Below, in pieces: positions 1-64,000 of a DNA stretch of 64,000 bases; position 1 is the stretch's first letter, and the number at the start of each line of letters is the position of its first letter. This stretch comes from Theodoxus fluviatilis (taxonomy: Eukaryota > Mollusca > Gastropoda > Cycloneritida > Neritidae). The DNA is taken from NCBI GenBank assembly GCA_034096865.1, contig JAWQFJ010000612.1, forward strand, positions 34,535 through 98,534, read 5' to 3'. A program made the position numbers and the translations under genes. The notes under the pieces are model-generated. The model was not told the DNA's origin, made no database searches, and was given only the letters and a program-made list of their open reading frames with translations.

Positions 1-535
1 TAAAGCGCCGGCTGAAATCTGGGGCAAGAGATAGGACTGTATCAGATTACACCAGGCCAGAGCAGGCAGGAAATTCCCAGCGGGGCCTCTCAACTGAAGA
101 GGTCGATCTGGCACAGGCGTGGGGGATTGTTGGTTTTGAGGGAGGGTGGTGGTATCTAGAACAGTGTTAGGCGATATTAACATAATGGAGTGTTCTACCT
201 TTGACCAGTAAGCTCGCTCACGGCCGCGATACGGATTTTGTGCGGCAGGTGTTTGCAATGTCGTCGCTGTCACAGTCAGCCATAGTGCAGGGTGAAGATT
301 GCGCGGCTGTGTGTTGTCTCGCTTATCTTGTGTCGTGTTCTGCTCTTGTATGATTTTAAGTGACTGGACGTTAGGGCACTTCAATCTTCTACCGTCATCT
401 TTACCGCAGACGACACAAATAATAGCGCCTTTCGATACGGCAGCTTAGAAACAAGCACAAATACAAACTCCGAAGGCGGCTTCCTCATTGTAGTCCAGCA
501 TACGTCCGGAGCCGCTCGATGTCCGCGTCATCAGC
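1..535. other. No recognised gene
   Basis: Mixed-composition unique sequence. No splice-bounded conserved exon, RNA gene or transposon coding region was recognised on either strand. Confidence 0.5.
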
Positions 536-1005
536 TGGAACCCCTGGCTGCGGGGGCCTGCTCCAGTAGCTCAGCCAGGGGCTGCTGGGCTTTCGGGGCC
601 TGCTCCAGTAGCTCAGCCAGGGGCTGCTGGGCTTTCGGGGCCTGCTCCAGTAGCTCAGCCAGGGGCTGCTGGGCTTTCAGGGCCTGCTCCAGTAGCTCAG
701 CCAGGGGCTGCTGGGCTTTCGGGACCTGCTCCAGTAGCTCAGCCAGGGGCTGCTGGGCTTTCGGGGCCTGCTCCAGTAGCTCAGCCAGGGGCTGCTGGGC
801 TTTCGGGACCTGCTCCAGTAGCTCAGCCAGGGGCTGCTGGGCTTTCAAGGCCTGCTCCAGTAGCTCAGCCAGGGGCTGCTGGGCTTTCGGGGCCTGCTTC
901 AGTAGCTCAGCCAGGGGCTGCTGGGCTTTCGGGGCCTGCTCCAGTAGCTCAGCCAGGGGCTGCTGGGCTTTCGGGGCCTGCTCCAGTAGCTCAGCCAGGG
1001 GCTGC
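536..1005. repeat. Minisatellite, 42-bp unit, about 11 copies
   Basis: Head-to-tail units of 42 bp with core GCTCAGCCAGGGGCTGCTGG. Because 42 is a multiple of three, the minus strand is open through the whole array (531-1118) and reads as about 11 copies of a 14-residue unit, QPLAELLEQAPKAQ, from an ATG at 1118 to a stop at 531. Unit-to-unit changes alter residues (E to K, P to L, A to V), and nothing outside the array in that ORF looks like a protein family. It is therefore annotated as a repeat. A lineage-specific repeat protein is not excluded. Confidence 0.85.
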
Positions 1006-1239
1006 CAAAGAGAGCCACAGAGGCTACCGGGGAATACCGGGACAGGGTCAGATCCCTCAGATCCAGCCATGCATTCAAACCAGCCCCATACAGAAGTCGG
1101 CATCAAAATTGGGATCATTAAGAATGCAGCGATTTTGTTCCAAACTGTTTTCTTACATCATCTGACTGACTTGACGTTGCAATATATAACACCCATCTCT
1201 CTTAAAAGGGGAAAACAATCGTTAACGTCTTTTGGTTGT

Positions 1240-1571
1240 GGAATGGCTTACAGAGACGGGCCACGCTAGTGGACTCACCCGAGGAGAGGGGTGTGAGAAA
1301 GACAGCCAAGCTGGCGGGACACACAAGGTAGCAGACCACAGCATCTGATTGGTAAGCGAAATTGCTCTCTTAATCTGCAGGTGGTTCACCGTGATTCACA
1401 CACACAATGGCAAAAGGGTATACAGGTTCGGAGAAGAAAAACCCTCTTAAAAATACAGTCAATCAGGTGTTGTCTTGCGCTAGCTTGTGTGGCCCGCCAA
1501 CGTGGCTGTCTTTCTAACACCCCTCTCTTCGGACGCGTCCACAAGCGTGGTCCGTCTAAGCAAGCCATTCC
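1240..1571. mobile_element. Small inverted-repeat (MITE-like) element, copy 1
   Basis: Two arms of about 90 bp in opposite orientation, 1240-1330 and 1480-1571, separated by a loop of about 150 bp. Both arms share the core GAGGAGAGGGGTGTGAGAAA (right arm imperfect, on the minus strand) followed by CAGCCA and a GGCGGG..CACAAG stretch. The same structure recurs at 7418-7755, so this is a dispersed family and not a chance hairpin. No transposase is present, so it would be non-autonomous. The element ends about 130 bp upstream of the BTB-Kelch start codon. Confidence 0.7.
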
Positions 1572-1680
1572 TGTCATTTCGGTTTCTTATTACTAGTATA
1601 ACGTGGTACCGGGGGAAAGGAGCTCATGATTGTATGTCTGTGCATTCCAACAAGTTGCCTTCATTCCGACTCTGCTGTTC

Positions 1681-1691
1681 TTCCTTTGCAG
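1681..1691 (+). promoter_or_regulatory. Predicted 3' splice site before BTB-Kelch coding exon
   Basis: The pyrimidine-rich run TTCTTCCTTTGCAG ends at 1691, eight bases before the ATG at 1700. This explains why the frame can stay open upstream without being coding. The partner 5' UTR exon was not located. Confidence 0.5.
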
Positions 1692-1699
1692 GTGACGTC

Positions 1700-3304
1700 A
1701 TGACTTGTGGAGAGGAGCAATACCGTGAGCTGCTGACGTCACTGCTTGACGTCATGCAAGACGAAGCCTTTGCAGACCTGAAAGTCCGTCTGGGGGACGG
1801 AGAGGTGCTGGTCAGTCGCCCCCTGGTGGCCGCCTTGTCCCCTGTCTTCCGCCGTATGCTGACCGACCCCATGCGTGAGAAAAACGAGGGAGAGATCGTG
1901 CTGGAGTACGTGTCCAAGGAACACTGGGACATCCTCGTCGCATTCTACCTCACGGGGGAGAGGCGTGTCACTGCAGGCAACGTTGTGCAGATTGTGGAAC
2001 TCGCGCACCTCTTGGACATGAAGAGTCTTGTGCGCCTCTGCAGCCGAGTCCTGTCCGAAAGCGTGGCACTGGAGAACTGGTCCACGTTCCTGGAGATCGC
2101 GAACAAGTACGAGTTGGAGGATTGCATCAAGAGCATCCTGTCTTTCATGGGCAAGAACTTTGAAGCTGTCAGCACCATGGACCAGTTCTGCAAGGTACCG
2201 AAGAAAAATCTTGAAGATATCTTGGCCGATTCTTTTCTGGTGAATTCAGAGGACAGTGTGTGCAAGGCGGTGCTGTCATGGCTGGAGAAGAACCAAGCAG
2301 ACGACGAAACTGCTGAGAAGTTGTCTGAGATGATCAATCTGGAAAATATCTCTGCAACGTGCATGACGCATTTTGTCATGTATCACCCTCAAGTCTTGTC
2401 TTGCGAAGCAGTCCGTCGTAGGGTGGCCAGTTTAGTTCAAAGAAGGTATTCTGCTCTTCCAGACTCTGGGAGAGTTTTCGAGCGACCTGCCATGAAGTCA
2501 GGCAGCCTTCTGGTTCTTGGCAACGACGGCCAACGCTTGTACCTGTATCTTGAAGCAGCAGATCAGTGGCACGACCTCCCTGCAGGGAAAGCCAGCCCAG
2601 AGTTTGCAGCCTGCATGTTCAGGGAATCCCTGTACGTCACAGGAGGAGTAAACACACAGAGGTCCACCTTCGTGCTTCACGAGAAGACCTGGTCCACGGG
2701 CCCTGACCTTATAGAAGGTCGACATAATCATGCAATGGTATGCGCAAACCAAGTCCTGTTCGTGGTTGCTGGAAGTCGCTCTTCGGTGCTACTCTCCTCG
2801 GTGGAAGAACTCCGAGTGCAGTCACGGGATTGGGCAACGGTGGGCTATCTGAGGATCCCCACAGCATCGTGCGGCACTGCGGCAGTGGGCAGCACCATCT
2901 TTGTGGTCGGGGGGACACCACGTGATGCTCAGTACGTCATCCAATCATTTGACACTGTCACCAAAACAGCCAGCGTTCTCCAAACCAAACTTCCGAAAGC
3001 TGTGACCAGCGCCCGAGGTGTGACAGTGGCAGATGGAGCAGTCTTCCTGAGCCGAGAGGGTGATCTCTTCAGCTTGAAGATTTCCCCAGAAGGAGAACCG
3101 TCCCTGGTTCACAATCCGCTCTCCGGTTTCCAAGTGTCATGGCCGTTCGGCCTTCTGGTGGACAGCCACGTCAAAGTGTTCAAAGGGAACAGCAAAGTGG
3201 AATGGTTCTCACTGGATGGAAAGAAGGTCGCGTGGGACACTGCAACTGTGCCAGCATCCTTTGAAGTCAACGCAGTCTTCAGAACCAAGATGGGCATCCT
3301 GTGA
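1700..3304 (+). CDS. BTB-BACK-Kelch protein (KLHL-like), 534 aa
   Basis: The product is a Kelch-like protein. Members of this family are usually substrate adaptors for Cullin-3 ubiquitin ligases, with BTB and BACK binding CUL3 and the Kelch propeller binding the substrate. Visible domains are BTB at about residues 13-120 (FADLKVRLGDGEV, then SPVFRRML), BACK at about 125-235, and Kelch-type repeats at about 270-500 with hydrophobic-GG signatures (SLYVTGG, TIFVVGG). The propeller repeats are degenerate. The open frame extends upstream to 1487 and into an inverted-repeat element. I chose the ATG at 1700 because it opens the BTB domain and lies 8 bases after a good 3' splice site (TTCCTTTGCAG at 1681-1691), which implies a 5' UTR exon upstream. 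The whole coding region is in one exon. Substrate and orthology are unknown. It could be nested in the last visible intron of the minus-strand UNC80 gene or lie beyond its end. Confidence 0.9.
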   Translation: MTCGEEQYRELLTSLLDVMQDEAFADLKVRLGDGEVLVSRPLVAALSPVFRRMLTDPMREKNEGEIVLEYVSKEHWDILVAFYLTGERRVTAGNVVQIVELAHLLDMKSLVRLCSRVLSESVALENWSTFLEIANKYELEDCIKSILSFMGKNFEAVSTMDQFCKVPKKNLEDILADSFLVNSEDSVCKAVLSWLEKNQADDETAEKLSEMINLENISATCMTHFVMYHPQVLSCEAVRRRVASLVQRRYSALPDSGRVFERPAMKSGSLLVLGNDGQRLYLYLEAADQWHDLPAGKASPEFAACMFRESLYVTGGVNTQRSTFVLHEKTWSTGPDLIEGRHNHAMVCANQVLFVVAGSRSSVLLSSVEELRVQSRDWATVGYLRIPTASCGTAAVGSTIFVVGGTPRDAQYVIQSFDTVTKTASVLQTKLPKAVTSARGVTVADGAVFLSREGDLFSLKISPEGEPSLVHNPLSGFQVSWPFGLLVDSHVKVFKGNSKVEWFSLDGKKVAWDTATVPASFEVNAVFRTKMGIL

Positions 3305-4370
3305 TACTCTCCACCTTCCCTTTTCCCGACCTTTCCCTGATGTCGGTCACACTAGCCAAACATTCTTCTTCCATAGAGCAGTCAATTATCTCTCTGTGAA
3401 CATTTGTCAAAGTATGAGAATTCTTCGGAGATCCACACCTGAAGAAATGTCGATACTCATCATTACACAAGAGGAAAAGTCAGCAGGGCCACTGACATCC
3501 TCACTGTTTTGCATGAACTGTGGTAGTAGTGCTTTGTAGATGAATGCGATGACTCACTCTGAGAAGGATGTATACCTTCATTTTGACACCCTTTTGAGTC
3601 TGCTGTTTGAATCGCCCACAGGCTGCCAAAAAGCTACCACACGGTTGCAACTAGATCGCCTTGCGCTTCATCACATACTGGATTACGAGTGCAGGTTCGA
3701 AAAGCAGAAGCAGTCTCATGAGCTGCTAATACTTTTGTATTCAAACGTTACGAAAAGTGTTTTCGTGTACAGAACAACGTTGTACTAACTCAATCATTTG
3801 AAGATTGTTTTGAATAATTTTATTCCGTGCCCAACCCCTTCCCCCACCCCTCCCCCACCTCATCCCCAACCTTTTTTTTCGTGTTTGTGGTGATGCTTAT
3901 TGGCGTTCAAAGTGTGTACCATGCAATGCACAAGATCCCCACAAGTATCTAAAGAACTGGAACAGAACATTCTACAGAAGAATAGTGGCTCACTGTGCCA
4001 GAGAAATCCTCTGCCCATGGAGCAGCAGGTGTGAATGTCTTCTTGGCACCGAATCATTTAGAATTCCACCCAAGGCACTTTGCTTACGACCTCTTACGAG
4101 TTGACTCTTCCACGTGAAAATGTGGCCTTTCATCATGAAACGATGCACATGAGCACGGAGGCAGACTGGCGATATCGTGTCACAGGGAGAACTTGTGTGG
4201 CATTCGACGTGCAAGCAGTAAGGGGAAATGCGCGTTTCATATTTATCTTGAATGTACAACTATGACTCTGTAATGTGTATGTGATGTTATATGCTGGCCC
4301 AGTAAAGCACCAGATGTGCAGACTTTTGTTTTTAAACATAAAGGCACACTGTAACAATTCACCATTTCTA
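3305..4370. other. 3' flank of BTB-Kelch gene
   Basis: This stretch should contain the 3' UTR. No unambiguous AATAAA was fixed as the poly(A) signal and no other gene was recognised. The 82-codon frame at 3540-3788 shows no family features. Confidence 0.4.
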
Positions 4371-4373
4371 TTG

Positions 4374-4512
4374 ACGGATAGATGGATGGATGGATGAACA
4401 AATGGATGGATGGATAGATAATAAATAAATAGATACTTAAATAAATAGATGGATGGATGGATGGACGGACGGACGGACGAGCGGATGGATAGATGGATGA
4501 ATGAATAAATAA
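4374..4512. repeat. GGAT/GGAC tetranucleotide microsatellite
   Basis: Compound microsatellite of GATG, AATA and GGAC tetranucleotides. Long open frames over it on the minus strand (HPSIHPS repeats) are composition artefacts. Confidence 0.9.
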
Positions 4513-5191
4513 GTGTCTGCTCCTTGTTACAATCCTTGGGACTAAAGCTGTCATGAATGTACACATATCATTAGATGGTTTAGCGAGATGAACAGCAAGT
4601 ACAAACGCTAAACAAGAACGCAACGTATACTATGTTTACTCTTTGAATTACCGTAGTGTTGGAAGATAGCAAGAAGTATTCCACAGTTTTACACCATGCC
4701 GTTTTGGGAAGGTTTCAACTATTCAAACTTTGCTTGTGTTCTGTACTGCGTGCGCACGCGCGCGCGTGCTAGTGTTGTGTATGCTTGCTCACCCAAGTGG
4801 ACACTGCATTTTCGTCACCGCAGGATTTACCAACCAAATGGAACATGTTGTTGTGTTGCCCTGTGCCAATTTACAACGTCTTTGCCTCTGTGTGAACATT
4901 TTGCCTTGGATAACAATTAGATGCGGACTTACGCACCTAAATTGAGGCTCATGCAGTGTTGAAGCGATGGTGTAAGCATAGAAATGACGACATGCGTTCC
5001 TTTGATCATTTCAAGAGCCTTCTGCAGGCAAAGGGATTGTTCATCCATGATAACTGCTATGCACGCATGATATTGCATAGGGTAAGCTCTTAGTGCATGA
5101 AACGCACCACCAGGTGGCACTATTCATCTTCAGCAGAAGCGACGCACACTGTGCTATAAACTGCTTATCCGTGTACTTACGTGACGTGCGT

Positions 5192-5194
<3 letters not shown>

Positions 5195-5243
<49 letters not shown>
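5195..5243. repeat. (CT)n microsatellite
   Basis: About 24 uninterrupted CT dinucleotides. Confidence 0.95.
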
Positions 5244-5246
<3 letters not shown>

Positions 5247-5811
5247 CAGCCCGCAATATCCCATCGTTACCCTTTCATCTGCTGGGCGGCGTTCGTGTTA
5301 AGAGCTATGCGAAAATGACTTAATGACTCTGTAAAGAGTGCGCACTTATTTTTACCGTATGGAATACAGATGCAATTGACATTTACCTATCACTGAATTT
5401 GCACGATCCATTTTGCGTTCTGAATATAAAAGAACAAACGCGTGAATACTGAGACAGTATCACTGAATATGTATCATGTAGACTACTGACAATGAGAATC
5501 CTGAAAGCTCAAATATATTGTCGGATTTAGTCTGACATGGATAGTGGACGAGACGAAAAGGTAGACAAAGGTCAGTTGAAAGGGTTGTTAAAAGGTATAG
5601 TTATTTCCTATGTATCGTCATAAAGAAAAGCTTTAACTTTCATATCTGTATTCGATTAAATCTTATGAATGTATTATATGTATCATATTTACGATATGAA
5701 TTGTACTCGTTTTCCTGTAGATGTGGAACTGACTTGTGAAAAGACAGTGCTTTGCTTGGTTGCTTGATGTATTGCGATTTCTGGTTAGAGACATGCGTAC
5801 TCGATAGCCGT

Positions 5812-6575
5812 GTAACGACCCAAAGTATGAACCGACCCAAAGTATGAACCGGAAATCGTCGCAGAGTTATCTGCCCGGCTCTCTCTTTATGCGATTTACC
5901 GCTCCTGCACCTGTTCTTCGCATGGAATATATCCCGACAAACGACGCATTAGTTGCTTTACGAGTGTTTGTGTTTTTGGTGCATTTGTGTCGTTTAACAC
6001 ATAATGTAGCGTTCAAAAAAGTTTTTCCCCGTGAAAAGCCGTCTCCCCTGCCGGAAATAATATGGGAGTCACCTCCCGGTAGTCTGTTTGTAGTCTGGTT
6101 TTATAAAACGCGACCGTTGACTGACTTGGCACGCCCGGGGAGTTATGCTAAGATCCGGCCGCGTGCATATATCTGCGTTTTGTGACAAACGTCTTGCTCG
6201 GCGGTACTGTACTCCATGCACCTTAACGGTGCGCGTGATTCGGGTGTAATCTTAAGCTAAACGACGTTCCGAATGTTTCCGACTTCGACCGTTTCAGCAG
6301 CGCCAATAAACGTCGTTTAGCTTAAGATTACACCCGAATCACGCGCACCGTTAAGGTGCATGGAGTACAGTACCGCCGAGCAAGACGTTTGTCACAAAAC
6401 GCAGATATATTTACGCGGCCGGATCTTAGCATAACTCCCCGGGTGTGCCAAGTCAGTCAGGCGGAGTGGCGGGTGCCGTCTCTTTTTAGAGTCGAATTAT
6501 TAAGAGTACCGGGTAGATAACTCTGCGACGATTTCCGGTTCATACTTTGGGTCGGTTCATACTTTGGGTCGTTAC
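5812..6575. mobile_element. Foldback/inverted-repeat DNA element, 0.76 kb
   Basis: The ends are inverted copies of each other. They start GTAACGACCCAAAGTATGAA and end with its complement, and each contains two tandem copies of a 17-bp CGACCCAAAGTATGAAC motif. The inner arms pair as well: 6080-6275 is the reverse complement of 6308-6470, including GTGCATGGAGTACAGTACCG. Nearly the whole element can fold into a hairpin with a short loop near 6290. The outer flanks share AGCCGTGT (5806-5813 and 6577-6584), which looks like an 8-bp target-site duplication overlapping the termini. No transposase is encoded. The superfamily is not assigned. Confidence 0.8.
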
Positions 6576-7417
6576 AAGCCGTGTATTCTAATGTCCAAGA
6601 ACTTGTATATAGATATCGATAATCAGTAGTATCTTATTGAACTTGTGTGTGTGTGTGTTTGCATATTGATATATCTGACTTGTCTCCAATTTAGTGGACT
6701 CTCTCATGTAGTTATGCAACACAACTTGCATCGGATTCGATGTGAATCATTGCTTAAGCAACGAAAATGCGTGTATTTTTAGAGTTGTAATACTATTTTC
6801 GTCGATTCTTGAAGATGCCTGTATAAATCTGTCTGACATTCCTAGTGAATCGTAGCCACGTCTAACTGAGAACGTTGGTGGTTGAATGTAAATCCCCTAC
6901 AGGACGGTGCTAAGACAATGAAAGAAATTAACTCGTCTCTGTTTATCAAGGTGGATTGCTTAATGTGGCAAATACAATATCAGAAATGCAGCTGTTGCTG
7001 AAAAATCATAAATGTCCTGAAAGATCAGAATCATTTATACAAATCAAATGCCAAATCTTGACAGGTATTTCAAGCGGGCATCAGTAGTTGCAGCGTTTAC
7101 ATTTTGATTTGATATATTTGTCTGATGCTTAACACACATAAGCTCCATTGAAATTAACTAGCCTTTGAAATTAAAAGAATGTTGTTTGTTGTTAAGGGGA
7201 GTGTAGATATCAATTACTTGTATGACTTATTGCGAAAAATATAATCTTTAATAGCTATTATTATTAGATTGCTGTGCAAATAAAGGAACACAAAATCTCA
7301 ACTTTGAAAGTGTTGTTCATTCGAAGCATTCATGTCATTAAGTCGAGTTTTAGTTAGAAACTTCTGAAACCTTCATGCCTCCTGTCGCAAAGTTGATGGC
7401 TTCTTTCTCCCTAAGCC
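6576..7417. other. AT-rich unique sequence, no gene seen
   Basis: No conserved coding exon, RNA gene or repeat structure was recognised apart from a short GT run near 6645. Confidence 0.5.
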
Positions 7418-7755
7418 CATTGGAAGGAAAATCTTGCACAGACGGGCCACACTAGTGGACTCGACCGAGGAGAGGGGTGTGGGAAGGACAGCCAAGCTGG
7501 CGGGCTACACAAGCTGGTGGGCCATGATATCTGATTGACTGACTTTTTACGAAGTTTTTCCAATTCTACAGAATCTGATGTCATTGTGTGTTTGAATCAC
7601 TGTGAATTCTCTGCGGATTTACTGACCGAGGTCGTTTGACAGCCAGATGCTGTTGACCGCTAGCTTGTGGTGCCCGTCAGCTTGGCCCTTTCCTAAACCC
7701 CTCTCCTCGGGCGAGTCTACTAGTGTATCCCATTTTTGTAAGCTTTTTCCATTGG
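7418..7755. mobile_element. Small inverted-repeat (MITE-like) element, copy 2
   Basis: Same architecture as 1240-1571. The left arm is about 7418-7522 and the right arm about 7660-7755, inverted and separated by about 137 bp. Shared motifs include CACTAGTGGACTCG, GAGGAGAGGGGTGTGG and CAAGCTGGCGGG. The two copies differ at many sites, which suggests old insertions. Confidence 0.7.
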
Positions 7756-8109
7756 GGTTGCTAATGTGTGGGATCTCAACACAACTGCATAATCATTCTG
7801 CTGAAGCCGGAATCTACCCCAAGGGAGGAAACTCTTAACATTATTTTTAAAAACAAGCCTCCCGTTTCATACACACTATACACCTCATCATTTGATTAAT
7901 TCTGACTTTTCACGAAAGCTACAGGAAAACATCAGAAATTGGTAACTACAAGAACAGGGATGTCGAGGAACAAACGACCCATTGGGTGCACTGCTTGGAT
8001 GCTGCAGAGACCGAAAACCTTGATGTCCACCAGTAGCGGAAGCGGGCACAGTATACCCCATGGTGCACGCAAGTCGTGCAAACCTGAAGGCAGCAGAGGG
8101 GCACCTGGA

Positions 8110-8145
8110 GTCAGTCAGTCAGTCAGTCAGTCAGTCAGTCAGTGA
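8110..8145. repeat. (AGTC)n microsatellite
   Basis: About nine tandem AGTC units followed by unique sequence. Confidence 0.85.
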
Positions 8146-8904
8146 TAGGAGTTAGGTTTCTGTCTGTGTGGTAAACATGTGTCCTCATGTTCTTGGCAGT
8201 GGATATGGCGTGTGGAGAACAGTTTGTTGTGCAAGGGTTAGGCTCAATCTTTCAGAGAGGGCTGAACGCACGGTTGGATGTGAATGATCTGCCCCTGTCC
8301 AATGCCCTCTGCTAGTCTCTTTGGCTGAACTACAGGAGTAGGTGCCGAAAGCCCAGCAGCCAGGGGTTTCCGCTGATTTAGAAGGCTTCGAGCTGCTCCA
8401 GTCGTATGTTCCTCTTGATACATCAACTGTGTGTGCTTGTACGAAACAAAGCTATCGCCGGCGAGGTTGTCCTGCAGTGCGTGCATGTTATCATATTGGG
8501 AGATAACACCGAATCTGATGACAAAGATGAGGTCTAACTGTCAAGTCTACACCTGTATGTTTGTTATGTATGAAGCTTGAGCTGCAGTTGCCATGTTACC
8601 TACGTATGTGTTGCCGGCATTAGTTTCCTCCGCGGTTGGAGGGTTCTCCTGTTTACCCAGCATGCGCTTCGCCGGCATCTATCACACGCGCACCACAGGA
8701 AGCGCTGCCTAATAAAAGTGTTGCTCAGCATTGACAAGCTTGAGAGCAGCCGCGCGAAACTCAGACATGTTCCGATCACCCCTGACCACCGTAATTCCCT
8801 TCATGTCCATCCTGGTCCTTCGGCAGAGGAAAATATCCGATGCCATGTTCCGAAGAACGCTTGGGCTTCATTTATAGTCAAGTGGAAAGCCATTCAGCCA
8901 TGAT

Positions 8905-9488
8905 GAACTTGATGAGCATCCAGCAAGCTACGACAGGCTTGCTGGGCATCGAGCAAGCTACGACAAGCTTGATGAGCAGCCAGCAAGCTACGACAAGCTT
9001 GGTGGGCATCCAGTAGTCTACGACAAGTTTGATGGACATCCAGCAATCTACGACAAGCATGGTGGGCGTCCAGCAAGCTACGACAAGCTTGATGAGCATC
9101 CAGCAAGCTACGACATGCTTGATTAGCATCCAGTTGTATACGACAAGCTTCATGGACATTCAGCAAGCTACGACAGGCTTGATAAGCATCCAGCAAGCTA
9201 CGACGGGCTTCATAAGCATCCAGCAAGCTACGACGGGCTTGATAAGCATCCAGCAAGCTACGACAAGCTTGATGGACTTCCAGCAAGATACGACAAGCTT
9301 CATGGACATCCAGCAAGCTACGACAGGCTTGATAAGCATCCAGCAAGCTACGACAGGCTTGATAAGCATCCAGCAAGCTACGACAAGCTTGATGGACATC
9401 CAGCAAGCTACGACAAGCTTGATGGACATCCAGCAAGCTACGACAAGCTTGATAAGCATCCAGCAAGCTACGACAAGCTTGGTGGGCA
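8905..9488. repeat. Minisatellite, 30-bp unit, about 20 copies
   Basis: Units of 30 bp with core CATCCAGCAAGCTACGACAA followed by a variable GCTTGATGAG or GCTTGATGGA end. The unit length is divisible by three, so several frames on both strands remain open across the array (for example 9029-9577 plus and 8894-9547 minus). No flanking coding context supports translation. Confidence 0.9.
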
Positions 9489-10065
9489 CCCGAACATGTC
9501 GGCAGTGGCGCCAACAGTGGCAAAGTAGATGTGGGCACCTCAAGCAAGCTATGATTTTACTCGATGACCCCGAGTGACCAGCCCCAATAGTCACTGATGC
9601 CGGACACCTGGGCCTCCATTAAGGCCATGACGTCATGTTCTCATTGTTAGGAAAAGCTACACCTGAATCCGTGTTGTCTTGCAGCGTAACACCAGGAAGG
9701 GTATCTAAGGAGCTGCGTGAGCGGCTCCAGGCAGTCAGCCTAATAGCGCGACTCAGACTGGGTTGGAGGCCCGCCACATCGGGAGGGGCGAGGGAGACAT
9801 GACGGGCAAGGTGTGGCGCCATGACAGAGGGCGGCGACATGGACGATAACGGCCAATCAATAAAGTCACGCCTTGTCTCGAACCCCCAGCTGGCTTCTCA
9901 TGAGATTTACTCTAAGCACTTAAGCCACACTGCAACACACAGGAACACATCGCACATACCACTGATCGTCGCACAAAAGGCGAATGCAAAGTGTGCAGTG
10001 AAATATGGCTTATATGCTATACATTTATCACAAAATGAGCACGTTTCTGGAAGCAAATGTTGAAA

Positions 10066-10090
10066 TGGGGGGGGGGGGGGGGTGGGGGGG
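10066..10090. repeat. Poly-G tract
   Basis: A run of G with one T interruption, at the edge of an otherwise unremarkable region. Confidence 0.9.
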
Positions 10091-10299
10091 AGAAGCATAA
10101 TAAAGCGGTAGTGTTCAGCGTGGTCGAAAGTATCTTGATTTCATAGTTGAGACTGTTTTTGGACACAATTGACGCGGTGCAAGAAACAATACGAGGCGAT
10201 ACGTTTTGCGCCGCACGAAGCAACCAAAATATCAACGTGAACGAAGGATTCTGATTATAATACCAGGTAGTTTTGGCAGAATGTTGTTGTCGCGGTTAA

Positions 10300-12280
10300 A
10301 CTGGAAATTTACTTAAGGTTTTCAAACAAAACCCTATCACCACATTCGCTGGAAACACCAAAAATAATTAAATAAATAAACAACAATCTAATAAAAGACA
10401 CTGGGGCAGAGAAAAGGTCAACAACAAGTTTTAATCATATATAAACAATAACAAAATCCCAACCCTCAATGAAAATTGGCCAAAAACCCCTCAACAAGAA
10501 CACACACACACACACAACAACACCCCCACGCCCACCAATCCAAGTAATGAACCCAAAGCTCCAGAAAGGAGAAAAGACAACTGCTTTCAACAAGGCAGGC
10601 TTCCTCTAGAGCGGTTGAAAACAAATCTCGACCACGTCCGTTCTCCTACGAGAATACCGCAATATGACTCACTGAGCCCTCGTCGTCAACGACGCTACCC
10701 GTCGTCACGAAACAGCTCTCCCAGCAGGGATTAAACAACTCAGATGTCTGTCTCGAAAAGGCCCTGAGGCATGAGAATAAACCACAGTCAACAATGTCTC
10801 TTTAAGATCCTCTCAGCTATTATTACTATAGCAAATGACCACCAGAATTCTGACCGACAGGCGAGAAAGACAACGTTCACCTTACCCAAACTCGATGAAA
10901 CCTCAGTCCTCTCGTGCCTCGACCCACAGGAAGTCCGTCTCCTGACCGTACTCCTAAAAAGCACGTAATCCAATGCACTGCGGAATCCACTGCAGGCACA
11001 GAACAGCGTAGGGTCCACACGTTGACCACTGTAAGCCCCGACGACAGCGTCGCCCCGTCCTCGTTGCTCTCACGTAGACTGCGTGGACAGCCGTGTCCAC
11101 GCGCCGCTCCCTCCCACAGCGATAGCTGCGCAGCCCACGCTGCGCGACGCCCCTCCAGTACAGGTAGTAAGCAGCCAGCGGGTTCGTCTCCCCGTCCCCG
11201 CGTCCACTCGTTGCTTCCACCGTCCTCCGGTCCTAGGCACCGATGGAGTCTAGTCTCCCTCCGTGGAGACAGACAAAAGCAACGTACACCAAAAGAGGAG
11301 TAGGTACTCCCCTAGCAGAAGGTCAGAAGGTATAGCAGCAGCGCTATAGAGTTTTAACAACGAAGGAAACGAACAAGAGAAGAAGAGCCTGCAAGCAAAA
11401 AGTGACAACCAATCACCACCTGTCTCTCCGCTGACAAATTTGCTTACAGTTTCACCCTTCACCCCACCCTCGTTCACCTCAGAATGCACCATCAGAGAAG
11501 GATGAACCTCTCTCACATGATAATTTAAATAGACCAACAGGAACCCATGAAACACAGGAAAAATCACAATTCCTCTCGCTCTGTCACCGAGATGCCAGAG
11601 CTTAACTTTTCCCCTTACAAGAGTTTACACTTACGGAATTTACCAACCCTTTTTTACGGTTACGCATATCAGGTCTAAATACGATGCAGACAGACGCGCG
11701 AGCACCCCCCTCTTTTTCTCACCCGCACGAATTCGCCCTCTCACACACGACACCCACCTCAAATCTCAGGCTGTGAAGACCTTCCCCAGCCCCCCTGGGC
11801 TGTCCAACGGCTCCCCTGGAACCAACAGAGGTTAGGCCTCGCGGCCAACCCAACAGACTACTGACCTCATGGCTGCGCCCTTAGCGCCCCGAAGAGCCTT
11901 CCGTGTCCACGTGTGTTCGCCTCTCAGCGCGACCAAGGAATGAGCTCAAACCCACGCTAACGAGTGGCGCAAAGAGTGGCATGGCGTCGTCACGCAAGGC
12001 TCTCTGGGTAATGCACGCTTTCCTTGTGCTATCACCCATTCAACTTTCTTCCTTTCAAACGAAGACGACCCCCACCCCTCTCTCCTAAGAAACCCATCCC
12101 CTCGAAAGGTCCCCAGCAACCTAACTATATTTAGCGCTCAACTCACTTAATCAAATCTCTGTCGCAATCACGCGACGACAAATTTAGCTCTCAACCCACC
12201 TAATCAAATACCTCGTCGCAATCATGCAACAGTTGTACTGTGCAAGACTACAAACAAAGCACTCACATCATTCCGTTCCG
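10300..12280. other. Unassigned region, possibly old retroelement
   Basis: No gene was recognised. There is a CA run at 10501-10518, a GC-rich stretch at 10970-11260, and two copies of a unit of about 57 bp at 12122-12235 (shared TCAACTCACTTAATCAAAT-type core and GTCGCAATCA). Composition shifts suggest transposon debris, but no diagnostic domain was found. Confidence 0.35.
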
Positions 12281-12364
12281 CTATGAACAAGGGGTTATCG
12301 ACATGTATATTCTATGCCGACTGAAAATAAAAAGGTGTGGACAGCAACGGACAATGTATTCTTT

Positions 12365-12397
12365 CTTGAGCCAAAACGGCCCTGAAAAGGGCCGTTT
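12365..12397 (-). promoter_or_regulatory. Histone-type mRNA 3'-end stem-loop and downstream element
   Basis: On the minus strand the sequence reads GGCCCTTTTCAGGGCC, a perfect match to the metazoan replication-dependent histone stem-loop (6-bp stem, TTTC loop). The stem is extended by flanking ACGG/CCGT pairs. About ten bases further on is CAAGAAAGA, the classic purine-rich histone downstream element that pairs with U7 snRNA. Both parts together are unlikely by chance. The upstream minus-strand sequence (12395-12645) does not read as an intact histone; a weak resemblance to a decayed H4 3' end near 12470-12560 is not convincing. A foldback element interrupts the sequence further upstream from 12647. 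Confidence 0.6.
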
Positions 12398-12646
12398 ACA
12401 GGCAAGCGTATACTGATGGGGGTAGAGCCTCCCACCCAGGGATGTAGAGCGACGAGTCACAAGGACGTGGCAGCTCCGTCTCTGTGGCAGTGGCAAGGCT
12501 CCGTCCCTGCTGGCAGGTATACGCAGTGATGTCCTCTTTTGGCGTCGTGGCAAGCTTTCGGATAAATTCCTTCTTCAGGCCCAGTGTGAGAGAGGCTGGC
12601 GGGTGACGGCTTAAGTAGGGAATGGTTGGAAGGCGTTCACCCCAAG

Positions 12647-13562
12647 ACCAAAGATTATAGGTTACACAAAGATAGCTCATGCCGAGCTTTTGCTATATAA
12701 AGTTACAAGACGCTGCACCTAGCGGCGAGTAGAAGGGGTGAATCAAGGGGAAGTAATCACACCGCTTAGCGACAAGACGGCGAAGAAAGCTGCCTGCTGA
12801 TTGGAGGATTTTATTCAGGGAACCAATCAGAGGACTGCTTTCGTGTAGATATGGCGTTTATGTCTACTCTTTGCACAATTCAATGGCGGAGCTCTCTCCA
12901 GTTCGCACAGAAAAAGCTATATTTTGGGATACTAGAAACCCATCCAAAGAAAATGTAAGCCATGAACAGCATTAATTTATCAAAGCTGTATGTTGAATGC
13001 ATCAAAAGTTATTGAAAGCTCCTACTTTTTAACAATCGAAATGCAGGTCGCAGGGCAACGTTTGATTGTAAGTATAATCTTTGTCGAAACGGCAACTGCA
13101 TTCACTTAATCGAATGATTTTCTGGCAGCAAATCACCTTCTTGACAGGTATGTATTGCTTTGCATTCCCTAAAGATATTCCACGGGGGTGTATACTTTGA
13201 TAAACAAGCTTGCATTCTTCGATAGTATTGAAAAATAGATCGTTCCCATTCAAACCATACGCATGTAGATCTAGGTCGAGTTTGATTTCACAACGCCTGC
13301 CACAAAAAACAAAGCCAACACACCCCCATTATTGCAGCAAATCATTTCATTACACATTACATTGTAAATTTATTCACAAACATGATCGGAACGCATCAGA
13401 AACGCAAAGAGAAACAAGCAATTTTACGTGTTGATAAGCGGTGTGATTACCTCCCTAGATTCACCCATATTTCTTGCTGCTTGGGGGCGCAACGTGTCTC
13501 GATCCTCACAACAATAAGCTAATGAACTATCTTTGTGTAACCTAAAATCTTTGCCAAGACTA
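12647..13562. mobile_element. Foldback element, about 0.92 kb, arms about 130 bp
   Basis: The left arm (12647-12775) and right arm (13432-13562) are reverse complements with moderate divergence. Shared blocks are AGGTTACACAAAGATAG, GGGTGAATC and GGTAATCACACCGCTTA-type sequence. The 650-bp interior is AT-rich and has no recognised transposase. It is probably a non-autonomous element. Confidence 0.65.
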
Positions 13563-14187
13563 ATAAATCTCAAGGAGCGCACGTTCAAGTCGTGAAAAGT
13601 TCACTTGTAGGGTGCCATGAACTCAAGATCTCTATTGAGTCTGGCGTGGTGCGTGTTGAACAGTCTGATGAGCGTCTGTTCAGTCACTCGGCGTTGTCGA
13701 GTGTCGTGCAAGCCGCCCGTAAGCGCGCTGACCACGCTATGCTTGTAGTTTTGTTTATTACTGAGATACAATTAAAGAAAATCAGAGCGCTTCAATGCAT
13801 TCTATACAGTTTCTTCAGGCGCTTATTGAGGTGTACCCGATGCTAAAAGCGTTGTCAACTCCGTCCAGTGCAGAGGAAACACTGAAGGGTTTTCCCCAGT
13901 CTGTCGGGCTTGCGCCGAGCGGAACATACGTTCTAGGTTGAGCGTCAGCAGTGACACGCTGTACACTCCCCTGTGTTGAATGACCTTCAGTCCGGCCTCG
14001 CTCTCGATCTGTGACGGGTGGCTACACTTGGCTGTGACTACGGAGTAGCGGAGTGAGTTTGAAGGTGAGTTGTAAAGCTATTTCTTCTTTTCCTCGAGTC
14101 CTGACCTTAATGGGTTCAGTTCCAGGAGCAGCCGGAGTTTGTCTGTCGTCTGCTTGGAGTATGTCGCTCTGCTGTTTTCGTGGGTGT

Positions 14188-14458
<271 letters not shown>

Positions 14459-14747
14459 ATACCATACATTTGTTCCTTCGACGTCTGCTCTTTTGTTTAA
14501 ACGTTCACATCTCCGAACTTTGATTTCGATGTTTATTTCAGAAACTATCTTGTGTTCTATTCCCCGGCAGTCAAGCTGTCCTATCAGGGAAGACGATCTG
14601 GTGGAGTGTGTGGTAGAGAGTCCAGAGTTATCTCCCCGAGGCCGCAAGGTCACGAGAGAGGGCGTTGATTGGGGGCATATTTAACCACTGCTGGTCAGCG
14701 GATGCGCGGCCCTTCTATCACGCGACCAGGGGCGAGAGAGCAACAGA

Positions 14748-14780
14748 GGCGTGAGGAGAGAGCGAGAGAGAGAGAGAGGG
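14748..14780. repeat. (GA)n microsatellite
   Basis: Short purine run of GA dinucleotides inside an unassigned GC-rich stretch (14640-15200). Confidence 0.7.
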
Positions 14781-15206
14781 AGAACAAAGGGCAGAGCCGA
14801 GCTAGCAGAGATCGAGAGTTGGGCGGCTGCAGCGACTACGCTACAGAGCAGAGGTAAACTTGTGTACGATGCTTCCTATCCCTGGACTGTGACTGTAAGC
14901 ATGAGGGCTCGATCGGGCGATCGCCACGTGGTTCGAGCATGGCACCGCCAGAATGGCAGGCAGCCACGTGGTGCCTAATGGCGTGAGTTGGAATGACTGG
15001 AGTGCCAGCCATGGGTTAGCCCACTGTTAATAGCCTTTCAGGCGGATTTCCTCTCCTTTCTCTGTATGCGTGAACGAACTCATTGCAGAACCTGTGTGCT
15101 CTTCGACCATGTGTATGCGTCTGTATTACACTCGCGTATGGTGGCGGCTTTGGTCAGTAATGGCGGCTAATGGCTACCACATGGGCGAAGGCAGTCACTA
15201 CCAAAA

Positions 15207-15473
15207 GTGATTACACTGGTTAAAAAGACATTTCCGAATTCTGTTCACCAGTTGCCTTGTACTTATGATAACGTGACTGTTCTTAGATTCGGTAACTTTA
15301 TACAAGGGGATTTAATCTTGGTTTCTGTCTATATCCCACCAGTAGATTCGCATTACTACAGAGATAAGGAAATCAAATGCAATTTGTTGTTGCTTGAAGA
15401 GCTGTTGCTTGATAATCTAGAAACGTATCCTAATGCAAATATCATAATAAGTGTTGACCTGAATCATCAGTGA
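15207..15473 (+). pseudogene. LINE endonuclease-domain fragment
   Basis: The 88-codon frame resembles the middle of an apurinic-type endonuclease (EEP fold) of a non-LTR retrotransposon. It has GDLILVSVYIPP, a YYRD stretch, a leucine-rich LLLEELLLDNLE helix and IIISVDLNHQ, which sits where intact elements carry a GDFN-type catalytic motif (here VDLN). There is no complete endonuclease and no reverse transcriptase follows, so this is a truncated relic. It ends just before the 5' LTR of the next element, which may have inserted into it. Confidence 0.55.
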
Positions 15474-15520
15474 ATGCAATAACTAATCAATGGAATTCAC
15501 ACAGGGATGATGATTACCAG

Positions 15521-15539
15521 TGTAGAAGGGCACTATCTC

Positions 15540-15600
<61 letters not shown>

Positions 15601-16186
15601 ATCATGTGCGTTATCTTCCTGGCCCTGGCTGGCTGCATTTCGACCTGGCTTTTGACCTCTGGCCATGTCAAAACAACGCTGACCAGAGGTGCAGCTATGG
15701 GTCAGCCTCTCTTATCTGTAGGGGTATCGCAGGCTGTCAGGCCATCAGCACATAAACTGCCTCCACCATTGTCCGTTGGTTTTAATTCTACCATTGTTGT
15801 GCTAATGGTAATTGACCCATTCTTCTGTTAATGGTAATGCCCCTATTGTTCTGTTGATTTTAATTAGAATGTAGTGCTTTGATTAGTGTTGTTGTTGTGA
15901 TAGAGCTGAGCTCCCTGCATGCTGGGGAGCAGATGTGTTTGGAGTGGGAGACCGCTCAGGAGAGGCGAGCAGAGCAGACGTGCCTGTCTTGCAGTCTCGC
16001 TCGGTCTCCAAGTTTGTGCGAGCTAGAATAAAACATGTACCCTTCACCAAAAGAACCCGGGTTTGTCCTGCTAAACGGAGTTTGTCCTGCTACATTGGAG
16101 TAGAGAGATGTTCCCCTCTCTATAGCTCCAAGCCCTACGCCTGCAATGTGCCACCTATTCCACAGCGCTCGGATCACTCCTTTTCA
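15521..16186 (+). repeat. 5' LTR of gag-only retrotransposon
   Basis: A 666-bp direct repeat of 18447-19072. It begins TGTAGAAGGG and ends TTTTCA, so it has the canonical TG...CA ends. It contains a CT microsatellite near its start (15533-15597), longer than in the other LTR, and an AATAAA poly(A) signal at 16026-16031. Apart from the microsatellite, only a handful of differences were noticed between the two LTRs, which suggests a recent insertion. Confidence 0.85.
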
Positions 16187-16188
16187 AC

Positions 16189-16206
16189 TGGTGTCAGAAG
16201 TGGGAT
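16189..16206 (+). other. Putative primer-binding site
   Basis: TGGTGTCAGAAGTGGGAT starts two bases after the LTR end. The leading TGG would pair with a tRNA 3' CCA. The tRNA species was not assigned. Confidence 0.6.
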
Positions 16207-16236
16207 CTGAGTGCTAAAGCAGGACAGATTTCCACC

Positions 16237-17184
16237 ATGCCGGGCAAAGGAAAAAGAGTTTGTCAGCCGCCACCAGAGGAGGACGCCCGAGCATACACGT
16301 CGCCCGCTCCTCATATGGCACCGGTATGGACAGTAATGCCACCTCCAACTCTACCAGTCTTCAGCGGGGGAGACGGGGTAGAGACGTTCATCGCCGACGC
16401 AAGGCGAGGGCTTCAAGCACTCCGGATGAATGAAGGCATGAGTACCGATTTCGTCATAAGGCATTTGGAGGGCTCTGCCAAAATGGAAGTTCTCAGCAGA
16501 GAACCGGAGACGCCGGAGGAAGTGTTTCACATTCTACAGGAGGTTTTTGGAGACTGTCGCCCGTTGCAGAGTCTCCTCCAGGCTTTCCATACCCGGCGAC
16601 AGGGGCCTGGCGAGGGGATACTGGAGTACAGTCACTCGCTGCAGGCCCTGGCAACAAGGATCAGGCGCCACAGGCATGCCCCTCTGGATGCTGCACTGAT
16701 CCGGGATCAGTTCGTCGCCGGCCTCCAACCTCCACCCCTCCGACGAGACATGGAGAAATTTGTGAGGGGTCGTGAGTATTGTGATTTCCTGGAGGTAAGA
16801 GCGGAGGCGATGCACTGGATGAGACAAGACGACGTCCGTGACTCCTTCCAAGAGGCAGTTCAAGTGGTGCCAGGCGAAGCGGAGGAGTTGAAGAGGCAAC
16901 TGGCCGCAGCCACCACCGAACTCAAACAGCGGAAGGCAATGACTACAAAACCGTCCGAAGTCCAGTGTTTCTACTGCCAGAAGCGGGGCCATATCCAACG
17001 GTACTGCAGAAAGAGGAAGGCAGATGAGGGATGCAGAAGGGCTCCATGCTCTCCCCGGCGATGGCAACAACCGAGCCCTCCACATCCCTTCTTCTTTGCC
17101 ATAGCCATGCAGCTTGTGTGCATCCTTGTCACCTTCTGCATCCAAACTTGGCTTGCCGTATGTGTAAATATTTCAAGGAGTTAG
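16237..17184 (+). CDS. Retrotransposon Gag polyprotein with CCHC zinc knuckle, 315 aa
   Basis: This is a nucleocapsid-type Gag of an LTR (Ty3/gypsy-like) retrotransposon, which packages element RNA. Residues about 40-200 look like a retrotransposon gag domain (LPVFSGGDGVETFI, then LEYSHSLQALATRI and DQFVAGL). An acidic-basic helix follows at 215-235, then one zinc knuckle C244-X2-C247-X4-H252-X4-C257. The tail (about 285-312) is strongly hydrophobic and unlike usual Gag ends, which may mark a deletion junction. No protease, reverse transcriptase or integrase follows in the 1.26 kb before the 3' LTR, so the element would depend on enzymes in trans. Confidence 0.85.
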   Translation: MPGKGKRVCQPPPEEDARAYTSPAPHMAPVWTVMPPPTLPVFSGGDGVETFIADARRGLQALRMNEGMSTDFVIRHLEGSAKMEVLSREPETPEEVFHILQEVFGDCRPLQSLLQAFHTRRQGPGEGILEYSHSLQALATRIRRHRHAPLDAALIRDQFVAGLQPPPLRRDMEKFVRGREYCDFLEVRAEAMHWMRQDDVRDSFQEAVQVVPGEAEELKRQLAAATTELKQRKAMTTKPSEVQCFYCQKRGHIQRYCRKRKADEGCRRAPCSPRRWQQPSPPHPFFFAIAMQLVCILVTFCIQTWLAVCVNISRS

Positions 17185-18446
17185 AGTCAAGGAGAATGAG
17201 TAGGACTTTCCTAGTGTTTTCATATTGTTGCTGAAATTGAACTTCCGGACTGGATATGCATTTGTTTCTATTCCTGGGATAAACTTAGTACGTGTGTGTG
17301 TTGCATTTCATCCTACCTGCCGGGTAAGGTCACTATAATATTCCGTATATATGCATGCCTCTGAGTATTCTTTGCCTGAACTGTTGTTTTAATCTATATC
17401 ATAGTCGTAGCTAGTGACGAAGAGGGTTCTTCTGAAACTTTCATTGTACAATTTTGAGTTTGATTACCAAATACTTTGACTACGTTTTATCGTGTGCATG
17501 CTTTTGATTATGGTAGTTTCCACGGAACAGAGAGTTTAGATTTAATCATTTCTATGTCTGTTGTTGGTCCTTTTATGTGTCGGCCGGAAATAGCGAGGAG
17601 GGAATATCTAGCATCGTAAATCAACTATATAGTCACTAATGTAAAATAAAAGCACATGTACTCTAGCAGTCTTGAGAATCGGATCAGGGAGCGCATCAAT
17701 TTCGATTTGTAAGACGGTTGGCGGTAATGGTCGCTACATGTGTTCTGTAGCTTAATGGACGAGCATTACTTTCTTTCAATTCATATAGTTCTTATGAACA
17801 GGGACGAGAGAACGAAGAGTTGGAGACAAATTAATATTTTGTTCCTCGATTGTGATGTTACTCTGTAAGTGTGACATTTGTAATTTTGGTGTTTTTTTTT
17901 CGTGAGGGAAAACGTGATCCTTGTGGTTTAAGGTCAAATATCACCCAAGGTTTCATTAGCGCTGTTTCCATGTTGTTGTATCATGCGTCTGATTGTGTAG
18001 TCTTGTTTTATGTCCATTCTTGGTAAAATGATCTTTGCGGTTAAGGTTAACGACCACCCAAAGCTTCATTTGTGTGACCGGTTCACGCCTAGAATAAGTC
18101 TTTGTTTTGAGTGTTGCCGTGTAATCCCGGTGGTTCGAGTCCATTAGGAGATTATGAGAGTGCAGGTTTTGCACTGAGATAGATGATCAGTCAGGACCCG
18201 GAGTGTTTTCTGTGTAGTGGAACTTGTGGTAATCATCCTCTAAAATGGACGGCAAAATGCCGGTTTTAGTCTGATAGGCACGAGTCTCATTTTCTGTTGT
18301 GTCCTTTGTTGGCAGTGTCTTAACTCGCTGAATGATTAAGCTCGCTACAAGTTGAATAACCAACAATGAGTTAATGTCCATTGTTCATGTTAAATTGTGC
18401 GTTGTATTGTACATCGAGGACGATGTTCGGAAAGAGCACAGGGAGA
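17185..18446 (+). other. Internal non-coding part of LTR element
   Basis: No pol-like reading frame is visible. It ends in a purine-rich tract (GGAAAGAGCACAGGGAGA, 18429-18446) directly before the 3' LTR, in the right place for a polypurine tract. A lone sequence matching the pol III B-box (GGTTCGAGTCC near 18132) has no A-box partner. Confidence 0.6.
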
Positions 18447-19072
18447 TGTAGAAGGGCACTCTCTCTCTCTCTCGCTATCTCTGTTTATCATGTGCGTTTT
18501 CTTCCTGGCTCTGGCTGGCTGCATTTTGACCTGGCTTTTGACCTCTGGCCATGTCAAAACAACGCTGACCAGAGGTGCAGCTATGGGTCAGCCTCTCTTA
18601 TCTGTAGGGGTATCGCAGACGGTCAGGCCATCAGCACATAAACTGCCTCCACCATTGTCCGTTGGTTTTAATTCTACCATTGTTGTGCTAATGGTAATTG
18701 ACCCATTCTTCTGTTAATGGTAATGCCCCTATTGTTCTGTTGATTTTAATTAGAATGTAGTGCTTTGATTAGTGTTGTTGTTGTGATAGAGCTGAGCTCC
18801 CTGCATGCTGGGGAGCAGATGTGTTTGGAGTGGGAGACCGCTCAGGAGAGGCGAGCAGAGCAGACGTGCCTGTCTTGCAGTCTCGCTCGGTCTCCAAGTT
18901 TGTGCGAGCTAGAATAAAACATGTACCCTTCACCAAAAGAACCCGGGTTTGTCCTGCTAAACGGAGTTTGTCCTGCTACATTGGAGTAGAGAGATGTTCC
19001 CCTCTCTATAGCTCCAAGCCCTACGCCTGCAATGTGCCACCTATTCCACAGCGCTCGGATCACTCCTTTTCA
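18447..19072 (+). repeat. 3' LTR of gag-only retrotransposon
   Basis: 626-bp near-identical copy of 15521-16186, shorter mainly because its CT run is contracted. It starts TGTAGAAGGG and ends TTTTCA. No matching target-site duplication is seen: the left flank ends ACCAG and the right flank begins TCAGG. Confidence 0.85.
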
Positions 19073-19293
19073 TCAGGATCAAGTAAACACCGCCTGTCGT
19101 TGTTGCTATGGAGACTCCGTAAACACCATGGCCTGCATGAGGAAGAAAGAAGAAACCTGACATCACGCAGATTAATTAAGGCGTTACCCCCCAAACACAT
19201 AAACGTGATGTCATTTTGAGCCGTGGCTTCTGGCACAAGAGGCACCGCTGCCAGGCACAGCGATGGCAAAGTCCTCAGGTGCGACAGGTGCTG

Positions 19294-19867
19294 CGACACG
19301 GCGGTGTGGAGTCCAGGATGCCCTCTACCTGCAAGGTGAGGCCCACACGGCGGTGTGGAGTCCAGGATGCCCTCTACCTGCAAGGTGAGGCCCACACGGC
19401 GGTGTGGAGTCCAGGATGCCCTCTACCTGCAAGGTGAGGCCCACACGGCGGTGTGGAGTCCAGGATGCCCTCTACCTGCAAGGTGAGGCTCACACGGCGG
19501 TGTGGAGTCCAGGATGCCCTCTACCTGCAAGGTGAGGCCCACACGGCGGTATGGAGTCCAGGATGCCCTCTACCTGCAAGGTGAGGCCCACACGGCGGTG
19601 TGGAGTCCGGGAGGCCCTCTACCTGCAAGGTGAGGCCCACACGGCGGTATGGAGTCCAGGAGGCCCCCTACCTGCAAGGTAAGGCCCACACGGCGGTATG
19701 GAGTCCAGGAGGCCCTCTACCTGCAAGGTGAGGCCCACACGGCGGTATGGAGTCCAGGATGCCCTCTACCTGCAAGGTGAGGCCCACATGGCGGTGTGGA
19801 GTCCAGGATGCCCTCTACCTGCAAGGTGAGGCCCACACGGCGGTGTGGAGTCCAGGATGCCCCCTAC
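19294..19867. repeat. Minisatellite, 49-bp unit, about 12 copies; carries UNC80 splice donor
   Basis: Units of 49 bp. On the minus strand each has CCTCACCTTGCAG followed by GTAGAGGGC. The true end of the adjacent UNC80 exon (19868) reads CCTCACTTCGCAG then GTAGGGGGC. Each unit is therefore a diverged copy of the last 13 exon bases plus the 5' splice site and intron start. Confidence 0.9.
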
Positions 19868-20041
19868 CTGCGAAGTGAGGTACTTGATGATGGGCGGGTC
19901 CTCTCTAACAGGCTTGGGCTTGTCGTCCTTCTTCCAGTTGTTCAGCTTCAGCTTGGTCATGGACACGTCCGTCTTGATCTTCTCCAGCAGCGGTGTGCTC
20001 TCGCGCCGTCGTGCGGGGCTCGTGATCTGGAAAATGGATTC
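19868..20041 (-). CDS. UNC80: UNC80 exon O (last visible)
   Basis: 174 bp, phase 0 to phase 0. The acceptor is GTTGTTTCAG/GAA and the donor is TCGCAG/GTAGGG. It encodes [20 protein letters not shown], then [20 protein letters not shown] and [10 protein letters not shown]. In vertebrate UNC80 a KYIRLQ sequence at this point precedes the conserved VMSLSPAP block; no exon for that block was found further left. Both splice sites are copied in neighbouring repeats. Confidence 0.9.
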
Positions 20042-23000
20042 CTGAAACAACAGCACTCCTCGGGTTAAGGGGGAAGGTGGAACAAAATGTGACACTACAC
20101 CTACACCTGATCTGGTTCATTGCAGTCCTGACAAAGCCACACTCTTCAGGTTAAGGGGGAAGGTGGAACAAGGTGTGATACTCTACCTACATCTGATGTG
20201 GTTAAACTGCAGTCCTGAAAATTCGACACTCCTCACACTATGGGGGATTCCATTTGCTGTAATGGAGTGCATTTTTCGTCACGTCAATTAAAGGTTCCCA
20301 GCCAATTTCTTTCAGAAAAAGTCCCAACTCAAAAGATCTCAGCTGAAGCGTGTCTTGCCAGCAAGACTGCCAGAAGCCTTATGAAGGACATCCCACCACT
20401 GGCCATTTGGCTGACCATTGGTGGCCACAACAGCAATGTACAGTCGGACACAGCAAGGAAACAGCAATGTCCAGTGTGACACAGCAGGGAAACAGCAATG
20501 TACAGTCGGACACAGCAAGGAAACAGCAATGTACAGTGTGTCACAGCAAGGAAACAGCGATGTCTAGTCTTACAGCAAGGAAACAGCAAAGTCCAGCCTG
20601 TCTGACAGCAAGGGAATAGCTCTGTACAGTCGGACACAGCAAGGAAACAGCAAAGTCCAGCCAGTCTGACCGCAAGGAACTAGCTGTGTACAGTCGGACA
20701 CAGCAAGGAAACAGCAATGTCCAATCTTTCTGACACAGCAAGGAAACAGCAATGTCCAGTCTGACAGCAAGGAAACAGCAATGCTCAGTCTTTCTGACAC
20801 AGCAAGGAAACAGCAATGTCCAATCTGACAGCAAGGAAACAGCAATGTCCAGTCTTTCTGACACAGCAAGAAAAGAGCAATGTCCAGTCTGACACAGCAA
20901 GGAAACAGCCATGTCCAGCCAGTCTGACACAGCAAGGAAACAGCAACGTCCCGTCTGACACAGCAAGGAAACAGCAATGTCCAGCCAGTCTGACACAGCA
21001 AGGAAACAGCAACGTCCAGTCTGACACAGCAAGGAAACAGCAATGTCCAGCCAGTCTGACAGCAAGGAAACAGCAACGTCCAGTCTGACACAGCAAGGAA
21101 ACTGCAATGTCATGTCTGTCTGATACAGCAATGAAGCAGCAATGTCCTGTCTGTCTGATACAGCAAGGAAACAGCAATGTCCTGTCTGTCTGATACAGCA
21201 AGGAAACAGCAATGTCCTGTCTGTCTGATACAGCAAGGAAACAGCAATGTCCAGCCAGTCTGACAGCAAGGAAACAGCAGTATCCAGCCAGTCCGACAGC
21301 AAGGAAACAGCAATGTCCTGCCTGTTTGACACAGCAAGGAAACAGCAATGTCCTGCCTGTCTGATACAGCAAGGAAACAGCAATGTCCTGTCTGTCTGAC
21401 ACAGCAAGGAAACAGCAATGTCCTGTCTGTCTGATACAGCAAGGAAACAGCAATGTCCAGCCAGTCTGACAGCAAGGAAACAGCAGTATCCAGCCAGTCC
21501 GACAGCAAGGAAACAGCAATGTCCTGCCTGTCTGACACAGCAAGGAAACAGCAATGTCCTGCCTGTCTGATACAGCAAGGAAACAGCAATGTCCTGTCTG
21601 TCTGACACAGCAAGGAAACAGCAATGTCCTGTCTGTGTGATACAGCAAGGAAACAGCAATGTCCTGTCTGTCTGACACAGCAAGGAAACAGCAATGTCCT
21701 GCCTGTCTGACACAGCAAGGAAACAGCAATGTCCTGTCTGTCTGATACAGCAAGGAAACAGCAATGTCCTGTCTGTCTGACACAGCAAGGAAACAGCAAT
21801 GTCCTGTCTGTCTGATACAGCAAGGAAACAGCAGTGTCCAGCCATTCTGACAGCAAGGAAACAACAATGTCCAGCCTGACAGCAAGGAAACAGCAATGTC
21901 CAGCCAGTCTGACAGCAAGGAAACAGCAATGTCCTGTCTGTCTGATACAGCAAGGAAACAGCAATGTCCTGTCTGTCTGATACAGCAAGGAAACAGCAAT
22001 GTTCTGTCTGTCTGATACAGCAAGGAAACAGCAACGTCCTGTCTGACACAGCAAGGAAACAGCAATGTCCAGCCAGTCTGACACAGCAAGGAAGCAGCAA
22101 TGTCCAGTCTGACACAGCAAGGAAACAGCAATGTCCAGTCTGACACAGCAAGGAAACAGCAATGTCCAGCCAGTCTCACACAGCAAGGAAACAGCAACGT
22201 CCAGTCTAACACAGCAAGGAAACAGCAGAGGACCTACCCTGCGTTTGAGCTTCTCACGGAACGTGTCCTTCTTGACGTCGCTCTTGGAGTCCTGGCGCCC
22301 GTCCTCCTCCGTGGAGTGGTACACCTTGCGCAGCGCCGAGATCAGGCGCGAGCAGCTGCGGCGCTGCCGCTCGTAGCAGTTGGGGTGGCAGTAGTTCTGG
22401 TGCGTGCAGATGAAGTTGGAAAGGTTGGCCAGCTGCACCACCACCTGTGCGCACGTGGACACACAGAGCCGGCAGTCAGTAAGGGAGCACACGCGCACTG
22501 CTCGACTCTTTTGGGGAATGACCATTGCTAATGCAGAAGCAGCGACGGCAGCATTTTTTGTTTTTTGCTTCACAATGATGTTTACAGTTGCATGTTGTGA
22601 AGATTTTTGCAATGGTTTCCTTGTACGAAGAGTCTATTGAAGAGGTTAAGTAGTCCAACGGAATAGAATCAAATCTGAATAGCAATCTAGATGATGCCGT
22701 TTACCTATCAGTTCTATCAGTTCTCTCTACACAGCACACATCTGCTGCAAACGAAATTACACTGCTAAACCGACCCATACCCTGGAGTATATGGCCTCCA
22801 CATGTGTGAATTTGCCCGACCCTGAAACATGTCTACTCTATTTCTCGTTCTCTTACATATTTTTCTCATTCATCCATCTTCTGATCCCTCACATATTATT
22901 TATATATCACTTACGCATGTTCATTCATCTGTCAGGCCCTCGAAGTCCATCTATCTGTCAATCTCACACACAGGTCCATCTTTCCGTCTCATACACACGT

Positions 23001-24962
23001 CCATCCATCTGTCCATCCCACACACACGTCCATCCATCTGTCCATCACACAAAAACGTCCATCCATCTGTCCATCACACACACACATCCATCCATCTGTC
23101 CATCACACACACACGTCCATCCATCTATCCATCACACACACACGTTCATCCATCTGTCCATCACACACACACGTCCATCCATCTGACCATCACACACACA
23201 TACGTCCATCCATCTGTCCATCACACACACACGTCCATCCATCTGTCCATCACACACACACACACACGTCTATCCATCTGATCATCACACACACACACGT
23301 CCATCCATCTGTCTATCACACACACACACGTCCATCCATCTGTCCATCACACACACACGTCCATCCATCTGTCCATCACACACACACGTCCATCCATCTG
23401 TCCATCCCACACACACGTCCATCCATCTGTCCATCACACACACACACGTCCATCCATCTGTCCATCACACACACACGTCCATCCATCTGTCCATCACACA
23501 CACGTCCAACCATCTGTCCATCACACACACACACGTCCATCCATCTGTGAATCACACACACACACGTCCATCCATCTGTCCATCACACACACACACACAC
23601 ACGTCCAACCATCTGTCCATCACACACACACGTCCGTCCATCTGTCCATCACACACACACGTCCATCCATCTGTCCATCACACACACACGTCTAACCATC
23701 TGTCCATCACACACACACACACGTCCATCCATCTGTCCATCACACACACACGTCCATCCATCTGTCCATCACACACGCACACACGTCCAACCATCTGTCC
23801 ATCACACACACACGTCCAACCATCTGTCCATCACACACACACACGTCCATTCATCTGTCCATCACACACACACACGTCCATCCATCTGTCCATCACACAC
23901 ACACGTCCATCCATCTGTCCATCACACACACACACGTCCAACCATCTGTCCATCACACACACACACACGTCCAACCATCTGTCCATCACACACACACACG
24001 TCCATCCATCTGTCCATCACACACACACACGTCCATCCATCTGTCCATCACACACACACGTCCATCCATCTGTCCATCACACACACACACGTCCAACCAT
24101 CTGTCCATCACACACACACACGTCCAACCATCTGTCCATCACACACACACGTCCATCCATCTGTCCATCACACACACACACACACGTCCAACCATCTGTC
24201 CATCACACACACACGTCCATCCATCTGTCCATCACACACACACGTCCATCCATCTGTCCATCACACACACACACGTCCATCCATCTGTCCATCACACACA
24301 CACGTCCATCCATCTGTCCATCACACACACACGTCCAACCATCTGTCCATCACACACACTCACGCGTCCAACCATCTGTCCATCACACACACACGTCCAA
24401 CCATCTGTCCATCACACACACACACACGTCCATCCATCTGTCCATCACACACACACGTCCATCCATCTGTCCATCACACACACACACGTCCAACCATCTG
24501 TCCATCACACACACACACACGTCCAACCATCTGTCCATCACACACACACGTCCATTCATCTGTCCATCACACACACACGTCCATCCATCTGTCCATCACA
24601 CACACACGTCCATCCATCTGTCCATCACACACACACACACGTCCAACCATCTGTCCATCACACACACACACACGTCCAACCATCTGTCCATCACACACAC
24701 ACGTCCAACCATCTGTCTATCACACACACACACGTCCAACCATCTGTCCATCACACACACACACGTCCATCCATCTGTCCATAACACACACACGTCCATC
24801 CATCTGTCCATCACACACACACGTCCAACCATCTGTCCATCACACACACACACGTCCATCCATCTGTCCATCACACACACACACGTCCATCCATCTGACC
24901 ATCACACACACACACGTCCATCCATCTGTCCATCACACACACACGTCCATCCATCTGTCCAT

Positions 24963-24994
<32 letters not shown>

Positions 24995-26977
24995 CATCCA
25001 TCTGATCATCACACACACACACGTCCATCCATCTGTCTATCACACACACACACGTCCATCCATCTGTCCATCACACACACACGCACGTCCAACCATCTGT
25101 CCATCACACACACACACGTCCATCCATCTGTCCATCACATACACACACGTCCAACCATCTGTCCATCACACACACACGTCCGTCGATCTGTCCATCACAC
25201 ACACACGTCCATCCATCTGTCCATCACACACACACACACGTCCATCCATCTGTCCATCACACACACACACACGTCCAACCATCTGTCCATCACACACACA
25301 CACGTCCATCCATCTGTCCATCACACACACACGTCCATCCATCTGTCCATCACACACACACACACACGTCCAACCATCTGTCCATCACACACACACACAC
25401 ACGTCCAACCATCTGTCCATCACACACACACGTCCATCCATCTGTCCATCACACACACACACACGTCCAACCATCTGTCCATCACACACACACGTCCAAC
25501 CATCTGTCCATCACACACACACACGCGTCCAACCATCTGTCCATCACACACACACGTCCATCCATCTGTCCATCACACACACACACACGTCCAACCATCT
25601 GTCCATCACACACACACACGTCCAACCATCTGTCCATCACACACACACACGTCCATCCATCTGTCCATCACACACACACGTCCACCCATCTGTCCATCAC
25701 ACACACACGTCCATCCATCTGTCCATGACACACACACACGTCCAACCATCTGTCCATCACACACACACACACGTCCAACCATCTGTCCATCACACACACA
25801 CGTCCATCCATCTGTCCATCACACACACACGTCCAACCATCTGTCCATGACACACACACACACACGTCCATCCATCTGTCCATCACACACACACGTCCAT
25901 CCATCTGTCCATCACACACACACACACGTCCAACCATCTGTCCATCACACACACACACACACCCGTCCAACCATCTGTCCATCACACACACACGTCCATC
26001 CATCTGTCCATCACACTTACACGTCCATCCATCTGTCCATCACACACACACGTCCATCCATCTGTCCATCACACACACACGTCCATCCATCTGTCCATCA
26101 CACACACACACGTCCATCCATCTGTCCATCACACACACACGTCCATCCATCTGTCCATCACACACACACACACACACGTCCATCCATCTGTCCATCACAC
26201 ACACACACGTTCATCCATCTGTCCATCACACACACACACGTCCATCCATCTGTCCATCACACACACACACACGTCCATCCATCTGTCTATCCTTCACTCA
26301 TCCACGCCTGTCCGTCCACCCGAGACTGACCCTGATCCAGGGCAGGTTTTGACACAGGTGCTCGTCCTCCACCTCCATGTCGCGCTCATTGGGGGACTCC
26401 TGCGTGTCGTCAGACAGCATGGCCACCGACTCCGTGTCCTCGCCGCCCGCCAGCCCAGACTCCTCCTCCACCAGGCGTCCCTCGGACTGCAGCGACTGGC
26501 TGGAGACCTTCCTGGAGCGCAGGCTGTCCTTCTGCTTGATGCCTGCACAGGACACACACACAGCGCGTGCAGTCACGCTCGCAGGCCACAGGGGGAAGCT
26601 GCTTCCACACGCAGGCACGGTAAGCTTGTATGTCTGAGCTTTGAATGCACTTTACACGTCATTACACGAGATTACTGAAGCAAACAACCAGCCACAGTCA
26701 GGCAATGGAAAGAGTTACGCATTCTGTCTGGAAAGCGAAATAAATTGTCTTAATTCCAAACTAGATTTGTCCATATCATACTAGAAAAGCAATTTGGTTT
26801 TAGAACAAACTTCCACTCCAATGTACTTTTGGCGTGGAAGAAACAACGACTATTAACTTTTTAAAATACATCTGATGACTTTCAGGTTTGACCAGCTTCA
26901 TCGCCCATTGCAAAGAAATGGTAAGAGCATGAGATTCCTACATTATAAGTCGCCATCTTCCCACAGGATATAGACGG

Positions 26978-27012
<35 letters not shown>

Positions 27013-30000
27013 TGTGTGTGCGTGTACGTGTGTTTATGTGTGTGCGTGAAATAGGGACCTCATAGAGGCACATGGCACTGCAGTGAGCCAACACCTGCAG
27101 ACCAAAGGGCAAAGGGCAAAGGTCAAGGACTGTACTCACTGCCTCCCCCTCCTTCGGGCCGCTTCAGCTTGAAGCTGCGGTTGTGGCGGAAGCTGATGTT
27201 GGGGCCTGAGCCGCGGCGGATCTGCCTGAGTAGGTTGGTCCTGCCCTGGGCCAGTCTCCGCCCTGCACACGGGGGAACAGTGGCAGTGAGAGTCTTGGAC
27301 ATGTACTCTTCTACCGTGGCACTCATGCATGCCACAGGTGTATGTCCACAGGTATGGAACAGTGGCAGTGAGAGTCTTGGACATGTACGCCTCTACCATG
27401 GCACAATGCATGCCACAGGTGTATTTCCACAGGTGGCAGTGAGAGTCTTGGACATGTACTCCTCTACCGTGGCACTAAGGCATGCCACAGGTGTGTGTCC
27501 ACAGGTAGGGAACAGTCATGGCAGTGAGATAGTTGGAGGTGTACCTGTCTACCATGGCACTCACAGTCACACTACAGGTGTGTGTCCACAGATAGGGAAC
27601 AGTCGTGGCACTGAGATTGCTGGACGTGTACCCGTCTACCATGACACTCAGAGTCATCTTGCACCTGTATGTCAAGCAAGAAAAAAATATCCATCTTTGT
27701 GGTTTTGAAAAAAAAAGTCTATAGTGTATTCAATGCTATGATTATTTTTAAAGGAAGGTTGTCGGAGACAACAGCATGATGTGTGAGGCTGAGGAGTCAG
27801 TTGCCGAGAAGAGGAATACAGCACTACCCATGGAAAGAGCGGGACACTCACCCCTCTCCTTCTTCTCCTCGGGCTGGGGGTCCAGGTTGGGAATGGAGGT
27901 GGTGGAGCTGTGGATGGAGTCGGACCGCTCCGTCAGCACCGCGAAGCTGATCTTCCTGTCGCTGGGGCTACCCACCGGCACTGCGGCAGCGCGACAAGGG
28001 CGTGGGTGCAAGATTTGTTCGGGTTTTCACATTCAGAAGATGAAAACTACACACTAAGTAAACACAGAAAGATCATCAGAGGTCGGCAGCATTTACTCAA
28101 GTACCAGCACCGGCATCCAGAACGAGGAGACCTCTCACTGGAGTCTGGGAGCAGGCCAGGCCCCACGAAGTCACTTTCTACCAATCACACAAGTGCATCA
28201 TTCTCTTCCGAAAGCAACCAGCCACTAATTCTGACAACAATTCCGTTCCACAGCTCTGATAGAGACACTGGAGGCTCACTCGAGTAAACATCCATTGTAA
28301 ATGTTTAGTTTCAAAGGCGATTTATTGCTATTTATATCGAAATACTGCAGACTCACAGAAGTGCATATCACTTCATCATAAATGACTGTCTCCAAAGGCA
28401 ATCCCTAGCCATTATTATTTAAAAAAACAAACAGGAGAATCACGGGAGCATACATTAATCTATCATAAAAGACTATTTCCATAGACAGTCTCTACCTATC
28501 TTCAAAACACTGGAATCTCACTAAACATCAACTCATCACAGACTAATTTATCCAAGGCAGTCCCTAGCTGTCTACACAACATTGGCGACTCACTGGAATA
28601 TACATCACTTTATTATAAAATGTTTTTCACAGACTGTCCCTAACTATCTTCAAAACACTGGGATCTCACTGAGATTCAACCCAGCATGAATAATTTATCC
28701 AAGGACAGTCTCTAGCAAGCTCTAGAACACTGCGACTGACTGGAGTACACATCAGTCCATCATGAAAAGACTGTTTCCAACATCATAAAAACTGTTTCCA
28801 AGGACAGTCCCTAGCAATCTCTAGAACACTGCGACTGACAAGAGTACACATGAGTCCATCATGATAAGACTGTTTCCAAGGACAGTCCCTAGACGCCTCT
28901 AAAGTACTGCACTCACTGGATCCCTGGGGCAGGTCGGGTCCCATGGAGTCCATGCTCTTGTCCGAGTGGCCGGGGCTGCTGACGATGGAGCTGAAGCGCC
29001 GTGTGGTGGTGCCACTCTTCTCCCAGATGTGGTCGCGCTTCTGGCCGCGCGACTTGGGCAGGTACTGCAGGGTCTCCCTCAGGAAGGTGGTGATCTCCAT
29101 CAGCACAAGGCAGCCCAGCATCTTCAGCGCGTAGGGGCACTCCGTCCCACCGGCGTTGACGGAACCTGCAGTGAAGGGAGGGGAGGTAGAGGAAGTAATG
29201 GTCGGGTCTCATCCACCTTTCTTCCTGGGGAAGTGAATGGAATGCAGGCAGCGAGTGTGCAAAGGACCAGATAGAGAAGAAATAAGGAAGAGAGAGAAAG
29301 TTGGCGTGGGGCAAGGAGAATGCGATAGAAGGAAAAGTGTAGGGTGACAGGAGGAGGGACAGAAAGAAAAGGGGGAACTTGGAAGAAGAAAAGGAGAAAA
29401 AAGAAGTAAAAAGAAAAAGTCAGCGGATTTAGCATTAGTCAAGGGGGATGAACTGACGACGACAAAAAGAGTGAGAATGAATGGATGGATGGATGGATGG
29501 ATGGATGGATGGATGGATGGATGGATGGATGGATGGATGGATGGATGGATGGATGGATGGATGGATGGATGGATGGATGGATGGATGGATGGATGGATGG
29601 ATGGATGGATGGATGGATGGATGGATGGATGGATGGATGGATGACTGACTGAATGAGTGAATCCACTTCATTTGACCAGAACACTGAATTACGAAGAAAT
29701 GCACATCTTTCATTAAGCCCTTGATCACACACATTTACACTACAACAGAAAAGAGAACGTAACATAGCAGGATTGACAGAAGGAAGAAAGGACAGACGAG
29801 CTCACTTTCATCCAGGAAGTCTTCCTCCTCGTCCTCCAGCCGCAGCTCCTTGCGTTTGTTCTCGTCCTTGACCTCATTCAGGATGGCCAGGCGGTCCGCA
29901 TGCTCCTTGGCCAGGATGTACTCCAGCTGGCTGCCCAGGTTCTGCAGGCACAAAACGGCAACACTGACTTCTGATCTGGGCTGCAAAGGAACCAGGATGT

Positions 30001-30556
30001 ACTCCAGCTGGCTGCCCAGGTTCTGCAGGCACAAAACGGCAACATTGACTTCTGATCTGGGCTGCAAAGGAACCAGGATGTACTCCAGCTGGCTGCCAAG
30101 GTTCTGCAGGCACAAAACGGCAACACTGGCTTCTGATCTGAGCTGCAAAGGAACCAGATGTACTCCAGCTGGCTGGCCAGGTTCTGCAGGCACAAAACGG
30201 CAACACTGACTTCTGCTCGGGGCTGCAAAAGAACCAGGATGTCTATCCGATCCATTCACCCATCTACAAAAGTGAAAAAAGCTGCAACTGCCTGGAAGTA
30301 AACAAGGTTTGTGACAGGATGCACTGCAGCAGACTGGCCAGGGTCTCCATACAGACGAACAACAGCAAAGCCCGCGTGGCGTGGAGCGCAAAGCTGTCAC
30401 TCCACAACAGCCACGATCAAAGGAGACAAGACATCAAAAATCCGGAGAATGAGATACAGTACGAAAGACTGCAAATCAACTCAAAGTTCTGTAGATTTGA
30501 AGGGGAACAACGACTAACTAGTTCTTAATGCAAGGGGAAAATTTACAACTGTACTC

Positions 30557-30624
<68 letters not shown>

Positions 30625-31853
30625 ACTTCCGGCACGCTCGCACTAGCGATCAGACGTGTTCGCGACCCTCCCGCCAGGAACTGAAATTGAAGCAGAACTA
30701 TGCCAGTCGCCGGATTCCCAGCTGCTGTGGAAGTACTGCTATCCTCGCTACTTACGTCGGATGAACTTTCGTCTTGGAAGGTGACGGGGGAGCCTGGAGG
30801 TGTTGTGGTCGTGCTCAGATTCAGGCCCAGTGACGGGCAGCCATTACTCGCTTCTCATACTCAACGCGGACACTGGAGAAGGAAGCCTCCTGCACAACTT
30901 CGACGTGACCAGTTGCGTGCCCAGAGACACAGAACCTTGGGTGAGACAGCGCATTTCCTAAATTTTGCAAAACATGATGATAAAATTACCGCGAATAACA
31001 TTTGTGATCAAATGACTGATGCTTCACGATCTCCCCGTGCCTCGACATCAAGTCCTTGCCCTACAACGACCTTGACCTTTGACCCTCCCAGCCAAACAAC
31101 AATAGTGGCGAAGAAAGCAGTCCTCTCAGAAGAAATTGATGAATCAGTGATGCAGACAGATTTATCTCCAGATGATGCCTCCACCAGTGCCACTGTTTCT
31201 AAGGGTCATCCATCTGAGGAAGATGAGTGGATGAGGGCCTTCGATGCTCGCTTCGAGGCGGCACATGCAGCAGGAATTGAGTGCTGGAGACAGGAAAGGA
31301 AGAAGACTGACACAGGTGGAGGTAACACTGGAGCCACTAGTACCATGGATCCTGGTGAGGACCCTGAGGAAACTCCGCCGCTAGCAGAGTGTAGTCCAGC
31401 CATGGTTCCATCTGTTGACAATTCCACCAGCAAGCCAGCAAGATCTACACGTCAGACGCGCCCCCCTTCATCAGCTGAGTTTCCCACCACCACAGCAGCC
31501 TCATTGCGGGGCACCCAACAGCTGACTGCCAGACAAGACAGCAGCGACAGCGTCTCGTGCAACACGGGCAGCACGAGGGTGACAAGAAGTAGGCCTTCAA
31601 CCAATCCAGCCCGGAATGCGCACACAGCACGAAAACCAGAGACATTTCGGACTTTCGGTCGCAGAAAGTGACTTTTTTGCCTCTGAACGCTCAAAAGTTT
31701 GCATGACTGGTTGCCAGTCTTGACCTTGTTTGTGATAATGTGTTTTTTTCCTAAGTCGGTATTGACCAAACTTTGTTTTGGATAACTTTTGGAAAACTTA
31801 TGTTTTGCAATGGGCCGGAGGCCCCAGCAATAAAGTTTTCGTTCGTTCGTTCG

Positions 31854-31898
<45 letters not shown>

Positions 31899-34800
31899 CT
31901 CAGCCCAGGAGTAGAAGAGTCTGCCGGCAGACCGCTGCAGCATGAGGTTCCGGCGGTAGCCCGAGGGCTGGCCTCTGTTCTGCAGGGCGGCCACGGTGTG
32001 GCGGAAGCTGGGCAGGTTCAGCTTCATCCAGTTGGGCCAGTCGCCGCGGTTGCAGCGGTGGATGAAGTGGGCGCACTCCAGCAGCAGGCAGGCTCTGGCG
32101 GAGACGGGGGCTTCCTGTGGGGACGGGAAGTCAGCAGTCGTGACGTCAGTGTCAGGGATGATGACAAGGACAGCGTACCCACCAGTCAACTTCTGGTGCA
32201 ATTTCATGACAGTGATGAAAACAACGATGTTCCTGTATATAGGATGTGTTGATTAATTAACTATCGATAGACAAATGAGAGTGAACAAATGAAGGATGAA
32301 CCGAATGGACGAAGAATAAATGACAGGAAGACTGAATAAAAGAACGAATAGTACAAGCAGGCAAAAATGATTAATCAACTAATAGATTATCAGTATCGTG
32401 TATATGCTCGCTTTTTAATTATCGCTCTGATAGATCCATCTTGAATGCAGAACAGAAGGAAGGAAAGACGAGCCAAAGAAAGGAAAGAAAAACAGACGGA
32501 AGAAGCGACAGACCAACGGGGTGAAACGAAACATTAAGCATTCTACAATAAAACATAATCTTTCCCCATGCCCCATCGGCCTTACTCCCCCCCCCCCCCC
32601 CCACACACACCTCTCACCCACACCCACCAGATCCAGCATGGCTGCCACCAGCTGGGGGTCGGGGAAGGTGCCAGGGGGGCAGCACTCCAGCAGGAAGGCG
32701 AAGCGCAGCATGCCGGACTTGACCAGGAAGCGGTCCACCAGGCGTTTCTCCCTGACCAGCCCGCCCTCCCCCCCGTCATCGCGCCCCACGCTGGACCGCG
32801 GGCGCCGGAAATCTAACACGAGGGGGCAGGCTGTCAGGGGGGGCACGAGGCGAAGAAGGGGTGGGGGGGGGGGGTGAGAAGGACAGTGGACGGAGATGGG
32901 GAAGGGGGAGGGGAAAGGTGGAGAAGGAAGGGGCGGACATGAGGAAGGGGGAGGGGAGAGGTTGAGAAGGAGGGACGGAGATGGGGAAGGAGGAATAGGG
33001 AAGGGGAAGGGGGAAGGAGGAGGGGGGTCGGAGATGGGGATGGGAAAGTGGGAAGGAGGAGAATGGGGGTGAAGGGGGAAGGGAAGTAGGGGGGAGTTGT
33101 GACGGGGAGCTGGACAGGTGTAGGTTTAGGGTAGGAAACAAAAAGGTTGTTGAAAGAGTCAAAAAGAGCATGTGCGTTTTTAGGGACGATGCAGATATAG
33201 TATGCTGTAACACAATGTTGATTAAGAGAGGAGACAGGGAGAGGGATTAAAATTTTTAAAGAAATAAGCAATAGTAAACTGGGTTACGTCCAAGAAGCCT
33301 GGTGGAAACGGGACGGGGAACGAACATCTCACGAAGGAAGGAAAAGCAAGTCAGACAGCTCTCAATGCAGGCGAGGTTATGTAGAAATTGTTGGCAGATA
33401 GAGAGGACAGAAACACAAAGGTCAACTTTCTCTATAGAGGTCAAGGATGAGGAGTGGGTAACTTGGAAGTGTGGAGGAGGGGCATAGGGAGGTGGGGCAG
33501 AAGGAGGAGGAGAAGGAGGAGAAGGAGGAGGTGAGGGGGAGAGGGAGGAGGAGGAGCAAGTCAACAAGATCCAGAAAACGGGACAGGGGGACGAGAGGCC
33601 TTGTGGAGGAGAGGGAGGAGGTGAGGGGAAGGAAGAGATGAGGGGGGGAGGGGGGAGGGGAGGAGGTGAGGGGGAGGAGGTTATGAGGGGGAGGTGAGAG
33701 AGAGGAGGAGGAGGTGAGGGGGAGGAGGTTATGAGGGGAAGGAAGAGGAGGTTATGAGGGGGAGGAGGAAGAAGGGAGGGGGAGGGGAGGGGGAGAAGAA
33801 GGAGGTGAGGGGGGGGGGGTGAGGGGGAGGAGGAGGAGATGATGAGAGGAAGGAGAAGGGGAGGGGAGGAGGAAAAGGAAGTGAGGAGGAGGAGGAGGAG
33901 GAGGAGAAGGAGGAGGAGGTTGTGAGGGGGAGGAGGAAGAAGGGAGGGGGAGGGGGAGAAGAAGGAGGTGAGGGGGGGGGGAGGGGGAGGAGGAGGAGAT
34001 GATGAGAGGAAGGAGAAGGGGAGGGGAGGAGGAAGAGGAAGTGAGGAGGAGGAGGAGGAGGAGGAGGAGGAGGAGGAGGAGGAGGAGGAGGAGGAGGAGG
34101 AGGAGGAGGAGGAGGAGGAGGAGGAGGAGGAGGAGGAGGAGGAGGAGGAGCATGTCAACAACATCCAGGAAGAGGTAGAGGAGGAAGAGAGGCCCTATGG
34201 AGGAGAAGGTGGAAGACACCCAAAGCAGACTGAGAGACGCAGCAAGACAAGTGACGCTACTGCAGCGAGGGAGAAAGGGTGAAAGACAGAGACACTGAGT
34301 GAAGGGGAGCGACACGCGTGTGAGGAGTTTCTCCTAAAGAAAGACAGAGACTGTGAGGAGTAGGGTTACGGGTGGATGTGAGGGTTTTCCAGGTGGGAGT
34401 GAAAGGGAGGGAAAGTCTGCATATCTACGGAACACGGGCAGTGGGGAGAGGCGGGGGCAGGCACGGGGGCAGGAACAGACAAGTAGAAGTACAGGATGTC
34501 ATCAAAAATTTAAATTATTCTTGAAGCATGACATAGAAAATGAAACTGCAAAAGCACTTTATTAAAGAAGTTAAATTATCAGGACACGGCAGGCTAAAGT
34601 AGATACAAACCATTCCAGTAATTACAAACAGACATTCCTGTGAGAAAGTCAAAGTGCATGCATGGAAAGGCTGAGGCTAAATAACGAAGGCGCACTAAAA
34701 TTGATGGATGAATCATTCAGTTTCGTTCTTCTTCTTTTTATAACAGCAAAAGACCAATGAACTACCAGCAGAATCTGTGACCTGCGTGGGATAACTGGAA

Positions 34801-37800
34801 AAGGGTAATTTCTTCTTCTTTAAAAAAAATCAATTATGTAAATTATGTCTCAGTATGCATGGCCACGTAGACCTTGACCTACTTTGACTGCCATTTCCCC
34901 AAAAAGCACCCAGAGAGTTACGCTGGGTTTCCCATGCAGGATTACAGCCTGTGTGCAGTATATCAGGGTTGACCCTCGCTGGGAAGCAGGCCTGAAGGTC
35001 AGCCATGGTCATCAGCAAAGGCGTCAGCTCGTACCTAGAGAATTTCGAGGTCTGATTCTTCAAGAACCTGCCTGTCTGTCCCTCAACAGTGCGCCTCCCT
35101 TGCAACTAGACAGCAACCCACACTCACAAGCCAGGCCACACAGAGCTAACACGGGAACAGTCAAAGTAAGCTCGTTTCTAGCGAAGGAAGTTGTGCACTG
35201 GTAGAAGAAACGACAGCTACATCCAAGTGAGAAATGCGTCAGTGTGTGAGAATGGAGAAAGATCTTGGAGCAGGCTGTGCTCTCCATGCACTGCCACAAG
35301 GCAAGACGTTACTTGGGTAGATGGCACAATCACCATGCAGTTAGCCATGCCCTGCCACAAGGCAAGACGTTACTTGGGTAGATGGCACAATCACCATGCA
35401 GTTAGCCATGCCCTGCCACAAGGCAAGACGTTACTTGGGTAGATGGCACAATCACCATGCAGTTAACCATGCAGACCTGGTATTTAGTCGATCAGACCAG
35501 TGCAGATTTTTTGTTATCTTGTCCAACGTTCGACTGATCTAAGAAACGCCTCTGATCAGAACAGAAAACGTTTTAGAGAAGTTCTTCTGCCAGTGCATCG
35601 TCTTCCTCGACAAACTTCGAAAAAAATATTCCAATGCAAAATGTCTCAGACATAACATGCAACATTTATTGCGCCAAAGAAAAGCATGCAAATAAAGAAA
35701 AGACGAAGCGAAAAGTGATCCATCTCCAATTCGAGCTTGAAATGTGACGAGAAAACCCAGTCCTACGAGCGTATATCAGGTTTCATCAGCAATGAATCGC
35801 AGGAACAATACCTCTGACGGGGAAAAAGCAGTGATTACATAATCATGTACTGCACCTGTTCATTATTTTCTCTTCCATGTTATTTCATGTCCTTCCTTCG
35901 TCTGAAGAGCATTCTGTGTAGTAAACCCGCTGGATACAAAATACTTATTACGTATACGAGCGTAGATGAAGGTGTCCTTGAAAATACAAGCTGCAGCACG
36001 GCGTTCATGCAACGTGTTTGTTTTCTATATGAACGTCGACAGCAGGCATCCATAACGTGGGATGTGCGGCGACGCGTGCCTGGCCAGGAAAATATACATC
36101 TGTGGCATAATCATTCGCTCCATGTATTTCTAAAGATACTTCGCCGTTCTCTTCACGAACTAAATTCCAAATAGTCTGCCTGGTGCGGCTCGGCAAGGTT
36201 TTGCTTTGGACAGTTTTCTGTGTGGGTAACTGTCGTTTAGCTGCGGTTTACCAAAAAGACGGATACATGAAGTTATGGCGCCATTATCTCCCTTTGTACG
36301 CTATTCAAGACCGCTAACTCTACCAAAATCACGTATGTTGGGAAATGAGCTAGATTCGTTTCCTCTTTTTTTTTTAGAAGTGCAGGGATACGCAGTCAAT
36401 CCATTCGTAACCGCGACTCAGACCTGGGCAATCTAGGCCTACATGAAGTAGAAACAACCTGTGTCACGTGACAAGAAGTCAAAGGGGATGTGCCATGAAA
36501 CACGAAAGGAGCACAAACGAACGAGGTTAGAGGTCATCTTTTCTTCAACAACCAGAACCCTGGCCGTTGCTACCAGCACATCAGTTCATGCGGATCACTG
36601 TCAGCAAAAGCTCTATTGTTCTGGGGCTGAAACTGCAGATTTTCTACGACAAAGCGGGCACAACTTTCCCGATTCATTACTTGAATTAGTGGATAACTTC
36701 CTTTTTTGTTTCTGCCTGGTGCTTGGTGCATTTCTTCTTTATCCAAAGTTTAGGGCAAAGAAGTTATAGAAATCTCATCGAGTCTCTCGATATTTACTTG
36801 CAGCTGAATTCACTGTTTCTTCCTTTATTCATCACCATCATTATTGTAGTCGCTATCATCGTAGTTGTCGTCACGATCGCAGTCTTAATAAGAAGCAACA
36901 GCGCGAAAGCCATTGTTGCTACTTCAGATAGTGTAGTGCATTGCTTCGTCTTCTGTAGTACTCTGTCAGTTTTGCAACTGTTCACGCATAACTTGAAAGA
37001 AGACAGTGTACGAGCTCGCAGGTCCAGATTTATGACGGATCGACTTCTGCCAAGGTTTGCCTTGTCAATTTGAAGATGGCGATTTTTCTCCGTGGACGTG
37101 CGTCGCTTTGCACACCTGCACCACCTGGCATGCACTCGCGTGATGTCACGTGACATGACGTGACGTTGTCTGAAGAAGGAACAACTGAAAACGCCAGCAG
37201 TGAGAACAGTTTCTGCCACACGGATTTGCCCTTGTGAGTTACTACGACAAGCCATCAGTGAAGCGTACGACTGAGGACCGCTGGTGAAAGCAAGTAAGGA
37301 CAAACAGTCCCACTCTGTCACAACAACGAAACATCCGCAGCCACATCGAAACATCTACGGCAACGTTGACTATCATCTTGTCTTCTCACGACGAGTCATA
37401 TAAGCGCAAGAATGGTGGTGCACAGTTTTATCACACGTAAGCGCAAGAATGGTGGTGCACAGTTTTATCACACATAAGCGCAAGAATGGTGGTGCACAGT
37501 AACAGCAAAACGCGGCATGATCAAGCGCTGGCACGACAGCGAGTTGTGGGAAAGGGGGGGGGGGGGGGGGGGGGGGGGACAAGATGCCCACACTACGTCA
37601 CACAGGCAGGACACAACACGGAGAGGCAATGCCTATATGTCTACATGCAAGCGGTGTCACGACAGAGTAGCAATGGACAATAGTCACCATCGTGTAAAAC
37701 CGCACGACAACTCTTTAAAAAATGGCATTCTGCTTTGGCCATTTCAACACACTTGCCTCTTCAGCATTCCCTGTGGTTTGGGGGGTCAATTTTAAATTAT

Positions 37801-40800
37801 TTAATTCTCTTCGACTTTTACTGTCATCACTTTAACCAAAAGACAAAGCGCACAAGTTGCACGTTTCAGTCTGATATCGAGTGCGTGACAGCAGGGTCAG
37901 CAGGGTCAGCAGGGTCAGCAGGCGGTGTTGACCAAAGCAGAGGCCGAGCATGATGCATGAATGATCATGGCGGTAAGTGAGGCCAGAGTGGCAACGCAGA
38001 CTCCTGTCATGCTGGTCTGGGACTCGCTCATTCCCCAAGGGGCGGTTCCCATGCTTCCCAATGCAAACGCTAGGTTGTGGACTTCTCCACCATGCAGGCA
38101 GACTGAACTGCACTGACACTCTGCATGCGTGGTGAGCAAGATTCCATTCAAATGTGCCAGAGAAAACTGCACGAGGAAACATGCTTCAAAATTCCGTGCA
38201 GCAAGTTTCTGATCTACCGACGCCTGTGCTCAAAACTTATTTGTACGGTCAACAGATTAAAAGAAAAAAAACTACCTTCACACTATTTGAAGACTAGTGA
38301 CTATTCAAGGAACAAAGAGGAAAAGAACGGTAAACATCAACAAACGTTCACTCATGCTCTTTGATAAAAAGAGAAAAAATTCGAAGATTATTTTCTTTCC
38401 CGCTTCACAATAGTCTGCAAGCTATTAGTTAATTCTATTCTCTTTCAATTCTTTTTAAGTTAGAAATCTCAAGACAACGCAAAGAGTGGACAGAACACTT
38501 TCTTACCAAATCAGCAATGCCAGGCACTCTTGGACAGTTCTTTAACCTTCCTGGACGTGATCTTGTGTTAATAACATTTCCTACCTGATTCAATTGTCTT
38601 CCAGACTACCAAAAACATAAATTCTAAACACCGCTTAACTTGTGATTCGCAAAAGAAACTATTCAGAAATCTAAAAACGTTCTTAAAAGACAGCGAAATA
38701 ATGAAAAACAAAAACAAACCATCTACTATGAATCAGCAAAAGGAAAATTAGACACGATAATGTTAGTAATGCGAAAAAAACAACCTACTCTGTTTTACAA
38801 TGCATTCCTACTGACATAAATCTGGCCATTATAATTACATGTTTCTTCCTGTGAATCTATGATACTTCTGACTGACAATTCTGCAGTTCATGAAGGCAAA
38901 CAACCTGGCTAACTGCACACGGACACCACGCCGTCTACGACAAATGCAATGCAGGACGTCTCCCACACTCGGTCTACAGACGCCTGCTCCTACGCAACCT
39001 CTATGGCACCACCACTCTACTGAGATCATTCACGCTATGGCACCGCCACTCTACCCAGATCATTCACGCTATGGCACCGCCACTCTACTGAGATCACTCA
39101 CGCTATGGCACCGTCACTCTACTGAGATCATTCACGCTATGGCACCGCCACTCTACTGAGATCACTCACGCTATGGCACCGCCACTCTACTGAGATCATT
39201 CACGCTATGGCACCGCCACTCTACTGAGATCATTCACGCTATGGCACCGCCACTCTACTGAGATCATTCACGCTATGGCACCGCCACTCTACTGAGATCA
39301 CTCACGCTATGGCACCGCCACTCTACTGAGATCACTCACGCTATGGCACCGCCACTCTACTGAGATCACTCACGCTATGGCACCGCCACTCTACTGAGAT
39401 CACTCACGCTATGGCACCGCCACTCTACTGAGATCATTCACGCTATGGCACCGCCACTCTACTGAGATCATTCACGCTTTGGCACCGCCACTCTACTGAG
39501 ATCACTCACGCTATGGCACCGCCACTCTACTGAGATCATTCACGCTATGGCACCGCCACTCTACTGAGATCATTCACGCTATGGCACCGCCACTCTACTG
39601 AGATCACTCACGCTATGGCACCGCCACTCTACTGAGATCATTCACGCTTTGGCACCGTCACTCTACTGCGATCACTCACGCTATGGCACCGCCACTCTAC
39701 TGAGATCATTTACGCTATGGCACCGCCACTCTACTGAGATCATTCACGCGGCGCTGGGACAGCAGGGGCAACAGGGACAGACACAGAGCGACCAGCGCAC
39801 AGCGACACGGAGCCGCCGCCGGGGCCGCCCTACCATGCAGGCTAGCCACAGCACGCGTCACAGGAGCAGCTGCCAACACAAGCTCAGGACAAGTACAGAA
39901 CATCTGCCTCTTTCCGCTGGCGGGTCTGAGAGCGGCGGGGACAGGAGAAGGGGATTACCATCGGTGCTGCCGCGCTTGCTCATGCGTTTCCCAAAGGTCT
40001 TCAGGCCATCCTCGATGCGCTTGCGGGCGCTCAGGAAGGTGAGGGTGGCATGGCTAGCGGCCTTGAACGACATTTTGCCCCGCACACGATGCACCTGAAC
40101 ATCACTCTTGCTCTCGCGCCTGTCCAGAGCCGAAGTCTCCGAACCGACGTCATCCTCGTGATCGGACTTCGTGGCGCGTCTCCAACCTGAGGATACAACT
40201 CGCACTTCAAGCAGCTGTGCAAGGCGCGCTGCAAACGCCCTGCACAGCCATGTCGTCCCCACAGTCAGCACAGCACAGCACACGGGACAGACCCAGGCAG
40301 CTGCGTCGCTCACCACAGCAATGGCTACTCAGCATCTCTCACTGAAATACCATCTCAAACATCGCTCTCTCCTTCCCTCTGTTTCTTTGACCTTGTTGTC
40401 TCAACCAAAACACACTTGTCACTACTTCTACAACTGAAAGTCTATGTAAAATATACATGGAGAATAATGTGTTACACAAAGCATTCACAACAGTGTGAAA
40501 GGGGGGAAGAATTTGAGACAACATTCAAAATTTGAGGAAAGGGGGGGGGGGGGGGGGGGGGGGGGACTGGCATCTTGTACAAAATTTCAAATTATACAAG
40601 GAGGCCTGATCAAAACCAGTTGGCTGCCTTTGACAATGTGCAATGAACTCCTCTGTGCTTAAAATTCCAAACGAAAAGACAAATAATTATATGTGGTGTG
40701 CAGGGCTGGTCACGTGATTGGTGCCTGAGAATGGGAAGCATTTCTGGACACAGCTGTCGTGGTGACGTGGTGACGTGGTGACGTCGTGCGACTGGCAAAG

Positions 40801-43800
40801 TGAAGAATCTGGCTAGCATGTGGTGCGGCTCCCTTCCCACTGGTGCACGATGGATCCCTCTGTCTACATGGTTCCCTCTGTCTACATGGCTCCCTTCCCA
40901 CTGGTGCACGATGGATCCCTCTGTCTACATGGCTCCCTCTGTCTACATGGCTCCCTTCCCACTGGTGCACGATGGATCCCTCTGTCTACATGGCTCCCTC
41001 TGTCTACATGGCTCCCTTCCCACTGGTGCACGATGGCTCCCTCTGTCTACATGGCTCCCTCTGTCTACATGGCTCCCTCTGTCTACATGGCTCCCTCTGT
41101 CTACATGGCTCCCTCTGTCTACATGGCTCCCTCTGTCTACATGGCTCCCTCTGTCTACATGGCTCCCTCTGTCTACATGGCTCCCTCTGTCTACATGGCT
41201 CCCTCTGTCTACATGGCTCCCTCTGTCTACATGGCTCCCTCTGTCTACATGGCTCTCACGTACAAATCCCTGGGGTGTGCTGTGCATGTAGTTCTAACTA
41301 GATTCAAACACTGCTGGTCTCAGCGGAAATCGCACACGTCTCTCTCAGCTGCAACAATCTCGAAGTAGAGGCAAGGAACATTTATCTTTTTACACTTCTG
41401 CGAATGCTGAAAGCAAGAAGGCTGGTACAGGTTGTAAGGTACGTTGTTAATGACATTTGCTCATTACCGAAGCTTGAGCCCTCTCTGTGCAAACTCAAAC
41501 TCGTTAAGACCAGATTGAGAGTAGTTTATCAAAAGAAGACGGAAAGATTTCCGTCCAAAATGCAGTCGAGAAGCGAGTTAACCATGCCACTGCAGCCACA
41601 ACCTGGCATCAACTCCCAAACTGACCAGAAAAAGAGATTAAGATGTCCACATCCAAAAATGAAAATTATGAGAAATTAAGTTTACACATGCAGACGTAAG
41701 AAATCGTTATGGAAAGGTTACATAATAAGTATTTGAAATAACTAGACGTAAAGGAAGACAGTAGGGTGTTGAGACTGCTGTAGGTCGAGTAAGTCGTAAA
41801 ATATGCACAAGAAGGCAAAGCCTGGATCAAGTCAAATGCAGTGGGGAGAGGGAAGAGAGAGATTAAGTAAATTTGGTTACAAGAAACAACAATGATGAAT
41901 CACTGGTGAAAACTAGCATATCATATGAAGAGTTAGATTTTTTTTGGCTGCCATGAATGAATCAAAGGTGAGTTTGTATTTTAAAAAATTTTCCACCTCT
42001 TAAATGCAGTGTTGATATCAACGTTTCCTTTCTGAAAGCTGTTAGATTCCGATACGGCCATTGCTGCAGATGCGTTTACACTGACATCATTCCACCAAGA
42101 GCAACACAAGCAGTGTTTTGGCCTCTCTTCTACTTCATCAATTTACATGTTGGCTTTGGGAAATGATGCAGATGTGTCTTTCAAATCAACCCCACCCCAT
42201 GTGAGGGGCCAAACTGGACCATACTTCAGATGGTGGTTACAAAGCAGCTTCTACTGTGCAATTTACAAACACATCTCTCACATTATCTCAGATGGATTGC
42301 ACGTGGCCTAGTGGGAGAGGGCAGGGGGGGGGGAGGCAGCCTGGGCTGCACCGTCCTACCGATCTGGAACTTGCTGAAGCGGCGCTTGGGCGTGGTGGTG
42401 CCTGACGGGGGGTCGTCCTCGGCGGCGGAAATGCTGGTCCTGGGACTCAGCTTGCCGTGCATGGGCTCCTCCATCAGCTCCGAGTCGCTGGCAGGGTAGT
42501 GGAACATCAGGGACTGCAAACGTAAGCAGGGGAACATCAGGGACTGCAAACGTAAGCAGGGGAACATCAGGGACTGCAAACGTAAGCACTGGAACATCAG
42601 GGACTGCAAACGTAAACAGGGGAACATCAGGGACTGCAAACGTAAGCAGGGAACATCAGGGACTGCAAACGTAAGCAGGGGAACATCAGGGACTGCAAAC
42701 GTAAGCAGGGGAACATCAGGGACTGCAAACGTAAGCAGGGGAACATCAGGGACTACAAACGTAAGCAGGGGAACATCAGGGACTGCAAACGTAAGCACTG
42801 GAACATCAGGGACTGCAGACGTAAGCAGGGGAACATCAGGGACTGCAGACGTAAGCAGGGGAACATCAGGGACTGCAAACGTAAGCACTGGAACATCAGG
42901 GACTGCATACGTAAGCACTGGTACATCAGTGCCTCCCTTGTTGTTGTTGTGAGTGCCTGTCTGCCTTGTTGTTGTCAGTGCCTGTTTGCCTTGTTGTTGT
43001 CAGTGCCTGCCTACCTTGTTGTTGTTGTCAGTGCCTGCCTTGTTGTTGTTGTCAGTGCCTGCCTTGTTGTTGTTGTCAGTGTCTGCCTTGTTGTTGTTGT
43101 CAGTGTCTGTTTGCCTTGTTGTTGTTGTCAGTGCCTGCCTGCCTTGTTGTTGTCAGTGCATGTGTGCCTTGTTGTTGTTGTTGTCAGTGCCTGTCTGCCT
43201 TGTTGTTGTCAGTGCCTGCCTTGTTGTTGTTGTCAGTGCTTGTCAGCCTTGTTGTTGTTGTCAGTGCCTGTCTGCCTTGTTGTGGTTGTCAGTGCCGGCC
43301 TACCTTGTTGTTGTTGTCAGTGCCTGCCTTGTTGTTGTTGTCAGTGCCTGCCTTGTTGTTGTTGTCAGTGTCTGCCTTGTTGTTGTTGTCAGTGCCTGTC
43401 TGCCTTGTTGTGGTTGTCAGTGCTGGCCTACCTTGTTGCTGTTGTCAATGCCTGCCTTTTTGCTGTTGTCAGTGCCTGCCTTGTTGTTGTTGTCAGTGCC
43501 TGCCTTGTTGTTGTTGTCAGTGCCTGCCTTGTTGTTGTTGTCAGTGCCTGCTTTGTTGTTGTTGTCAATGCCTGTCTGCCTTGTTGTTGTTGTCAATGCC
43601 TGCCTTGTTGCTGTTGTCAATGCCTGCCTTGTTGCTGTTGTCAGTGCCTGCCTTGTTGTTGTTGTCAGTGCCTGCCTTGTTGTTGTTGTCAATGCCTGTC
43701 TGCCTTGTTGTTGTTGTCAGTGCCTGCGTTGTTGTTGTTGTCAGTGCCTGCCTTGTTGTTGTTGTCCGTGCCTGCCTGCCTTGTTGTTGTTGTCAGTGCC

Positions 43801-46800
43801 CGAATGCCTTGTTGTTGTTGTCAGTGCCTGCCTTGTTGTTGCTGTTGTCAGTGCCTGCCTTGTTGTTGTTGTCAGTGCCTGCCTTGTTGTTGTTGTCAGT
43901 GCCTGCCTTGTTGTTGTTGTCAGTGCCTGCCTTGTTGTTGTTGTCAGTGCCTGCCTTGTTGTTGTTGTCAGTGCCTGCCTTGTTGTTGTTGTCAATGCCT
44001 GTCTGCCTTGTTGCTGTTGTCAGTGCCTGCCTTGTTGTTGTTGTCAGTGCCTGCCTTGTTGTTGTTGTCAATGCCTGTCTGCCTTGTTGTTATTGTCAGT
44101 GCCTGCGTTGTTGTTGTTGTCAGTGTCTGCCTTGTTGTTGTTGTCAGTGCCTGCCTGCCTTGTTGTTGTTGTCAGTGCCTGCCTGCCTTGTTGCTGTTGT
44201 CAGTGCCTGCCTTGTTGTTGTTGTCAGTGCCTGCCTTGTTGTTGTTGTCAATGCCTGTCTGCCTTGTTGCTGTTGTCAGTGCCTGCGTTGTTGTTGTTGT
44301 CAGTGCCTGCCTTGTTGTTGTTGTCAGTGCCTGCCTGCCTTGTTGTTGTTGTCAGTGCCTGCCTTGTTGCTGTTGTCAGTGCCTGCGTTGTTGTTGTTGT
44401 CAGTGCCTGCCTTGTTGTTGTTGTCAGTGCCTGCTTTGTTGTTGTTGTTAGTGCCGGCGTACCTTGTTGTTGTTGTCAGTGCATGTCTGCTTTGTTGTTG
44501 TTGTCAGTGCCTGCCTTGTTGTTGTTGTCAGTGCCTGCCTACCGTGTTGCTGTTGTCAGTGTCTGCCTTGTTGTTGTTGTCAATGCCTGTCTGCCTTGTT
44601 GTTGTTGTCAGTGCCTGCCTACCTTGTTGCTGTTGTCAGTGTCTGCCTTGTTATTGTTGTCAATGCCTGTCTGCCTTGTTGTTGTTGTCAGTGCCTGCCT
44701 ACCTTGTTGTTGTTGTCAGTGCCTGCCTTGTTGTTGTTGTCAGTGCCTGCCTTGTTATTGTTGTGAGTGCCTGTCTGCCTTGTTGTTGTTGTCAGTGTCT
44801 GTTTATTGTTGTTGTCAGTGCCTGCCTTGTTGTTGTTGTCAGTGTCTGTTTATTGTTGTTGTCAGTGCCTGTTTGCCTTGTTGTTGTTGTCAGTGCCTGC
44901 CTACCTTGTTGTTGTTGTCAGTGCCTGCCTTGTTGTTGTTGTCAGTGCCTGCCTTGTTATTGTTGTGAGTGCCTGTCTGCCTTGTTGTTGTTGTCAGTGT
45001 CTGTTTATTGTTGTTGTCAGTGCCTGTTTGCCTTGTTGTTGTTGTCAGTGCCTGTTTGCCTTGTTGTTGTTGTCAGTGCCTGTCTGCCTTATTGTTGTTG
45101 TCAGTGCCTGTCTGCCTTGTTGTTATTGTCAGTGCCTGCCTACCTTGTTGCTGTTGTCAGTGTCTGCCTGCCTTGTTGTTGTTGTCAGTGCCTGCCTGCC
45201 TTGTTGTTGTTGTCAATGCCTGTCTGCCTTGTTGTTGTTGTCAGTGCCTGCCTTGTTGTTGTTGTCAGTGCCTGCCTTGTTATTGTTGTGAGTGCCTGTC
45301 TGCCTTGTTGTTGTTGTCAGTGTCTGTTTATTGTTGTTGTCAGTGCCTGTTTGCCTTGTTGTTGTTGTGAGTGCCTGTCTGCCTTGTTGTTGTTGTCAGT
45401 GTCTGTTTATTGTTGTTGTCAGTGCCTGTTTGCCTTGTTGTTGTTGTCAGTGCTTGCTTTGTTGTTGTTGTCAGTGCCTGCCTTGTTGGTGTTGTTAGTG
45501 CCGGCATACCTTGTTGTTGTTGTCAGTGCTCGTAAGCTTTGTTGTTGTTGTCAGTGCATGTCTGCCTTGTTGTTGTTGTCAGTGTCTGCCTTGTTTTTGT
45601 TGTCAGTGCCTGTCTGCCTTATTGTTGTTGTCAGTGCCTGTCTGCCTTGTTGTTGTTGTCAGTGCCTGCCTACCTTGTTGCTGTTGTCAGTGTCTGCCAT
45701 GTTGTTGTTGTCAGTGCCTGCCTGCCTTGTTGTTGTTGTCAATGCCTGCCTGCCTTGTTGTTGTTGTCAGTGCCTGCCTTGTTGTTGTTGTGAGTGCCTG
45801 TCTGCCTTATTGTTGTTGTCAGTGTCTGTTTATTGTTGTTGTCAGTGCCTGCCTTGTTGTTGTTGTCAGTGCCTGCCTTGTTGTTGTTGTCAGTGCCTGC
45901 CTTGTTGTTGTTGTCAGTGCCTGCCTTGTTGTTGTTGTCAGATCCTGCCTGCCTTGTTGTTGTTGTCAGTGCCTGCCTTGTTGTTGTTGTCAGAGCCTGC
46001 CTTGTTGTTGTTGTCAGATCCTGCCTGCCTTGTTGTTGTTGTCAGTGCCTGCCTTTTTGTTGTTGTCAGAGCCTGCCTTGTTGTTGTTGTCAGTGCCTGC
46101 CTTGTTGTTGTTGTCAGTGCCTGCCTTGTTGTTGTTGTCAGTGCCTGCCTTGTTGTTGTTGTCAGTGCCTGCCTTGTTGTTGTTGTCAGTGCCTGCCTTG
46201 TTGTTGTTGTCAGTGCCTGCCTTGTCGTTGTTGTCAATGCCTGCCTTGTTGTTGTTGTCAGTGCCTGCCTTGTTGTTGTTGTCAGTGCCTGCCTTGTTGT
46301 TGTTGTCAGTGCCTGTCTGCCTTGTTGTTGTCAGTGCCTGCCTTGTTGTTGTTGTCAGTGCCTGCCTTGTTGTTGTTCTCAGTGCCTGCGTTGTTGTTGT
46401 TGTCAGTGCCTGCCTTGTTGTTGTTGTCAGTGCCTGCCTGCCTTGTTATTGTTGTCAGTGCCTGCCTGCCTTGTTGTTGTTGTCAGTGCCTGCCTTGTTG
46501 TTGTTGTCAGTGCCTGCCTTGTTGTTGTTGTCAGTGCCTGCCTTGTTGTTGTTGTCAGTGCCTGTCTTATTGTTGTTGTCAGTGCCTGCCTTGTTGTTGT
46601 TGTCAGTGCCTGCCTTGTTGTTGTTGTCAGTGCCTGCCTTGTTGTTGTTGTCAGTGCCTGCCTGCCTTGTTGTTGTTGTCAGTGCCTGCCTTGTTGTTGT
46701 TGTCAGTGCCTGCCTGCCTTGTTGTTGTTGTCAGTGCCTGCCTGCGTTGTTGTTGTTGTCAGTGCCTGCGTTGTTGTTGTTGTCAGTGCCTGCCTTGTTG

Positions 46801-49800
46801 CTGTTGTCAGTGCCTGCCTTGTTGTTGTTGTCAGTGCCTGCCTTGTTGTTGTTGTCAGTGCCTGCCTTGTTGTTGTTGTCAGTGCCTGCTTTGTTGTTGT
46901 TGTCAGTGCCTGCCTTGTTGTTGTTGTCAGTGCCTGCCTGCCTTGTTGTTGTTGTCAGTGCCTGTCTTGTTGTTGTTGTCAGTGCCTGCCTAGTTGTTGT
47001 TGTCAGTGCCTGCCTTGTTGTTGTTGTCAGATCCTGCCTGCCTTGTTGTTGTTGTCAGTGCCTGCCTTGTTGCTGTTGTCAGTGCCTGCCTTGTTGTTGT
47101 TGTCAGTGCCTGCCTTGTTGTTGTTGTCAGTGCCTGCCTTGTTGTTGTTGTCAGTGCCTGCCTTGTTGCTGTTGTCAGTGCCTGCCTTGTTGTTGTTGTC
47201 AGTGCCTGCCTTGTTGTTGTTGTCAGTGCCTGCCTTGTTGTTGTTGTCAGTGTCTGCCTTGTTGTTGTTGTCAGTGCCTGCCTTGTTGTTGTTGTCAGTG
47301 CCTGCCTTGTTGTTGTTGTCAGTGCCTGCCTTGTTGTTGTTGTCAGTGTCTGCCTTGTTGTTGTTGTTGTCAGTGTCTGCCTGCCTTGTTGTTGTTGGGG
47401 TCAGTGCCTGCCTTGTTGTTGTTGTCAGTGTCTGCCTTGTTGTTGTTGTTGTCAGTGCCTGCCTGCCTTGTTGTTGTCGGGGTCAGTGCCTGCCTTGTTG
47501 TTGTTGTCAGTGTCTGTTTATTGTTGTTGTCAGTGCCTACCTTGTTGTTGTTGTCAGTGCCTGCCTTGTTGTTGTTGTCAGTGTCTGCCTTGTTGTTGTT
47601 GTCAGTGCCTGCCTTGTTGTTGTTGTCAGTGTCTGCCTTGTTGTTGGTGTCAGTGCCTGCCTTGTTGTTGTTGTCAGTGCCTGCCTTGTTGTTGTTGTCA
47701 GCGTTTGCCTTGTTGTTGTTGTCAATGCCTGCCTTGTTGTTGTTGTCAATGTCTGCCTGCCTTGTTGTTGGTGTCAGTGCCTGCGTTGTTGTTGTTGTCA
47801 GTGCCGGCCTACCTTTTTCTTGACGTTGCGCTTGAAGATGGAGCGACGCGACTTCTCGCCGCTGTGACGGCGGGCGGCTGGTGTCTCGTCCCCGTTGCTG
47901 ACCAGGGAACTCCGGTGTCCCTCTCGCTCGTCCCCGCTCTCTGACGTCACAGACGTCGTCCGCCTGTCACGTGACAGAATGCACTGCTCGTGACTGGGTC
48001 AAGGCATTGCGTTTATAGACAGACAAACAGTGGTCACAGCACACAGACACATAGTAGTTCACAGCACACAGACACAGAGATGTTCACAGCACACAGACAC
48101 AGTGGTTCAGAGCACACAGACACAGTGGTTCACAGCACACATACACAGAGATGTTCACAGCACACAGACACAGTGGTTCACAGCACACAGACACAGTGGT
48201 TCACAGCACACAGACAAACACTGGTTCACAGCAAACAGTGGTTCACAGCACACAGACAAACAGTGGTTCACAGCACACAGTGGTTCACAGCACACAGACA
48301 CACTGGTTCACAGCACACAGACACAGTGGTTCACAGCACACACACTGGTTCACAGCACACAGACACAGTGGTTCACAGCACACAGTGGTTCACAGCACAC
48401 AGACACACTGGTTCACAGCACACAGACACAGTGGTTCACAGCACACAGACACAGTGGTTCACAGCACACAGACACACACTGGTTCACAGCACACAGACAC
48501 ACTGGTTCACAGCACACAGACACATTGGTTCACAGCACACAGACACACACTGGTTCACAGCACACAGTGGTTCACAGCACACAGACACATTGGTTCACAG
48601 CACACAGACACATTGGTTCACAGCACACAGACACACAGTGGTTCACAGCACACAGACACACACTGGTTCACAGCACACATTGGTTCACAGCACACAGACA
48701 CATTGGTTCACAGCACACAGACACATTGGTTCACAGCACACAGACACACATTGGTTCACAGCACACAGACAAACAGTGGTTCACAGCACACAGACACACA
48801 CTGGTTCACAGCTGTGGCGGACCTAACCCTGAATTATAGTTCTTATGTGTGAAATGTCTACCTTGTGTTATATTCCCAATGCGTTTTTTGAAAACGCGAT
48901 CGAGTTGGCTGTAAGCTGCTGAAGCCGTTAACAGGGCTGGGGAAAACGCCTACGTGACGGCGTCCTATTTTTGGGCTGAGTGCAGCGCGAGGTCAGGTGG
49001 ACTCGAAGCTTTTCCCCCTGCTCTGTTGTCTGGGAATCACAGACAAAGAGTGGTTCACAGCACACAGACAAACAGTGCTTCACAGCACACAGACACACAC
49101 TGGTTCACAGTACACAAAGAGTGGTTCACAGCACACAGACAAAGTGGTTCACAGCACACAGACAAAGTGGTTCACAGCACACAGACACACAGTGGTTCAC
49201 AGCACACAGAAACAGTGGTTCACAGCACACAGACAAACACTGGTTCACAGTACACAGTGGTTCACAGCACACAGACAAACAGTGGTTCACAGCACACAGA
49301 CAAAGTGGTTCACAGCACACAGACACACAGTGGTTCACAGCACACAGACTGGTTCACAGCACACAGACAAAGAGTGGTTCACAGCACACAGACAAACAGT
49401 GCTTCACAGCACACAGACACACACTGGTTAACAGTACACACAGACTGGTTCACAGCACACAGACACAGTGGTTCACAGCACACAGACTGGTTCACAGCAC
49501 ACAGACACAGTGGTTCACAGCACACAGACTGGTTCACAGCACACAGACACAGTGGCTCACAGCACACAGACTGGTTCACAGCACACAGACACAGTGGTTC
49601 ACAGCACACAGACTGGTTCACAGCACACAGACACAGTGGTTCACAGCACACAAACTGGTTCACAGCACACAGACACAGTGGTTCACAGCACACAGACTGG
49701 TTCACAGCACACAGACACAGTGGTTCACAGCACACAGACTGGTTCACAGCACACAGACACAGTGGTTCACAGCACACAGACAGCGGGCAAGGGTTCTAGC

Positions 49801-52800
49801 TCCTGGTCATAGCTCAAAGAATGTCTCCAACAGACACTGACGACCGTGACATCCAGGACAAGTGGCCTCTCCTCTTCGTCTGGCTGACACTGATGAAGCG
49901 CATCTCCTATCTTGGCGTAGACAGCACAGTGGAGGAAACGGGGTCGGCTCTCTATTGCGGGGGGCCGCTATTGCGGAGGGCCGCTATTGCGGGATTTTTT
50001 CAACAAAAGTTCCTCAGGCAATTTTGATTCTTTTGTCCTAAAACGCATAAAATACCAGAATATTTTTGTTACTTTTTTAAACTTTTTTTTCTATTGCGGG
50101 GGGCCGCTATTGCGGGATTTTTTCTACAAAAGTTCCTCAGGCTATTTTGATTCTTTTGTCCTAAAACGCATAAAAAACGATAAAATGTATGTTACTTTTT
50201 TTTCAACTTTGAAAAATTTTCGGGTTTTTTTCTTTTAAAAATCCCGCAATAGCGGCCCCCCGCAATAGAAAAAAAAGGTTCAAAAAAAAGTAACAAAAAT
50301 ATTATGATTTCTTATGCGTTTTAGGACAAAAGAATCAAAATTGCCTGAGGAACTTTTGTTGAAAAAATCCCGCAATAGCGGCCCTCCGCAATAGCGGCCC
50401 CTCCCCGAGGAAACAACCAGCGAGAAAAAAGAAAGCACGTGACACGAAGAGAAATATGTAGCATCTACATTCTGCTTTGCCGCTTCCTTTTCTAGACGCA
50501 CAAGGAATATGCCACGCTGTGCCAGCGTACAGACAGACCTTTGTTATGAACTCAAGCTGTGCCAGCGTACAGACAGACCTTTGTTATGAACTCAAGCTGT
50601 GCCAGCGTACAGACAGACCTTTGTTATGAACTCAAGCTGTGCCAGCGTACAGACAGACCTTTGTTATGAACTCAAGCTGTGCCAGCGTACAGACAGACCT
50701 TTGTTATGAACTCAAGCTGTGCCAGCGTACAGACAGACCTTTGTTATGAACTCAAGCTGTGCCAGCGTACAGACAGACCTTTGTTATAAACTCAAGCTGT
50801 GCCGGCGTACAGACAGACCTTTGTTATGAACTCAAGCTGTGCCAGCGTACAGACAGACCTTTGTTATGAACTGAAGCTGTGCCAGCGTACAGACAGACCT
50901 TTGTTATGAACTCAAGCTGTGCCAGCGTACAGACAGACCTTTGTTATGAACTCAAGCTGTGCCAGCGTACAGACAGACCTTTGTTATGAACTCAAGCTGT
51001 GCCAGCGTACAGACAGACCTTTGTTATGAACTCAAGCTGTGCCAGCGTACAGACAGACCTTTGTTATGAACTCAAGCTGTGCCATCGTACAGACAGACCT
51101 TTGTTATGAACTCAAGCTGTGCCAGCGTACAGACAGACCTTTGTTATAAACTCAAGCTGTGCCGGCGTACAGACAGACCTTTGTTATGAACTCAAGCTGT
51201 GCCAGCGTACAGACAGACCTTTGTTATGAACTGAAGCTGTGCCAGCGTACAGACAGACCTTTGTTATGAACTCAAGCTGTGCCAGCGTACAGACAGACCT
51301 TTGTTATGAACTCAAGCTGTGCCAGCGTACAGACAGACCTTTGTTATGAACTCAAGCTGTGCCAGCGTACAGACAGACCTTTGTTATGAACTCAAGCTGT
51401 GCCAGCGTACAGACAGACCTTTGTTATGAACTCAAGCTGTGCCAGCGTACAGACAGACCTTTGTTATGACAAGCTGTGCAGCGTACAGACAGACCTTTGT
51501 TATGACTCAAGCTGTGCCAGCGTACAGACAGACCTTTGTTATGAACTCAAGCTGTGCCAGCGTACAGACAGACCTTTGTTATGAACTCAAGCTGTGCCAG
51601 CGTACAGACAGACCTTTGTTATGAACTCAAGCTGTGCCAGCGTACAGACAGACCTTTGTTATGAACTCAAGCTGTGCCAGCGTACAGACAGACCTTTGTT
51701 ATGAACTGAAGCTGTGCCAGCGTACAGACAGACCTTTGTTATGAACTCAAGCTGTGCCAGCGTTCAGACAGACCTTTGTTATGAACTCAAGCTGTGCCAG
51801 CGTTCAGACAGACCTTTGTTATGAACTCAAGCTGTGCCAGCGTACAGTAGCCCTTTGTTATGAACTCAAGCTGTGCCAGCGTACAGACAGACCTTTGTTA
51901 TGAACTGAAGCTGTGCCAGCGTACAGACAGACCTTTGTTATGAACTCAAGCTGTGCCAGCGTTCAGACAGACCTTTGTTATGAACTCAAGCTGTGCCAGC
52001 GTACAGTAGCCCTTTGTTATGAACTCAAGCTGTGCCAGCGTACAGACAGACCTTTGTTATGAACTCAAGCTGTGCCAGCGTACAGAAAGACCGTTGTTAT
52101 GAACTCAAGCTGTGCCAGCGTACAGACAGACCTTTGTTATGAACTCAAGCTGTGCCAGCGTACAGACAGACCTTTGTTATGAACTCAAGCTGTGCCAGCG
52201 TACAAACAGACCTTTGTTATGAACTCAAGCTGTGCCAGCGTACATTAGCCCTTTGTTATGAACTGAAGCTGTGCCAGCGTACAGACAGACCTTTGTTATG
52301 AACTCAAGCTGTGCCAGCGTACAGACAGACCTTTGTTATGAACTGAAGCTGTGCGAGCGTGTAGTAGGTAGCCCTTTGTTATGAACTGAAGCTGCGCCAG
52401 CGTACAGACAGACCTTTGTTATGAACTCAAGCTGTGCCAGCGTACAGTAGCCCTTTGTTATGAACTGAAGCTGCGCCAGCGTACAGACAGACCTTTGTTA
52501 TGAACTCAAGCTGTGCCAGCGTACAGCAAGACCTTTGTTATGAACTGAAGCTGTGCCAGCGTACAGACAGATCTTTGTTATGAACTCAAGCTGTGCCAGC
52601 GTACAGTAGCCCTTTGTTATGAACTCAAGCTGTGCCAGCGTACAGACAGACCTTTGTTATAAACTCAAGCTGAGCCAGCGTACAGACAGACCTTTGTTAT
52701 GAACTGAAGCTGTGCCAGCGTACAGTAGGTAGCCCTTTGTTATGAACTCAAGCTGTGCCAGCGTACAGTAGCCCTTTGTTATGAACTCAAGCTGTGCCAG

Positions 52801-55800
52801 CGTACAGACAGACCGTTGTTATGAACTCAAGCTGTGCCAGCGTACAAACAGACCTTTGTTATGAACATAAGCTGTGCCAGCGTACAGACAGACCTTTGTT
52901 ATGAACTCAAGCTGTGCCAGCGTACAGTAGCCCTTTGTTATGAACTCAAGCTGTGCCAGCGTACAGACAGATCTTTGTTATGAACTCAAGCTGTGCCAGC
53001 GTACAGACAGACCTTTGTTATGAACTCAAGCTGAGACAGCGTACAGACAGACCGTTGTTATGAACTCAAGCTGAGACAGCGTACAGACAGACCTTTTTTA
53101 TGAACTCAAGCTGTGCCAGCGTACAGACAGACCTTTGTTATGAACTCAAGCTGTGCCAGCGTACAGACAGACCTTTGTTATGAACTCAAGCTGTGCCAGC
53201 GTACAGACCGACCTTTGTTATGAACACAAGCTGTGCCAGCGTACAGACAGATCTTTGTTATGAACTCAAGCTGTGCCAGCGTACAGTAGCCCTTTGTTAT
53301 GAACTCAAGCTGTGCCAGCGTACAGACAGACCTTTGTTATAAACTCAAGCTGAGCCAGCGTACAGACAGACCTTTGTTATGAACAAGCTGTGCCAGCGTA
53401 CAGTAGGTAGCCCTTTGTTATGAACTCAAGCTGTGCCAGCGTACAGTAGCCCTTTGTTATGAACTCAAGCTGTGCCAGCGTACAGACAGACCGTTGTTAT
53501 GAACTCAAGCTGTGCCAGCGTACAGACAGACCGTTGTTATGAACTCAAGCTGAGACAGCGTACAGACAGACCTTTGTTATGAACTCAAGCTGTGCCAGCG
53601 TACAGACAGACCTTTGTTATGAACTCAAGCTGTGCCAGCGTACAGCAAGACCTTTGTTATGAACTCAAGCTGTGCCAGCGTACAGACAGACCGTTGTTAT
53701 GAACTCAAGCTGTGACTCGAGGCCCCAAACAAACCAATCAGAAGGCACACAAGGAGAATAGCCACAGACCAGAATGGAGGACAGACCCCAGGGACGTATA
53801 TACAACATCTCTGGTAGAAGCGGATGACACTCTACAGACATGCGGGGAACAGCAACTGATGTACTGAATGACGTACATTACAGGCAGGATGGTGCAAGAT
53901 CGGATTCGAGGACAGAGCCACTGACAAAAGACGGCAACCTGTGGAAATGGGAAACCTTTGACACGGACACACATGGAACTGTACCTGATGGAACTGAAAG
54001 ACAGACACCCTGTGGAAATGAAAAGCTGATGACGAGGACACACACAGAACTGGTGCCTGATGGGATCAAACGACAGATACACAGAGGGAAGACAGTAAGT
54101 TCCCTTTGGAATGTGATGTGTTGACAGGAACACACCAGTACACGTAGCCCGGTACCTGATGGGAGTGGAGGGCAGACAGAAAGACTACAGCACTGTGTGT
54201 GGTACCTGATGGGACTGGAGGGCAGACAGAAAGACTACAGCACTGTGTGGTACCTGATGGGACTGGAGGGCAGACAGAAATACTACAGACCTCTGTGTGG
54301 TACCTGATGGCAGTGGAGGGAAGACAGAAAGACTACAGCACTGTGTGTGGTACCTGATGGGACTGGAGGGCAGACAGAAATACTACAGACCTCTGTGTGG
54401 TACCTGATGGGAGTGGAGGGAAGACAGAAAGGTTACAGCACTGTGTGGCACCTGATGGGACTGGAGGGAAGACAGAAAGGTTACAGCACTGTGTGGCACC
54501 TGATGGGACTGGAGGGAAGACAGAAAGACTACAGCACTGTGTGGTACATGATGGGAGTGGAGGGCAGACAGAAAGACTACAGCACTCTGTGTGGTACCTG
54601 ATGGGAGTGGAGGGCACAGCACTATGTGTGGTACCTGATGGGAGTGGAGGGCACAGCACTATGTGTGGTACCTGATGGGAGTGGAGGGCAGACAGAAAGA
54701 CTACAGCACTCTGTGTGGTACCTGATGGGAGTGGAGGGCAGACAGAAAGACTACAGCACTCTGTGTGTGGTACCTGATGGGAGTGGAGGGAAGACAGAAA
54801 GACTACAGCACTCTGTGTGGTACCTGATGGGACTGGAGGGCAGACAGAAAGACTACAGCACTGTGTGTGGTACCTGATGGGAGTGGAGGGCAGACAGAAA
54901 GACTACAGCACTCTGTGTGGTACCTGATGGGAGTGGAGGGCAGACAGAAATACTACAGCACTCTGTGTGGTACCTGATGGGAGTGGAGGGCAGACAGAAA
55001 GACTACAGCACTGTGTGGTACCTGATGGGAGTGGAGGGCAGACAGAAAGACTACAGCACTGTGTGTGGTACCTGATGGGAGTGGAGGGAAGACAGAAAGA
55101 CTACAGCACTGTGTGTGGTACCTGATGGGAGTGGAGGGCAGACAGAAAGACTACAGCACTGTGTGGTACCTGATGGGACTGGAGGGCAGACAGAAAGACT
55201 ACAGCACTGTGTGGTACCTGATGGGAGTGGAGGGCAGACAGAAAGACTACAGCACTGTGTGTGGTACCTGATGGGAGTGGAGGGAAGACAGAAAGACTAC
55301 AGACCTCTGTGTGGTACCTGATGGGAGTGGAGGGAAGACAGAAAGACTACAGACCTCTGTGTGGTACCTGATGGGAGTGGAGGGAAGACAGAAATACTAC
55401 AGACCTCTGTGTGGTACCTGATGGGAGTGGAGGGAAGACAGAAATACTACAGACCTCTGTGTGGTACCTGATGGGAGTGGAGGGCAGACAGAAAGACTAC
55501 AGCACTGTGTGGTACATGATGGGAGTGGAGGGCAGACAGAAATACTACAGACCTCTGTGTGGTACCTGATGGGACTGGAGGGCAGACAGAAAGACTACAG
55601 CACTCTGTGTGGTACCTGATGGGAGTGGAGGGCAGACAGAAATACTACAGACCTCTGTGTGGTACCTGATGGGACTGGAGGGCAGACAGAAATACTACAG
55701 ACCTCTGTGTGGTACCTGATGGGACTGGAGGGCAGACAGAAAGACTACAGCACTATGTGTGGTACCTGATGGGACTAGAGAGCAGCCAGAAAGACTACAG

Positions 55801-56777
55801 CACTCTATGTGTGGTATCTGATGGGACTGGAGGGCAGACAGAAAGACTACAGCACTGTGTGGTACCTGATGGGACTGGAGGGCAGACAGAAAGACTATAG
55901 CACTGTGTGTGGTACCTGATGGGACTGGAGGGCAGACAGAAAGACTACAGCACTATGTGTGATACCTGATGGAAGTGGAAGGCAGACAGAAAGACTAGAG
56001 CACTGTGAGTGGTACCTGATGGGACTGGAGGGCAGACAGAAAGACTACAGCACTATGTGTGGTACCTGATGGAAGTGGAGGGCAGACAGAAAGACTACAG
56101 CACTGTGTGGTACCTGATGGAAGTGGATGGCAGACAGAAAGACTACAGCACTATGTGTGGTACCTGATGGGACTGGAGGGCAGACAGAAAGACTACAGCA
56201 CTATGTGTGGTACCTGATGGGAGTGGAGGGCAGAAAGAAAGATTACAGCACTGTGTGTGGTACCTGATGGGAGTGGAGGGCAGACAGAAAGACTACAGCA
56301 CTGTGTGGTACCTGATGGGACTGGAAGGCTTGGACAGCCGCTCCTTTTCCTTCTCCACGGCCTGGCGCCGCAGCTTGAGCATGGAGTCCAGCAGTCCGCT
56401 CAGCGCGATGCGTCTGAAGGTGCCGCCATGCACCTCCTTGACGTAGGCCATCAGCTGCCGCACGTCGCAAAACAGGCCCTGCAACAACGTCACGTAATAC
56501 AGACCCTGCAACAACGTCACGTAATACAGACCTTGCAACAACGTCACGTAATACAGACCCTGCAACAACGTCACGTAATACAGACCCTGCAACAACGTCA
56601 CGTAATTCAGACCCTGTATGGAATCATGCTTCCTTTAAATGGCTGTGATAAGTGGTAGCTGACCACCTCGGAGAGTGGCAGGTGGTGAAACTGATTAATA
56701 GCGTTGGGACTAAGAGATACCGAGGAAGACGGGACTGAGGGAACTAAGTGGTTTCTTGGTTTGTTCTTATTGCTGCT

Positions 56778-56812
<35 letters not shown>

Positions 56813-58515
56813 CTGTCTTGTCTCTGTCCTACGTCACTTTCTTAATTACGTCAGAGTCCGTAGTGTTAAAACACACAGCAATGACAGGCAAGCAGTGCTT
56901 CCAATGTTTTATGTCCGTAGTGTTAAAACACACAACAGTGACAGTCAAGCAGTGGTTACGATGTTTTATGTCCGTAGTGTTAAAACACACAGCAATGACA
57001 GGCAAGCAGTGCTTCCGATGTTTTATGTCCGTAGTGTTAAAACACACAGCAGTGACAGTCAAGCAGTGCTTACGATGTTTTGTGTCGGTAGTGTTAAAAC
57101 ACACAGCAATGACAGGCAAGCAGTGCTTGCGATGTTTTATGTTCGTATTGTTAAAACACACAGCAATGACAGGCAAGCAGTGTTTACGATCTTTTGTGTC
57201 CGTAGTGTTAAAACACACAGCAATGACAGTCAAGCAGTGCTTACGATGTTCTCGTGTCCGTAGTGTTCAAACACACAGCAGTGACAGTCAAGCAGTGCTT
57301 ACGATGTTTAGTGTCCGTAGTGTTAAAACACACAGCAATGACAGGCAAGCAGTGCTTACGATGTTCTCGTGTCCGTAGTGTTCAAACACACAACAGTGAC
57401 AGTCAAGCAGTGCTTCCGATGTTTAGTGTCCGTAGTGTTAAAACATACAGCAGTGACAGGCAAGCAGTGCTTACGATGTTCTCGTGTCCGTAGTGTTCAA
57501 ACACACAACAGTGACAGTCAAGCAGTGCTTCCGATGTTTAGTGTCCGTAGTGTTAAAACATACAGCAGTGACAGGCAAGCAGTGCTTACGATGTTCTCGT
57601 GTCCGTAGTGTTAAAACACACAGCAGTGACAGTCAAGCAGTGCTTCCGATGTTTAGTGTCCGTAGTGTTAAAACATACAGCAGTGACAGGCAAGCAGTGC
57701 TTACGACGTTCTCGTGTCCGTAGTGTTCAAACACACAGCAGTGACAGTCAAGCAGTGCTTGCGATGTTTTGTGTAAGTAGTGGTAAAACACACAGCAGTG
57801 ACAGGCAAGCAGTGCTTCCGATGTTTTATGTCCGTAGTGTTCAAACACACAGCAGTGACAGTCAAGCAGTGCTTACGATGTTTTATGTCCGTAGTGTTCA
57901 AACACACAGCAGTGACAGTCAAGCAGTGCTTACGATGTTTTGTGTTCGTTCAAACACACAGCAGTGACAGTCAAACAGTGCTTCCGATGTTTTGTGTCCG
58001 TAGTGTTAAAACACACAGCAATGACGGTCAAGCAGTGCTTCCGATGTTTTATGTCCGTAGTGTTAAAACACACAGCAGTGACAGGCAAGCAGTGCTTACG
58101 ATGTTTTGTGTCCGTAGTGTTAAAACACACAGCAATGACAGTCAAGCAGTGCTTGCGATGTTTTGTGTCGGTAGTGTTAAAACACACAGCAATGACAGTC
58201 AAGCAGTGCTTGCGATGTTTTGTGTCCGTAGTGTTAAAACACACAGCAATGACAGTCAAGCAGTGCTTCCGATGTTTTGTGTCCGTAGTGTTAAAACACA
58301 CAACAGTGACAGGCAAGCAGTGCTTACGATATTCTCGTGTCCGTACAGGTCACCCACGCAGTCCACGCATCTGGTGACGAAGGGCTTGAGCAGGTTCGCC
58401 AGCAGCACGCCCTCCACGCCGCGGTAGCCCTCGCCCCCGATGCTGTGCCCGAAGTTGTTGCTGAAGCCGTTCCTGGGAAGCGTCTCCTGGCTGGCGGACT
58501 TCTTGGTGGGCGGAC
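19868..58515 (-). CDS. UNC80: UNC80, NALCN channel complex subunit (partial, 14-15 exons)
   Basis: UNC80 is a very large cytosolic scaffold that binds NALCN and UNC79 and is needed for the neuronal sodium-leak conductance. Blocks recognisable against the vertebrate protein, in the same order, are [110 protein letters not shown] [21 protein letters not shown] and [19 protein letters not shown]. Fourteen confident exons give about 840 codons with all phases matching. Exons are short (123-249 bp) and the introns are filled with tandem arrays and transposons. The first visible exon is preceded by at least 5.4 kb of intron, and no exon was found after 19868 in the remaining 19.8 kb. The N- and C-terminal parts of the protein are missing from the window. 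Confidence 0.95.
20042..20230. repeat. Two to three imperfect copies of exon O acceptor region
   Basis: Units of about 90 bp share GGTTAAGGGGGAAGGTGGAA and a TCCTGA (minus strand TCAGGA) that corresponds to the exon O 3' splice junction, at about 20040, 20128 and 20214. Confidence 0.65.
20430..22227. repeat. Minisatellite array, about 31-36-bp units, about 55 copies
   Basis: Core ACAGCAAGGAAACAGCAATG followed by a variable TCCAGTCTG, TCCAGCCAGTCTG or TCCTGTCTGTCTG end. On the transcribed strand the core is pyrimidine-rich (TGCTGTTTCCTTGCTGT). It starts ten bases after the exon N donor. Three minus-strand frames stay open for 170-540 codons across it; these are artefacts of the repeat. Confidence 0.95.
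22238..22444 (-). CDS. UNC80: UNC80 exon N
   Basis: 207 bp, phase 0 to phase 0. The acceptor is GTGCGCACAG/GTG and the donor is CGCAGG/GTAGGT. It encodes [20 protein letters not shown], then [20 protein letters not shown]. The Cys/His spacing matches the vertebrate FICTHVDYCHPHCY..SCARL block, possibly a metal-binding or disulphide-free Cys-His cluster. A minisatellite begins about ten bases after the donor. Confidence 0.96.
22445..22880. other. Unique intron sequence between exons M and N
   Basis: Contains the exon N acceptor and branch region. No other gene is seen. Confidence 0.6.
22950..26290. repeat. Minisatellite array, about 28-34-bp units, about 110 copies
   Basis: Core CGTCCATCCATCTGTCCATC (or CCAACCATC variant) followed by an AC run of variable length. 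The 767-codon plus frame over it (23547-25850) has no coding support. The AC run length varies from unit to unit, which indicates slippage nested inside the minisatellite. Confidence 0.95.
26331..26542 (-). CDS. UNC80: UNC80 exon M
   Basis: 212 bp. The acceptor is GTCCTGTGCAG/GC and the donor is ATCAGG/GTCAGT (less usual +4 to +6 context). It enters with two bases and ends in phase 0. It encodes [20 protein letters not shown], an acidic linker, then [12 protein letters not shown], which matches vertebrate NYHRNMSWL just before FICTH. A (TGGAC/TGTG)n-rich array begins about 40 bp into the intron. Confidence 0.93.
26980..27028. repeat. (TG)n microsatellite in intron L
   Basis: TG run with CG interruptions between exons L and M. 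Confidence 0.85.
27140..27262 (-). CDS. UNC80: UNC80 exon L
   Basis: 123 bp. The acceptor is CCGTGTGCAG/GG and the donor is GGAGGCA/GTGAGT. It enters with two bases and leaves with one. It encodes [20 protein letters not shown], then [15 protein letters not shown], an arginine-rich segment that parallels the vertebrate KIRIGGSRLLQIKGTRSFQVK region. Confidence 0.92.
27274..27668. repeat. Minisatellite, about 80-bp unit, 4-5 copies
   Basis: Imperfect units sharing GGCAGTGAGAGTCTTGGACA, a CTCTACC block and GCCACAGGTGT. It begins about 10 bp from the exon L acceptor. No clear copy of the acceptor itself is present in the units. Confidence 0.8.
27852..27980 (-). CDS. UNC80: UNC80 exon K
   Basis: 129 bp. 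The acceptor is GCTGCCGCAG/TG and the donor is GAGAGGG/GTGAGT. It enters with two bases and leaves with one. It encodes [20 protein letters not shown], then [20 protein letters not shown]. The RKISF and EEKK motifs align with vertebrate UNC80 (ERKISFAGVL, VEEKKV). Confidence 0.93.
28270..28916. repeat. Old degenerate array next to exon J donor, about 100-bp units
   Basis: Six to seven diverged units sharing ACAGTCCCTA, CTAGAACACTG and CATCA motifs. On the minus strand several contain donor-like sequence matching the exon J end (CCA/GTGAGTGCAG): CCA/GTGAGTCGCC near 28592, TCA/GTGAGATCC near 28668 and CGA/GTGAGCC near 28278. Confidence 0.7.
28917..29165 (-). CDS. UNC80: UNC80 exon J
   Basis: 249 bp. 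The acceptor is CTTCACTGCAG/GT and the donor is GATCCA/GTGAGT. It enters with two bases and leaves with one. It encodes [20 protein letters not shown], then [16 protein letters not shown] and [13 protein letters not shown], matching vertebrate CPFALKM and [11 protein letters not shown]. The second half is a variable serine-rich linker. Confidence 0.96.
29479..29643. repeat. (ATGG)n microsatellite
   Basis: About 41 near-perfect ATGG units in the intron between exons I and J. Confidence 0.97.
29806..29941 (-). CDS. UNC80: UNC80 exon I
   Basis: 136 bp. The acceptor is TGTGCCTGCAG/AAC and the donor is GATGAAA/GTGAGC. It starts in phase 0 and ends with one base. It encodes [20 protein letters not shown], then [17 protein letters not shown], matching the vertebrate [15 protein letters not shown] stretch. 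The first 30 exon bases with the acceptor are repeated three more times upstream (29942-30240). Confidence 0.95.
29942..30240. repeat. 81-bp repeat spanning exon I acceptor, three extra copies
   Basis: Copies of CTGCAGGCACAAAACGGCAA start at 29942, 30023, 30104 and 30184. Each is preceded on the plus strand by the complement of the first 30 exon bases. The 81-bp unit is 27 codons, so the minus-strand frame is open through all copies and each re-encodes [10 protein letters not shown] before diverging. Confidence 0.93.
30561..30622. repeat. (CT)n microsatellite
   Basis: About 31 CT units directly upstream of the 30700-31671 reading frame. Confidence 0.95.
30700..31671 (+). CDS. Hypothetical protein, probable retroelement ORF, 323 aa
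   Basis: A single uninterrupted frame antisense to UNC80 in the intron between exons H and I. The N-terminal part has [21 protein letters not shown] basic stretch ([19 protein letters not shown]) and a long Ser/Thr/Pro-rich tail with an acidic [17 protein letters not shown] helix follow. No enzyme motif is seen. About 150 bp after the stop are an AATAAA (31830) and a (TTCG)n tail, the usual 3' end of a LINE- or SINE-like insertion. I therefore take it as the ORF of a non-autonomous or truncated retroelement. A host gene is less likely. Confidence 0.45.
   Translation: MPVAGFPAAVEVLLSSLLTSDELSSWKVTGEPGGVVVVLRFRPSDGQPLLASHTQRGHWRRKPPAQLRRDQLRAQRHRTLGETAHFLNFAKHDDKITANNICDQMTDASRSPRASTSSPCPTTTLTFDPPSQTTIVAKKAVLSEEIDESVMQTDLSPDDASTSATVSKGHPSEEDEWMRAFDARFEAAHAAGIECWRQERKKTDTGGGNTGATSTMDPGEDPEETPPLAECSPAMVPSVDNSTSKPARSTRQTRPPSSAEFPTTTAASLRGTQQLTARQDSSDSVSCNTGSTRVTRSRPSTNPARNAHTARKPETFRTFGRRK
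31845..31896. repeat. (TTCG)n-(CT)n tail
   Basis: About five TTCG units then about 20 CT units, ending four bases from the exon H 5' splice site (the plus strand reads CTTAC at 31894-31898). Confidence 0.9.
31899..32114 (-). CDS. UNC80: UNC80 exon H
   Basis: 216 bp, phase 0 to phase 0. The acceptor is GTCCCCACAG/GAA and the donor is GCTGAG/GTAAGA. It encodes [20 protein letters not shown], then [11 protein letters not shown] and [14 protein letters not shown]. This is the most strongly conserved block in the window (vertebrate FVHRCNRGNWPEWMK, AAKLFYQWG). The intron continues as pure (GA)n from position +5, so the donor itself borders a microsatellite. Confidence 0.96.
32115..32584. other. 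Unique intron between exons G and H
   Basis: Apart from exon-flanking splice signals no feature is seen. Confidence 0.5.
32587..32603. repeat. Poly-C tract near exon G donor
   Basis: Homopolymer of C followed by a short CA run, 25 bp from the exon G donor. Confidence 0.9.
32628..32812 (-). CDS. UNC80: UNC80 exon G
   Basis: 185 bp. The acceptor is CTCGTGTTAG/AT and the donor is GATCTG/GTGGGT. It enters with two bases and ends in phase 0. It encodes [20 protein letters not shown], then [18 protein letters not shown], a clear match to the vertebrate UNC80 block with FLLNCCEPGTIPD. A second GT ten bases downstream (GTGAGA) has a better consensus but would break the frame with exon H. Confidence 0.94.
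32835..34160. repeat. 1.3-kb polypurine (G/A) tract with (GGA)n core
   Basis: Almost pure G and A on the plus strand in large stretches, with a clean GGA run at 34044-34149 and duplicated blocks (33770-33900 resembles 33930-34050). On the UNC80 sense strand it is a polypyrimidine tract upstream of the exon G acceptor. It is capable of triplex or G-quadruplex structures. Long frames (poly-E, poly-S or poly-L) are artefacts. Confidence 0.92.
34161..35283. other. Unique intron sequence, no gene seen
   Basis: No conserved coding exon recognised on either strand. Confidence 0.5.
35284..35470. repeat. 61-bp tandem repeat, three copies
   Basis: Near-identical units with core GGCAAGACGTTACTTGGGTA, at a spacing of 61 bp. 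Confidence 0.93.
35471..37404. other. Unique intron sequence, no gene seen
   Basis: AT-rich. Open frames of 60-190 codons here show no family motif and no splice-phase support. Confidence 0.45.
37405..37500. repeat. 37-bp tandem repeat, about 2.5 copies
   Basis: Units with core GCGCAAGAATGGTGGTGCAC. Confidence 0.9.
37553..37578. repeat. Poly-G tract
   Basis: Uninterrupted run of about 26 G. Confidence 0.95.
39003..39750. repeat. Minisatellite, 34-bp unit, about 22 copies
   Basis: Very homogeneous units with core TATGGCACCGCCACTCTACT then GAGATCA(T/C)TCACGC. The main variant is ATT/ACT. It lies about 200 bp beyond the exon F donor and does not contain that junction. Confidence 0.95.
39959..40186 (-). 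CDS. UNC80: UNC80 exon F
   Basis: 228 bp. The acceptor is GTATCCTCAG/GT and the donor is ACCGATG/GTAATC. It enters with two bases and leaves with one. It encodes [20 protein letters not shown], then [20 protein letters not shown] and [16 protein letters not shown]. The basic part corresponds in position to the vertebrate segment before the conserved FLLNCCEPGT block. It fits exons E and G in phase. Confidence 0.87.
40543..40566. repeat. Poly-G tract
   Basis: About 24 G in the intron between exons E and F. Confidence 0.95.
40844..41255. repeat. 18-bp minisatellite with composite left half
   Basis: The right half (41037-41253) is about 12 copies of CTGTCTACATGGCTCCCT. The left half is three to four copies of a longer unit of about 60 bp that combines two 18-bp units with CCCACTGGTGCACGATGG. 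All three plus frames and a minus frame are open. Confidence 0.95.
41260..42359. other. Unique intron between exons E and F
   Basis: No gene recognised. There is a small poly-G run near 42325 beside the exon E donor. Confidence 0.5.
42360..42513 (-). CDS. UNC80: UNC80 exon E
   Basis: 154 bp. The acceptor is TACGTTTGCAG/TCC and the donor is CAGATCG/GTAGGA. It starts in phase 0 and ends with one extra base. It encodes [20 protein letters not shown], then [14 protein letters not shown] and [11 protein letters not shown], a disordered phospho-site-like linker. The 3' splice site and the first 13 exon bases are repeated in the adjoining array at 42514-42935. The copy used here is assumed to be the last, the only one continuous with unique coding sequence. 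Confidence 0.85.
42514..42935. repeat. 30-bp minisatellite spanning exon E acceptor, about 14 copies
   Basis: On the minus strand each 29-30-bp unit reads CCTGCTTACGTTTGCAG followed by TCCCTGATGTTCC. This is the exon E 3' splice site plus its first 13 bases. With a 10-codon unit the upstream frame ([10 protein letters not shown] repeats) stays open into the exon. Confidence 0.95.
42936..47812. repeat. 4.9-kb minisatellite, about 24-28-bp units, abuts exon D donor
   Basis: Core CAGTGCCTGCCTTGTTGTTG. Unit variants insert TGCC, CTAC or GTTG tetramers. It runs from the edge of the exon E acceptor array to the exon D donor. Variants with CCTACCTTGTTG read CAACAAG/GTAGGCAGGCACTG on the transcribed strand, matching the true exon D donor AAAAAG/GTAGGCCGGCACTG. 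Plus-strand frames up to 1633 codons (leucine/cysteine/valine only) result from the 24-bp period. Confidence 0.96.
47813..47963 (-). CDS. UNC80: UNC80 exon D
   Basis: 151 bp. The acceptor is GTCACGTGACAG/G and the donor is AAGAAAAAG/GTAGGC. The one-base start fits the two-base end of exon B (or C), and it ends in phase 0. It encodes [20 protein letters not shown], then [18 protein letters not shown], a serine/basic disordered segment. Vertebrate UNC80 has a comparable FWRKMFKSQ plus serine-rich region at this point. The acceptor's pyrimidine tract is poor. Confidence 0.75.
48025..49770. repeat. Minisatellite array, about 16-25-bp units, split by unique DNA
   Basis: Core GGTTCACAGCACACAGACAC with variable AC/AGTG length. 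It is interrupted at 48812-49045 by about 230 bp of unique sequence with no recognised exon. From about 49440 the units pair into a regular 41-bp dimer. Confidence 0.95.
49771..49947 (-). CDS. Doubtful UNC80 cassette exon C
   Basis: A unique island of about 180 bp between a foldback element and a minisatellite. One minus-strand frame is open for 59 codons ([20 protein letters not shown], then [16 protein letters not shown]). With acceptor GAGAG/C and donor GTGTGCT/GTGAAC it would enter after two codon bases and leave after two, so it would be phase-neutral. Exon B also joins exon D in phase without it. Both splice sites are weak, the other frames are also open for 30-70 codons, and I see no match to vertebrate UNC80. 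It may be an optional exon or plain intron. Confidence 0.28.
49952..50405. mobile_element. Foldback element with two direct and one inverted subunit
   Basis: Subunits start at CCGCTATTGCGGGATTTTTT (49984 and about 50106, direct) and the reverse complement ends near 50392. The body TTCCTCAGGC..TTTTGATTCTTTTGTCC is shared by all three. The outer ends are GC-rich tandem CTATTGCGG motifs. There is no coding capacity. It directly borders the doubtful exon C, whose candidate acceptor would be formed at the element edge. Confidence 0.75.
50515..53715. repeat. 40-bp minisatellite, about 80 copies, with higher-order structure
   Basis: Unit core GTGCCAGCGTACAGACAGAC then CTTTGTTATGAACTCAAGCT. The first kilobase is almost perfect. 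Diagnostic variants (TTATAAACTC followed by GCCGGCG, then GAACTGAAG) recur exactly 360 bp apart (50787/51147), so a nine-unit block was duplicated. The second half is more diverged, with TACAGTAGCC variants. Confidence 0.97.
53716..54149. other. Spacer between two arrays, partly ancient repeat units
   Basis: Mostly unique, but it contains several diverged pieces like the array to its right (CTGATGGAACTGAAAGACAG, GATGGGATCAAACGACAG), which suggests older relatives of the 54150-56311 unit. Confidence 0.6.
54150..56311. repeat. 48-50-bp minisatellite spanning exon B donor, about 45 copies
   Basis: Unit core GGTACCTGATGGGAGTGGAG then GGCAGACAGAAAGACTACAG. On the minus strand each unit reads CTCCA(C/G)TCCCATCAG/GTACCACAC, equivalent to the true exon B end CTTCCAGTCCCATCAG/GTACCACAC. 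About 45 copies of the 5' splice site follow the real one. Confidence 0.96.
56312..56478 (-). CDS. UNC80: UNC80 exon B
   Basis: 167 bp. The acceptor is GTTGTTGCAG/GGC and the donor is ATCAG/GTACCA. It starts in phase 0 and ends with two bases of a codon. It encodes 55 codons from [10 protein letters not shown] through [16 protein letters not shown] to SKPSSPI. This continues directly the conserved vertebrate block with CDIRQL, FRRVALSALLDS. It is flanked on both sides by arrays whose units copy its own splice junctions. Confidence 0.93.
56479..56610. repeat. 27-bp repeat spanning exon B acceptor, about 5 copies
   Basis: CTGCAACAACGTCACG recurs every 27 bp from 56479. On the minus strand each unit ends GTTGTTGCAG followed by GGTCTGTATTACG, a diverged copy of the exon start GGCCTGTTTTGCG (10 of 13 bases). 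Confidence 0.9.
56780..56810. repeat. Poly-C tract
   Basis: About 31 C in the intron between exons A and B. Confidence 0.95.
56855..58327. repeat. 57-58-bp minisatellite spanning exon A donor, about 26 copies
   Basis: Core GTCCGTAGTGTTAAAACACA then CAGCAGTGACAG and CAAGCAGTGCTTACGATGTT. On the minus strand units read TACGGACACGAGAACATC/GTAAGCACTGC, nearly identical to the exon A end TACGGACACGAGAATATC/GTAAGCACTGC. Between 57238 and 57720 the units form 115-bp dimers. Confidence 0.96.
58328..58515 (-). CDS. UNC80: UNC80 exon A (first visible)
   Basis: 188 bp. The acceptor is GTCCGCAG and the donor is ATC/GTAAGC. The exon enters with two bases of a split codon and ends in phase 0. It encodes 62 whole codons including [20 protein letters not shown] and [15 protein letters not shown], which match the vertebrate UNC80 block containing GFGNNF and LITRC. 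An alternative donor inside CTGTAC would cut the conserved end. The chosen donor also fits the phase of the next exon. Confidence 0.9.
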
Positions 58516-59020
58516 CTGCGGACAGAAACAAATCTCATCAAGACAAAAACATGGAGGTCACTTGTTCTTCTTTGCTGTGGCTTCATAGCTCAGTGTACTT
58601 ATTTTCCCCATGAATACACTTCGAAATACGACCAGCATTTTGAGGCGATCGCTTGGTCTTTTGCTCAGCTGAAAAACTGTATCTGCTCATCATGTATTTG
58701 AAACTAAATTCTTTAAGAAACCTTTGGTCGGAAAATTCTGGCAGACATCACCTTCGTTGCGATTTCCAAGTATGTCAATATTTTTGCTTGTCGTATTTCC
58801 ATTTAGTTGGGTGTGGTTTTTTTAATAAGCAAATTGAGCATATTTCTTCTCATAAAGGAATCTTAAAATTTACTTTGTCAGTTAGGCGCAGCCAAGACTC
58901 ATGACCTCTTCCAAGGCAGAAAGATAGCGTGCACAACTCTAACTCTGCACCCGGTAATGTTTATAAACTCTCTCTGGCAAACACTCTCCTGTGGTGTGAC
59001 ACTGTCACGAGTGACATTCT
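58516..59020. other. Unique intron upstream of exon A
   Basis: Contains the exon A acceptor tract. No further exon was recognised. Confidence 0.6.
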
Positions 59021-62000
59021 GCAGCACGACTGCTCACTGACTACAACACGACTGCTCACTGACTACAGTACGACTACTCACTGACCACAACACGACTACT
59101 CACTGACTACAGCACGACTACTCACTGACTACAACACGACTGCTCACTGACTACAACACGACTACTCACTGACTACAGCACGACACGACTACTCACTGAC
59201 TACAGCACGACTACTCACTGACTACAACACGACTGCTCACTGACTACAGCACGACTACTCACTGACTACAACACGACTGCTCACTGACTACAGCACGACT
59301 ACTCACTGACCACAACACGACTACTCACTGACTACAGCACGACTACTCACTGACTACAGCATGACTGCTCACTGACTACAATACGACTGCTCACTGACTA
59401 CAGCATGACTACTCACTGACTACAGCATGACTGCTCACAGACTACAGTACGACTACTCACTGACCACAACACGACTGCTCACTGACTACAACACGACTAC
59501 TCACTGACCACAACACGACTACTCACTGACTACAGCACGACTGCTCACTGACTACAACACGACTACTCACTGATTACAGCACGACTGCTCACTGACTACA
59601 GCACGACTACTCACTTACTACAACATGACTGCTCACTGACTACAACACGACTACTCACTGACTACAGCACGACTGCTCACTGACCACAACACGACTACTC
59701 ACTGACTACAACACGACTACTCACTGACTACAGCACGACTGCTCACTGACTACAGCACGACTACTCACTGACTACAACACGACTACTCACTGACTACAGC
59801 ACGACTACTCACTGACTACAACACGACTACTCACTGACTACAACACGACTGCTCACTGACTACAGCACGACTGCTCACTGACTACAGCACGACTGCTCAC
59901 TGACTACAGCAAGACTGCTCACTGACCATAACACGACTACTCACTGACTACAGCACGACTGCTCACTGACTACAACACGACTACTCACTGACTACAGCAC
60001 GACTGCTCACTGACTACAACACGACTGCTCACTGACTACAACACGACTGCTCACTGACCATAACACGACTACTCACTGACTACAACAAGACTGCTCACTG
60101 ACTACAGCACGACTGCTCACTGACTACAGCACGACTGCTCACTGACTACAACACGACTTCTCACTGACTACAGCACGACTACTCACTGACTACAACACGA
60201 CTACTCACTGACTACAACACGACTGCTCACTGACAGCAAGACTACTCACTGACCATAACACGACTACTCACTGACTACAGCACGACTGCTCACTGACTAC
60301 AGCACGACTGCTCACTGACCATAACACGACTACTCACTGACTACAGCACGACTACTCACTGACTACAGCACGACTACTCACTGACTACAGCACGACTACT
60401 CACTGACTACAGCACGACTACTCACTGACTACAGCACGACTGCTCACTGACTACAACACGACTACTCACTGACTACAGCACGACTGCTCACTGACTACAG
60501 CACGACTGCTCACTGGCTACAGCACGACTGCTCACTGACTACACGACTTCTCACTGACTACAGCACGACTACTCACTGACTACAGCACGACTGCTCACTG
60601 ACTACAGCACGACTGCTCACTGACTACAGCACGACTACTCACTGACTACAGCACGACTGCTCACTGACTACAACACGACTACTCACTGACTACAGCACGA
60701 CTGCTCACTGACTACAGCACGACTGCTCACTGACTACAGCACGACTACTCACTGACTACAGCACGACTGCTCACTGACTACATCACGACTACTCACTGAC
60801 TACAGCACGACTGCTCACTGACTACAGCACGACTACTCACTGACTACAGCACGACTGCTCACTGACTACAGCACGACTGCTCACTGACTACAGCACGACT
60901 ACTCACTGACTACAGCACGACTGCTCACTGACTACAGCACGACTGCTCACTGACTACAGCACGACTACTCACTGACTACAGCACGACTACTCACTGACTA
61001 CAGCACGACTGCTCACTGACTACAGCACGACTGCTCACTGACTACAGCACGACTACTCACTGACTACAGCACGACTGCTCACTGACTACAACACGACTAC
61101 TCACTGACTACAGCACGACTGCTCACTGACTACAGCACGACTACTCACTGACTACAGCACGACTGCTCACTGACTACAGCACGACTGCTCACTGACTACA
61201 GCACGACTACTCACTGACTACAGCACGACTACTCACTGACTACAGCACGACTGCTCACTGACTACAGCACGACTGCTCACTGACTACAGCACGACTGCTC
61301 ACTGACTACAGCACGACTACTCACTGACTACAGCACGACTACTCACTGACTACAGCACGACTGCTCACTGACTACAACACGACTGCTCACTGACTACAGC
61401 ACGACTGCTCACTGACTACAGCACGACTACTCACTGACTACAGCACGACTGCTCACTGACTACAACACGACTGCTCACTGACTACAGCACGACTACTCAC
61501 TGACTACAGCACGACTGCTCACTGACTACAGCACGACTACTCACTGACTACAGCACGACTGCTCACTGACTACAGCACGACTGCTCACTGACTACAGCAC
61601 GACTGCTCACTGACTACAGCACGACTACTCACTGACTACAGCACGACTGCTCACTGACTACAACACGACTGCTCACTGACTACAACACGACTGCTCACTG
61701 ACTACAACACGACTGCTCACTGACTACAGCACGACTGCTCACTGACTACAGCACGACTACTCACTGACTACAGCACGACTACTCACTGACTACAGCACGA
61801 CTGCTCACTGACTACACACGACTACTCACTGACTACAGCACGACTGCTCACTGACTACAGCACGACTGCTCACTGACTACACACGACTACTCACTGACTA
61901 CAGCACGACTGCTCACTGACTACAACACGACTACTCACTGACTACAGCACGACTGCTCACTGACTACAGCACGACTGCTCACTGACTACAGCACGACTAC

Positions 62001-63165
62001 TCACTGACTACAGCACGACTGCTCACTGACTACAGCACGACTACTCACTGACTACAGCACGACTACTCACTGACTACAACACGACTACTCACTGACTACA
62101 GCACGACTGCTCACTGACTACAGCACGACTACTCACTGACTACAGCACGACTACTCACTGACTACAGCACGACTGCTCACTGACTACAGCACGACTACTC
62201 ACTGACTACAGCACGACTACTCACTGACTACAGCACGACTGCTCACTGACTACAGCACGACTGCTCACTGACTACAGCACGACTGCTCACTGACTACAGC
62301 ACGACTACTCACTGACTACAGCACGACTGCTCACTGACTACAACACGACTGCTCACTGACTACAGCACGACTGCTCACTGACTACAGCACGACTGCTCAC
62401 TGACTACAGCACGACTACTCACTGACTACAACACGACTGCTCACTGACTACAGCACGACTGCTCACTGACTACAGCACGACTGCTCACTGACTACAGCAC
62501 GACTGCTCACTGACTACAGCACGACTGCTCACTGACTACACACGACTGCTCACTGACTACAACACGACTGCTCACTGACTACAGCACGACTGCTCACTGA
62601 CTACAGCACGACTGCTCACTGACTACATCACGACTGCTCACTGACTACAGCACGACTGCTCACTGACTACAGCACGACTGCTCACTGACTACATCACGAC
62701 TGCTCACTGACTACAGCACGACTGCTCACTGACTACAACACGACTGCTCACTGACTACATCACGACTGCACACTGACTACATCACGACTGCACACTGACT
62801 ACATCACGACTGCACACTGACTACATCACGACTGCTCACTGACTACAGCACGACTGCTCACTGACTACAACACGACTACTCACTGACTACAGACACGACT
62901 GCTCACTGACTACAACACGACTACTCACTGACTACAGCACGACTGCTCACTGACTACAACACGACTGCTCACTGACTACAACACGACTACTCACTGACTA
63001 CAGCACGACTGCTCACTGACTACAACACGACTGCTCACTGACTACAACACGACTGCTCACTGACTACAACACGACTGCTCACTGACTACAACACGACTAC
63101 TCACTGACTACAGCACGACTGCTCACTGACTACAACACGACTACTCACTGACTACAACACACGAA
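59021..63165. repeat. 22-bp minisatellite, about 188 copies, 4.1 kb
   Basis: Unit CACTGACTACAGCACGACTG plus CT, with two main polymorphic positions (ACTGCT/ACTACT and CAGCACG/CAACACG). Very homogeneous. Local triplets of the GCT/ACT variants repeat at 66 bp in 60.6-61.3 kb, which suggests higher-order amplification. Confidence 0.97.
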
Positions 63166-64000
63166 CACCCGGTGAGCTTGGTGTTACTACACAATATCCC
63201 TAATAGGACCGGACTCTCCTCGGCTCTCTGTAACCACTAGCATACACGTTTCAAGCCTTGCCCTAAACTCCACATAGAGACTACGGGAATAGCAAACGAG
63301 AGGAGCGAAGACATTTTCTCTTTTTCCCCTCACACCATATTCATGAACAGAAAGTGAGCCTACCAAACAAAAAAAAATGTCATTTGAAAACCAACAAAGC
63401 ACCAACTAATAATTCCACTAGATAGACCTCTATTCACACCAAGCACGATGGCTCGACAACTTATAACGTCAAAGCCAACCGCCTTATCGCCCCTCTTACA
63501 GCTGCAATTGCACATACACTGGTGCAGACTATCACGAAGACCCAAACAACAACTTGATAGTAGAGTGCGTCACAAAGTCGTTACAATTGTACGTGGATGT
63601 CCTTACGTGCGAAACGCACGTCAGCCCGACAAACCTGAGATGAACGGACGTCCAGCCTCATATCAAGGATAAACAAGTACACCAATCGGGGGTTCAGTCA
63701 ACAATTACTGTACCCAGTTTTGCCCACGTGACCAACTGGCCATTCAGAATACATGCCAATACAGCATGGACGATACAGCACGAACTTAGACTCGAAACTG
63801 AACCTACAGAGTCCGCCATGTATCGTGCCAATAACTGACAACAGACCTTCTTCAAGTATACAAATTCGGTGCTTTCACTCAAGTTTAGCACAGTCTGTCC
63901 TCATACGTGTGATCCATGGGTTGCGAACAATACGCCAACACACACACTACAAAAAAACAGTCTTTTTCAGAATGACACAATTGCCCGAAAAACATCTAAC
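63166..64000. other. Unique sequence, no gene seen
   Basis: No conserved exon, RNA gene or transposon domain recognised. Confidence 0.5.

Follow-up and report, generated by a model that had tools for sequence, protein, structure and literature searches.

Minisatellites that span exon–intron junctions in the UNC80 gene of the gastropod Theodoxus fluviatilis

Introduction

The introns of the UNC80 gene of Theodoxus fluviatilis are rich in repeat arrays, and several of these arrays raise the question of how a minisatellite comes to include the end of an exon together with its splice site. An earlier interpretation made from the DNA letters alone (the sequence-only reading) proposed that such arrays arose by local duplication across splice sites, that they leave many decoy splice sites in the gene, and that the phenomenon belongs to no named class. 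We analysed the locus in a window of 64,000 nucleotides, positions 34535–98534 of a 114-kb contig in a 965-Mb assembly. Our data indicate that these arrays are probably junction minisatellites, known as mirages in amphioxus and as exon stuttering in birds, which were locally duplicated across splice junctions and then expanded.

The class therefore already has names. As excerpted, PMC3087553 describes minisatellite-like duplications of intron–exon boundaries in amphioxus globin genes, which were named mirages after work on Adh and apparently leave regular splicing undisturbed. The excerpts of PMC3902484 add mirages in PGBD5 and mention troponin C. In the excerpted text of PMC12954441 (2026), exon stuttering is reported for 236 introns of the chicken, of which dot chromosomes carry 190; among other vertebrates the authors found it only in a group of gerbil genes, and they can only speculate on its mechanism.

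The UNC80 exons

The minus strand of the window carries 14 exons of a gastropod UNC80 gene (A, B and D–O; Table 1). Exon positions come from tblastn searches with UNC80 proteins of gastropods combined with GT–AG sites and phase continuity; they were assigned by hand and then checked. When joined, they form 839 codons without a stop, and the resulting protein of 839 amino acids is 76% identical to that of Haliotis over 846 columns and 67–73% identical to ten other gastropod proteins. The best single-exon match in the search with gastropod UNC80, 94% over one exon of 72 amino acids, was also to Haliotis. The exons match UNC80 chains in PDB, and gastropod UNC80 proteins match far better. On the same contig, 13 more UNC80 exons (P–AB) lie below the window and two, one of them incomplete, lie above it, giving 29 placed exons. 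The donor of exon X (contig position 4168) belongs to a GC–AG intron and is the sole non-GT donor among them.

The exon letters follow the order from 58515 downwards with one spurious 'C', which we infer to be the scheme of the sequence-only reading because it reproduces the lists of that reading exactly. Exon C was rejected; no UNC80 residues are missing between B and D, and the position of about 49.8 kb is a guess. Elsewhere in intron B–D, window positions 49921–50500 contain interspersed short repeats around CCGCAATAGCGG.

Table 1. UNC80 exons and junction-spanning arrays in the window (window positions; exon bases identical in the best copy are given in parentheses).
Feature	Position	Strand	Unit (bp)	Copies	Exon nt (identical)	Remark
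Exon A	58328..58515	-				tblastn + GT-AG + phase
A donor array	56856..58345	-	57	26	18 (17)	
Exon B	56312..56478	-				tblastn + GT-AG + phase
B acceptor array	56472..56616	-	27	5	13 (10)	
B donor array	54151..56329	-	50	~45	18 (17)	genome match only at own locus
Exon D	47813..47963	-				tblastn + GT-AG + phase
D donor array	42926..47810	-	24		10 (8)	weak
Exon E	42360..42513	-				tblastn + GT-AG + phase
E acceptor array	42501..42929	-	30	14	16 (15)	abuts D array
Exon F	39959..40186	-				without junction array
Exon G	32628..32812	-				without junction array
Exon H	31899..32114	-				without junction array
Exon I	29806..29941	-				tblastn + GT-AG + phase
I acceptor array	29911..30242	-	81	4	31 (31)	
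Exon J	28917..29165	-				99-bp array 28698-28879 ends 37 nt short of donor
Exon K	27852..27980	-				without junction array
Exon L	27140..27262	-				without junction array
Exon M	26331..26542	-				large array 22993-26291 begins 39 nt from donor
Exon N	22238..22444	-				35-bp array 20443-22227 begins 10 nt from donor
Exon O	19868..20041	-				tblastn + GT-AG + phase
O acceptor duplication	20054..20235	-	86	2	19 (14)	decayed; weak
O donor array	19296..19880	-	49	12	13 (11)	genome match only at own locus

Arrays at exon edges

Tandem Repeats Finder (TRF) returned 70 rows in the window, many of which overlap. Junctions were tested by aligning 45 exon bases and 45 intron bases locally to the adjacent intron, with at least 6 bases required on each side. 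Junction-spanning copies were found at 8 of the 28 window junctions, four donors (A, B, D and O) and four acceptors (B, E, I and O), and their best copies include 10–31 exon bases plus the splice site. The sequence-only reading had named the same eight junctions, and in addition a decayed array at the J donor. No spanning copy was found at that donor in either the window or the contig alignment, the nearby 99-bp array stopping outside the exon; by eye, some homology may reach the donor. Six of the window cases are strong, and the D donor and the O acceptor are weak. At the O acceptor the alignment spans the junction, but the TRF edge is 12 nt outside the exon.

On the whole contig, where a stricter score was used, 10 of 57 junctions gave a match. 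The match at the AA donor was discarded as a run of GT dinucleotides, and the nine that stand comprise four donors and five acceptors. The ninth UNC80 case is the acceptor of exon P, outside the window on the same contig (59-bp unit; 25 of 28 exon bases identical in the best copy). Neither shuffled introns nor one randomly chosen other intron per junction gave any match (0/57 in each control).

Arrays cover about 64% of the 36.8 kb of intron. Between 19294 and 58515, 59% of bases lie in arrays of period at least 15, compared with 9% in 20 blind 10-kb stretches. Upstream of exon A, a 22-bp array of about 188 copies (window 59022–63160) lies at no mapped junction.

Excess over random placement

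The number of overlaps expected by chance was estimated with a model in which each array was collapsed to one unit and placed randomly in the remaining intron, with limited exon overlap allowed. The set consisted of 22 arrays of period at least 15, merged by hand from TRF rows in the introns of the window and in the stub that follows exon O; it included two-copy arrays, apart from a few short rows. Eight of the 22 arrays span a junction, against 0.78–1.54 expected (P from 0 to 6e-5 over five settings; typically about 0.9 expected, P about 5e-6), in a model that uses present array limits and collapsed introns and leaves unique intron sequence already lost unaccounted for. The six strong cases alone gave P values of 1e-4 to 3e-3 (about 2e-4). 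In the 26 UNC80 introns on the contig, 9 of 44 arrays span a junction and 0.64 are expected. The 14 arrays downstream of exon P include no such case (0.24 expected), and the excess is therefore located in the window and at the P acceptor.

If duplications were seeded uniformly and tolerated at junctions, about 0.6–0.9 overlaps would be predicted, fewer than observed. Seeding may be favoured near exon edges, or exons may be barriers where arrays accumulate. Under the second model, arrays may start at any place in an intron and extend outwards by repeated duplication and exchange until purifying selection on the exon halts them; they would accumulate at that edge, where exon bases are captured and then homogenised through the array. 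It is consistent with the finding that 8 of the 44 arrays stop short of a junction by no more than 40 nt, where 1.4 are expected. It is also consistent with intron D–E, in which two abutting arrays leave about 2 bp uncovered.

Origin of the repeat units

Copy counts of splice dinucleotides could rest on intron bases alone, and the exon part of each unit was scored separately for this reason. Copies were anchored by the intron part alone, and their exon part was compared with the 99th percentile of random places. Among the further copies, the exon part exceeded this level in 22 of 25 at the A donor, 41 of 41 at the B donor and 11 of 11 at the O donor, and at the acceptors in 4/4 (B), 13/13 (E), 3/3 (I) and 3/5 (P, ungapped). 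The D donor is weak because only 17 of its 107 copies exceeded it; the O acceptor, which has one further, diverged copy, stood outside this test. The presence of the exon part in nearly all copies indicates that the founding duplications of the strong arrays straddled the junctions. The exon parts also encode residues conserved in other gastropods, which makes the exons the source of the arrays rather than their product. Searches of the genome, which skip simple repeats and very common words, returned results for two array regions, the B donor array and the O donor region, and both matched their own locus only. The proposal of local duplication across splice sites is thus supported.

The same data argue against late capture at a barrier. 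Exon-derived bases occur in nearly every copy of the A, B, E, I and O donor arrays, and late capture predicts a gradient along the array unless homogenisation is complete. Identity to the junction copy showed no significant trend with distance in five of the seven arrays tested, the I array having too few copies for this analysis. It rises in the D array. In the P array it falls (rho -0.89, P 0.019), and in the E array it tends likewise (rho -0.49, P 0.09), as the barrier model would have it. We find it rather unlikely that the barrier model accounts for these arrays.

Introner elements place many splice-like ends in introns. The junction arrays described here are many and all have a splice site at one edge, and a mobile element of this type could be suspected. 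It is scarcely conceivable as the source, since the eight units compared share no match longer than 10 bp, in agreement with the earlier statement that units differ from junction to junction, and since the two regions searched genome-wide match only themselves. Unlike introners, the snail units are mutually unrelated and of local origin.

The sequence-only reading also saw a possible example of a step in intron gain. According to the excerpts of PMC4974935 and PMC3443670, the Rogers model of intron gain likewise involves a tandem duplication with splice signals. The version considered for this locus is tandem duplication of an exonic AGGT segment. The O donor unit contains CAG|GTAG, and intron D–E is made of arrays alone, both of which would suit this model. 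The model requires the same unit at both ends of the intron, whereas A–B, D–E and O–P carry different units at their two ends. Therefore, none of these introns looks born from one tandem duplication, in contrast to the Rogers model as excerpted no tested intron is bounded by copies of one unit, and intron gain is a very improbable explanation of the locus.

Decoy splice sites and reading frame

The claim that the gene contains many decoy splice sites was confirmed. With the junction copy counted throughout, GT occupies the splice position in 44 of the 45 B donor copies and in all 12 O donor copies. The A donor copies have GT in 13 of 26, GG in 9 and GC in 4, and the 63 D donor copies that match the junction probe include 13 with GT and 48 with GC. 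At the acceptors, AG is kept in 14/14 (E), 4/4 (I), 6/7 (P) and 4/5 (B) copies; one copy was found at the O acceptor. A PWM trained on UNC80 marked 138 decoys as near-genuine, a number inflated by the B donor, which accounts for 91 of them and whose own site scores -0.2.

It could be argued that the arrays are functional, the extra splice sites aiding recognition of exons in repeat-filled introns or supplying in-frame alternative extensions. The acceptor units of B, E and I are 27, 30 and 81 bp long, and upstream of these exons the reading frame stays open across the entire array; the nearly complete retention of GT at the B donor would also fit a function. However, the frame is not open through the acceptor arrays of P (59 bp) and O (86 bp), all four donor arrays reach a stop after 4–33 codons, and the 54-bp unit of a myosin array described below has an in-frame stop by eye. 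Unit length is a multiple of three in 5 of 9 junction arrays and in 8 of 35 others (P 0.098, or P 0.049 with the myosin case). The in-frame idea fits the acceptors of B, E and I, not those of O and P, and is only a hint. The idea that arrays accompany weak splice sites was rejected; array junctions seemed weaker when scored with a PWM built from the remaining UNC80 junctions, but with a PWM from myosin junctions they did not differ in strength from junctions lacking arrays (P 0.70 and 0.90). A function is thus improbable. The arrays are presumably neutral, and homology suggests that the exon-proximal copy is the one that is spliced.

Comparison with myosin genes

A myosin-head search gave 70 exon matches in the genome, from which six loci with 26 exons were sampled; 49 of their 52 junctions were testable. 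Splice sites were chosen automatically by PWM, some of them low-scoring, and inspection of the sequence led to manual shifts of the sites in loci L031 and L032. One of the 49 junctions is spanned, against a rough expectation of about 0.4, which is no clear excess, and shuffled introns gave no spanning arrays. The single positive is the acceptor of L031, which was set by hand; 11 of 14 exon bases are identical. Junction arrays are therefore present in at least two genes of this genome, UNC80 and myosin, and their excess over chance is shown for UNC80 only. The expectation that arrays overlap junctions more often than random placement allows is borne out in UNC80 and not in the myosin sample.

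In myosin locus L029, a 28-bp array of about 7 copies (917–1122), most of them with TTTTGCAG, ends exactly at the acceptor AG, and this acceptor was uncounted because it had no spanning match. An array in L032 ends about 19 nt short of the acceptor, which was assigned by eye. Loci L034 and L035 (5 exons), outside the 49 junctions, have no spanning array by eye.

A wider hypothesis is that a process coupled to transcription or splicing, for example R-loops or paused polymerase at splice sites, actively directs founding duplications to exon edges, and that this process is common to molluscs, lancelets and birds. Junction minisatellites would then be a general outcome of unstable introns and a standing supply of in-frame exon extensions. 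We consider this hypothesis unlikely. Since junction arrays are rare in the myosin sample, the data do not show a genome-wide seeding bias.

Relation to mirages and exon stuttering

The history of local duplication followed by expansion may be outlined as follows. A short tandem duplication, with units of 24–86 bp, would arise locally across an exon–intron junction. The copy that adjoins the exon would retain the coding sequence and a working splice site, so that the duplication would escape removal by selection. Slippage and unequal exchange may then enlarge the array, from 2 to about 190 copies, until it fills much of the intron.

The original paper on mirages is reportedly that of Canestro and colleagues in 2002. 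The UNC80 arrays resemble amphioxus mirages, as excerpted in PMC3087553 and PMC3902484, in being tandem repeats across 5' or 3' splice junctions, at donors as well as acceptors and in several unrelated genes, with units of tens to about 160 bp and AG or GT retained in many copies. In UNC80 the unit spans the boundary and includes exon bases at 9 of 57 junctions (two of them weak; controls 0/57), four donors and five acceptors are affected, and the AG or GT signal is kept in many copies. Relative to those excerpts the present case differs in that it comes from a gastropod, affects 9 junctions of one gene and reaches about 190 copies. It shares with avian exon stuttering the local nature of the exon-edge copies (0/57 in the other-intron control, and the own-locus matches of the B donor and O donor regions) and the heavy coverage of introns by repeats. 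Unlike stuttering as described in the excerpts of PMC12954441, it occurs in a mollusc, its units are fairly regular minisatellites, and no chromosome class is tied to it here.

No mollusc case of junction minisatellites was found in the open-licence PMC literature. A 27-bp intron minisatellite has been published for an abalone gene, and the excerpted text does not place it on a junction. What is new here is the mollusc lineage, the density, and the crowding of array edges just outside exons. Mirages have been described gene by gene in lancelets and avian stuttering was reported only in 2026; the dense snail case suggests that the phenomenon may recur where introns are rich in minisatellites. 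It extends to a third, distant lineage the question of whether mutation bias starts duplications at junctions or they only survive there. The arrays also provide natural tests of splice-site choice where many nearly identical sites lie next to one another.

Other features of the intron between exons O and P

Intron O–P of UNC80 is 32.8 kb long and contains a single-exon open reading frame on the opposite strand (window 1691–3301, plus strand) with the Pfam domains BTB, BACK and Kelch_1. The same intron has two direct repeats of 300 nt that are 98% identical (window 15573–15872 and 18459–18758). Between them lies an open reading frame (16126–17184) that had no Pfam match and shows a CCHC-like knuckle by eye. 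The repeats and this reading frame look like an LTR element inside the intron.
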